Assembly (NCBI GenBank): GCA_029959085.1
Contig: JARWIR010000002.1
Location: 33,691,733-33,755,732, forward strand
Length of the DNA: 64,000 nucleotides
Reading direction: 5' to 3'
Source: Nemophila menziesii
Lineage: Eukaryota > Streptophyta > Magnoliopsida > Boraginales > Hydrophyllaceae
Shown here: piece after piece, positions 1 to 64,000 of the stretch
Layout: each line of letters starts with the position of its first letter
How positions within the stretch are numbered: position 1 is the stretch's first letter
Program-made: the position numbers and the translations under genes
The notes under the pieces: model-generated
What the model saw: the letters and a program-made list of their open reading frames with translations, nothing else
The model's database searches: none
What the model was told of the DNA's origin: nothing

Positions 1-280
1 TCATATTTGCGTCTTACCTTCATTACTTGCGTCTTATTATTTATTTGCATTTTTACTTTAGTCTTTCATACTTAGGATTAATACAAACCAATCAATCAAT
101 CATTATATCTTTTATTTGCTTTCATAAGTGCAACCATTCATTATCTGATAAGCATTGTAGTTAACCAACCGTCCCTGAGAACGAATCTGTTATCACTATT
201 ATTACTTGGGACAACCGTACACTTGCGGTTGTGGTTCAATTACTTTTTGCATTTATTTTAGAACACACAAAGGACCACCA
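1..280 (+). mobile_element. 3' part of the 5' LTR of an Athila-like Ty3/gypsy element
   Basis: The segment ends in ACCACCA at 280 and is followed at once by a primer-binding site, so it is the end of a 5' LTR. It is clearly homologous, in the opposite orientation, to the first 280 or so bases of the solo LTR at 20439-22007: both share the terminal GAACACACAAAGGACCACCA and many internal blocks. The LTR start lies outside the window. Small differences from the solo LTR show that the two are different insertions of one family. Confidence 0.85.
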
Positions 281-286
281 AGTTTT

Positions 287-304
287 TGGCGCCGCTGCCG
301 GGGA
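287..304 (+). other. Primer-binding site, tRNA-Asp type
   Basis: TGGCGCCGCTGCCGGGGA starts 6 bases after the LTR end. It matches the complement of the 3' end of plant tRNA-Asp with one apparent mismatch (C where T is usual at the ninth base). This primer type is known from Athila-group and some other plant Ty3/gypsy elements. The tRNA match is from memory of the family, not from a search. Confidence 0.8.
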
Positions 305-411
305 CGGTAGCGTGTGACCACGGTGTGTATCCTTTAGTGATAGTTGCATTTATTTTTATCAGTTTTACGCTTTTTGTTTGTTCATCTTTTTCGGGTTTTT
401 AGGTTTGGTGT

Positions 412-1483
412 ATGCGAAGGAGACTCTTTAAGGATCTAGAGCCATCACCTCCGATCCTTAATAATCCAGAATCATTAATCAGACTTGCTAACAAGAGAAG
501 AAGAGAATAAGAAGCTAGAGAAGTAGAAGAATTAGCGAACAAAATGAATAATATCAATATCAATAATCAAGGGAACCCAGGAGTTCAACTAGACGAAAAT
601 TCTCAACCAATAGCACCTCCTGGAATTCCCAATCTTCCGGTCTCACCTGTCATTCCTAATCCTCCAGTCCAAGTTCAAATGGTCGACCCATGGTTTCTTA
701 CCGGTCCAGTAGAAGAACCATTCCTTGCCCCTCCTCTTGGGATTGGCCCAGCTAATATCGATGTTCCGAGATTCCGTCCAGATCCTGGTATGCTAGCTCA
801 ATTTCAGAATTTCGGAAACTTTCGTGGCAAGCCCGGAGAAGACCCACTTCGCGCGGTACAAAAATTCATGCAGATTTGCGATTCATACATCACGCAAGGG
901 GTAACAAGGGAGCAAATGCATTATGCTACATTCAGATTTTTCTTAATAGATGGAGCAAGTGAGTGGCATGATTCGCAAGAATCAGGGAAGATTACGAATT
1001 GGGAGCAACTACAGGCTGCGTTTTTCGACAGATATTATCCGTCCAACATGAGGTTAGAAGCTCAACTTGAGTTAACACATTTCAAGCAAGAATATGATGA
1101 AGCGTTGGGTAGAAGTTGGTCGAGATTTCAGAAATGTTTACGAAGAGTCCCTAATCATGACCTTACTGAACAACAACAAATGAAGATTTTCTATAATGGT
1201 CTTGAGGGGAGTTCGAGGAAAGATTTAGATTTATTGTGCGGTGGTGCCTTTTTACGAGTTCAACCTGCGTTTGCAAGAATTATTTTGGATAGAACAGTTG
1301 ATAACGAAGTTGGGTGGAATACCGAAAGAACACCAGTTAAAGGAGGAGTTAATAATGTCAACATTGAAGAACAGTTCAACTCCTTAGAGAACAAGATACA
1401 AACCACACTAGAACAACAGTTGAGACAACTTACTTTAGCCGTGAAAGAGGGTTTTTCGAATAAGAGAGTTGAGGTAAAGGTTG
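412..1483 (+). pseudogene. gag: gag of an Athila-like Ty3/gypsy retrotransposon, truncated
   Basis: Gag would form the capsid of the retrotransposon particle. The long open part runs from an ATG at 544 to a stop at 1491. An upstream ATG at 412 lies in the same frame and begins MRRRLFKDLEPSPP; this frame is cut by TAA at 508-510 and then continues in frame through EAREVEELANK to the Met at 544. I therefore take 412 as the likely native start. A proline-rich N-terminus is followed by a retrotransposon gag core from about residue 70 of the long ORF, with FRGKPGEDP and the W(H/E)-DRYYP region. The last residues and the stop (GTTGACTTTTAG) are satellite sequence, so the gene is cut near 1483. No zinc knuckle, protease or pol remains. 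The junction base is uncertain by a few positions. Confidence 0.8.
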
Positions 1484-3253
1484 ACTTTTAGGTTGTTTTT
1501 AATATTCTATTTTAGGATATCGTATTTTGGGTTCGTTAGGTTTTTACCAACCGTAACATTCAACCCTAATTTCTAAAATCTCTAACATTACCCTAAACTA
1601 TAAACACAAAACCTTAACCCTATAACCTACACCTAATCCATCACCATAAGCCCTAAATACTAACCATAAGCACTAACAATAAACCGTAACCAGAAACCCC
1701 AGAACCTAAACACTGAACCTTATACCCTAATCCCAAAACCTTAATCACTGAACCCTAACCATGGAAAGGATAATAACGTGAAGATTTTGGCTCATTTCTA
1801 TTATCTAAACACACTGCAAACCAGTTTTAAGATTTTTGAAGTTCCCTGGAGGATTTTCTCTACCTTTTGCATACTTTCTCAGAATAGGGCAAATAATATA
1901 TGTTTTTTGAGTGCGTTGGGCCTTCTGGGACCGAAAGATCGCTTCGCTATCTAGATCATCTGTTTTACGTTTTGAGATGTGTTTTGTTGACTTTTAGGTT
2001 GTTCTTAGTATTCTATTTTAGGATATCATATTTTGGGTCCGTTAGGTTTTTACCAAACGTAACATTCAACCCTAAATTCCAAAATCTCTAACATTATACC
2101 CTAAACCATAAACACAAAACCTTATCCCAATAACCTACAACTAACCCATCACCATAAGCCCTAAATACAAACCATAAACACTAACAATAAACCGTAACCA
2201 GAAACCCCAAACCCTAAACACTATACCCTATACCCTAATCATAAAATCTTAATCACTGAACCCTAACCATGGAAAGGATAATAACGTGAAGATTTTGGCT
2301 TGTTTCTATCATCCAAACGCTCTGCAAAACGTTTTTAAGATTTTGAACTTTCCAGTAGAATTTTCGCTAACTTTCGCATACTTTCTCAGAATTGGGAACA
2401 TAATATATGTTTTTTGAGTGCGTTGGGCCTTCTGGGACCGACATATAGCTTCTCGATCTAAGATCATTTGTTTTACATTTTGATATGTGTTTTGTTGACT
2501 TTTAGGTTGTTTATAATATTCTATCTTAGTATATCGTATTTTGGGTCTGTTAGGTTTTTACCAACAGTAACATTCAACCCTAATTTCTAAAATCTCTAAC
2601 ATTATACCCTAAACTATAAACACGAAATCTTAACCCTATAACCTACACCTAATCCATCACCATAAGCCCTAAATACTAACCATAAACACTAAAAATAAAC
2701 CGTAACCAGAAACCCCGAACCCTAAACACTAAATCCTATACTCTATATCCTAATACCAAAAACTTAATTACTGACCCTAACCATGGAAAGAATAATAACG
2801 TGAAGATTTTGGTTCATTTCTATCATCCAAATACTCTGCAAACCATTTTAAAGATTTTTGAAGTTCCTGGGAGGGTTTTTGCTAACTTTCGCCATACTTT
2901 CTCAGAATGGGGCACATAATATATGTTTTTTGAGTGTGTTGGGCCTTCAGGGACCGACATATAGCTTCTCTATCTAAGATCATTAGTTTTACGTTTTGAG
3001 ATGTGTTTTGTTGACTTTTAGGTTGTTTTTAATATTCTATTTTAGTATATCGTATTTTGGGCCCGTTAAGTTTTTATCAACCGTAACATTCAACCATTAT
3101 TTCTAAAATCTCTAACATTATACCCTAAACCATAAACACAAAACCTTAACCCCATAACCTACACCTAATCCATCACCATAAGCCCTAAATACTAACCATA
3201 AACACTAACAGTAAACCGTAACAAGAAACCCCAAACCGTAAACACTAAACCCT
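1484..3253. repeat. Satellite array, left arm segment 1 (about 3.5 monomers)
   Basis: Tandem monomers are recognised by the anchor ATGGAAAGGATAATAACGTG at 1761, 2269 and, with one base change, 2783, giving spacings of 508 and 514 bp. Each monomer has a 300-330 bp unique part (TTTCTCAGAATGGGGCACAT, TTCTGGGACCGACATATAGC) and a 170-190 bp C/A-rich part made of degenerate CCCTAAA-like units. The first copy begins abruptly inside the GTTGACTTTTAGG segment at the gag junction. No gene is present. Confidence 0.95.
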
Positions 3254-3786
3254 TATTGGTGTGGGGATTATAATGAAATTACTAAAGTTGAAGAAAGAAT
3301 GGGTTGTACTAGCCTTCATAAGAGCTCTCATGAATTTGTGGAATGTATTAATGATAATGGGATGGTGGAACATCCTAGCCAAGGGTGTTACTACACTTGG
3401 ACTAATAGAAGAATGGATGGTTTTGTATCTAGTAAAATAGATAAAATCTTCATAAATGATGCTTGGTTCACTTGTTTCAAGTCTCATTTGATGATTGAAG
3501 CTCCTGGAATTTCAGATCACTCTAATCTTATCCTCAAAATTCAGGGGAGTTTAAATGCTAAACCTTCAACTTTTAAATTTTTTAATGTTTGGATTGACCA
3601 TGATGAATTTCTGCCTTTGATTGAAAAGGTGTGGAAAGTTGAGGTCAAAGGAAGTATGATGTATAAAGTGGTGAATAAATTGAAGGAAGTAAATAAAGCT
3701 CTAAAGATTTTCAATAGGAAATATTTTCACCACTCTACATAAGAAATAATGAAGCTTAAGGAGGATCTTGAGAAGGTAGCAATTAT
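3254..3786 (+). pseudogene. LINE A1 ORF2, endonuclease C-terminal fragment
   Basis: Part of an APE-type endonuclease domain, which nicks target DNA to prime reverse transcription. The readable frame contains the conserved serine/lysine region SSKIDKIF and the active-site motif SDHS, followed by the linker KVWKVEVKGSMMYKVV leading toward the reverse transcriptase. The reading frame stops early (TAA at 3740-3742) where LINE A2 has a CAA codon. The N-terminal catalytic motifs (SWNVRG, LLETK) are missing because of 5' truncation. The fragment ends where LINE B inserted and resumes at 7747. Confidence 0.9.
3773..3786. repeat. Left target-site duplication of LINE B
   Basis: AAGGTAGCAATTAT here and AAGGTAACAATTAT at 7733-7746 differ by one base. 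The corresponding uninterrupted site in LINE A2 and A3 is AAGGTACAAATTAT. This 14-bp duplication defines the LINE B insertion precisely. Confidence 0.88.
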
Positions 3787-3968
3787 TTTTTTAGCTCGTT
3801 AAAATTACTTTTATTCAAACTCATTGAAAATACAAGCTAAAGGAATGTTAACCTTCTACCGTAGTAGCCAAAATTAACTCTCCCTATACAACTATTACAT
3901 GTAGACTAACTTGAAATAAAGTTACTACTTTCTAGTCTACTAAAAAAACATTAATCAAGGAATTACAA
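3787..3968 (-). other. LINE B 3' UTR
   Basis: Non-coding tail between the ORF2 stop and poly(A). On the minus strand it contains AATAGTTGTATAGGG, sharing GTTGTATAGGG with the repeated motif of the LINE A 3' UTR. It also contains GTAGACTAG and TAGTCTAC elements that could pair into a stem. A second copy of nearly the same tail is at 11792-12029. Confidence 0.7.
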
Positions 3969-6900
3969 TCACACTACAACTCTACTTTCTTCTAACTTCA
4001 CTTTCAAATCCCAATTTTTTATTAGCTTTTTGTTCTCTGTCGTGTTGCGTAGCTTCTCTTTGTGCCATAACCTGTTTTTTACATCATCTTTAATATCTTT
4101 GATAACCTTTTCATAGCTGAATTTTCTGCCTTCAAACACACTTTCATTTCTAGCTATCCATAGTCTATATAAATAACTATGAAAGCTAAGTATAATCACC
4201 TCATTTATGAATGTATGGCTCTTTGCTCTTTCTATCATCCAATTCAGCATTTCTATCCATTCTAAGCAATGCACATTACACTCATTCAGTTTACACCACT
4301 CTTTCCATATAGATTTAGCTAACTCAAACTTCACAAAGAGATGTTCTCTACACTCTTTCTCCTTTCCACATAAACCACATAATTCTGAAATATTCATTCC
4401 CCATTTTACCAATCTATCACTTGTAGCTAATCTATTTAGGCAAATCAACCAAGTTATAATTCTAAGCTTAGGAGTTACCTTCTTGTGCCACACTAGATCA
4501 GCCCATTCTACACTAGGGTTTTTATCTTCAATATCCATCATTGTGAGCTGAGAGTTGAAGCCTGTTTTATCTCCATTTTTCCAGCAAATTTCGTCCCTTC
4601 CTGTACTCAAAATCACCTCATTTAATTGTCCCCTTATCTCTCCATAACCTGCTGGGATTCTCCACCTACCATTACCAAAGTAAGATGCAACTTTTTTGTT
4701 CAAATTCCTCTCCCTAATCTGATTTGGGAAGAGTTCATTGATACTCAAATTATTTAACCATCTATCTTCAACAAAATAGGTTCCATTACCATCCTTCACA
4801 TGATGAACTATGAATTTGTAAGCTAAATTTCTGACTTTTAACATACATCTCCATACCCAAGGCATATGAGGATTATATTTTATCCCCCAAATACATTTAC
4901 CTCTACTCCAATTAGCTTTTACCCATTGGGACCACACATTGTCTTCCATTCCGTACATTCTCCAAAAAGACTTTAGAATACAAGTTTGATTGATAATTCT
5001 CAAACTAGGTATACCAAGTCCTCCCTCTTCTTTAGGCCTACACACTTTATTCCAAGCAACTTTAGCTCCATTAGGTGAATCTGAATAAACTTTCCAAAGA
5101 AATCTTGATATTTTACGCTTTATTATGTGAACAACTTTGGCTGGCAAAAACATACTATTACACCAATATCTCACTTTGCTTTGGAGAACACTCTTGATAC
5201 GGTGAGCTCTCCCAGCATATGTAAGATGTTTATGCATCCATCCCTCCATTGAACTACATATTTTGTCCACCAAAACTTCACAATCACCTGCCTTTGGTTT
5301 ACTTGGAGTAAGAGGTGTCCCCAAGTATCTCACAGGCAGTTTCCCTTCTTTCACATCCAAGATCTTACAAATGTCTTTCTTAATCTGATTTGTCAATCCT
5401 AGGCAATATATTTCACTTTTTTCTGGACTCAATTGAAGACCAGAAAGTCTAGAAAAAATACATAACCCCTTTTTAAGTCTCCTGGCCGAGTTAATATCTC
5501 CTCCAAAAAATAGCAAACAATCATCAGCAAATATTAGGTGGTTGAGCTTTAACCTTTCACATTGAGGGTGAAAAACAAAGCTCTTTTGACTTTCTACTTG
5601 CTTCATGATTGCTGAAAAAGCTTCCATACATATGACAAATAGGTATGGAGAAATAGGATCTCCTTGCCTCAATCCTCTACCTCCCTTGAAATAACATGTT
5701 ACTTCACCATTAATACACAAAGAATATGATGGAGTAGTTATACACATTTCCACCCGATCCACAAACACATCCTTGAAACCCAAAGCTAACAACATATTCT
5801 TCACAAACATCCATTTAACTGTGTCATAAGCTTTCTGTAAATCAAGATTGAGAGTACAAGAAGGTTTACCTCTTTTTTGTCATAACCATCCACTACACTT
5901 TGTGCCACTAGTACATTGTCTGAAATACAACTTCCTCCCACAAATGCAGCTTGATTTGATGATATAATAGTTGATAGGCACTTCTTCATTCTATTAGCCA
6001 AAAGTTTTGAAATTCCTTTGTATAATATATTGCAACAAGCAATATGCCTAAACTGTTTCAATGTTCTTGGTACTTAACTTTAGGAATTAACACAAGATTA
6101 GTTGAATTTACTTGTCTTAATAGCCTTATGTTCTTCAACACATACTTGATTGCAACACACACATCATCTCCTACAATGTCCCAAGCTGCCTTATAGAAAG
6201 CACTAGTGAATCCATCAGGCCCAGGAGCTTTATTATCATCAATTGAAAATATAGCTTCTTTTATCTCCTTGTTTTGTACTTCCTCTATCATATTCATAGC
6301 TTCTCTTCCATCGATCTCTTTGTTGAGTAGTCTTTTCAAACCATCCACTGAAATTTCTTCCACTGGATCCTTTTGTTCTCCTAATAATTTTTTGTAATAC
6401 TCAACAAAACCTTCCTTTATCTTCTCTTCATTTTCTGATATTACTCCGTCCTCCATCATAAGTGATGAAACTCGGTTTCCAACTGATTTTGCTTTAATAT
6501 ATTGATGATAAAATCTAGATCCCACATCACTCTCTTTATCCCATTGAATTCTGGATTTCTGTTTTAAAAATTCTTGCTCGTTCTCCAAGATGTTTCTGAA
6601 TTGTTCCATGACCTCTTTTTCCTTTTCTAGTTGACTTAAATCGCCATTCAAGCTTTTGGATTGTAGTTCATCCAATTCTTTCTTCACTCTCTCTTTATCT
6701 TGATTTGTATGCCCAAAGAACTTTCGGTTAAATATCTTTAGCTCCTTCTTGACTTCTTTAAGCTTTGACACCACTTGATACATAGGCGATCCTTCCACAT
6801 AAATACTCCAAGCTTTCATTACAGTTGGTTTGAATTCCTTGTGAGCAATCCATATATTATAAAATTTGAAGGTAGTAGGTCCTCGTTTGTATCCTCCTTG

Positions 6901-7595
6901 GATGTTTATAAGTAGAGGAGAGTGATCTGAAATACCTGGAGAATCAACCACCACACTAGAAACAAAGTTAGAAAACCAAGACGTGTTTGCAAACACTCTA
7001 TCAATTCTGCTAGAAGTAAATCCAACACTTTGTTTATTACTCCAAGTGTGTATACATCCTGAACTTTGATGTTCCATAATCTCCACATCATTTATACATT
7101 CTTCAAAAGCATAAGCACAAGCTTGTAATACCTCACACCCCAATCTATCCTCACAAGCTAAAATATCATTGAATTCCCCACTAACTACCCATGGAACATT
7201 TCCCACTATAATTTTCCATCCCCTAAGTGTTTCCCAAAGTCCTAACCTCATATTATCATCATTTTCAGCATATATAGAAGACACAAAAAACATACTATCT
7301 ATCCCAACCTCTTTTACTTCACACAAAATTGCTTGTGAAGTCATACTCACACACTTGACACTAACTCTATTTTGATCCCACCTAACACAAATTCTACCCC
7401 TCTCATCTTTCTCATGATTGGTAATAGAATCCCAACTCACTAAATGATACTCACAAAACCTATTAAAACTAACTCTACGCATTTTTGTTTCCAATAAACC
7501 CACTAAACTAATTTTTTTGTTTCTTATATAACTTTCAACTTCTTTTTTTTATAGGCCTTATTTAGGCCTCTCACATTCCAAGAGCTTATCAACAT
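3969..7595 (-). pseudogene. LINE B ORF2: endonuclease / reverse transcriptase / zf-RVT
   Basis: ORF2 starts at ATG 7595 (M-L-I-S-S-W-N-V-R-G), overlapping the ORF1 stop by 7 nt. Endonuclease motifs are LLETK, SGEFND (usual form GDFN) and SDHS. The reverse transcriptase shows NKAPGPDGF, GGRGLRQGDP and the catalytic LIFADDC near 5520-5540. The C-terminal zf-RVT region has WLICLNRLATSDRL and CGLCGKEKECREHLF; the next usual Cys appears as Phe (FVKF). Three frame breaks interrupt it: an A-run near 7545, a 1-nt shift near 6070 and an A-run near 5880. From about 5880 to the stop at 3969 the frame is open, over 600 codons. Frame breaks at A-runs could be real mutations or assembly errors, so the element may be closer to intact than it appears. 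Confidence 0.9.
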
Positions 7596-7732
7596 CTATC
7601 AGGAGGATCATTAATATGCTCCTCTGAATTGGAGCCCATGAAACTAGACAAAGCTTGCTCTAAATTGTTGTTTGCAATATTTAAAGGAGTAAATGGATTA
7701 GTAGATACAATAACCTGATTTTTTGGTGAATC
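7589..7732 (-). pseudogene. LINE B ORF1, C-terminal remnant
   Basis: About 46 codons read on the minus strand and end at TGA 7589-7591 (final residues INDPPDRC). The remnant resembles the C-terminal end of LINE A ORF1, which also has a LEQAL/LEEAL segment and a final acidic/proline tail (PPDLNDN). The domain part of ORF1 is lost to 5' truncation at 7732. The stop overlaps the ORF2 start in ATGTTGA, the same arrangement as in LINE A. Confidence 0.75.
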
Positions 7733-7746
7733 AAGGTAACAATTAT
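7733..7746. repeat. Right target-site duplication of LINE B
   Basis: AAGGTAACAATTAT, paired with 3773-3786 with one mismatch. LINE A1 sequence resumes immediately after it. Confidence 0.88.
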
Positions 7747-10444
7747 GCTTATGAATGGTTGTCAATCTATGCTTTCCATTGAGAAGGAGCTTAGGGACAA
7801 GCTTATGCATCTTCTTAATATTCAAGAGGAGGTTTTAAAGCAAAAATCTGGGATTACTTGGGCTCAAAAGGGTGATTGTAGTACTACCCTTTATCATTAG
7901 AGCATCAAGGCTAGAATTACTCAAAACCGAGTTGCCTCTATTGTGACTGAAAATGGTGATATTGTTGTTGAAGATGAGGCTATTCATGATGAATTTATTA
8001 AGTACTACACTAGTATAATTTGTACTAAGGATGTTTATGAAGAAAATGTTAGATCTAGTTGCTTAAAAAAGCTTGTTGATAAAGCTATTACTAATGAAGA
8101 AGCTAATGAAATGGTGAAAGACATTACTAGTAAGGAGATTAAAGAAGCTATTTTTTCTTTAGATATCTCAAAGGCTCCTGGCCCAGATGGTTTTAATAGT
8201 GCTTTCTTCAAAGCTACTTGGAATATTATTGGGGAGGATGTTTGTAATGCTATAAAGGAAACTTTCAAGAATAGACAAATCTTGAAGCAAATTAATGATA
8301 CTAATCTTGTTCTTATTCCTAAGGTTAAAAACCCCACTTCAGTGAAGAGTTTTAGGCCCATTGCTTGTTGTAATATCCTTTACAAAGCTATATATAAAAT
8401 CATTGCTAATAGGATGAAGAAAAGTCTTGAGGAACTTATATCTAAAAATCAAGCTACTTTTGTGGGAGGAAGAAGTATTTTTTGATAATATATTGGTTGC
8501 TCAAAGTGTGGTGGTAGGTTATGATAGAAAGGATTTGAGTCCAAGGTGTACTTTAAATATTGATCTTCAAAAGGCATTTGATACAATTAATTGGAGGTAC
8601 CTTATTCAACTGCTTCACATTATGGGATTTCATGATAAGTTTATCTCTTGGATCAAGATGTGTATTTCTACACCTATGTTCCCTAAGTGTATTAATGGGA
8701 GTGTGCGTGGTTCTTTCAAAGGAGAAAGAGGATTAAGACAAGGTGATCCTTTATCTCCTTATCTATTTGGTGTATGTATGCAAGGTTTCTCTTCTATTCT
8801 TGAGAAAGTGGCACATAATAAAGCTTTTACTTATCACCCTAATTGTGCTAGAATGGATTTGAACCATGTTATATTTGTTGATGATTGTTTAGTATTCTTT
8901 AATGGTGATAAGGACTCGGCCATGAGACTAAAACAAGGCCTTGATCTCTTCTCTAGACTTTCTGGCATTAAAATAAGTCCTGAAAAGAGTGAGCTATATA
9001 TGGGAGGTTGTAACAAGGACCTTCACGATGATTTAGTAGTATTATCAATGTTAAGAAGGGTAAACTTCCTGTTAGATATCTTGGGGTTCCTTTAACTACA
9101 AAGGGTCCTAATAATTTAATGTGTGCTACCCTTATTAATAATATAGTTGGAAGTGTTGAAGGGTGGATGCATAGAGTCCTTACATTTGCAGGAAGGCTTC
9201 ATTTAATCAAGAGTGTTTTGCAAAGTAAAGCTAGATATTGGTTTAATGTAATGATTCTTCCAATGGGAGTTATTCATGAGATAGAATCACTCTTGAGTAG
9301 ATTTCTTTGGAAGGGTAATACTAATGACTTTCATGGAGCTAAAGTGGCTTGGAAAGAGTTATGTCAAAGCAAAGAAATATTAGGACTAGGCATACCTAAT
9401 CTTCTCCAAATAAATCAAGTTGCTATTCTTAAAGCTTTTTGGAGAATGTATGGTTATAAAGATAATATTTGATCTCAATGGGTCTACTCAAATTGGCTAA
9501 GGAATAAGAGTATATGGAGCATTACATATGATAGTAAACTTCCTTGGACATGGAGAGCTATGCTTAATGTGAGGTACCTTGCTTTTAAATAAATTATACA
9601 TATGATGTTGGAAATGGAGAGAGAACATATATGTTAAATGCTAGATAGATAAAGGGAAAGTGTGTTGGTGATATTTGTGAACATAAAGATGTTATTTCTT
9701 TAGGGAATTACAATATTAACAAAAAGGTGATGGATTATTATATTGGGAAGAGGTGGAGATTTACACCTAGGCTCAACAAGGTGTATGAGGTGGTAAAGGA
9801 TATGATGCTTAATAAAGAAAATGACACTATAAGATGGGGAGATAAAGGTTTTAAGGCCTCAGATGTTATGTTGACCTAAGGGGTCCTAATGAGAAAACAA
9901 ATGGTATAGTGTGGTGTGGCATAAATGGAGTATGCCAAAGCACAAGTTTTGTGCTTGGTTAATTTGTAAGGATATATTAAGCACTAAAGATAGGCTTAGT
10001 AAGTGGGGAATGGAAGTGGACAAGTTGTGCTACCTTTGCTTTGAAGAACATGAATCTAGAGATCACCTATTTGTGAATTGCATATTTACTACTTTGGCTT
10101 GGAAGGAGATTTGTGCTCTTCATAATTGGCACAACTCGGATAATACTTGGGAGGAAAGACTTGATTTTATGCTTAAGTTTGATGGTAACACCTAAAAAGA
10201 TACCATATCAAACATTACATTTCTTAGCTTTCTTTATTGTATTTGGGATATGAGGAATAAAAAGGACTTTAAAAAGATGCACCCTAAATATGAGGATATT
10301 GTGAAAATAGTTGTGAAAGATGTTTAATACACACTTTGGAATAGAAAGTTATTTAAAAGGAGTGTTGAGAATATGAGATTGGTGGAAAGATGGGAGCTAC
10401 ATGGAGTACTCAAGGGAGGTGAGCAAGAAGAAAAAGGAAGCTAG
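7747..10444 (+). pseudogene. LINE A1 ORF2, reverse transcriptase and C-terminal part
   Basis: Continuation of ORF2 after the nested LINE B. It holds the linker, the reverse transcriptase (APGPDGFNSAFFKATW, FRPIACCNILYKA, GERGLRQGDPLSPYL) and the C-terminal zf-RVT region (CAWLICKDILSTKDRL, CYLCFEEHESRDHLF, then CIFTTLAW). The catalytic motif reads FVDD in place of FADD near 8874-8884. Several defects break it: an in-frame TAG near 7900, an insertion in a T-run near 8478, a frameshift near 9035, a stop at 9472 and further breaks before 9911. The normal end corresponds to the TAG at 10442-10444. This copy is inactive. Confidence 0.9.
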
Positions 10445-10713
10445 CTTGGAGCTTGGACCTAGTAATAGATATTAGCAATTGTTGTATAGGGTTAAATATC
10501 CTAGCAATGGTTGTATAGGGTGCTCTTACGTTGATTTATTTTTTTCTAGCAATGGTTGTATAGGTTGTTTGAAAGTTGATAGGTTTACTTTCCTAGTAAA
10601 TGTTGTATAGGGTTTGTTTTTCCTAGCCATGCTTGTTTTTGAGTCAAAAACAAGTAGGGGTTTGATTTGTACTTGTCATTTTGCGGATATAAAATGGTAG
10701 GTTTGATAAAAAA
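10445..10713 (+). other. LINE A1 3' UTR with repeated motif, hairpin and poly(A)
   Basis: Four degenerate copies of CTAGCAATGGTTGTATAGGG follow one another at 30-45 bp spacing between about 10470 and 10605, followed by a partial copy (CTAGCCATGCTTG). The partial copy leads into a hairpin at 10632-10654 (CTTGTTTTT / AAAAACAAG around GAGTC). The tail is GGTAGGTTTGATAAAAAAAAA. The same layout recurs in LINE A2 and A3. Confidence 0.8.
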
Positions 10714-12937
10714 AAACACTAAACCCTATACCCTAATCCCAAAACCTTAATTACTGAACCCTAACCATGGAAAGGATAATAACGTGAAGATTTTGGCTCG
10801 TTTCTATCATCCAAACCCTCTGCAAACTGTTTTTAAGATTTTTGAAGTTCCCGGGAGGATTTTTGCTAACTTTCGCATAGAATGGGGCACATAATATATG
10901 TTTTTGAGTGCGTTGGGTCTTCTAGGACCGACATATAGCTTCTCCATCTAAGATCATTTGTTTTATGTTTTAAGATGTGTTTTGTTGACTTTTAGGTTGT
11001 TTTTAATATTCTATTTTAGTATATCGTATTTTGGGTCCGTTAGGTTTTTACCAACCGTAACATTCAACCCTAATTTCTAAAATCTCTAACATTATACCCT
11101 AAACTATAAACACAAAACCTTAACCCTATAACCTACACCTAATCCATCACCATAAGCCCTAAATACTAACCATAAACACTAACAATAACCGTAACCAGAA
11201 ACCCCAAACCCTAAACACTAAACCCTATACCCTAATCCCAAAACCTTATTTACTGAACCCTAACCATGGATAACGTGAATATTTGGGCTCGTTTCTATCA
11301 TCCAAACCCTCTGCAAATCGTTTTTAAGATTTTTGAAGTTCCCGGGAGGATTTTTGCTAATTTTCGCATACTTTCTCAGAATGGGGCACATAATATATGT
11401 TTTTTGAGTGCGTGGGCCTTTTGGGACCGACATATAGCTTCTCCATCTAAGATCATTTTTTTAACGTTTTGAGATGTGTTTTGTTGACTTTTAGGTTGTT
11501 TTTAATATTCTATTTAGTATATCGTATTTTGGGTCCGTTAGGTTTATACCAACCGTGACATTCAACCCTAATTTCTAAAATCTCTAACATTATACCCTAA
11601 ACTATAAACACAAAACCTTAACCCTATAACCTACACCTAATCCATCACCATAAGCCCTAAATACTAACCATCAACACCAACAATAAACTGTAACCAAAAA
11701 CCCCAAACCCTAAACACTAAACCCTATACCATAATCCCAAAACCTTAATCAATGAACCCTCTGCAAACCGTTTTTAAGCTTTTTGAAGTTCTTTTTTTTA
11801 GCATGTTAAAATTACTTTTATTCAAACTCATTGAAAATACAAGCTAAAGGAATGTTAACCTTCTACCGTAGTAGCCAAGATTCACTCTCCCTATACAACT
11901 ATTACATGTAAACTAACTTGAAATAAAGTTACTACTTTCTAGTCTACTAAAAAACATTAAAAAAGGAATTACAATCACAATACAACTCTACTTTCTTCTA
12001 ACTTCACTTTCAAATCCCAATTTTTTATTAGCTTTTTGAAGTTCCCGGGAGAATTTTCGCTAACTTTTGCATACTTCTCTAAATGGTGCACATAATATAT
12101 GTTTTTTGAGTGCGCTGGGCCTTCTGGGACAGACATATAGGTTCTCCATCTAAGATCATTTAATTTACGTTTTGAAATGTGTTTTGTTGACTTTTAGGTT
12201 GTTTTTAATATTCTATTTTAGAATATCGTATTTTGGGTCTGTTAGGTTTTTACCAACCGTAACATTCGACCCTAAATTCTAAAATCTCTAACATTATACC
12301 CTAAACCATAAACACAAAACCTTAACCCAATAACCTACACCTAATCCATCACCATAAGCCCTAAATACTAACCGTAAACACTAACAATAAACCGTAACCA
12401 GAAACCCCAAACCCTAAACACTAAATCCTATACCCTAATCCCAAAACCTTAATCACTGAACCCTAACCATGGAAAGGATAATAACGTGAAGATTTTGGCT
12501 CGTTTCTATCTTCCAAACCCTCTGCAAAACGTTTTTAAGATTTTTGAAGTTCCTGGGAGGATTTTTCCTAACTTTCGCATACTTTATCAGAATGGGGCAC
12601 ATAATATATGTTTTTTGAGTACGTTGGGCCTTCTGGGACCGACATATAGCTTCTCTATCTAAGATCATTTGTTTTACATTTTGAGATGTGTTTTGTTGAC
12701 TTTTAGGTTGTTTTTAATATTCTATTTTAGTATATCGTATTTTGGGTCCGTTAAGTTTTTACCAACCGTAACATTCAACCCTAATTTCTAAAATCTCTAA
12801 CATTATACCCTAAACTATAAACACAAAATCTTAACCCTATAACCTACACCAAATCCATCACCATAAGCCCTAAATACTAACCATAAACACTAACAATAAA
12901 CCGTAACCAGAAACCTCAAACCCTAAACACTAAACCC
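10714..12937. repeat. Satellite array, left arm segment 2 (about 4 monomers)
   Basis: Monomer anchors occur at 10766, 11266 and 12469. One monomer is damaged: at about 11753 it jumps from GAACCCT straight to CTGCAAACCG, losing about 65 bp of the usual sequence. The same monomer carries the LINE B tail at 11792-12029. No gene is present; the short open frames here are satellite sequence. Confidence 0.93.
11792..12029 (-). mobile_element. LINE B 3' tail, severely 5'-truncated insertion
   Basis: Closely matches the LINE B 3' UTR and the last ORF2 codons (compare 3787-4034), with the poly(A) as a T-run at 11792. It is flanked by AGCTTTTTGAAGTTC at 11777-11791 and 12030-12044. The right junction is ambiguous because LINE B itself contains AGCTTTTTG at the truncation point, so 9 bp of microhomology join element and target. 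Confidence 0.85.
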
Positions 12938-12987
12938 CATTGCTCCTCCTTCTCTCCTCTTTCTCTCTCTAGGTATTGAAGTTTTAG

Positions 12988-13115
12988 TCAAAGTTTGACT
13001 AAGCTTTGACTCTCGTTGACCAAAGTTGACCCCCCACTACCACCGATGACTCTCCGATGCCATGGCTGGAGTTTGACTGGTGATTGACTGGAGGGTTGAC
13101 CTCAGTTTGACTGGA
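12988..13115 (+). promoter_or_regulatory. W-box cluster in the leader of the ORF1-only element
   Basis: Eight direct TTGAC[C/T] cores lie between 12995 and 13111, plus one inverted GTCAA at the start. TTGAC[C/T] is the core bound by plant WRKY transcription factors. The equivalent leaders of LINE A2 and A3 have 6 and 7 such cores. A pyrimidine-rich stretch (CTCCTCCTTCTCTCCTC) precedes it and could be near the transcription start. Function is inferred. Confidence 0.5.
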
Positions 13116-13537
13116 GTTGAAATTCCTTCATTTCCCAATTTTTTTGATTTCTTTGGTTTAATTGTATTTGTAGCTGAAATTAATTAAAGAAAAGGGTTAG
13201 TGGAAAGCTGAGTTTGAGAATTGTTGTCGGCAGTGTTAAAGTAAAGAGGGTTAGTGGAAGAAATGCGTCAAGAGATTGGGTGTGGGCTGTAACGCGGAGA
13301 CGGGGTTTTTAGGTTTCTGATTTTGTTTTGAAAGTTGTTGATTGAGTAATAATTAGGCAATAATCAAGGAGATTCAGTATTAATTTCAGTGTTAGAATTA
13401 ACAATAAAATCCGTGTAAAAATCATTTCCGATTTTTGAGCTGAATTTGTGCGATTAAAACACGATTTCACTGATTTCTTGTTGGTTTCTTCATCTTTTTC
13501 ACTGATTCTTTTTTGCTAATTTTCTTTTTTTGATCCA

Positions 13538-15096
13538 ATGGCACCTAGAAAAAAATCTGGTAACAAGGATATCAAAGGAACTGTTGAAGCAAAGGATAAT
13601 GGAGCGAAGCTTATGCCTATCCAAGGCAAATATGTGCCTGCAACTCCCGTAATACAAGTGAGCAACAACTTTTCTACTGCTAAGCGTGTTAATTTGATGA
13701 ACAATAGTGCAGAGGAGTGTGAGGAATACGATTCTAGTATGAAGGATAGTGTTTCAAGGAGTGGAGATAAACTGTTCGATGAAAGTTCCAAGAGAGGAAC
13801 AGAAACTGAGTTAGAGAATTTAATGGATAGAACCCTTCCTAGCTCCAGTGAAAGCATCAAGGCTACTCAAACTAATGATTGTATAATAGATGAGGTTGAT
13901 GATCCTATTTCCCACGAGAGAATAAGCATGAATGTGAGTGAATCCGAGGTGGAAATAATAGAGGAAAACAATGGGAAGCAAGGTAAGTGGAATGAATTGT
14001 TAAAGAAGAGTGATCAAGAATTGAAGCTGAAATACTTTGCTCCTAGTAAAGAAGAAGATGAACTCATGGTTAAGCCTCCTAGAGATGTAGTGAAGAGTGG
14101 AATTGAGGGATGGGGAAACTGTCTTGTTGGACAATTCTTTGGAGAAGCTCCTGAATATCACATGGTTAGAAGTATGGTTAATGCTCAATGGAGAAATTGT
14201 GGTCCTGTGGAGATAAAGTCTACTGATATGGAGGTATTTCTTTTCAAGTTTCAAGGTGAGAAAGAATGTAACAATATATTAGAGCAAGTTTGGCATGTTA
14301 ATGGTAGAATTATGATTTTGAGAAAGTGGGAATCTAACATGAAATTTGATAAGCTTGATCTAACTAAGGTTCCACTTTGGGTTAAATTGAGAAAGGTCCC
14401 ATTACAATTGTGGACTAATGATGGTTTAAGCTACATAAGTAGTGCTTTGGGCATCCCACTTCGAATGGACCCTATTACAAAATCAAGGAATAGGCTAAGC
14501 TTTGCTAGAGTGTGTGTGGAAGTTGATATGACAAAAGAGCTTGTTAAAAGGTGAAGGTTGATTTTGAAGAGGATGGAATTCATGTGGTAGGAGATTATTA
14601 TGAGTGGTTACCTCCAAGGTGTTCTAATTGCAAGGCTTTGGGGCATAAGGAGATTAATTGTAGTCAAGGCAGGAATGAACCTATCAAGGAGGGACCAAGA
14701 ACCTATAACCAACCTACACCAAACCAAGTTGGCCACCAACCTAAACCAAACCCAGCTAGCAACCAACTAAACCAAAACAAAGTTCAAAAGAGGGTTGAAG
14801 AATGGAGGGTAGTGCAAAAAAAGAAAAAGGAGAAGAAGGATGATGAAATTCAGATTCCTAACGCCAAAAACATAGCTACAATTCCACCTCAAAATGTGGG
14901 AAGTGGTAGTGCAAAGAGGAAAGAAAAAACCCCTAGTACACCTAGAGAAAGTGCTTATTATTCTAATAATATTGAAGGGGAGTTAAGTAATTCCTTTTGT
15001 GCTTTAAACAGGGCAAATGAAACCCTTGAAGAGGCTCTAAACAAGGAAAATGGGAGTCTTGAAGATGATTTGTATATGCTTATGAGTGGTGATTAA
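13538..15096 (+). pseudogene. ORF1 nucleic-acid-binding protein (DUF4283 + CCHC knuckle), one frameshift
   Basis: ORF1 proteins of plant L1 elements bind the element RNA in a ribonucleoprotein particle. The start at 13538 (M-A-P-R-K-K) is shared with LINE A3 and matches the position in A2. After a basic start and a low-complexity acidic/serine region, a DUF4283-like domain spans about residues 175-335 (GWGNCLVGQFFGEAP, KVPLWVKLRKVPLQLWTNDG). The zinc knuckle CSNCKALGHKEINC follows (C-X2-C-X4-H-X4-C, complete), then a basic Asn/Gln/Pro-rich segment with KKKKEKKDD. One G is missing at about 14550 compared with LINE A2, so the frame shifts between 13538-14554 and 14551-15096. The C-terminus (ENGSLEDDLYMLMSGD) differs from LINE A2/A3. 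Confidence 0.85.
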
Positions 15097-15264
15097 TGAG
15101 GGTTCAATCTTTTATTGTAAGTGTTTTTATGTTTGTGTTGTATGGTTATGTAGAGTGGTGTGTTGTAATGTGATTGTCATAGGCTTTACATACCTAGTAA
15201 TTGTTGTATAGGGTCACTTCCTAGCCCTGCTTGATGTTTGGGTCAAAAGCAAGCGTGGTAAAAA
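15097..15264 (+). other. 3' tail of the ORF1-only element
   Basis: Non-coding tail with one CTAGTAATTGTTGTATAGGG motif (15194-15213), a weaker hairpin with GCTTG/CAAGC arms (15229-15254) and a poly(A) run at 15260-15267. The stretch just after ORF1 (15097-15180) has no clear counterpart in LINE A1-A3. Confidence 0.65.
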
Positions 15265-15792
15265 AAACACTAAACCCTATACCCTAATACCAAAACATTA
15301 ACACTGAACCCTAACCATGGAAAGGATAATAATGTGAAGATTTTGGCTCGTTTCTATCATCCAAACACTCTGGAAAACGTTTTTAAGGTTTTTGAAGTTC
15401 CCGGGAGGGTTTTTGCTAACTTTCGCTTTACTTTCTCAGAATGGGGCACATAATATATGTTTTTTGAGTGCGTTGAGCCTTATGGGACCGACATATACCT
15501 TCTCTATCTAAGATCATTTGTTTTACCTTTTGAGATGTGTTTTGTTGACTTTTAGGTTGTTTTTAATATTCTATTTTAGTGCATCGTATTTTGGGTCCAT
15601 TATGTTTTTACCAACCGTAACATTCAACCCTAAATTCTAAAATCTCTAACATTATACCATAAACCATAAACACAAAACCTTAACCCCATAACCTACACCT
15701 AATCCATCACCATAAGCCCTAAATACTAACCATAAACACTAACAATAAACCGTAACCAGAACCTTAAACCCTAAACCCTAAACACTAAACCC
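15265..15792. repeat. Single satellite monomer between two LINE insertions
   Basis: The distance from the right duplication of the ORF1-only element (15265) to the left duplication of LINE A2 (15780) is 515 bp, one monomer. Adjacent monomers were therefore hit at the same position. The end near 15761-15792 has additional CCCTAAA-like units relative to other monomers. Confidence 0.93.
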
Positions 15793-15852
15793 ACACATTT
15801 CTCCTCCTTCTCTCTACTATCTCTCACTAGGGTTTGAAGATTTAGCCAAAGT

Positions 15853-15961
15853 TTGACTAATCTTTAACTCCTTTGACCGTCGTTGACCCTCCCACCCATC
15901 ACCGATGACTTTCCGACCTTATGGCAGGAGTTTGACCGGAGCATTGACCTCGATTTGACCG
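15853..15961 (+). promoter_or_regulatory. W-box cluster in the LINE A2 leader
   Basis: Six TTGAC[C/T] cores in about 110 bp, in the same layout as the ORF1-only element and LINE A3 although the surrounding sequence has diverged considerably. It follows a pyrimidine-rich start. A WRKY-responsive promoter is possible but unproven. Confidence 0.45.
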
Positions 15962-16384
15962 GAGTTGAAAATCTTCAAATCTATTATTTTCATTTTTTTT
16001 TGTATTTTCAGATTTGTTTTGTTGAAATTAATTCAGAAGAGTTGGTAGTGGAAATCCGAGCTGTAAAGACTATCGGGTAGAAGTGTGGAGTAGTGGAGTA
16101 TATGTGGGTTACGCGCTTTAACATTTGAGGTGAGGAAGACAGTGTTTTTCGGTTTTCGAAGTGGATAAAGAGGATAACGGTTAATAATTGAGTAATAATT
16201 GCGATATTATTGGTAAGAATCAACATATATTTTAACACCAAATCTGCAACAAATTTCGTGCAAAGTCAAACTCGATTTTGTGAATTAATCTCGCGACAGA
16301 AGGAGATATTTGGGTTGTTTGAGCTCATTTCTTAACCAAAAATCGTGATTTTTTTTCTGTTCTTCATTTTTCATTCCGGATCTA

Positions 16385-18124
16385 ATGGCACGTCGCAAAA
16401 CGTTTGGAAATCGTGGAATTAAGGATTATGTTGAAGATAATGAGATTCAAGTAAATTTTGCGCCAATTAAAGGTAGATATGTTCCTGCTACTCCTGTAAT
16501 TCAAATGAGTAACAACTTCTCTGCTACTAAGAGGAGTAATTTGATGAGTGGGAGTGTAGATAAAGGCAGTGGTTATGATTCTAGCAGGAAGGAAGATGGT
16601 TTATGCAATGAGATTAATGTGTTTGATGAAAGTCCTGAAAGAAGGACAGTATATAAAACACGGGAATTAATGGATGAAACCTTACTTAGCTCTAGTGAAA
16701 GCATCAAGGCTACTCAAACTATTGATTGTACAATAGTTGAGGGGATGAATGACCAAGATGGGGCCCTAATTGAGGGTGAGGCTTCTAATTCCCTCGAGAA
16801 TAGCTTGGATGTGAGTCACAAGGAGGATTACTCCATTTTTGGTGCAGGAAAAGGAGGAATTTCTCCACAAAGTGAGAGTACCCTCTTGGGAGTAGCACAA
16901 GGTCAGAATGTGGAGGATGAGGATGAATCTGAGGTGGAAATAATTGAGGAAAACAATGGGAAGCAAGATAAGTGGACTGAATTGTTCATGAAGAGTGATC
17001 AAGAATTGAAGCTAAAATACTTTGCTCCTAGTCAAGTAGAAGATGAACTCATGGTTAAACCTCCTAGGGATATAGTGAAGAGTGGAATTGATAAATGGGA
17101 AAACTGTTTAGTTGGACAATTCTTTGGAGAAGCTCCTGTATATCACATGGTTAGAAGCATAATTAATGCTCAATGGAGAAATTGTGGTCCTATGGAGATC
17201 AAGTCTACTGATATGGAGGTGTTCCTATTCAAATTTCAAGGTGAGCAAGAATGTAACAATATATTAGAGCAAGTTTGGCATGTTAATGGAAGGATTATGA
17301 TACTAAGAAAGTGGGAATCTAATATGAAGTTTGATAAACTTGATATGACTAAGGTTCCACTATGGGTTAAATTGAGAAAGGTGCCTTTACAATTGTGGAC
17401 TAATGATGGATTAAGCTACATATGTAGTGCTTTGGGTATCCCAATTCAAATGGACCCTATTACTAAATCAAGGAATAGGCCAAGCTTTGCTAGAGTGTGT
17501 GTGGAAGTGGATATGACAAAGGAGCCTGTTAAAAGGGTGAAGGTAGATCTTGAAGAGGATGGAATTCATGTGGTGGAAGCTTATTATGAGTTGTTACCTC
17601 CAAGATGTTCTAATTGCAAGGCTTTGGGGAATAAGGAGATTAATTATAGTCAAGGCAGGAAAGAACCTATAAAGGAGAGACCAAGAGTCTATAACCAACC
17701 TAAACCTAACCAAGCTAATCAACAACCAAATCAATACAAAGTTCAAAAGAAGGTTGAAGAATGGAGAGTGCAAAGAAAGCAAAAGGAGAGAAAGGATGAT
17801 AAAGTTCAGATTCCTAACACTAATGACACAACTACAACAACCCCTAAAAATGTGGGAAGTAGTAGTGAAAAGGGGAAAGAAAAAACCCCTTGTACATTTA
17901 GAGAAAGTGATTATAATTCTAATATCTTTGAAGGGGAGTTAAGTAACTCTTTTTGTGCTTTAAACAGGGCTAATGAAAACCTTGAAGAGGCTTTAAATAG
18001 GTTTGTGGGAAGTACCCATAAAGAAGGAAAACCTCCTGACCTAAATGATAATTATCTCTTGGAATGTAAGAGGTTTGAATCTAAACTTCAAACAAAAAGA
18101 AGTTATTCATGTTATACAAGATAA
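16385..18124 (+). CDS. LINE A2 ORF1 protein, open but with altered knuckle and lost stop
   Basis: A 579-codon open frame, the longest intact ORF1 in the window. It begins M-A-R-R-K-T-F-G-N. Regions in order are a basic N-terminus, an acidic/serine-rich stretch (about 50-190), a DUF4283-like domain (about 230-390), the zinc knuckle region, an Asn/Gln/Lys-rich basic segment and a C-terminal tail. The knuckle reads CSNCKALGNKEINY, so the zinc-binding His and last Cys are replaced and zinc binding is probably lost. The usual ORF1 stop (TAG in LINE A3, 28816-28818) is TAT here, so the frame runs on through YLLECKRFESK into ORF2 sequence and ends at 18124. It is a transposon relic gene. Confidence 0.8.
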   Translation: MARRKTFGNRGIKDYVEDNEIQVNFAPIKGRYVPATPVIQMSNNFSATKRSNLMSGSVDKGSGYDSSRKEDGLCNEINVFDESPERRTVYKTRELMDETLLSSSESIKATQTIDCTIVEGMNDQDGALIEGEASNSLENSLDVSHKEDYSIFGAGKGGISPQSESTLLGVAQGQNVEDEDESEVEIIEENNGKQDKWTELFMKSDQELKLKYFAPSQVEDELMVKPPRDIVKSGIDKWENCLVGQFFGEAPVYHMVRSIINAQWRNCGPMEIKSTDMEVFLFKFQGEQECNNILEQVWHVNGRIMILRKWESNMKFDKLDMTKVPLWVKLRKVPLQLWTNDGLSYICSALGIPIQMDPITKSRNRPSFARVCVEVDMTKEPVKRVKVDLEEDGIHVVEAYYELLPPRCSNCKALGNKEINYSQGRKEPIKERPRVYNQPKPNQANQQPNQYKVQKKVEEWRVQRKQKERKDDKVQIPNTNDTTTTTPKNVGSSSEKGKEKTPCTFRESDYNSNIFEGELSNSFCALNRANENLEEALNRFVGSTHKEGKPPDLNDNYLLECKRFESKLQTKRSYSCYTR

Positions 18125-20433
18125 AAAAGTTGATCTTATTGAATTATTGGAGACTAAAATGACTCTACAAAGCTACAACAAGTTTCACAATACTTATTTG
18201 AGTAATTGGGGTACTATTACTAATCATGATAAGGACGAAAGGGGAAGAATACGTATAACGTGGAATAAGAATGTTTTAGATGTAAAGTGTCTTGATTCAA
18301 CTAGCAAAGCCATCTTCCTTGAGGTACATGATAGATTTAATAATAAAACATTCATTTGTGTGATGGTATATGAAGATAATGATGAAGACAAAAGAGTTCT
18401 TCTTTGGGAAACACTTAGTGAATGGATGGTTATTAATGGGGCCTCTCCTTGTATTTGGTGTGGGACTATAATGAAATTACTAAAGTTGATGAAAGGATGG
18501 GATGTACTAGCCTTCACAAGAGCTCTCATGAATTTGTGGAATGTATTAATGATAATGAGATGGTGGAACATCCTAGCCAAGTGTGTTACTACACTTGGAC
18601 TAATAGAAGAATAGATGGTTTTGTATCTAGTAAAATTGATAAAATTTTCATAAATGATGCTTGGTTCACTTGTTTCAAGTCTCATTTGATGATTGAAACT
18701 CCTGTAATTTCAGATAACTCAAACCTTATCATCAAAATACAGGGGAGTTCAAATACTAAACCTTCATCTTTTAAGTTTTTTAATGTTTGGATTAATCATG
18801 ATGAGTTTCTGCCTTTAATTGAAAAGGTGTGGAAAGTTGAGGTTAAAGGGAGTATGATGTATAAAGTGGTGGATAAATTGAAGGAAGTAAAGAAAGCTCT
18901 AAATATTTTTAATAGAAAATACTTTCATCACTCTACACAAGAAATAATGAAGCTTAAGGAGGAGCTTGAGAAGGTACAAATTATGCTTATGAATGGTGAT
19001 CAATCTATGCTTACCATTGAGAAGGAACTTAGGGACAAGCTTATGCATCTTCTTAATATTCAAGAGGAGGTTTTAAAGCAAAAATATGGGATTACTTGGG
19101 CTCAAAAGGGTGATTGTAGTACTGCCTTATATCACAAAAAGCATCAAGGCTAGAATCACTCAAAACCGAGTAGCCTCTATTGTGACTGAAAATGGTGATA
19201 TTGTTGTTGAAGATGATACTATTCATGATGAATTTATCAAGTATTAACTAGTTTAATTTGTAGTAAGGATGCTCATGAAGAATGTGTTAGCTCTAGTTGC
19301 TTAAAAAAGCTTGTTGATAAAGCAATTACTCATGAAGAAGCTAAAGATATGGTGAAAGACATTACTAGTAAGGAGATTCAAGAAGCTATTTTTTCTATAG
19401 ATAACTCAAAGGCTCCTGGTCCAGATGGTTTTAATAGTGCATTCTTTAAAGCTACTTTGAGTATTATCGGGGAGGATGTATGTAATGCTATAAAGGAAAC
19501 TTTCAAGAATAGACAAATCTTGAAGCAAATTAATGCTACAAATCTTGTTCTTATTCCTAAGGTTAAGAATCCCACTTCAGTAAAGAGTTTCAGGCCCATT
19601 GCTTGTTGTAACATCATATACAAAGCTATATCTAAAATCATTGCTAATAGAAGAAACAAAGTCTTGAGGTGCTTATATCTAAAAATCAAGCTGCTTTTGT
19701 GGGAGGAAGGAGCATTTCTGATAATATATTGGTTGCTCAAAGTGTAGTGGCAGGTTATGATAGGAAGGATTTGAGTGCAAGGTGTACTTTTAACATTGAT
19801 CTTCAAAGGCATTTGATACAATTAATTGGAGGTACCTTATTCAATTACTTCACATTATGGGATTTCATTATAAGTTTATCTCTTGGATCAAGATGTGTAT
19901 TTCTACACCTATGTTCTCTCTATGTATGAATGAGTGTGTGTGTGTGGTTATTTCAAAGGGGAAAGAGGATTAAGGCAAGGTGATACTTTATCTCCTTATC
20001 TATTTGTTGTATGTATGCAAGGTTTCACTTCTATTCTTGATAAAGTGGCTCAAAATAAAGCTTTTACCTAACACCCTAATTGTGCTAGAATGAATTTAAA
20101 CCATCTTATATTTGCTGATGATTGTATAGTATTCTTTAATGGTGATAAGGATTCTGCCATGAGATTAAAACAAGGCCTTAATATCTTATCTAGGCTTTCT
20201 GGCCTTAAAATCAGTCCTGAAAAGAGTGAGCTATATATAGGAGGATGTAACAAGGACCTTCATGATGATTTGAGTTGTATTCTCAATGTTAAGAAGGGTA
20301 AACTTCTTGTTAGATATCTTGGAGCTCCTTTAACTACAAATTGTCCTAATAGTTTAATGTGTACTACCCATATTAATAATATAGTTGGAAGTGTTGAAGG
20401 GTGGATGCATAGATTCCTTACATTTGCAGGAAG

Positions 20434-20438
20434 GCTTC
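20434..20438. repeat. Left 5-bp target-site duplication of the solo LTR
   Basis: GCTTC, repeated exactly at 22008-22012. Uninterrupted LINE A1 and A3 have AGGAAGGCTTC followed by A(T/C)TTAATC at this point, confirming the insertion boundary. Confidence 0.95.
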
Positions 20439-22007
20439 TGGTGGTCCTTTGTGTGTTCTAAAATAAATGCAAAAGTAATCGAACCACAACCGCAAGTGTA
20501 CGGTTGTCCCAAGTAGTAATAAGTGATTCTAGGATCGTTCGCAGGGACGGTTTGGTTATCTACAATGCTTATCGAATAATGAATGGTTGCACTTTTGAAA
20601 GCAAATAAAGATATAATGATTGATTGTTTGTTTTTATTATTTCTAAGTAATGAAAGACTAAATGGAAAATGCAATTAAATACTAAGACGCAAGTAAATAA
20701 GTGTAAAACGTAAGTATGAGAAGATAACACTTGAGAACGCAAGGGATCCCCCTAATCCTATTTCATAACCTATGCTGTTTAAGGGTTAAATTGGTCAATT
20801 ACAATGGTCGGGATTCTGAATTCCTTATACCCCCGTCAGGGTGGACTATAAGGCTATCCTAGAGTGTCACTAGTCCCGTCAGTGTAAATATGATCCACTT
20901 TTAGATGTTTAAGAATTTTACCTCATTGACCCTAAAATTAGCTAAGTTCGTCAGAATCAATAGCTTATATTTTAGATTGAATAATTGGTTCCGTACCTGA
21001 ACCCTCCGTCAGGATAATCCACACGCCACATATGTGGAATAGCCTAGATACTAACACCTGTTCTTAGTTCATGACTCTAAAAACAGTAAATAATCCCAAA
21101 TTATCGAAAAGAGTAAAAGTCCCAATCTAATTTAATTTAACAGAAACCCAAATTCAACATAAGAAATTCAATAGAATTGGGATTCACCCATAAAGCATTC
21201 TCAAGCACTAAAATGTGTTTAGCTCATACTAATTAAAAAGAAAACTAAATTAAATGTAATGGAATTCATATTGTCTTACAAAATTAAATATAAAGAAAAC
21301 CTAATTTCCGGAATGGGAATGACTGAGAACGGAGATATAGATCCTCTCCAGCTCTTGCAGCTTCTTCTTTCTTCCTTCTGTTGTTTCTCTCTGATGTTTA
21401 ATCTTGTAAAAAGTGATTTTTTATTGAAAATAGAAGTCAAGGGCTCCTTTTATAAGTGAAAAAACGGATTAGGGCTTGGACTTAAGAATAAAACAATAAT
21501 TAAATGTCCAAGCCCAATTTCTAAGCCCAAAATCCCGTAACTGCTGCACCACCTTCACTAAAACGGCTCTAGCCGATTCGTTATAACTCCGATTGACCTG
21601 AAATCACTTGCTAAAGTTCCGTAACTCGATAAGGAATCTAATCTCTTCAAGGGTCAGCGGCTAAATCATCTTTTAAGTGCCTCGAAATCAGCAATCTTTG
21701 GCCTATTTTCCAGATTTGCAACTCTAAAATCAAATTCTTTCGGGATTTATCTTCAAGTCTTGACTCCATATCACGATCCTTGACTCTCTTCTCGGATTCC
21801 ATTCCTAGCTAATATTCAAAACCTACAAACTTTTCACTAAAATATACAAGATTACGCGCAAAAGTTTAATAAATCAAAAATACTAGAAATAAAATAGGAA
21901 TTCCGGATTATTGCATTTTTAACTCAAAAGTCTATCAAAATAATCAAATAAACATAAAAAATGATGTCTCCCAAGGGTCGAAAATAAGAAAAATTAGGGA
22001 GACACCA
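20439..22007 (-). mobile_element. Solo LTR (1,569 bp) of the Athila-like family, inserted in LINE A2
   Basis: Ends are TGGTG...CACCA with an exact 5-bp duplication (GCTTC) on both sides. Read on the minus strand it starts TGGTGTCTCCC and ends AAAGGACCACCA, the same end as the LTR at 1-280, so it is the same family in the opposite orientation. There is no primer site, gag or pol. A single LTR with duplicated target is the usual product of recombination between the two LTRs of a full element. It is younger than LINE A2. The small open frames inside are not genes. Confidence 0.93.
21446..21457 (-). promoter_or_regulatory. Possible TATA box of the solo LTR
   Basis: On the minus strand the sequence reads ACTTATAAAAGGAGCC, a good TATA-box core at a plausible U3 position about 550 bp from the LTR start at 22007. 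Functional state is unknown. Confidence 0.5.
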
Positions 22008-22012
22008 GCTTC
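22008..22012. repeat. Right 5-bp target-site duplication of the solo LTR
   Basis: GCTTC, identical to 20434-20438. Confidence 0.95.
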
Positions 22013-23236
22013 ATTTAATCAAGAGTGTTTTGCAAAGTGAAGCTAGATATTGGTGTAATGTAATGATTCTTCCAACGGGAGTTATTCATGAGATAGAATC
22101 ACTCTTGAGTAGATTTCTTTGGAAGGGTAAAACAAATGACTTTTATGGAGCTAAAGTGGCTTGGAAAGAGTTATGTCAAAGTAAAGAAAATGGAGGATTA
22201 GGCATACCTAATCTTCTCCAAATTAATCAAGTTGCTATTCTTAAAGCTTTTTGGAGAATGTATGGTTATAAAGATAATATTTGGTCTCGACGGGTCTACT
22301 CAAATTGGCTAAGGAACAAGAGTATATGGAGCATTACTTATGATATTAATCTTCCTTGGGCATGGAGAGCTATGCTTAATGTGAGGTACATTGCTTTTAA
22401 ATATATTGTACATGATGTTGGTAATGGGGAAAGAACCTATATGTTAAATGATAGGTGGATTAAGGGAAAGTGTGTTGGTGATATTTGTGAACATAAGGAT
22501 GCTATTTCTTTAGGGAATTACAATATCAATAAAAAGGTGATGGATTATTATATTGGGAAGAGGTGGAGATTTCCACCTAAGCTCAATAAGGTGTATGAGG
22601 TTGTAAAAGATATGATGCTTAATGATGATAGATACTATAAGATGGGGGAGATAAAGGGTTTAAAGCCTCGGATGTTATGTATGACCTAAGGGGTCCTAAT
22701 GAGAAAACAAAATGGTATAGTGTGGTGTGGCATAAATGGCGTATGCCAAAGCACAAGTTTTGTGCTTGGTTAATTTGTAAGGATAGGTTGAGCACTAAGG
22801 ATAGGCTTAGTAAGTGGGGAATGGAAGTGGACAAGTTATGCTACCTTTGCTTTGAGGAATATGAATCTAGAGATCACCTATTTGTTGATTGCAAATTTAC
22901 TACTTTGGCTTGGAAGAAGATTTGTGCTCTTCATTATTGGCATAACTCGGGTAATACTTGGGAGGAAATACTTGATTCTATGCTTCAATTTGATGGTAAC
23001 TCCTTAAAAGATACCATATCAAACATTACATTTCTTAGCTTTCTTTATTGTATTTGGGATATGAGGAATAAAAAGGAGTTTAAGAAGATGCATCCTAAAT
23101 ATGAGGATATTGTGAAAATAGTTGTGAAAGATGTTCAATAGACACTTTGGAATAGAAGGTTATTTAAAAGGAGTTTTGAGAATATGCTATTGGTGGCAAG
23201 ATGGAAGCTACATGGAGTGAGTACTCAAGGGAGATG

Positions 23237-23523
23237 AGTAAGAAAAACAAGCAAGCTTGGAGCTTGGACCTAGTAATAGATTTTAGCAATTGTTGTATAG
23301 GGTTTGATTTCCTACCAATGGTTGTATAGGATGCTCTTATTTTGATTTATTTCCTTCTAGCAATGGTTGTATAGGTTGATTGCAAGTTGATAGGTTTACT
23401 TTCCTAGTAAATGTTGTATAGGGTTTATTTTTCCTAGCCATGCTTGTTTTTTAGTCAAAAACAAGTAGGGTTTGATTTGTACTTGTCATTTTGTGGATAT
23501 AAAATGGTAGGTTTAATAAAAAA
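23237..23523 (+). other. LINE A2 3' UTR
   Basis: Repeated degenerate CTAGCAATGGTTGTATAGGG units, a hairpin at 23443-23465 (CTTGTTTTT / AAAAACAAG, loop TAGTC) and a tail GGTAGGTTTAATAAAAAAAA. It is laid out as in LINE A1 and A3. Confidence 0.78.
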
Positions 23524-26510
23524 AAGCACTAAACCCCATACCTTAATCCTAAAACCTTCATCACTGAACCCTAACCACGGATAGGATAATAACGTGAAGA
23601 TTTTGGCTTGATTTTATCATCCAAACCCTCTGCAAATCGTTTTTAAGATTTTTGAAGTTCCCAGGAGGATTTTTGCTAACTTTCGCATACTTTCTCGGAA
23701 TAGGGCACATAATATATGTTTTTGAGTGTGTTGGGCCTTTTGGGACCGACATATAGCTTCTCCATCTAAGATCATTTGTTTTACGTTTTGAGATGTGTTT
23801 TGTTGACTTTTAGGTTGTTTATAGTATTCTATTTTAGTATATCGTATTTTGGGTCCGTTATGTTTTTACCAACTGTAAAATTCAACCCTAATTTCTAAAT
23901 TATCTAACATTATACCCTAAACTATAAACAAAAAACATTAAACCTATAACCTACACCTAATCCATCACCATATGCCCTAAATACAAACCATAAACACTAA
24001 CAATAAACCGTAACCAGAAACCCCAAACCCTAAACAGTAAACCCTATACCCTAATCCCAAAACCTTAATCACTGAACCCTAACCATGGAAAGGATAATAA
24101 CGTGAAGATTTGGGCTCGTTTCTATCATCCATACCCTCTGCAAACCGTTTTTAAGATTTTTGAACGTCCTAGGAGGATTTTTGCTAACTTTCACATACTT
24201 TCTCAGAATGGGGCACATAATATATGTTTTTTGAGTGCGTCGGGCCTTCTGGGTCCGACATATAGCTTCTCCATCTAAGATAATTTGTTTTACGTTTTGA
24301 GATGTGTTTTGTTGACTTTTAGGTTGTTTTTAATATTCTATTTTAGTATATCTTATTTTGGGGCCGTTAGGTTTTTACCAACTGTAACATTCAACACTAA
24401 TTTCTAAAATCTCTAACATTACACCCTAAACTATAAACACAAAACCTTAACCCTATAACCTACACCTAATCTATCACAATAAGCCCTAAATACTAACCAT
24501 AAACACTAACAATAAACCGTAACCAGAAACCCCAAACCCTGAACACTAAACCCTATACCCTAATCACAAATACTTAATCACTGAACCCTAACCATGGAAA
24601 GGATAATAACGTGAAGATTTTGGATCGTTTCTATCATCCAAAACCTCTGCAAACCGTTTTTAAGATTTTTGAAGTTCCCAGGAGGATTTTGCTAACTTTC
24701 GCATAATTTCTCAGAATGGTGCACATAATATATGTTTTTGAGTGCGTTGGGCGTTCTATGACCGACATATAGCTTCTCCATGTAAGATCATTTGTTTTAC
24801 GTTTTGAGATGTGTTTTGTTGACTTTTAGGTTGTTTTTAATATTCTATTTTAGTATATCGTATTTTGGGTTCGTTAGGTTTTTACCAACCGTAAATTTCA
24901 ACCCTAATTTCTAAAATCTCTAACATTATAACCTAAACTATAAACACAAAACCTTAACCCTTTAACCTACGCCTAATCAATAACCATAAACACTAACAAT
25001 ACACCGTAACCAGAAACCCCAAACCCTAAACACTAAACCCTTTACCCTAATCCCAAAACCTTAATCACTGAACACGAACCATGGAAAGGATAACAACGTT
25101 AAGATTTTGGCTCGTTTCTATAATCCAAACCCTCTGCAAACCGTTTTACGATTTTTGAAGTTCCCAGGAGGATTTTTGTTAACTTTCGCATACTTTCTCA
25201 GAATGGGGCACATAATATATATTTTTGAGTGCGTTGTGCCTTCTATGACCGACATATAGCTTCATCATCTAAGATCATTTGTTTTACGTTCTGAGATGTG
25301 TTTTGTTGACTTTTAGGTTGCTTTTAATATTGTATTTTAGTATATCGTATTTTGGGTCCGTTAGGTTTTTACCAACCGTAACATCTACCATAATTTCTAA
25401 AATCTCTAGCATTTTATACCATATAAACACAAAACCTTAACCCTATAACCTACACCTAATCTCCATCACCATAAGCCCTAAATACTAACCATAAACGCTA
25501 ACAATAAACCGTAACCAGAAACACCAAACCCTAAACACTAAACCCTATACCATATACCCTAATACCATAACCTTAATCACTGAACCCTAACTACGGAAAG
25601 GATAATAACGTGAAGATTTTGGCTCGTTTCTATTATTTAAACACTCTGCAAACCGTTTTTAAGATTTTTGAAGTTCCCTGGAGGATTTTTGCTAACTTTT
25701 GCATATTTTCTCATAATAGGGCACAATATATATGTTTTTTGAGTGCGTTGGGCCTTTTGGAACCGAAAGATCACTTCACCATCTAGATCATCTGTTTTAC
25801 GTTTTGAGATGTGTTTTGTTGACTTTTAGGTTGTTTTTAATATTCAATTTTAGGATATCGTATTTTGGGTCCGTTAGGTTTTTACCAACCGTAACATTCG
25901 ACCCTAAACTAAAATCTCTAACATTATACCCTAAACCATAAACACAAAACCTTAACCCAATAAACTACACCTAATCCATCACCATAAGCCTGCCATGGAA
26001 AGGATAATAACGTGAAGATTTTGGCTTGTTTCTATCATCCAAACCCTCTGCAAAACGTTTTTATGATTTTTGAAGTTCCCAGGAGGAGTTTTGCTAACTT
26101 TCGCATACTTTCTCAGAAGGGGGCACATAATATATGTTTTTTGAGTACGTTGGGCCTTCTGGGTCCGACAAATAGCTTCTCCATCTAAGATAATTTGTTT
26201 TACATTTTGAGATGTGTTTTGGTAACTTTTAGGTTGTTTTTAATATTCTATTTTAGTATATCGTATTTTGGGCCAGTTAGGCTTTTACCAACCGTAACAT
26301 TCAACCCTAATTTCTAAAATCTCTAACATTATACCTTAAACTATAAACACAATCTTAACCCTATAACCTACACAAAATCCATCACCATAAGCCCTAAATA
26401 CTAACCATAAACACTAACAATAAACCGTAACCAGAAACCTCAAAACCTAAACACTAAACCCAAACCCTAAACACTAAACCCTAAACACAGAGACACTAAA
26501 CGCTAAACCC
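23524..26510. repeat. Satellite array, left arm segment 3 (about 6 monomers)
   Basis: Six diverged monomers of about 500-510 bp, with the anchor ATGGAAAGGATAA and its variants near 24084, 24594, 25080, 25593 and 25994. The monomer ending near 25990 is shortened: it jumps from CATAAGCC to TGCCATGGAAAGG, losing most of the telomere-like tract. The last 55 bp before LINE A3 are an expanded run of CCCTAAACACTAAA-like units. No gene is present. Confidence 0.93.
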
Positions 26511-26562
26511 CACACATTGCTCCTCCTTCTCTCCTCTTTCTCTCTCTAGGGTTTGAAGTTTT

Positions 26563-26689
26563 AGTCAAAGTTTGACTATGCTTTGACTCCCGTTGACCAA
26601 AGTTGACCCATCACCATCACCGATGACTCGGCGATGCTATGGTTGGAGTTTGATCGGAGATTGACTGGAGGTTTGACCTCAGTTTGACT
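26563..26689 (+). promoter_or_regulatory. W-box cluster in the LINE A3 leader
   Basis: Seven direct TTGAC[C/T] cores plus one inverted GTCAA in about 127 bp, just downstream of a pyrimidine-rich tract at 26519-26548. The layout matches the ORF1-only element and LINE A2. Confidence 0.5.
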
Positions 26690-27145
26690 GAAGTTGAAAA
26701 ATTTTCATATCCTAAATTTTAATTTTCTTTGGTTTTAATTTCATTTGGTTTGATTTGATTTGGAGTTTGGAAATTAATTCAAGGTCGAGATAGTGGAAAT
26801 CTGAGTAGGATTGGTTTGTCGGCTGTGTGAAGGTGAGGAAGGTGAGTGTGAGATACGCGCTGTGTAGATTGGGTGTGGTTTTGACGCGGAGACAGGTTTT
26901 AATTTCCGATTTAATTGGAAAGCTGTGTTTGGAAAGTTGCGTTTGATTAAGTAATAATTAGGTAATAACGGCGTATCAGCATTAAATTTCGCATTAGAAT
27001 CAACAAATAATTCCGTGCAAAATCAACTCCGAATTTTGTGCTTTTATTTTGCGAATTAAATTCGATTTTCTGGGTTTCTTGCTGATTTCTTCACCGTTTT
27101 CAGTAATTCTTTTTTTGCTGAGCTTCTTTTTTCAAGTCTGATCCA

Positions 27146-28818
27146 ATGGCGCCGAGGAAGAAAGCTGATAATAAGGAGAACAAGGGTAGTGCTGAAACAA
27201 AGGAGGTTGGAACGAAAATAATGCCTATAAAAGGTAAATACGTACCTGCAACTCCCGTGATTCAAGTTAGCAATAACTTTTCTGCTGCAAAACGCATTAA
27301 TTTGATGAACAAAAGTGCTGAGGAGTGTGTGGAGTATGATTCTAGTATGAAGGATAGTGATTCAAGGAGTGTGGACAACCTATTCGATGAAAGTTCCAAG
27401 AGAGGAACAGAAACTGTAGTAGCTGATTTAACCTTACTTAGCTCCAATGAAAGCATCCAAGCTACTCAAATCATTGATTGTACAATGGTTGAGGGGATGA
27501 ATGGACAAGATGGGGCCCTAATTGAGGGTGAGGCTCCTAATTCCCTCGAGAATAGCTTGAATGTGAGTCACAAGGAGGATTACTCTACTTTAGGTGCAGG
27601 AATGGGAGGAATTTCTCCACCTAGTGAAAGTACCCTCTTGGGAGTAGCACAAGGTCAAGGTGTGGAGGATGAGGATGAATATGAGGTAGAAATTATTGAG
27701 GAAAAAAGTGGGAAGTAAGTGGACATAATTATTCAAGAAGAGTGATCAAGAGTTGAAGCTAAAATACTTTGCTCCTAGTCAAGTAGAAGATGAGCTCATG
27801 GTTAAACCACCTAGAGATATAGTGAAGAGTGGGATAATTGCTTAGTTGGACAATTCTTTAGAGAAGCTCCTGAATATCACATGGTTAGAAGCATGGTTAA
27901 TTCTCAATGGAGAAATTGTGGTAAAGTGGAGATCAAGTCTACTGATAATGGAAGTGTTTCTATTCAAATTCCAAGGTGAGCAAGAATGTAACAACATACT
28001 AGTGAAAGTTTGGCATGTTATATGTAGGATTATGATATTGAGAAAGTAGGAACCTAACATGAAGTTTGATAAGCTTGATTTGACTAAGGTTCCACTATGG
28101 GTGAAGTTGAGAAAGGTACCATTACAATTGTGGACTAATGATGGGTTAAGCTATATATGTAGTGCTTTGGGTATCCCAATCCAAATAGACCCTATTACTA
28201 AGACAAAAAATAGGCTAAGCTTTGCTAAAGTGTGTGTAGAAGTTAATATGACAAAGGAGCTTGTTAAAAGGGTGAAGGTTGATGTTGAGGAGGATGGGAT
28301 TCATGTGGTGGAGGCTTACTATGAGTGGTTACCTCCAAGATGCTCTAATTGCAAGGCTTTGGGGCATAAGGAGATTAATTGTAGTCAAGGAAGGAAAGAA
28401 CCTAGACCTAAACCAAACAAAACCTATAACCAACCTATACCAAACCAAGTTAACCACCAACCTAAGCCAAACCAAGCTAATCACCAACCAAACCAAAACA
28501 AAGTTCAAAAGAGGGTTGAAGAATGGAGGGTAGTCCAAAGAAAAAAAAAAGAGAAGAAGGATGATGAAGTTCAGATTCCTAACACCAAAAACACAACTAC
28601 AACTCCATCTCAAAGTGTGGGAAGTAGTAGTGCAAAGGGGAAAGAAAACCCCTAGTACACCTAGAGAAAGTGCTTACAATTCTAATATTTTTGAAGGGGA
28701 GTTAAGTAACTCCTTTTGTGCTTTAAATATGGCTAATGAAAACATTGAAGAGGCTTTGAATAGGTTTGTGGGAAGTACCCATAGTGAAGGAGAACCTCCT
28801 GATTTAAATGATAATTAG
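27146..28818 (+). pseudogene. LINE A3 ORF1 protein (DUF4283 + CCHC knuckle), frameshifted
   Basis: Starts M-A-P-R-K-K-A-D-N at 27146. The N-terminal part is open to 27718, where a small deletion after GKSGK-like sequence shifts the frame. Further breaks lie near 27830-28050. The DUF4283 core and the complete zinc knuckle CSNCKALGHKEINC are readable from 28059, then an Asn/Gln/Pro-rich basic region, another shift near 28650, and the tail ending PPDLNDN at TAG 28816-28818. This stop overlaps the ORF2 ATG at 28808. It shows what the native ORF1 end looks like in this family. Confidence 0.85.
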
Positions 28819-31800
28819 CTCTTGGAATGTAAGAGGTTTAAATCTAAGCCTCAAACAAAAAGAAGCTATTCATGTTATACAAGATAAAAAAGTTGATCTA
28901 GTTGGTTTATTGGAGACTAAAATGACTCTACAAAGCTACAATAATTTCACAATACTTATTTGAGTAATTAGGGTACTATAACTAATCATGATAAGGATGA
29001 TAGGGGAAGAATATGTATAAAGTGGAATAAGAATGTTTTGGATGTAAAGTGTCTTGATTCAACTAGCCAAGCCATCTTCCTTGAGGTACATGATATATAT
29101 AATAAGAAAACATTTAATTGTGTGATCGTATATGCAGATAATGATGAGGATAAAAGGGTTATTCTATGGGAAACACTTTGTGAATGGATAGTTAATAATG
29201 GGGACTCTCCATGTATTTGGTGTGCGGATTATAATGAAATTACTAAATTTGAGAAAAGAATGGGTTGTACTAGTCTTCATAAGAGCTCTCATGAATTTGT
29301 GGAATGTATTAATGATAATGGGATGGTGGAACATCCTAGCCAAGGGTGTTGCTACACTTGGACTAATAGAAGAATATATGGGTTTGTATCTAGTAAAATT
29401 GATAAAATATTTATAAATGATGCTTGGTTCACTTGCTTCAAGTCTCATTTGATGATTGAAGCTCCTGGAATTTCAGATCACTCTAATCTTATTCTCAAAA
29501 TTCAGGGGAGTTCAAATACTAAACCTTCAACTTTTAAATTTTTTAATGTCTGGACTGACCATGATGAATTTCTGCCTTTGATTGAAAAGGTGTGGAAAGT
29601 TGAGGTCAAAGGAAGTATGATGTATAAAGTGTTGAATAAATTGAAGGAAGTAAAGAAAGCTCTCAAGATTTTTAATAGGAAATACTTTCATCACTCAACA
29701 CAAGAAATAATGAAGCTTGAAGAGGAGCTTGAGAAGGTACAAATTATGCTTATGAATGGAGATAATTCTATGCTTTCCATTGAGAAGGAGCTTAGGGACA
29801 AACTTATGCATCTTCTTAATATTCAAGAGGAGATTTTAAAGCAAAAATATGGAATTACTTGGTGAGAAGGGTGATTGTAGCACTACCCTTTATCATAAGA
29901 GCATCAAGGCTAGAATCACACAAAACCGAGTTGCCTCTATTGTGACTGAAAATGGTGATATTGTTGTTGAAGATGAGGCTATTCATGATGAATTTATCAA
30001 GTACTACACTAGTTTGATTGGTACTAAGGATGTTTTTGAAGAAAGTGATAGCTCTAGTTGTTTATATAAGCTTGTTGATAAAGCTATTACTAAAGAAGAA
30101 GCAAAAGAAATGGTGAAAGACATTACTAGTAAGGAGATTAAAGAAGCTATTTTCTCTATTGATATCTCAAAAGCTCCTGGCTCAGACGGTTAGTGCTTTC
30201 TTTAAAGCTACTTGGAATATTATTGGGGAGGATGTTTGTAATGCTATAAAGGAAACTTTCAAGAATAGACAAATCTTGAAGCAAATTAATGCTACTAATC
30301 TTGTTCTTATTCCCAAGGTTAAAAATCCCACTTCAGTAAAGAGTTTTAGGCCCATTGCTTGTTGTAATATCCTTTATAAAGCTACATCTAAAGTCATTGC
30401 TAATAGGATGAAGAAAAGCCTTGAGGAGCTTAAATCTAAAAATCAAGCTTCTTTTGTGGGAGGAAGAAGTATTTCTGATAATATATTGGTTGCTCAAAGT
30501 GTGGTGGCAGGTTATGATAGAAAGGACTTGAGTCCATGGTGTACTTTAAATATTGATCTTCAAAAGGCTTTTGATACAATTAATTGGAGGTACCTTATTC
30601 AACTACTTCAAATTATGGGATTTAATAGAAAGTTTATATCTTGGATCAAGATGTGTATTGCAACACCTATGTTCTCTTTGTGCATTAATGGAAGTGTGTG
30701 TGGTTATTTCAAAGGAGAAAGAGGATTAAGACAAGGTGATCCTTTATCTCCTTATCTATTTGTTGTATGTATGCAAGGTTTCTCTTCTATTCTTGAGAAA
30801 GTGGCACATAATAAAGCTTTTACTTATCACCCTAATTGTGCTAGAATGGATTTGAACCATCTTATATTTGCTGATGATTGTTTAGTTTTCTTTAATGGTG
30901 ATAAGGACTCGGCTAAGAGACTTAAACAAGGCTTTGATCTCTTCTCTAGACTTTCTGACCCTAAAATAAGTCCTGAAACGAGTGAGCTATATATGGGAGG
31001 TTGTAACAAAGATCTTCATGATGATTTGAGTAGTATTCTCAATGTTAAGAAGGGTAAACTTCCCGTTAGATATCTTGGGGCACCTTTAACTACAAAAGTC
31101 CCTAATAGTTTAATGTGTGCTACCCTTATTAATAATATAGTTGGAAGCGTTGAAGGGTGGATGCATAGATTTCTTACATTTGCAGGAAGGCTTCACTTAA
31201 TCAAGAGTGTTTTGCAAAGTAAAGCTAGATATTGGTGTAATGCAATGATTCTTCCAATGGGAGTTATTCATGAGATAGAATCACTCTTGAGTAGGTTTCT
31301 CTGGAAGGGTAATACTAATGATTTTCATGGTGCTAAAAAGGCTTGGAAAGAGTTATGTCATAGTAAAGAAAATGGAGGACTAGGCATACCTAATCTTCTC
31401 CAAATAAATCAAGTTGCTATTCTTAAAGCTTTTTTGGAGAATGTATGGTTATAAAGATAATATTTGGTCTCAATTGGTCTACTCAAATTGGCTAAGGAAT
31501 AAGATTATATGGATCATTAAATATGATAGTAAACTTCCTTGGACATGGAGAGCTATGCTTAATATGAGGTACCTTGCTTTTAAATATATTATACATGATA
31601 TTGGAAATGGAGAAAGAACATATATGTTAAATGATAGATGGATAAAGGGAAAGTGTGTTGGTAATATTTGTGAACAAAAGGATGCTATTTCTTTGGGTAA
31701 TTACAATATTAACAAAAAGGTGATGGATTATTACATTGGGAAGAGGTGGAGATTTCCACCTAGGCTCAATAAGGTGTATGAGGTGGTAAATGATATGGTG

Positions 31801-32420
31801 CTTAGTGATGAAAATGATACTATAAGAGGGGGAGATAAAGGCTTTAGGACCTCAGATGTTATGTATGACCTAAGGGGTCCTAATGAGAAAACAAAATGGT
31901 ATAGTGTGGTGTGGCATAAATGGAGTATACCAAAGCACAAATTTTGTGCTTGGTTAATTTGTAAAGATAGATTAAGAACTAAAGACAGGCTTAGCAATTG
32001 GGGAATGGAAGTAGACAAGTTGTGCTACCTTTGCTTTGAAGAACATGAATCTAGAGACCGATCACCTATTTGTGAATTGCAAATTTACTACTTTGGGTTG
32101 GAAGGAAATTTGTGCTCTTCATAATTGGCACAACTCGGGAAATTTGTGATTTTATGCTTAAATTTGATTGTAACACCTTAAAAGATACCATATCAAACCT
32201 TACTTTTCTTTATTGTATTTGGGATGTGAGGAATAAAAAGGAGTTTAAGAATATACATACTAAATATGTGGATATTGTGAAAATAGTTGTGAAAGATGTT
32301 CAATACACACTTTGGAATAGGAAATTATTTAAAAGGAGTGTTGAGAATATGAGATTGGTGGCAAGATGGAAGCTACATGGAGTACTCAAGGGAGGAGAGC
32401 AAGAAGAACAAGGAAGATAG
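28808..32420 (+). pseudogene. LINE A3 ORF2: endonuclease / reverse transcriptase / zf-RVT, broken
   Basis: Starts at ATG 28808 (M-I-I-S-S-W-N-V-R-G), overlapping ORF1 by 11 nt. The endonuclease has LLETK, ADYNEI and an intact SDHS. A 1-nt loss near 28950 and a TGG-to-TAG change near 28970 break the N-terminal part. A deletion near 29864 removes AQK; a 7-nt loss near 30188 disrupts PGPDGF. The reverse transcriptase then reads for 431 codons, with GERGLRQGDPLSPYL and catalytic FADD at 30867-30878. One extra T near 31435 and a short insertion near 32060 in the zf-RVT region (CYLCFEEHESRD) break the end. The stop is TAG at 32418-32420. The gene is inactive, but it has the least damaged LINE A reverse transcriptase here. 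Confidence 0.9.
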
Positions 32421-32685
32421 CTTGGAGCTTGGACCTAGTAATAGATTTTAGCAATGGTTGTATAGGGTTTAATTTCCTAGCAATGGTTGTATAGGGTGCT
32501 CTTTATTTTGATTCATTTTTCTAGCAATGGTTGTATAGGTTGTTTGCAAGTTGATAGGTTTAAATTCCTAGTAAATGTTGTATAGGGTTTGTTTTTCCTA
32601 GTCATGCTTGTTTTTTAGTCAAAAACAAGTAGGGGTTTGATTTGTACTTGTCATTTTGTGGATATAAAATGGTAGGTTTGATAAA
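32421..32685 (+). other. LINE A3 3' UTR
   Basis: Four CTAGCAATGGTTGTATAGGG-like units, a hairpin at 32607-32629 (CTTGTTTTT / AAAAACAAG, loop TAGTC) and poly(A). The hairpin stem is identical to that in LINE A1 and A2. Confidence 0.8.
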
Positions 32686-34749
32686 AAACACTAAAAGCTA
32701 TACCCTATACCCTAATACCAAAACCATAATCACTGAAACCTAACCATGGAAAGGATAATAACTTGAAGATTTTGGCTCGTTTTATCATCAAAACACTCTG
32801 CAAACTTTTTTTAAGATTTTTGAAGTTCCCGGGAGGGTTTTGCTAACTTTCGCCATACTTTCTCAGAATGGGGCACATAATATATGTTTTTTGAGTGTGT
32901 TGGGACTTCTGGGACCGACATATAGCTTCTCTATCTAAGTTACATTGTTTTTCCTTTTGAGATGTGTTTTGTTGAATTTTAGGTTTTTATTATATTCTAT
33001 TTTAGTATATCGTATTTTGGGTCCATTAGGTTTTTACCAACCGTAACATTCAACCCTAAATTCTAAAAATCTCTAACATTATAGCCTAAACCATAAACAC
33101 AAAACCTTAACCCCATAACCTACACCTAATCCATCACCATAAACCCTAAATACTAACCATAAACACTAACAATAAACCGTAACCAGAAACCCCAAACCCT
33201 AAACATTAAACCCTATACTCTAATCCCAAAACCTTAATCACTGAACCCTAACCATGGAAAGGATAATAACGTGAAGATTTGGACTCTTTTCTATCATCCA
33301 AACCTCTGCAAACCGTTTTTAAGATATTTGAAGCTCCCGGGAGGATTTTTGCTAACTTTCGCATACTTTCTCAGAATTGGGCACATAATATATATTTTTT
33401 GAGTGTGTTGGGCCTTCTGGGACCGACATATAGCTTCTCCATCTAAGATCATTTGTTTTACGTTTTGAGATGTGTTTTGTTGACTTTACCCATGTTGTTT
33501 TTAATATTCTACTTTAGTATATCGTATTTCGGGTCCGTTAGGTTTTTACCAACCGTAAAATTCAACCCTAATTTCTAAAATCTCTAACATTATACCCTAA
33601 ACTATAAACACAAAACCTTAACCTTATAACCTACACCTAATCCATCACCATAAGCCCTAAATACTAACCATAAACACTAACAATAAACCGTAACCAGAAA
33701 CCCCAAACCCTAAACACTAAACCCTATACCCTGATTCCAAAACCTTAATCACTGAACTCTAACCATGGAAAGGATAATAATGTGAAGATTTGGGCTCGTT
33801 TCTATCATCCAAACCTCTGTAAACCGTTTTTAAGATTTTTGAAGTTCTCGGGAGGATTTTTGCTAACTTTCGCATACTTTCTCAGAATGGGGCACATAAT
33901 ATATGTTTTTTGAGTGCGTTGGGCCTTCTGGGACCGACATATAGCTTCTCCATCTAAGATAATTTTTTTAACGTTTTGAGATGTGTTTTGTTGACTTTTA
34001 GGTTGTTTTTCCTATTCTATTTTACTATATCGTATTTTGGGTCCGTTAGATTTTTACCAACCGTAACATTCAACCCTAATTTCTAGAATCTCTAACATTA
34101 TACCCTAAATTATAAACACAAAATCTTAACCCTATAACCTACACCAAATCCATCACCATAAGCCCTAAATACTAACCATAAACACTAATTATAAACCGTA
34201 ACCAGAAACCTCAAACCCTAAACATTAAACCCTATACCCTACACCCTAATACCAAAACCTTAATCACTGAACCCTAACCATGGAAAGGATAATAACGTGA
34301 AGATTTTGGCTCGTTTCTATCATCCAAACACTCTGCAAACCGTTTTAAAGATTTTTAAAGTTCCCGGGAGGATTTTTGCTAATTTTGGCATACTTTCTCA
34401 GAATGGGGCACATAATATATGTTTTTTGAGTGCGTCGGGCCTTCTGGGTCCGACATATAGCTTATCCATCTAAGATCATTTGTTTTACGTTTTTGAGATG
34501 TGTTTTGTTGACTTTTAGCTTGTTTTTCATATTCTATTTTCGTATATCGTATTTTGGGTCCGTTAGGTTTTTACCAACCGTAACATTCAACCCTAATTTC
34601 TAATATCTCTATCATTATACCCTAAACTATAAACACAAAATCTTAACCCTATAACCTACACCAAATCCATCACCATAAGCCCTAAATACTAAACATAAAC
34701 ACTAACAATAAACCGTAACCAGAAACCTCAAACCCTAAACATTAAACCC
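32686..34749. repeat. Satellite array, left arm segment 4 (about 4 monomers)
   Basis: Four monomers of about 510 bp with anchors near 32746, 33256, 33765 and 34278. From LINE A3's right flank to the SINE's left duplication is 2,051 bp, close to four monomers, so the insertion points are in the same phase. No gene is present. Confidence 0.94.
34737..34749. repeat. Left target-site duplication of the SINE
   Basis: AAACATTAAACCC, repeated exactly at 34979-34991. It is the satellite position used by the LINE A insertions, in a monomer carrying CATT for CACT. Confidence 0.92.
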
Positions 34750-34756
34750 GGTGAGC

Positions 34757-34768
34757 TAGCTCATATGG
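34757..34768 (+). promoter_or_regulatory. SINE A box (RNA polymerase III)
   Basis: TAGCTCATATGG resembles the tRNA A-box consensus TRGCNNAGNNGG, with one deviation. It lies 31 bp upstream of the B box, a normal spacing. Confidence 0.75.
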
Positions 34769-34799
34769 CCAGGGCTCTGTCTCTCAAGTGAAAGTGCAT

Positions 34800-34810
34800 G
34801 GTTCGAATCC
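34800..34810 (+). promoter_or_regulatory. SINE B box (RNA polymerase III)
   Basis: GGTTCGAATCC is a perfect match to the tRNA B-box consensus GGTTCGANNCC. Confidence 0.85.
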
Positions 34811-34978
34811 CGCAGGTGGAAGAAAGTTATTAATGTTTGGAAAGTTTCCAAAGGTTCGAAACCCTCCCCAGAACATGGGAAACCTAGTTTTGACTTGCCT
34901 GGAGGTATGGTTGGGGAGGCAGTCATGTCTCCCGTAGTATTAGTCGGGTGTAAGCTCGGAACCCTCCTACGAAAAAAA

Positions 34979-35241
34979 AAACATTAAACCCTACACCCTA
35001 ATACCAAAACTTTAATCACTGAACCCTAACAATGGAAAGGATAATAACGTGAAGATTTTAGCTCGTTTCTATCATCCAAACTCTCTGCAAACCGTTTTTA
35101 AGATTTTTGAAGTTCCCGGGAGGAGTTTTGCTAACTTTTGCCATACTTTCTCAGAATGGGGGCACATAACCTATGTTTTTTAAGTGCGTTGGGCCTTCTG
35201 GGACCGACATATAGCTTCTCTATCTAAGATCATCTGTTTTA
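34979..35241. repeat. Satellite, last half-monomer of the left arm
   Basis: Continues the left-arm monomer after the SINE and stops at GATCATCTGTTTTAC, where the array polarity reverses. Confidence 0.92.
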
Positions 35242-35305
35242 CCTAAAAGTTAATAAAATATATCTCAAAACGTAAAATAGATGATCTTGGATGGTGAAGC
35301 TATCA
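35205..35305. repeat. Polarity-switch palindrome of the satellite array
   Basis: The arm ATAGCTTCTC...ATCTGTTTTAC ending at 35241 is followed, after a spacer of about 30 bp (CTAAAAGTTAATAAAATATA and onward), by GTAAAATAGATGATCTTGG...GAAGCTAT, its imperfect reverse complement. From here all monomers are inverted. It is a head-to-head junction; one monomer lost its GTTTTGAGATGTG segment on the left side. Confidence 0.9.
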
Positions 35306-37255
35306 GTCGGTCCCAGAAGGCCCAACGCACTCAAAAAATTTATATTATGTGCCACATTCTGAGAAAGTATGCAAAAGTTAACAAAAACCCTCCCGGGAAC
35401 TTCAAAAATCTTTAAAACAGTTTGCAGAGTGTTTGGATGATAGAAACGAGCCAAAATCTTCACGTTATTATCCTTTCCATAGTTAGGGTTCAGTGATTAA
35501 GGTTTTGGGATTAGGGTATAGGGTTTAGTGTTTAGGGTTTGGGGTTTCTGGTTACGGTTTATTGTTAGTGTTTATGGTTAGTATTTAGGGCTTATCGTGA
35601 TGGATTAGGTGTAGTTTATAGGGTTATGGTTTTGTGTTTATGGTTGAGGGTATAATGTTAGAGTTTTTAGACATTATGGTTGAATTTTATGGTTGGTAAA
35701 AAAAACATAACGGGCCCAAAATAAGATATCCTAAATAGAATATTTAAAATAATCTAAAGTCAACAAAACACATATCAAAATGTAAAATAGATTATCTTTG
35801 ATAGTGAAGCCAACTGTCGGTCCCAGAAGGCCCGACGCACTCAAAAAACATATATTATGTGCCCCATTCTAAGAAAGTATGCGAAAGTTAGCAAAAATCC
35901 TCCCGGGAACTTAAAAAATCTTAAGAACGGTTTACAGAGTGTTTGGATGATAGAAACGAGCCAAAATCTTCACGTGTTATCCTTTCCATAGTTAGGGTTC
36001 AGTGATTACGGTTTTGGGATTAGGGTATAGGGTTTAGTGTTTAGAGCTTGGGGTTTCTGGTTACGGTTTATTGTTAGGGTTTATGGTTATTATTTAGGGT
36101 TTGTTGTCATGGATTAGGTGTAGGTTATAGGGTTAAGGATTTGTGTTTACGATTTAGGGTATAATGTTAGAGATTTTAGAAATTAGGGTTGAATGTTACG
36201 GTTGGTAAAACCCTAACAAACCCAAAATACGATATCCTAAAATAGAATATTAAAATCAACCTAAAAGTCAACAAAACACATCTCAAAACGTAAAACAGAT
36301 GATCTTGGACGGCGAAGCTATCTGTCGGTCCCAGAAGGCCCAACGCACTCAAAAAACATATATAATGTGCCCACTTGGAGAAAGTATGCGAAAGGTAGCA
36401 AAAACCCTCCAGGGAACTTCAAAAATCGAAAAAATGGTTTGCAGAGTGTTTGGATGATAGAAATGAGCCAAAATCTTCACGTTATTATCCTTTCCATGAT
36501 TCGTGTTCAGTGATTAAGGTTTTGGGATTAGGGTAAAGGGTTAAGTGTTTAGGGTTTGGGGTTTCTGGTTACAGTTTATTGTTAGTGTTTATGGTTAGTA
36601 TTAAGGGCTTATGGTGATGGATTAGGTGTATGTTATAGGGTTAAGTTTTTGTGTTTATGATTTAGGGTATAATGTTAGAGTTTTTAGACATTATGGTTGA
36701 ATGTTACGATTGGTAAAAAAACCTAACGGACCCAAAATAAGATATTCTAAAATAGAATATTAAAAACAACCTAAAAGTCAACAAAACACATCTCAAAATG
36801 TAAAACAGATGATCTTGGATGGCGAAGCTATCTGTCGGTCGCAGAAGGCCTAACGCACTCAAAAAATTTATATTATGTGCCCCATTCTTAGAAAGTATGC
36901 AGAAGGTAGCATAAACCTTCCCCGGAACTTCAAAAATCTTAAAAATGGTTTGCAGAGTGTTTAATTATAGAGACGAGCCAAAATCTTCACGTTATTATCC
37001 TTTCCATCGTTAGGGTTCAGTGATAAAGGTTTTGGGATTAGAATATACGATTTAGTGTGTAGGGTTTTGGGTTTTGGGCTTCTGGTTATGGTTTATTGTT
37101 AGTGTTTATAGGTTAGTGTTTAGGGCTTATGGTGGTGGATTAGGTGTACGTTATAGGGTTAAGGTTTTGTGTTTATGATTTAGGGTATAATGTTAGAGAT
37201 TTTAGAAATTAGGGTTGATTGTTACGGTTACTAAAAACCTAACGGACCCGAAATA

Positions 37256-40200
37256 CGATATACTAAAATACAATATTGAAAACAACTTAAAGTCAACAAA
37301 AACATCTCAAAACGTAAGATAGATGATCTTGGATGGTGAATCTATCTGTCGATCCCAGAAGGCTCAACGCACTCAAAAAAAATATATTATGTGCCACATT
37401 CTGAGAAAGTATGCAAAAGTTAACAAAAACCCTCCCGGGAACTTCAAAAAACTTAAAAACGGTTTGCAGAGTGTTTGAATGATAGAAGCGAGCCAAAATC
37501 TTCACGTTATTGTTCTTTCCATAGTTAGGGTTCAGTGATTATGGTTTTGGGATTAGGGTATAGGGTTTAGTGTTTAGGGTTTGGGGTTTCTGGTTACAGT
37601 TTATAGTTAATGTTTATGGTTAGTATTTAGGGCTTATGGTGATGGATTAGGTGTAGGTTATAGGGTTATGGTTTTGTGTTTATGGTTGAGGGTATAATGT
37701 TGGAGTTTTTAGACATTATGGCTGAATGTTATGGTTGGTAAAAAAACATAACGGACACAAAAAAAGATATCCTAAAATAGAACATTTAAAATAACCTAAA
37801 AGTCAACAAAACACATCTCAAAACGTTAAAAAAATTATCTTAGATGGAGAAGCTATACGTCGGTCGCAGAAGGGCCAACGCACTCAAAAAACATATATTA
37901 TGTGCCCCATTCTAAGAGAGTATGTGATAGTTAGCAAAAAATCCCGGGAACTTAAAAAATCTTAAAAACGGTTTGCAGAGTGTTTGGATGATAGAAACGA
38001 GCTAAAATCTTCACGTTGTTATCCTTTCCATAGTTAGGGTTTAGTGATTAAGGTATAGGGTTTAGCGTCTAGGGCTTGGGGTTTCTGGTTACGGTTTATG
38101 GTTATTATTTAGGGCTTATGGTCATGGATTAGGTGTAGGTTAAGGTTTTGTGTTTATGATTTAGGGAATAATGTTAGAGATTTTAGAAATTAGGGTTAAT
38201 GTTACGGTTGGTAAAACCCTAACAAACCCAAAATACGATATCCAAAAATAGAATATTAAAGTCAACCTAAAAGTCAACAAAACACATCTCAAAACGTAAA
38301 ACAGATGATCTTGGACGGCAAAGCTATCTGTCGGTCCCAGAAGGCCCAACGCACTCAAAAAAACGTATATAATGTGCCCCACTTGGAGAAAGTATGCGAA
38401 AGTAAGCAAAAACCCTCCCGGGAACTTCAAAAATCTAAAAAACGGTTTGCAGAGTGTTTGGATGATAGAAATGAGCCAAAATCTTCACGTTATTATCCTT
38501 TCCAGGGTTCATGTTCAATGATAAAGGTTTTGGGATTAGGGTAAAGGGTTTAGTGTTTAGGGTTTGGGGTTTCTGGTTTAAGGTTTATTGTTAGTGTTTA
38601 TGGTTAGTATTTAGGTCTTATGGTGATGGATTAGGTATGGGTTATAAGATTAAGATTTTGTGTTTATGATTTAGGGCTTATGGTGATGGATTAGGTGTAT
38701 GTAATAGGGTTAAGGTTTTGTGTTTATGGTTTAGGGTATAATGTTAGAGTTTTTAGACATTATGGTGGAATGTTACGGTTGGTAAAAAAACCTAAGAAAC
38801 CCAATATAAGATATTCTAAAATAGAATATTAAAAACAACCTAAAAGTCAACAAAACACATCTCAAAATGTAAAACAGATGATCTTGGATGGCGAAGCTAT
38901 CTGTCGGTCCCAGAAGGCCCAACGCACTCAAAAAATTTATATTATGTGCCCCATTCTGAGAAAGTATGCAAAAGGTAGCATAAACACTCCTCGGAACTTC
39001 AAAAATCTTAAAAACGGTTTGCAGAGTGTTTGAATTATAGAGACGAGCCAAAATCTTCACGTTATTATCCTTTCCATCGTTAGGGTTCAGTGATTAAGGT
39101 TTTGGGATTAGGGTATACGGTTTAGTGTGTAGGGTTTTGGGTTTTGGGCTTCTGGTTATGGTTTATTGTTAGTGTTTAGGGCTTATGGTGATGGATTAGG
39201 TGTACGTTATAGGGTTAAGGTTTTGTGTTTATGATTTAAGGTATAATGTTAGAGATTTTAGAAATTAGGGTTGAATGTTACGGTTACTAAAAACCTAACG
39301 GACCCGAAATACGATATCCTAAAATACAATATTAAAAACAACCTTAAAGTCAACAAAACACATCTCAAAACGTAAAATAGATGATCTTGGATGGTAAAGC
39401 TATCTGTCGGTCCCAGAAGGCCCAAAGTACTCAAAAAATTTATATTATGTGCAGCATTCTGAGAAAGTATGCAAAAGTTAACGAAAACCCTCCCAGGAAC
39501 TTCAAAAATCTTAAAAACGGTTTGTAGAGTGTTTGGATGATAGAAACGAGCCAAAATCTTCACGTTATTATCCTTTCCATAGTTAGGGTTCAGTGATTAA
39601 GGTTTTGGGATTAGGGTATAGGGTTTAATGTTTAGGGTTTTGGGTTTCTAGTTACGGTTTATTGTTAGTGTTTATGGTTAGTATTTAGGGCTTATGGTGA
39701 TGGATTAGGTGTAGGTTATAGGGTTATGGTTTTGTGTTTATGGTTGAGGGTATAATGTTAGAGTATTTAGACATTATAGTTGAATGTTATGGTTAGTAAA
39801 AAAAATTAACAGACCCAAAATAAGATATCCTAAAACTGAATATTGAAAACAACTTGAAAGTAAACAAAACACATCTCTAAACGTAAAACGAATGATCTTA
39901 GATGGATAAGCCAACTGTCGGTCCCAGAATGCCCAACGCACTCAAAAAAACATATATTATGTGCACCATTCTAAAAAAAGTATGCGAAAGTTAGCAAAAA
40001 TCCTCCCGGCAACTTAAAAAATCTTAAAAACGGTTTGCAGAGAGTTTGGATGATAAAAACGAGCAAAATTCTTCACGATGTTATCCTTTCCATAGTTAGG
40101 GTTCAGTGATTTAGGTTTGGGATTAGGGTATAGGGTTTAGTGTTTAGGGCTTGGGGTTTCTGGTTACAGTTTATTTTTAGTGTTTATGGTTATTATTTAG

Positions 40201-43200
40201 GGCTTATGGTCATGGATTAGGTGTAGGTTATAGGGTTAAGGTTTTGTGTTTATGATATAGGCAATAATGTTAAAGATTTTAGAAATTAGGGTTGAATGTT
40301 ACGGTTGGTAAAACTCTAACAAACCCGAAATACGATATCCTAAAATAGAATATTAAAATCAACCTAAAAGTCTACAAAACACATCTCAAAACGTAAAACA
40401 AATGATCTTGGACGGCAAAGCTATCTGTCAGTCCCAGAAGGCCCAACGCACTCAAAAAACGTATATAATGTGCCCCACTTGGAGAAAGTATGCGAAAGTT
40501 AGCAAAAACCCTCCCGGGAACTTCAAAAATCTAAAAAACGGTTTGTAGAGTGTTTGGATGATAGAAAAGAGCCAAAATCTTTGCGTTATTATCCTTTCCA
40601 TAGTTAGGGTTCAGTGATTAAGGTTTTGGGATTAGGGTATAGGGTTTAGTGTTTAGGGTTTGGGGTTTCTAGTTACGGTTTATTGTTACTGTTTATGGTT
40701 AGTATTTAGGGCTTATGGTGATGGATGAGGTGTAGGTTATTGGGTTATGGTTTTGTGTTTATGGTTGAGGGTATAATGTTAGAGCATTTAGACATTATGG
40801 TTGAATGTTATGGTTGGTAATAAATCTAACGGACCCAAAATAAGATATCCTAAAATAGAATATTGAAAACAACTTAAAAGTAAACAAAAACGTAAAACGG
40901 ATGATCTTAGATGGAGAAGCCATCTGTCGGTCCCAGAAGCCCCAACACACTAAAAAAACATATATTATGCGCCCCATTCTAAGAAAGTATGCGGAAGTTA
41001 GCAAAAATCCTCCCGGGAACTTAAAAAATCTTAAAAACGGTTCGCAGAGTGTTTGGATGATAGAAACGAGCTAAAAGCTTCACGTTGTTATCCTTTCCAT
41101 AGTTAGGGTTCAGTGATTAAGGTTTTGGGATTAGAGTATAGGGTTTAGTGTTTAGAGTTTGGGGTTTCTGGTTATGGTTTATTGTAAGTGTTTATGGTTA
41201 TTATTTAGGGCTTATGGTCATGGATTAGGTATAATGTTTTAGGGTATAATGTTAGAGATTTTAGAAATTAGGGTATAATGTTAGAGATTTTAGAAATTAG
41301 GGTTGATTGTTACGGTTACTAAAAACCTAACGGACCCGAAATACGATATACTAAAATACAATATTGAAAACAACTTAAAGTCAACAAAAACATCTCAAAA
41401 CGTAAGATAGATGATCTTGGATGGTGAATCTATCTGTCGATCCCAGAAGGCTCAACGCACTCAAAAAAAATATATTATGTGCCACATTCTGAGAAAGTAT
41501 GCAAAAGTTAACAAAAACCCTCCCGGGAACTTCAAAAAACTTAAAAACGGTTTGCAGAGTGTTTGAATGATAGAAGCGAGCCAAAATCTTCACGTTATTG
41601 TTCTTTCCATAGTTAGGGTTCAGTGATTATGGTTTTGGGATTAGGGTATAGGGTTTAGTGTTTAGGGTTTGGGGTTTCTGGTTACAGTTTATAGTTAATG
41701 TTTATGGTTAGTATTTAGGGCTTATGGTGATGGATTAGGTGTAGGTTATAGGGTTATGGTTTTGTGTTTATGGTTGAGGGTATAATGTTGGAGTTTTTAG
41801 ACATTATGGCTGAATGTTATGGTTGGTAAAAAAACATAACGGACACAAAAAAAGATATCCTAAAATAGAACATTTAAAATAACCTAAAAGTCAACAAAAC
41901 ACATCTCAAAATGTAAAACAGATTATCTTAGATGGCGTAGCCAACTGTCGGTCGCAGAAGGGCCAACGCACTCAAAAAACATATATTATGTGCCATATTC
42001 TAAGAGAGTATGTGATAGTTAGCAAAAAATCCCGGGAACTTAAAAAATCTTAAAAACGGTTTGTAGAGTGTTTGGATGATAGAAACGAGCTAAAATCTTC
42101 ACGTTGTTATCCTTTCCATAGTTAGGGTTTAGTGATTAAGGTATAGGGTTTAGCGTCTAGGGCTTGGGGTTTCTAGTTACGGTTTATTGTTAGTGTTTAT
42201 GGTTATTATTTAGGGCTTATGGTCATGGATTAGGTGTAGGTTAAGGTTTTGTGTTTATGATTTAGGGAATAATGTTAGAGATTTTAGAAATTAAGGTTAA
42301 TGTTACGGTTGGTAAAACCCTAACAAACCCAAAATACGATATCCTAAAATAGAATATTAAAATCAACCTAAAAGTCAACAAAACACATCTCAAAACGTAA
42401 AACAGATGATCTTGGACGGCAAAGCTATCTGTCGGTCCCAGAAGGCCCAACGTACTCAAAAAAACGTATATAATGTGCCCCACTTGGAGAAAGTATGCGA
42501 AAGTAAGCAAAAACCCTCCCGGGAACTTCAAAAATCTAAAAAACGGTTTGTAGAGTGTTTGGATGATAGAAATGAGCCAAAATCTTCACGTTATTATCCT
42601 TTCCAGGGTTCGTGTTCAATGATAAAGGTTTTGGGATTAGGGTAAAGGGTTTAGTGTTTAGGGTTTGGGGTTTCTGGTTTAAGGTTTATTGTTAGTGTTT
42701 ATGGTTAGTATTTAGGTCTTATGGTGATGGATTAGGTATGGGTTATAAGATTAAGATTTTGTGTTTACGATTTAGGGCTTATGGTGATGGATTAGGTGTA
42801 TGTAATAGGGTTAAGGTTTTGTGTTTATGGTTTAGGGTATAATGTTAGAGTTTTTAGACATTATGGTGGAATGTTACGGTTGGTAAAAAAACCTAAGAAA
42901 CCCAATATAAGATATTCTAAAATAGAATATTAAAAACAACCTAAAAGTCAACAAAACACATCTCAAAATGTAAAACAGATGATCTTGGATGGCGAAGCTA
43001 TCTGTCGGTCCCAGAAGGACCAACGCACTCAAAAAATTTATATTATGTGCCCCATTCTGAGAAAGTATGCAAAAGGTAGCATAAACCCTCCTCGGAACTT
43101 CAAAAATCTTAAAAACGGTTTGCAGAGTGTTTGAATTATAGAGACGAGCCAAAATCTTCACGTTATTATCCTTTCCATCGTTAGGGTTCAGTGATTAAGG

Positions 43201-44879
43201 TTTTGGGATTAGGGTATACGGTTTAGTGTGTAGGGTTTTGGGTTTTGGGCTTCTGGTTATGGTTTATTGTTAGTGTTTAGGGCTTATGGTGATGGATTAG
43301 GTGTACGTTATAGGGTTAAGGTTTTGTGTTTATGATTTAAGGTATAATGTTAGAGATTTTAGAAATTAGGGTTGAATGTTACGGTTACTAAAAACCTAAC
43401 GGACCCGAAATACGATATCCTAAAATACAATATTAAAAACAACCTTAAAGTCAACAAAACACATCTCAAAACGTAAAATAGATGATCTTGGATGGTGAAG
43501 CTATCTGTCGGTCCCAGAAGGCCCAAATTACTCAAAAAATTTATATTATGTGCCGCATTCTGAGAAAGTTTGCAAAAGTTAACAAAAACCCTCCCAAGAA
43601 CTTCAAAAATCTTAAAAACGGTTTGTAGAGTGTTTGGATGATAGAAACGAGCCAAAATCTTCACGTTATTATCCTTTCCATAGTTAGGGTTCAGTGATTA
43701 AGGTTTTGGGATTAGGGTATAGGGTTTAATGTTTAGGGTTTTGGGTTTCTAGTTACGGTTTATTGTTAATGTTTATGGTTAGTATTTAGGGCTTATGGTG
43801 ATGGATTAGGTGTAGGTTATAGGGTTATAATTTTGTGTTTATGGTTGAGGGTATAATGTTAGAGTATTTAGACATTATAGTTGAATGTTATGGTTAGTAA
43901 AAAAAATTAACGGACCCAAAATAAGATATCCTAAAACAGAATATTGAAAACAACTTGAAAGTAAACAAAACACATCTCTAAACGTAAAACGAATGATCTT
44001 AGATGGATAAGCCAACTGTCGGTCCCAGAAGGCCCAACGCACTCAAAAAAACATATATTATGTGCACCATTCTAAAAAAAGTATGCGGAAGTTAGCAAAA
44101 ATCCTCCCGGCAACTTAAAAAATCTTAAAAACGGTTTGCAGAGAGTTTGGATGATAGAAACGAGCTAAATTCTTCACGATGTTATCCTTTCCATAGTTAG
44201 GGTTCAGTGATTTAGGTTTGGGATTAGAGTATAGGGTTTAGTGTTTAGAGCTTGGGGTTTCTGGTTACAGTTTATTGTAAGTGTTTATGGTTATTATTTA
44301 GGGCTTATGGTCATGGATTAGGTGTAGGTTATAGGGTTAAGGTTTTGTGTTTATGATTTAGGCAATAATGTTAGAGATTTTAAAAATTAGGGTTGAATGT
44401 TACGGTTGGTAAAACTCTAACAAACCCGAAATACGATATCCTAAAATAGAATATTAAAATCAACCTAAAAGTCTACAAAACACATCTCAAAACGTAAAAC
44501 AAATGATCTTGGACGGCAAAGCTATCTGTCGGTCCCAGAAGGCCCAACGCACTCAAAAAACGTATATAATGTGCCCCACTTGGAGAAAGTATGCGAAAGT
44601 TAGCAAAAACCCTCCCGGGAACTTCAAAAATCTAAAAAACGGTTTGTAGAGTGTTTGGATGATAGAAAAGAGCCAAAATATTTGCGTTATTATCCTTTCC
44701 ATAGTTAGGGTTCAGTGATTAAGGTTTTGGGATTAGGGTATAGGGTTTAGTGTTTAGGGTTTGGGGTTTCTAGTTACGGTTTATTGTTACTGTTTATGGT
44801 TAGTATTTAGGGCTTATGGTGATGGATGAGGTGTAGGTTATTGGGTTATGGTTTTGTGTTTATGGTTGAGGGTATAATG
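37256..44879. repeat. Higher-order repeat, about 4.1-kb period (8 monomers), two copies
   Basis: 37256-40778 corresponds to 41344-44879 with an offset of 4,088 bp at the start and 4,101 bp from about 38.1 kb on. Shared oddities include AAGATAGATGATCTTGGATGG with GTCGATCCC, and an internal duplication of a roughly 66-bp stretch near 38613-38735 and 42713-42835. Confidence 0.85.
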
Positions 44880-47800
44880 TTGGAGTTTTTAGACATGATG
44901 GCTGAATGTTATGGTTGGTAAAAAAACATAACGGACACAAAAAAAGATATCCTAAAATAGAACATTTAAAATAACCTAAAAGTCAACAAAACACATCTCA
45001 AAATGTAAAACAGATTATCTTAGATGGCGTAGCCAACTGTCGGTCGCAGAAGGGCCAACGCACTCAAAAAACATATATTATGTGCCATATTCTAAGAGAG
45101 TATGTGATAATTAGCAAAAAATCCCGGGAACTTAAAAAATCTTAAAAACGGTTTGCAGAGTGTTTGGATGATAGAAACGAGCTAAAATCTTCACGTTGTT
45201 ATCCTTTCCATAGTTAGGGTTTAGTGATTAAGGTATAGGGTTTAGCGTCTAGGGCTTGGGGTTTCTAGTTACGGTTTATTGTTAGTGTTTATGGTTATTA
45301 TTTAGGGCTTATGGTCATGGATTAGGTGTAGGTTAAGGTTTTGTGTTTATGATTTAGGGAATAATGTTAGAGATTTTAGAAATTAAGGTTAATGTTACGG
45401 TTGGTAAAACCCTAACAAACCCAAAATACGATATCCTAAAATAGAATATTAAAATCAACCTAAAAGTCAACAAAACACATCTCAAAACGTAAAACAGATG
45501 ATCTTGGACAGCAAAGCTATCTGTCGGTCCCAGAAGGCCCAACGTACTCAAAAAAACGTATATAATGTGCCCCACTTGGAGAAAGTATGCGAAAGTAAGC
45601 AAAAACCCTCCCGGGAACTTCAAAAATCTAAAAAACGGTTTGTAGAGTGTTTGGATGATAGAAATGAGCCAAAATCTTCACGTTATTATCCTTTCCAGGG
45701 TTCGTGTTCAATGATAAAGGTTTTGGGATTAGGGTAAAGGGTTTAGTGTTTAGGGTTTGGGGTTTCTGGTTTAAGGTTTATTGTTAGTGTTTATGGTTAG
45801 TATTTAGGTCTTATGGTGATGGATTAGGTATGGGTTATAAGATTAAGATTTTGTGTTTAGGATTTAGGGCTTATGGTGATGGATTAGGTGTATGTAATAG
45901 GGTTAAGGTTTTGTGTTTATGGTTTAGGGTATAATGTTAGAGTTTTTAGACATTATGGTGGAATGTTACGGTTGGTAAAAAAACCTAAGAAACCCAATAT
46001 AAGATATTCTAAAATAGAATATTAAAAACAACCTAAAAGTCAACAAAACACATCTCAAAATGTAAAACAGATGATCTTGGATGGCGAAGCTATCTGTCGG
46101 TCCCAGAAGGACCAACGCACTCAAAAAATTTATATTATGTGCCCCATTCTGAGAAAGTATGCAAAAGGTAGCATAAACCCTCCTCGGAACTTCAAAAATC
46201 TTAAAAACGGTTTGCAGAGTGTTTGAATTATAGAGACGAGCCAAAATCTTCACGTTATTATCCTTTCCATCGTTAGGGTTCAGTGATTAAGGTTTTGGGA
46301 TTAGGGTATACGGTTTAGTGTGTAGGGTTTTGGGTTTTGGGCTTCTGGTTATGGTTTATTGTTAGTGTTTAGGGCTTATGGTGATGGATTAGGTGTACGT
46401 TATAGGGTTAAGGTTTTGTGTTTATGATTTAAGGTATAATGTTAGAGATTTTAGAAATTAGGGTTGAATGTTACGGTTACTAAAAACCTAACGGACCCGA
46501 AATACGATATCCTAAAATACAATATTAAAAACAACCTTAAAGTCAACAAAACACATCTCAAAACGTAAAATAGTTGATCTTGGATGGTGAAGCTATCTGT
46601 CGGTCCCAGAAGGCCCAAATTACTCAAAAAATTTATATTATGTGCCGCATTCTGAGAAAGTATGCAAAAGTTAACAAAAACCCTCCCAGGAACTTCAAAA
46701 ATCTTAAAAACGGTTTGTAGAGTGTTTGGATGATAGAAACGAGCCAAAATCTTCACGTTATTATCCTTTCCATAGTTAGGGTTCAGTGATTAAGGTTTTG
46801 GGATTAGGGTATAGGGTTTAATGTTTAGGGTTTTGGGTTTCTAGTTACGGTTTATTGTTAGTGTTTATGGTTAGTATTTAGGGCTTATGGTGATGGATTA
46901 GGTGTAGGTTATAGGGTTATGGTTTTGTGTTTATGGTTGAGGGTATAATGTTAGAGTATTTAGACATTATAGTTGAATGTTATGGTTAGTAAAAAAAATT
47001 AACGGACCCAAAATAAGATATCCTAAAACAGAATATTGAAAACAACTTGAAAGTAAACAAAACACATCTCTAAACGTAAAACGAATGATCTTAGATGGAT
47101 AAGCCAACTGTCGGTCCCAGAAGGCCCAACGCACTCAAAAAAACATATATTATGTGCACCATTCTAAAAAAAGTATGCGGAAGTTAGCACAAATCCTCCC
47201 GGCAACTTAAAAAATCTTAAAAACGGTTTGCAGAGAGTTTGGATGATAGAAACGAGCTAAATTCTTCACGATGTTATCCTTTCCATAGTTAGGGTTCAGT
47301 GATTTAGGTTTGGGATTAGAGTATAGGGTTTAGTGTTTAGAGCTTGGGGTTTCTGGTTACAGTTTATTGTAAGTGTTTATGGTTATTATTTAGGGCTTAT
47401 GGTCATGGATTAGGTGTAGTTTATAGGGTTAAGGTTTTGTGTTTATGATTTAGGCAATAATGTTAGAGATTTTAAAAATTAGGGTTGAATGTTACGGTTG
47501 GTAAAACTCTAACAAACCCGAAATACGATATCCTAAAATAGAATATTAAAATCAACCTAAAAGTCTACAAAACACATCTCAAAACGTAAAACAAATGATC
47601 TTGGACGGCAAAGCTATCTGTCGGTCCCAGAAGGCCCAACGCACTCAAAAAACGTATATAATGTGCCCCACTTGGATAAAGTATGCGAAAGTTAGCAAAA
47701 ACCCTCCCGGGAACTTCAAAAATCTAAAAAACGGTTTGCAGAGTGTTTGGATGATAGAAAAGAGCCAAAATCTTTGCGTTATTATCCTTTCCATAGTTAG

Positions 47801-47972
47801 GGTTCAGTGATTAAGGTTTTGGGATTAGGGTATAGGGTTTAGTGTTTAGGGTTTGGGGTTTCTAGTTACGGTTTATTGTTACTGTTTATGGTTAGTATTT
47901 AGGGCTTATGGTGATGGATGAGGTGTAGGTTATTGGGTTATGGTTTTGTGTTTATGGTTGAGGGTATAATGT
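41789..47972. repeat. Higher-order repeat, 3,092-bp period (6 monomers), two copies
   Basis: 41789-44880 and 44881-47972 align at a constant offset of 3,092 bp at every point I checked (for example 43381 with 46473 and 44401 with 47493), with only scattered single-base differences. Both copies start with GGAGTTTTTAGACAT and the unusual GTCGGTCGCAGAAGGGCC. This looks like a recent unequal exchange. Confidence 0.88.
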
Positions 47973-47976
47973 TAGA

Positions 47977-48985
47977 GCATTTAAACATTATGGTTGAATG
48001 TTATGGTTGGTAATAAATCTAACGGACCCAAAATAAGATATCCTAAAATAGAATATTGAAAATAACTTAAAAGTAAACAAATCACATCTCTAAACGTAAA
48101 ACAGATGATCTTAGATGGAGAAGCCATCTGTCGGTCCCAGAAGGCCCAACACACTAAAAAAACATATATTATGCGCCCCATTCTAAGAAAGTATGCGGAA
48201 GTTAGCAAAAATCCTCCCGGGAACTTAAAAAATCTTAAAAACGGTCCGCAGAGTGTTTGGATGATAGAAACGAGCTAAAAGCTTCACGTTGTTATCCTTT
48301 CCATAGTTAGGGTTCAGTGATTAAGGTTTTGGGATTAGAGTATAGGGTTTAGTGTTTAGAGCTTGGGGTTTCTGGTTATGGTTTATTGTAAGTGTTTATG
48401 GTTATTATTTAGGGCTTATGGTCATCGATTAGGTATAATGTTTTAGGGTATAATGTTAGAGATTTTAGAAATTAGGGTATAATGTTAGAGATTTTAGAAA
48501 TTAGGGTTGATTGTTACGGTTACTAAAAACCTAACGGACCCGAAATACGATATACTAAAATACAATATTGAAAACAACTTAAAGTCAACAAAAACATCTC
48601 AAAACGTAAGATAGATGATCTTGGATGGTGAATCTATCTGTCGATCCCAGAAGGCTCAACGCACTCAAAAAATATATATTATGTGCCACATTCTGAGAAA
48701 GTATGCAAAAGTTAACAAAAACCCTCCCGGGAAGTTCAAAAAACTTAAAAACGTTTTGCAGAGTGTTTGAATGATAGAAGCGAGCCAAAATCTTCACGTT
48801 ATTGTTCTTTCCATAGTTAGGGTTCAGTGATTATGGTTTTGGGATTAGGGTATAGGGTTTAGTGTTTAGGGTTTGGGGTTTCTGGTTACAGTTTATAGTT
48901 AATGTTTATGGTTAGTATTTAGGGCTTATGGTGATGGATTAGGTGTAGGTTATAGGGTTATGGTTTTGTGTTTATGGTTGAGGGT
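47977..48985. repeat. Copy of 40784-41788 displaced by about 7.2 kb
   Basis: Offset 7,193 bp at the start and 7,204 bp later, the sum of the 4.1-kb and 3.1-kb duplications. Both copies have the small direct duplication GGTATAATGTTAGAGATTTT repeated near 41260 and 48460. Confidence 0.8.
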
Positions 48986-49049
48986 ATAATGTTGGAGTTT
49001 TTAGACATTATGGTTGAATGTTATGGTTGGTAATAAATCTAACAGACCC

Positions 49050-52000
49050 AAAATAAGATATCCTAAAATAGAATATTGAAAACAACTTAAAAGTAAACAA
49101 ATTACATCTCTAATCGTAAACCGGATGATCTTAGATGGAGAAGCCATCTGTCGGTCCCAGAGGGCCCAACACACTCAAAAAACATAAATTATGCGCCCCA
49201 TTCTAAGAAAGTATGCGGAAGTTAGCAAAAATCCTCCCGGGAACTTAAAAAATCTTAAAAACGGTTCGCAGAGTGTTTGGATGATAGAAACGAGCCAAAA
49301 GCTTCACGTTGTTATCCTTTCCATAGTTAGGGTTCTGTGATTAAGGTTTTGGGATTAGAGTATAGGGTTTAGTGTTTAGAGCTTGGGGTTTCTGGTTACG
49401 GTTTATTGTAAGTGTTTATAGTTATTATTTAGGGCTTATGTTCATGGATTAGGTGTAGGTTATAGGGTTAAGGTTTCGTGTTTATGATTTAGGCAATAAT
49501 GTTAGAGATTTTAGAAATTAGGGTTGAATGTTACGATTGGTAAAACCCTAACAAACCCAAAATACGATATCCTAAAATAGAATATTAAAATCAACCTAAA
49601 AGTCTACAAAACACATCTCAAAACGTAAAACAAATGATCTTGGATGGCAAAGCTATCTGTCGGTCCCAGAAGGCCCAACGCACTCAAAAAACGTATATAA
49701 TGTGCCCCACTTGGAGAAAGTATGCGAAAGTTAGCCAAAACCCTCCCGGGAACTTCAAAAATCTAAAAAACGGTTTGTAGAGTGTTTGGATGATAGAAAA
49801 GAGCCAAAATCTTCACGTTATTATCCTTTCCATAGTTAGGGTTCAGTGATTAAGGTTTTGGGATTAGGGTATAGGGTTTAATGTTTAGGGTTTGGGGTTT
49901 CTAGTTAGGGTTTATTGTTAGTGTTTATGGTTAGTATTTAGGGCTTATGGTGATGGATTAGGTGTAGGTTATAAGGGTTATGGTTTTGTGTTTATGGTTG
50001 AGGGTATAATGTTAGAGTATTTAGACATTATAGTTGAATGTTATGGTTAGTAAAAAAAATTAACGGACCCAAAATAAGATATCCTAAAACAGAATATTGA
50101 AAACAACTTAAAAGTAAACAAAACACATCTCTAAACGTAAAACGAATGATCTTAGATGGATAAGCCAACTGTCGGTCCCAGAAGGCCCAACGCACTCAAA
50201 AAAGCATATATTATGTGCACCATTCTAAAAAAGGTATGCGAAAGTTAGCAAAAATCCTCCCGGCAACTTAAAAAATCTTAAAAACGGTTCGCAGAGAGTT
50301 TGGATGATAAAAACGAGCAAAAATCTTCACGATGTTATCCTTTCCATAGTTAGGGTTCAGTGATTTAGGTTTGGGATTTGGGTATAGGGTTTAGTGTTTA
50401 GGGCTTGGGGTTTCTGGTTACAGTTTATTGTTAGTGTTTATGGTTATTATTTAGAGCTTATGGTCATGGATTAGGTGTAGGTTATAGGGTTAAGGTTTTG
50501 TGTTTATGATTTAGGCAATAAGGTTAGAGATTTTAGAAATTACGGTTGAATGTTACGGTTGGTAAAACCCTAACAAACCCGAAATACGATATCCTAAAAT
50601 AGAATATTAAAATCAACCTAAAAGTCTACAAAACACATCTCAAAACGTAAAACAAATGATCTTGGACGGCAAAGCTATCTGTCGGTCCCAGAAGGCCCAA
50701 CGCACTCAAAAAACGTATATAATGTGCCCCACTTGGAGAAAGTATGCGAAAGTTAGCAAAAACCCTCCCGGGAACTTCAAAAATCTAAAAAACGGTTTGT
50801 AGAGTGTTTGGATGATAGAAAAGAGCCAAAATCTTCGCGTTATTATCCTTTCCATAGTTAGGGTTCAGTGATTACGGTTTTGGGATTAGGGTATAGGGTT
50901 TAGTGTTTAGGGTTTGGGGTTTCTAGTTACGGTTTATTGTTAGTGTTTATGGTTAGTATTTAGGGCTTATGGTGATGGATTAGGTGTAGGTTATAGGGTT
51001 ATGGTTTTGTGTTTATGGTTGAGGGTATAATGTTAGAGTCTTTAGACATTATGGTTGAATGTTATGGTTGGTAATAAATCTAACGGACCCAAAATAAGAT
51101 ATCCTAAAATAGAATATTGAAAACAACTTAAAAGTAAACAAATCACATCTCTAAACGTAAAACGGATGATCTTAGATGGAGAAGCCATCTGTCGGTCCCA
51201 GAAGGCCGAACACACTCAAAAAACATAAATTATGCGCCCCATTCTAAGAAAGTATGCGGAAGTTAGCAAAAATCGTTCCGGGAACATAAAAAATCTTAAA
51301 AACGTTTCGCAGAGAGTTTGGATGATAAAAACGAGCAAAAATCTTCACGTTGTTATCCTTTCCATAGTTAGGGTTCTGTGATTAAGGTTTTGGGATTAGA
51401 GTATAGGGTTTAGTGTTTAGAGCTTGGGGTTTCTGGTTACGGTTTATTGTAAGTGTTTGTGGTTATTATTTAGGGCTTATGGTCATGGATTAGGTGTAGG
51501 TTATAGGGTTAAGGTTTCGTGTTTATGATTTAGGCAATAAGGTTAGAGATTTTAGAAATTAGGGTTGAATGTTACGGTTGGTAAAACCCTAACAAACCCG
51601 AAATACGATATCCTAAAATAGAATATTAAAATCAACCTAAAAGTCTACAAAACACATCTCAAAACGTAAAACAAATGATCTTGGACGGCAAAGCTATCTG
51701 TCGGTCCCAGAAGGCCCAACGCACTCAAAAAACGTATATAATGTGCCCCACTTGGAGAAAGTATGCGAAAGTTAGCAAAAACCCTCCCGGGAACTTCAAA
51801 AATCTTAAAAACGGTTTGTAGAGTGTTTGGATGATAGAAAAGAGCCAAAATCTTCGCGTTATTATCCTTTCCATAGTTAGGGTTCAGTGATTAAGGTTTT
51901 GGGATTAGGGTATAGGGTTTAGTGTTTAGGGTTTGGGGTTTCTAGTTACGGTTTATTGTTAGTGTTTATGGTTAGTATTTAGGGCCTATGGTGATGGATT

Positions 52001-55000
52001 AGGTGTAGGTTATAGGGTTATGGTTTTGTGTTTATGGTTGAGGGTATAATGTTAGAGTATTTAGACATTATGGTTGAATGGTATGGTTGGTAATAAATCT
52101 AACGGACCCAAAATAAGATATCCTAAAATAGAATATTGAAAACAACTTAAAAGTAAACAAATCACATCTCTAAACGTAAAACGGATGATCTTAGATGGAG
52201 AAGCCATCTGTCGGTCCCAGAAGGCCCAACACACTCAAAAAACATAAATTATGCGCCCCATTCTAAGAAAGTATGCGGAAGTTAGCAAAAATCGTTCCAC
52301 GAACTTAAAAAATCTTAAAAACGTTTCGCAGAGAGTTTGGATGATAAAAACGAGCAAAAATCTTCACGTTGTTATCCTTTCCATAGTTAGGGTTCTGTGA
52401 TTAAGGTTTTGGGATTAGAGTATAGGGTTTAGTGTTTAGAGCTTGGGGTTTCTGGTTACGGTTTATTGTAAGTGTTTATGGTTATTATTTAGGGCTTATG
52501 GTCATGGATTAGGTGTAGGTTATAGGGTTAAGGTTTCGTGTTTATGATTTAGGCAATAAGGTTAGAGATTTTAGAAATTACGGTTGAATGTTACGGTTGG
52601 TAAAACCCTAACAAACCCGAAATACGATATCCTAAAATAGAATATTAAAATCAACCTAAAAGTCTACAAAACACATCTCAAAACGTAAAACAAATGATCT
52701 TGGACGGCAAAGCTATCTGTCGGTCCCAGAAGGCCCAACGCACTCAAAAAACGTATATAATGTGCCCCACTTGGAGAAAGTATGCGAAAGTTAGCAAAAA
52801 CCCTCCCGGGAACTTCAAAAATCTTAAAAACGGTTTGTAGAGTGTTTGGATGATAGAAAAGAGCCAAAATCTTCGCGTTATTATCCTTTCCATAGTTAGG
52901 GTTCAGTGATTAAGGTTTTGGGATTAGGGTATAGGGTTTAGTGTTTAGGGTTTGGGGTTTCTAGTTACGGTTTATTGTTAGTGTTTATGGTTAGTATTTA
53001 GGGCCTATGGTGATGGATTAGGTGTAGGTTATAGGGTTATGGTTTTGTGTTTATGGTTGAGGGTATAATGTTAGAGTATTTAGACATTATGGTTGAATGT
53101 TATGGTTGGTAATAAATCTAACGGACCCAAAATAAGATATCCTAAAATAGAATATTGAAAACAACTTAAAAGTAAACAAATCACATCTCTAAACGTAAAA
53201 CGGATGATCTTAGATGGAGAAGCCATCTGTCGGTCCCAGAAGGCCCAACACACTCAAAAAACATAAATTATGCGCCCCATTCTAAGAAAGTATGCGGAAG
53301 TTAGCAAAAATCGTTCCACGAACTTAAAAAATCTTAAAAACGTTTCGCAGAGAGTTTGGATGATAAAAACGAGCAAAAATCTTCACGTTGTTATCCTTTC
53401 CATAGTTAGGGTTCTGTGATTAAGGTTTTGGGATTAGAGTATAGGGTTTAGTGTTTAGAGCTTGGGGTTTCTGGTTACGGTTTATTGTAAGTGTTTATGG
53501 TTATTATTTAGGGCTTATGGTCATGGATTAGGTGTAGGTTATAGGGTTAAGGTTTCGTGTTTATGATTTAGGCAATAAGGTTAGAGATTTTAGAAATTAC
53601 GGTTGAATGTTACGGTTGGTAAAACCCTAACAAACCCGAAATACGATATCCTAAAATAGAATATTAAAATCAACCTAAAAGTCTACAAAACACATCACAA
53701 AACGTAAAACAAATGATCTTGGACGGCAAAGCTATCTGTCGGTCCCAGAAGGCCCAACGCACTCAAAAAACGTATATAATGTGCCCCACTTGGAGAAAGT
53801 ATGCGAAAGTTAGCAAAAACCCTCCCGGGAACTTCAAAAATCTTAAAAACGGTTTGTAGAGTGTTTGGATGATAGAAAAGAGCCAAAATCTTCACGTTAT
53901 TATCCTTTCCATAGTTTGGGTTCAGTGATTAAGGTTTTGGGATTAGGGTATAGGGTTTAATGTTTAGGGTTTGGGGTTTCTAGTTACGGTTTATTGTTAG
54001 TGTTTATGGTTAGTATTTAGGGCCTATGGTGATGGATTAGGTGTAGGTTATAGGGTTATGGTTTTGTGTTTATGGTTGAGGGTATAATGTTAGAGTATTT
54101 AGACATTATGGTTGAATGTTATGGTTAGTAAAAAAAATTAACGGACCCAAAATAAGATATCCTAAAACAGAATATTGAAAACAACTTAAAAGTAAACAAA
54201 ACACATCTCTAAACGTAAAACGAATGATCTTAGATGGAGAAGCCATCTGTCGGTCCCAGAAGGCCCAACGCACTCAAAAATACATATATTATGTGCACCA
54301 TTCTAAAAAAGGTGTGCGAAAGTTAGCAAAAATCCTCCCGGAAACTTAAAAAATCTTAAAAACGGTTCGCAGAGAGTTTGGATGATAAAAACGAGCAAAA
54401 ATCTTCACGATGTTATCCTTTCCATAGTTAGGGTTCAGTGATTTAGGTTTGGGATTAGGGTATAGGGTTTAGTGTTTAGGGCTTGGGGTTTCTGGTTACA
54501 GTTTATTGTTAGTGTTTATGGTTATTATTTAGGGCTTATGGTCATGGATTAGGTGTAGGTTATAGGGTTAAGGTTTTGTGTTTATGATTTAGGCAATAAG
54601 GTTAGAGATTTTAGAAATTACGGTTGAATGTTACGGTTGGTAAAACTCTAACAAACCCGAAATACGATATCCTAAAATAGAATATTAAAATCAACCTAAA
54701 AGTCTACAAAACACATCACAAAACGTAAAACAAATGATCTTGGACGGCAAAGCTATCTGTCGGTCCCAGAAGGCCCAACGCACTCAAAAAACGTATATAA
54801 TGTGCCCCACTTGGAGAAAGTATGTGAAAGTTAGCAAAAACCCTCCCGGGAACTTCAAAAATCTAAAAAACGGTTTGTAGAGTGTTTGGATGATTGAAAA
54901 GAGCCAAAATCTTCGCGTTATTATCCTTTCCATAGTTAGGGTTCAGTGATTAAGGTTTTGGGATTAGGGTATAGGGTTTAGTGTTTAGGGTTTGGGGTTT

Positions 55001-58000
55001 CTAGTTACGGTTTATTGTTAGTGTTTATGGTTAGTATTTAGGGCTTATGGTGATGGATTAGGTGTAGGTTATAGGGTTATGGTTTTGTGTTTATGGTTGA
55101 GGGTATAATGTTAGAGTATTTAGACATTATGGTTGAATGTTATGGTTGGTAATAAATCTAACGGACCCAAAATAAGATATCCTAAAATAGAATATTGAAA
55201 ACAACTTAAAAGTAAACAAATCACATCTCTAAACCTAAAACGGATGATCTTAGATGGAGAAGCCATCTGTCGGTCCCAGAAGGCCCAACACACTAAAAAA
55301 ACATAAATTATGCGCCCCATTCTAAGAAAGTATGCGGAAGTTAGCAAAAATCCTCCCGGGAACTTAAAAAATCTTAAAAACGGTTCGCAGAGTGTTTGGA
55401 TGATAGAAACGAGCCAAAAGCTTCACGTTGTTATCCTTTCCATAGTTAGGGTTCTGTGATTAAGGTTTTGGGATTAGAGTATAGGCTTTAGTGTTTAGAG
55501 CTTGGGGTTTCTGGTTACGGTTTATTGTAAGTGTTTATAGTTATTATTTAGGGCTTATGGTCATGGATTAGGTGTAGGTTATAGGGTTAAGGTTTTGTGT
55601 TTATGATTTAGGCAATAATGTTACAGATTTTAGAAATTAGGGTTGAATGTTATGGTTGGTAAAACCCTAACAAACCCAAAATACGATCCTAAAATAGAAT
55701 ATTAAAATCAACCTAAAAGTCTACAAAACACATCTCAAAACGTAAAACAAATGATCTTGGACGGAAAAGCTATCTGTCGGTCCCAGAAGGCCCAACGCAC
55801 TCAAAAAACGTATATAATGTGCCCCACTTGGAGAAAGTATGCGAAAGTTAGCAAAAACCCTCCCGGGAACTTCAAAAATCTAAAAAACGGTTTGTAGAGT
55901 GTTTGGATGATAGAAAAGAGCCAAAATCTTCACGTTATTATCCTTTCCATAGTTAGGGTTCAGTGATTAAGGTTTTGGGATTAGGGTATAGGGTTTAATG
56001 TTTAGGGTTTGGGGTTTCTAGTTACGGTTTATTGTTAGTGTTTATGGTTAGTATTTAGGGCTTATGGTGATGGATTAGGTGTAGGTTATAGGGTTATGGT
56101 TTTGTGTTTATGGTTGAGGGTATAATGTTAGAGTATTTAGACATTATAGTTGAATGTTATGGTTAGTAAAAAAAATTAACGGACCCAAAATAAGATATCC
56201 TAAAACAGCATATTGAAAACAACTTAAAAGTAAACAAAACACATCTCTAAACGTAAAACGAATGATCTTAGATGGATAAGCCAACTGTCGGTCCCAGAAG
56301 GCCCAACGCACTCAAAAAAACATATATTATGTGCACCATTCTAAAAAAGGTATGCGAAAGTTAGCAAAAATCCTCCCGGCAACTTAAAAAATCTTAAAAA
56401 CGGTTCGCAAAGAGTTTTGATGATAAAAACGAGCAAAAATCTTCACGATGTTATCCTTTCCATAGTTAGGGTTCAGTGATTTAGGTTTGGGATTAGGGTA
56501 TAGGGTTTAGTGTTTAGGGCTTGGGGTTTCTGGTTACAGTTTATTGTTAGTGTTTATGGTTATTATTTAGGGCTTATGGTCATGGATTAGGTGTAGGTTA
56601 TAGGGTTAAGGTTTTGTGTTTATGATTTAGGCAATAAGGTTAGAGATTTTAGAAATTACGGTTGAATGTTACGGTTGGTAAAACTCTAACAAACCCGAAA
56701 TACGATATCCTAAAATAGAATATTAAAATCAACCTAAAAGTCTACAAAACACATCTCAAAACGTAAAACAAATGATCTTGGACGGCAAAGCTATCTGTCG
56801 GTCCCAGAAGGCCCAACGCACTCAAAAAACGTATATAATGTGCCCCACTTGGAGAAAGTATGCGAAAGTTAGCAAAAACCCTCCCGGGAACTTCAAAAAT
56901 CTAAAAAACGGTTTGTAGAGTGTTTGGATGATTGAAAAGAGCCAAAATCTTCGCGTTATTATCCTTTCCATAGTTAGGGTTCAGTGATTACGGTTTTGGG
57001 ATTAGGGTATAAGGTTTAGTGTTTAGGGTTTGGGGTTTCTAGTTACGGTTTATTGTTAGTGTTTATGGTTAGTATTTAGGGCTTATGGTGATGGATTAGG
57101 TGTAGGTTATAGGGTTATGGTTTTGTGTTTATGGTTGAGGGTATAATGTTAGAGTATTTAGACATTATGGTTGAATGTTATGGTTGGTAATAAATCTAAC
57201 AGACCCAAAATAAGATATCCTAAAATAGAATATTGAAAACAACTTAAAAGTAAACAAATCACATCTCTAAACGTAAAACGGATGATCTTAGATGGAGAAG
57301 CCATCTGTCGGTCCCAGAAGGCCCAACACACTCAAAAAACATAAATTATGCGCCCCATTCTAAGAAAGTATGCGGAAGTTAGCAAAAATCCTCCCGGGAA
57401 CTTAAAAAATCTTAAAAACGGTTCGCAGAGTGTTTGGATGATAGAAACGAGCCAAAATCTTCACGACGTTATCCTTTCCATAGTTAGGGTTCAGTGATTT
57501 AGGTTTGGGATTAGGGTATAGGGTTTAGTGTTTAGGGCTTGGGGTTTCTGGTTACAGTTTATTGTTAGTGTTTATGGTTATTATTTAGGGCTTATGGTCA
57601 TGGATTAGGTGTAGGTTATAGGGTTAAGGTTTTGTGTTTATGATTTAGGCAATAATGTTAGAGATTTTAGAAATTAGGGTTGAATGTTACGGTTGGTAAA
57701 AAAACCTAACAAACCCAAAATACGATATCCTAAAATAGAATATTAAAATCAACCTAAAAGTCTACAAAACACATCTCAAAACGTAAAACAACTAATCTTG
57801 GACGGCAAAGCTATCTGTCGGTCCCAGAAGGCCCAACGCACTCAAAAAACGTATATAATGTGCCCCACTTGGAGAAAGTATGCGAAAGTTAGCAAAAACC
57901 CTCCCGGGAACTTCAAAAAACTAAAAAACGGTTTGTAGAGTGTTTGGATGATAGAAAAGAGCCAAAATCTTCACGTTATTATCCTATCCATAGTTAGGGT

Positions 58001-58195
58001 TCAGTGATTAAGGTTTTGGGATTAGGGTATAGGGTTTAATGTTTAGGGTTTGGGGTTTCTAGTTACGGTTTATTGTTAGTGTTTATGGTTAGTATTTAGG
58101 GCTTATGGTGATGGATTAGGTGTAGGTTATAGGGTTATGGTTTTGTGTTTATGGTTGAGGGTATAATGTTAGAGTATTTAGACATTAAAGTTGAA
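49050..58195. repeat. Dimeric higher-order repeat, about 1,020-bp period, nine copies
   Basis: Two monomer types alternate. One has GACGGCAAAGC, ACGTATATAATGTGCC and CCACTTGGAGAAAG; the other has GATGGAGAAGCC (or GATAAGCC) and CCATTCTAAGAAAG (or CTAAAAAAGG). The marker AAAACGTAAAACAAATGATC or its close variant occurs at 49621, 50642, 51661, 52680, 53699, 54720, 55737, 56758 and 57778, with steps of 1,017-1,021 bp. Confidence 0.9.
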
Positions 58196-60199
58196 TGTTA
58201 TGGTTGGTAAAAAAATTTAACGGACCCAAAATAAGATATTCTAAAATAGAATATTAAAAACAACCTAAAAGTCAACAAAACAAATCTCAAAATGTAAAAC
58301 AGATGATCTTGGATGGCGAAGCTATCTGTCGGTCCCAGAAGGCCTAAAGCACTCAAAAAATTTATATTATGTGCCCCATTCTTAGAAAGTATGCAATAGG
58401 TAGCATAAACCTTCCCCGGAACTTTAAAAATCTTAAAAACGGTTTGCAAAGTGTTTAATTATAGAGACGAGCCAAAATCTTCACGTTATTATCCTTTCCA
58501 TATCGTTAGGGTTCAGTGTAGGGTTTTGGGTTTTGGGCTTCTGGTTATGGTTTATTGTTAGTGTTTATAGGTTAGCGTTTAGGGCTTATGGTGGTGGATT
58601 AGGTGTACGTTATAGGGTTAAGGTTTTGTGTTTATGATTTAGGGTATAATGTTAGAGATTTTAGAAATTAGGGTTGATTGTTACGGTTACTAAAAACCTA
58701 GCGGACCCAAAATACGATATACTAAAATACAATATTAAAAACAACATTAAAGTCAACAAAAGACATCTCAAAACATAAGATAGATGATCTTGGATGGTGA
58801 AGCTATCTGTCGGTCCCAGAAGGCCCAACGCACACAAAAAATTTATATTATGTGCCACATTCTGAGAAAGTATGCAAAAATCTTAAAAACGATTTGCAGA
58901 TTGTTTGAATGATAGAAACGAGCCAAAATCTTCACGTTATTGTCCTTTCCATAGTTAGGGTTCAGTGATTAAGGTTTTGGGATTAGGATATAGGGTTTAG
59001 TGTTTAGGGTTTGGGGTTTCTGGGTACGGTTTATTGTTAGTGTTTATGGTTAGTATTTAGGGCTTATGGTGATGGATTAGGTGTAGGTTATAGGGTTATG
59101 GTTTTGTGTTTATGGTTGAGGGTATAATGTTATAGTTTGTAGACATTATGGTTGAATGTTATGGTTGGTAATTAAACATAACGAACCCAAAATAAGATAT
59201 CCTAAAATAGAATATTTAAAATAACCTACAAGTCAACAAAACACATCTCAAAATGTAAAATAGATTATCTTAGATGGTGAAGCCAACTGTCGGTCCCAGA
59301 AGGCCCAACGCACTCAAAAAACATATATTATGTGCCCCATTCTCAGAAAGTATGCGAAAGTTAGCAAAAATCCTTCCGGGAACTTAAAAAATCTTAAAAA
59401 CGGTTTGCAGAGTGTTTGGATAATAGAAACGAGCCAAAATCTTCCCGTTGTTATCCTTTCCATAGTTAGGCTTCAGTGATTAAGGTATAGGGTTTAGTGT
59501 TTAGGGCTTGGGGTTTCTGGTTAAAGTTTATTGTTAGTGTTTAAGGTTATTATTTAGGGCTTAGGGTCATGGATTAGGTGTAGGTTATAGGGTTAAGGTT
59601 TTGTGTTTATGATTTAGGGAATAATGTTAGAGATTTTAGAAATTAGGGTTGAATGTTACGGTTGGTAAAACCCTAACAAACGCAAAATACGATATCCTAA
59701 AATAGAATATTAAAATCAACCTAAAAGTCAACAAAACATATCTCAAAACGTAAAACAGATGATCTTGGACGGCGAAGCTATCTGTCGGTCCCAGAAGGAC
59801 CAACGCACTCAAAAAACGTATATAATGTGCCCCACTTGGAGAGAGTATGCGAAAGTTAGCAAAACCCCTCCTGGGTATTTCAAAAATCTAAAAAACGGTT
59901 TGCAGAGTGTTTGGACGATAGAAATGAGCCAAAATCTTCACGTTATTATCCTTTCCATGGTTCATGTTCAGTGATTAAGGTTTTGAGATTAGGGTAAAGG
60001 GTTTTAATGTTTAGGGTTTATGGTTTCTGGTTACGGTTTATTGTTAGTGTTTATCGTTAGTATTTAGGGCTTATGGTGATGGATTAGGTTCAGGTTATTG
60101 GGTTATGGTTTTGTGTTTATGGTTGATGGTATAATGTTATAGTTTGTAGACATTATGGTTGTATGTTATGATTGGTAAAAAAACATAACGAACCCAAAA

Positions 60200-63100
60200 T
60201 AAGATATCCTAAAATAGAATATTTAAAATAACCTACAAGTCAACAAAACACATCTCAAAATGTAAAATAGATTATCTTAGATGGTGAAGCCAATTGTCGG
60301 TCCCAGAAGGCCCAACGCACTCAAAAAACATATATTATGTGCCCCATTCTAAGAAAGTATGCGAAAGTTAGCAAAAATCCTTCCGGGAACTTAAAAAATC
60401 TTAAAAACGGTTTACAGAGTGTTTGGATGATAGAAACGAGCCAAAATCTTCCCGTTGTTATCCTTTCCATAGTTAGGCTTCAGTGATTAAGGTATAGGGT
60501 TTAGTGTTTAGGGCTTAGGGTTTCTGGTTACAGTTTATTGTTAGTGTTTATGGTTATTATTTAGGGCTTAGGGTCATGGATTAGGTGTAGGTTATAGGGT
60601 TAAGGTTTTATGTTTATGATTTAGGGAATAATGTTAGAGATTTTAGAAATTAGGGTTGAATGTTATGGTTGGTAAAACCCTAACAAACCCAAAATACGAT
60701 ATCCTAAAATAGAATATTAAAATCAATCTAAAAGTCAACAAAACATATCTCAAAACGTAAAACAGATGATCTTGGACGGCGAAGCTATCTGTCGGTCCCA
60801 GATGGACCAACGCACTCAAAAAACGTATATAATGTGCCCCACTTGGAGAGAGTATGCGAAAGTTAGCAAAAACCCTCCTGGGTATTTCAAAAATCTTAAA
60901 AACGGTTTGCAGAGTGTTTGGACGATAAAAATGAGCCAAAATCTTCACGTTATTATCCTTTCCATGGTTCGTGTTCAGTGATTAAGGTTTTGAGATTAGG
61001 GTAAAGGGTTTAGTGTTTAGGGTTTAGGGTTTCTGGTTACGGTTTATTGTTAGTGTTTATGGCTAGTATTTAGGGCTTATGGTGATGGATTAGGTGTACG
61101 TTATAGAGTTAAGGTTTTGCGTTTATGGTTTAGGGTATAATGTTAGAGTTTTTAGACATTATGGTTGAATGTTACGGTTGGTAAAAAAACCTAACAGACC
61201 CATAAATAAGATATTCTAAAATAGAATATTAAAAACAACCTAAAAAAGTAAACAAAACACATTTCAAAATTTAAAACAGATGATCTTGGATGGCGAAGCT
61301 ATCTGTCGGTCCCAGAAGGCCCAACGCACTCAAAAAATTTATATTATGTGCCCAATTTTGAGAAAGTATGCAAAGTTAGCATAAACCCTCCCCGGAACTT
61401 CAAAAATCTTAAAAACGGTTTGTAGAGTGTTTTTAACTATAGAGACGATCCAAAATCTTCAAGTTAATATCCTTTCCATCGTTAGGGTTCAGTGATTAAG
61501 GTTTTGGGATTAGGGTATACGGTTTAGTGTGTAGGGTTTTGGGCTTCTGGTTATGGTTTATTGTTAGTGTTTATAGGTTAGTGTTTAGGGCTTATGGTGG
61601 TGGATTAGGTGTACGTTATAGGGTTAAGGTTTTGTGTTTATGATTTAGAGTATAATGTTAGAGATTTTAGAAATTAGGGTTGAATGTTACGGTTACTAAA
61701 AACCTAATGGACCCGAAATACGATATCCTAGAATACAATATTAAAAACAACCTTAAAGTCAACAAAACTCATCTCAAAACGTAAAATAGATGATCTTGGA
61801 TGGTGAAGCTATCTGTCGGTCCCAGAAGGCCCAACGCACTCAAAAAATTTATATTATGTGCCGCATTCTGAGAAAGTATGCAAAAGTTAACGAAAACCCT
61901 CCCGGGAACTTCAGAAATCTTAAAAACGGTTTGCAGAGTGTTTGGATGATAGAAACGAGCCAAAATCTTCACGTTATTATCCTTTCCATAGTTAGGGTTC
62001 AGTGATTAAGGTTTTGGGATTAGGGTATTGGGTTTAGTGTTTAGGGTTTGGGGTTTCTGGTTACGGTTTATTGTTAGTGTTTATGGTTAGTATTTAGGGC
62101 TTATGGTGATGAATTAGGTGTAGGTTATAGGGTTATGGTTTTGTGTTTATGGTTGAGGGTATAATGTTAGAGTTTTTAGACATTATGGTTGAATGTTATG
62201 GTTGGTAAAAAAACATAACAGACTCAAAATGAGATATCCTAAAATAGAATATTTCAAATAACCTACAAGTCAACAAAACACATCTCAAAATGTAAAATAG
62301 ATTATCTTAGATTGCGAAGCCAACAGTCGGTCCCAGAAGGCCCAACGCACTCAAAAAACATATATTATGTGCCCCATTCTAAGAAAGTATGCGAAAGTTA
62401 GCAAAAATCCTCCCGGGAACTTAAAAAATCTTAAAAACGGTATGCAGAGTGTTTGGATGATAGAAACGAGCCAAAATCTTCCCGTTGTTATCCTTTCCAT
62501 AGTTAGGCTTCAGTGATTAAGGTATAGGGTTTAGTGTTTAGGGCTTGGGGTTTCTGGTTACAGTTTATTGTTAGTGTTTATGGTTATTATTTAGGGCTTA
62601 CGGTCATGGATTAGGTGTAGGTTATAGGGTTAAGGTTTTGTGTTTATGATTTAGGGAATAATGTTAGAGATTTTAGAAATTAGGGTTGAATGTTACGGTT
62701 GGTAAAACCCTAACAAACCCAAAATAAGATATCCTAAAATAGAATATTAAAATCAACCTAAAAGTCAACAAAACATATCTCAAAACGTAACACAGATGAT
62801 CTTGGACGGCGAAGCTATCTGTCGGTCCCAGAAGGACCAACGCACTCAAAAAACGTATATAATGTGCCCCACTTGGAGAGAGTATGCGAAAGTTAGCAAA
62901 AACCCTCCTGGGTATTTTAAAAATCTAAAAAACGGTTTGCAGAGTGTTTGGACGATAGAAATGAGCCAAAATCTTCACGTTATTATCCTTTCCATGGTTC
63001 GTGTTCAGTGATTAAGGTATTGAGATTAGGGTAAAGGGTTTAGTGTTTAGGGTTTAGGGTTTCTGGTTACGGTTTATTGTTAGTGTTTATGGTTAGTATT

Positions 63101-64000
63101 TAGGGCTTATGGTGATGGATTAGGTGTACGTTATAGGGTTAAGGTTTTGCGTTTATGGTTTAGGGTATAATGTTAGAGTTTTTAGACATTATGGTTGAAT
63201 GTTACGGTTGGTAAAAAAACCTAACAGACCCATACATAAGATATACTAAAATAGAATATTAAAAACAACCTAAAAAAGTAAACAAAACACATTTCAAAAT
63301 TTAAAACAGATGATCTTGGATGGCGAAGCTATCTGTCGGTCCCAGAAGGCCCAACGCACTCAAAAAATTTATATCATGTGCCCAAATTTGAGAAAGTATG
63401 CAAAGTTAGCATAAACCCTCCCCGGAACTTCAAAAATCTTAAAAACGGTTTGTAGAGTGTTTTTAACTATAGAGACGAGCCAAAATCTTCAAGTTATTAT
63501 CCTTTCCATCGTTAGGGTTCAGTGATTAAGGTTTTGGGATTAGGGTATACGGTTTAGTGTGTAGGGTTTTGGGCTTCTGGCTATGGTTTATTGTTAGTGT
63601 TTATAGGTTAGTGTTTAGGGCTTATGGTGGTGGATTAGGTGTACGTTATAGGGTTAAGGTTTTGTGTTTATGATTTAGAGTATAATGTTAGAGATTTTAG
63701 AAATTAGGGTTGAATGTTACGGTTACTAAAAACCTAATGGACCCGAAATACGATATCCTAGAATACAATATTAAAAACAACCTTAAAGTCAACAAAACTC
63801 ATCTCAAAACGTAAAATAGATGATCTTGGATGGTGAAGCTATCTGTCGGTCCCAGAAGGCCCAACGCACTCAAAAAATTTATATTATGTGCCGCATTCTG
63901 AGAAAGTATGCAAAAGTTAACGAAAACCCTCCCGGGAACTTCAGAAATCTTAAAAACGGTTTGCAGAGTGTTTGGATGATAGAAACGAGCCAAAATCTTC
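60200..64000. repeat. Tetrameric higher-order repeat, 2,030-bp period
   Basis: Sequence from about 60.2 kb repeats at +2,030 bp (61201 with 63231; 60766 with 62796; 61769 with 63799). Distinctive shared features are CCTAAAAAAGTAAACAAAAC, CAATTTATATT with CCC(A)ATTTTGAG, and TTTTTAACTATAGAGACGA. The second copy continues past the window end. Confidence 0.85.

Follow-up and report, generated by a model that had tools for sequence, protein, structure and literature searches.

An L1-type LINE, an ORF1-only derivative and a SINE inserted at or near one position of a telomere-like satellite in Nemophila menziesii

Targeting of a satellite site by a plant L1 is already known: in Cuscuta europaea, insertions of L1-CS LINEs reportedly favor two neighboring positions of the satellite CUS-TR24 (PMC8091179). 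Strong regional targeting has also been described for another plant LINE, Celine, in the centromeres of poplar (PMC11288735), and a review describes elements associated with telomeres as a rarity among plants (PMC12477314). In the silkworm, the endonuclease of TRAS1 is reported to cut at T-A and C-T junctions (PMC2868851).

The window analyzed here, which is a stretch of 64,000 nucleotides of the Nemophila menziesii genome, contains five retroelement insertions that lie in one orientation at junction 509/1 of the consensus monomer of a satellite. Three of them are copies of a LINE that we call LINE A (A1, A2 and A3), one is an ORF1-only element and one is a SINE (Table 1). As reported for L1-CS in CUS-TR24, a plant L1 is found recurrently at a preferred position of a satellite monomer and its copies are heterogeneous; the mapped 5' and 3' end positions of L1-CS are likewise offset by about 13-16 bp, but the motifs there are TTCTA and TTTCAA at two adjacent sites, compared with TTTAGGG at one site here (PMC8091179). 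In addition, the terms "SINE" and "non-autonomous" are absent from the main text of PMC8091179, whereas a SINE and an ORF1-only derivative share the site described here. In view of this precedent, the first-pass annotation somewhat overstated how unusual it would be for a plant L1 to home to such a satellite (PMC8091179); what differs from the known cases is that there is a single telomere-type motif and that it is common to the SINE and the ORF1-only derivative. Celine is a plant LINE with strong regional targeting as well, but each copy is reported to have its own duplication of 10-30 bp, the 5' nick is biased to AAGA/AATA and the 3' junction is unbiased, and the available text mentions no fixed satellite site (PMC11288735). 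The T-A and C-T junctions reported for TRAS1 resemble those deduced for the present insertions, four of five in each case, but TRAS1 targets true telomere arrays rather than a satellite, and the reverse transcriptase (RT) here is L1-like (PMC2868851). The cutting predicted for LINE A thus resembles that of TRAS in the junctions used, and membership in TRAS is no part of our claim. Among the literature titles and abstract openings listed, a coverage that subscription papers mostly fall outside, none described a SINE that shares a satellite site with a LINE.

Table 1. Positions of the satellite, the insertions and their target-site duplications in the 64-kb window
Feature	Position	Strand	Left duplication	Right duplication	Remarks
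Satellite, + orientation	1451..35243	+			21 pieces, 9446 bp, six interruptions (nhmmer map)
LINE A1	3254..10713	+	3240..3253, AAACACTAAACCC(T)	10714..10727	5'-truncated within endonuclease; LINE B1 nested inside
LINE B1	3787..7732	-	3773-3786	7733-7746	Nested in A1; duplication 14 bp, 1 mismatch
LINE B2	11792..12029	-	11777-11791	12030-12044	3' fragment in satellite; duplication 15 bp, perfect
ORF1-only derivative	12938..15264	+	12925..12937	15265..15277	LINE A-like 5' UTR and ORF1, without ORF2; A-tail
LINE A2	15793..23523	+	15780..15792	23524..23536	5' end reached; ORF1 open 16385-18124; ORF2 broken; solo LTR inside; duplication with 1 mismatch
Solo LTR	20439-22007				Splits LINE A2; duplication GCTTC (5-bp)
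LINE A3	26511..32687	+	26493..26510	32688..32705	5' end reached; ORFs broken; RT in 30159-31454; zf-RVT in 31414-32124; best reading of duplication 18 bp, 16/18
SINE	34750..34978	+	34737..34749, AAACATTAAACCC, with variant T of host site	34979..34991	A-box-like motif at 34757; B-box-like motif at 34800; A-tail
Satellite, inverted	35246..64000	-			60 pieces, 28683 bp, zero interruptions >15 bp (nhmmer map)

Most of the window consists of the satellite, which totals about 38 kb in both orientations and has a 509-bp consensus monomer made of degenerate plant-telomere-like units. Two consecutive perfect CCCTAAA units are present at only three places in the 64 kb and three consecutive ones at none. 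Therefore, the insertion target is a telomere-like satellite rather than a telomere array. The orientation switches at 35243-35246. The entire array was scanned for gaps of >15 bp between satellite pieces, and six were found (3238-10714, 11786-12023, 12924-15265, 15771-23524, 26448-32697 and 34736-34979). Five of these are A1, the ORF1-only element, A2, A3 and the SINE, and the remaining one is a LINE B piece of 238 bp that lies on the opposite strand. A gypsy-like remnant at 1-1450, on the array edge, was left out of the count. This Ty3/gypsy-like remnant occupies 1-1490, with gag at 544-1491. Similar blocks are also repeated in the inverted half (e.g., around 38522, 42623 and 45715), a 60-bp internal duplication occurs at three places there (38609-38736, 42710-42837 and 45790-45929), and the 7-bp telomere-like units are locally expanded directly 5' of A3 (26435-26510) and A2 (15760-15792).

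The target-site duplications were called by searching across start and end positions at each junction. Those of the ORF1-only element and the SINE are perfect over 13 bp, and that of A1 is perfect over 14 bp, or 13 bp if an ambiguous T is dropped. The A2 duplication has 13 bp with one mismatch, and a perfect core of 10 bp scores equally. For A3 the duplication lies inside a locally expanded heptamer stretch and extends over 18 bp with two mismatches. The first-pass annotation placed all five insertions at one nucleotide and in the same orientation. The orientation is indeed common to all five at monomer junction 509/1, and the position is exact for four, while A3 agrees only within a few bases. 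The same four have their duplications at the coordinates first proposed, but those proposed for A3 give no more than 10 matches in 13 bases. The spacing of the insertions by nearly whole numbers of monomers, which had been offered as evidence, is a consequence of the shared site and adds nothing.

In the left copy, AAACCC stands directly before the element in all five cases, and to the right of the insertions the satellite restarts with TAT, TAC or CAT. The apparent first nick is T|A in four insertions; thus, the TTT^AGGG nick proposed earlier holds at most sites, with the exception of A3, where the left flank is GAG. The right edge of A3, CCC|TAT, is as in the other insertions, and the position of its first nick can be given only to within a few bases. 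The apparent second cut is C|T in four of the five if the ambiguous T of A1 is omitted; the A2 host reads C|C. The left flank of A1 is CCGT instead of CCCT. The variant T in the SINE duplication is also present in some neighboring monomers, and a duplication carrying the variant of its host site would be expected if it was copied from its own target.

Judged from its sequence, the LINE A reverse transcriptase is L1-like, in agreement with the first-pass annotation. The A3 enzyme (RVT_1 1e-35, zf-RVT 1.5e-16) has human L1 ORF2p as its best solved-structure match, at 117 bits, compared with 67 bits for the best match outside the L1 type, a "reverse transcriptase-like protein", and at most 56 for named R2 proteins. 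TRAS1 belongs to the R1 clade, and as none of the chains among the ten solved matches is labelled R1, TRAS or SART, these matches provide no direct contrast with that group. The RT has 3385 relatives, the best 120 of which are no more than 47% identical and come from plants wherever an organism is named; among the matches listed, the closest identities are 47% for RT, 36% for ORF1 and 32% for gag. ORF1 contains DUF4283, which we take to be a mark of plant L1 ORF1 (3e-33 in A2 and 6e-34 in the ORF1-only element). The LINE A copies have an A-tail and a target-site duplication.

The predicted endonuclease is less easily recognized, and none of the copies in the window has an unbroken one. One piece matches Pfam Exo_endo_phos at 18.3 bits, below the cut-off of 24.5, and WNVRG, LLETK and SDH, presumably endonuclease motifs, are present in the LINE A pieces. 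A solved-structure search with two of the endonuclease pieces gave nothing significant (E=0.28 for an exodeoxyribonuclease and 0.02-0.9 for unrelated proteins). Two copies had been described as full-length; A2 and A3 do extend to the 5' end, yet both have broken reading frames, and A2 is split by the solo LTR, 284 bp of which are 88% identical to the edge of the gypsy-like remnant at the window start. The ORF1 stop codon of A2 is altered and ORF1 continues past it. In LINE A the ORF1 stop and the ORF2 start apparently overlap by a few bases (28790-28830), and the 3' UTR has, by eye, several copies of a CAATGGTTGTATAGGGT-like motif (10480-10625, 23275-23435 and 32440-32595).

The ORF1-only derivative resembles LINE A in the 5' UTR, in ORF1 and, close to the 3' end, in a further 78 bp or so. 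It has an open stretch with DUF4283 at 13538-14554, and by eye it retains one copy of the CAATGGTTGTATAGGGT-like motif. The B-box-like motif of the SINE is perfect, with none of 1000 shuffles as good, and its A-box-like motif is weak, with two mismatches, and was equalled in 383 of 1000 shuffles; both were judged against box consensuses. A relation of the SINE to tRNA was considered, and none is recognizable by ARAGORN, which had no hits in the entire window, or by Rfam, which up to E=10 found no tRNA in 34700-35020 and one chance-level PreQ1 match. When the SINE 3' end was compared with LINE A, the ORF1-only element and LINE B, the similarity was limited to the A-tail, and so its link to LINE A rests on the shared site.

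We predict that the endonuclease of the L1-type LINE A prefers GTGTTT^AGGG within the satellite and that it also acts in trans to insert the SINE and the ORF1-only derivative; we assign this reading a probability of about 0.7. Five elements at one position, one of them within a few bases, would likely reflect a single site-selective endonuclease. The enzyme would begin target-primed reverse transcription with a nick of the G-rich strand at TTT^AGGG, and three T of the freed ...GTGTTT end could then pair with the A-tail of the element and prime reverse transcription. The second strand would be cut at CCC^TAT, 13 bases off, which would produce a nearly fixed duplication length. The shared site suggests that the ORF1-only derivative and the SINE, both without ORF2, borrow the LINE A machinery, and such borrowing would account for unrelated elements at one site. 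Mammals have comparable partners: HAL1 (half-L1) is an ORF1-only derivative, and Alu is a SINE moved by L1 through its A-tail. To our knowledge, neither displays such site specificity.

The consensus monomer has 14 TTT^A, 2 TTTTAA, 3 TTTAGGG and 3 GTGTTTA sites on its two strands, and only the used site has GTGTTT joined to AGGG. One of the 14 TTT^A sites and one of the three TTTAGGG sites are used; other CCCTAAA sites are unused, as was noticed at the outset. Calculated after the fact from five events in one window, the chance of all five falling at one site is 2.6e-5 over the TTT^A sites and 0.012 over the TTTAGGG sites, or 0.005 and 0.11, respectively, if only the three element kinds are counted. 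The monomer-start site is filled in five of 18 cases in the + half and in none of 55 in the inverted half (P=6e-4), which implies that a factor beyond the motif also matters, e.g., array age or chromatin. One way to explain the empty sites of the inverted half is that it was amplified recently, because pairwise monomer identity reaches 0.998 there.

Other explanations must be weighed against this reading. A single ancestral insertion might have been multiplied as the satellite amplified, and the LINE A copies, which are about 89-94% identical in their ORF2 pieces, would not by that identity alone exclude it, since the + monomers have a mean pairwise identity of 0.916 and an ORF2 divergence of about 6-11% is close to that of the monomers. 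However, the differences in three ORF2 stretches are concentrated at the third codon position: by position 1/2/3 they number 34/45/76 for A1-A3 (P 1e-4), 54/43/124 for A2-A3 (P 4e-12) and 45/35/90 for A1-A2 (P 3e-7), and the weakest excess, 77/78/110 (P=0.02), is that between A2 and the ORF1-only element in ORF1. This pattern implies that the LINE A copies diverged as coding lineages. In 200-column windows, A2 and A3 are 0.58-0.80 identical over the first kilobase and 0.85-0.93 downstream. The flanking monomers are unrelated, as the right hosts have an identity of 0.909 and the left hosts 0.924, compared with 0.916 when every set of four among the 15 full + monomers is averaged (four of the five hosts per side had full monomers); the fraction of such sets as alike as the hosts is 0.67 (right) and 0.25 (left). 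Furthermore, three kinds of element are involved, the 5' truncation of A1, correctly recognized in the first-pass annotation, lies within the endonuclease and coincides exactly with its duplication, and the nested insertions, LINE B1 in A1 and the solo LTR in A2, are unshared. Duplication of one event is rejected on the third-position excess, the diverged first kilobase and the unrelated flanks, and we consider multiplication through amplification very improbable. From these sequence comparisons, including the different 5' ends and element kinds, the five insertions look independent, and the earlier argument that simple duplication is insufficient is borne out.

An ordinary L1 endonuclease with a general TTTT^AA-like preference could also have used this site if it were the most accessible T-rich one, e.g., in a nucleosome linker. 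The usual L1 motif accommodates TTT^A, the difference in filling between the two halves indicates that context matters, and the Cuscuta sites are reported to resemble TTTTAA likewise (PMC8091179). Such an enzyme would nevertheless have left all but one of the 2 TTTTAA and 14 TTT^A sites per consensus monomer unused, and the second cut is also nearly fixed, with four of the five duplications being 13-14 bp. In addition, LINE B2 lies at a different satellite site in the same array and serves as an internal control, although with n=1. We regard this explanation as unlikely, though it is the strongest competitor. Still less probable is that the LINEs are targeted and the SINE reached the site by coincidence through the machinery of another LINE. 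LINE B is also in the window, and the 3' ends of the SINE and LINE A are alike only in the A-tail, but the SINE matches LINE A in site, orientation and 13-bp duplication, and the sole LINE B insertion in the satellite sits elsewhere.

A preference of LINE A for this site, shared in trans, is therefore the reading that we favor. We suggest more tentatively, as a possible but doubtful history, that a plant L1 convergently gained a TRAS-like endonuclease specificity for telomere-type sequence, through which it lives in a telomere-derived satellite, and that a SINE and its own ORF1-only derivative parasitize it there.

For plant SINEs that end in a plain A-tail, the mobilizing LINE is hard to identify, and a shared, sharply defined target would match a SINE to its partner LINE by target site alone. 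Site selectivity of LINE A, if real, would mean that cutting at telomere motifs can evolve in an L1 enzyme and not just in TRAS. LINE A would then offer a compact model of the way in which such an endonuclease becomes specific, and of how retroelements find shelter in heterochromatic satellites.
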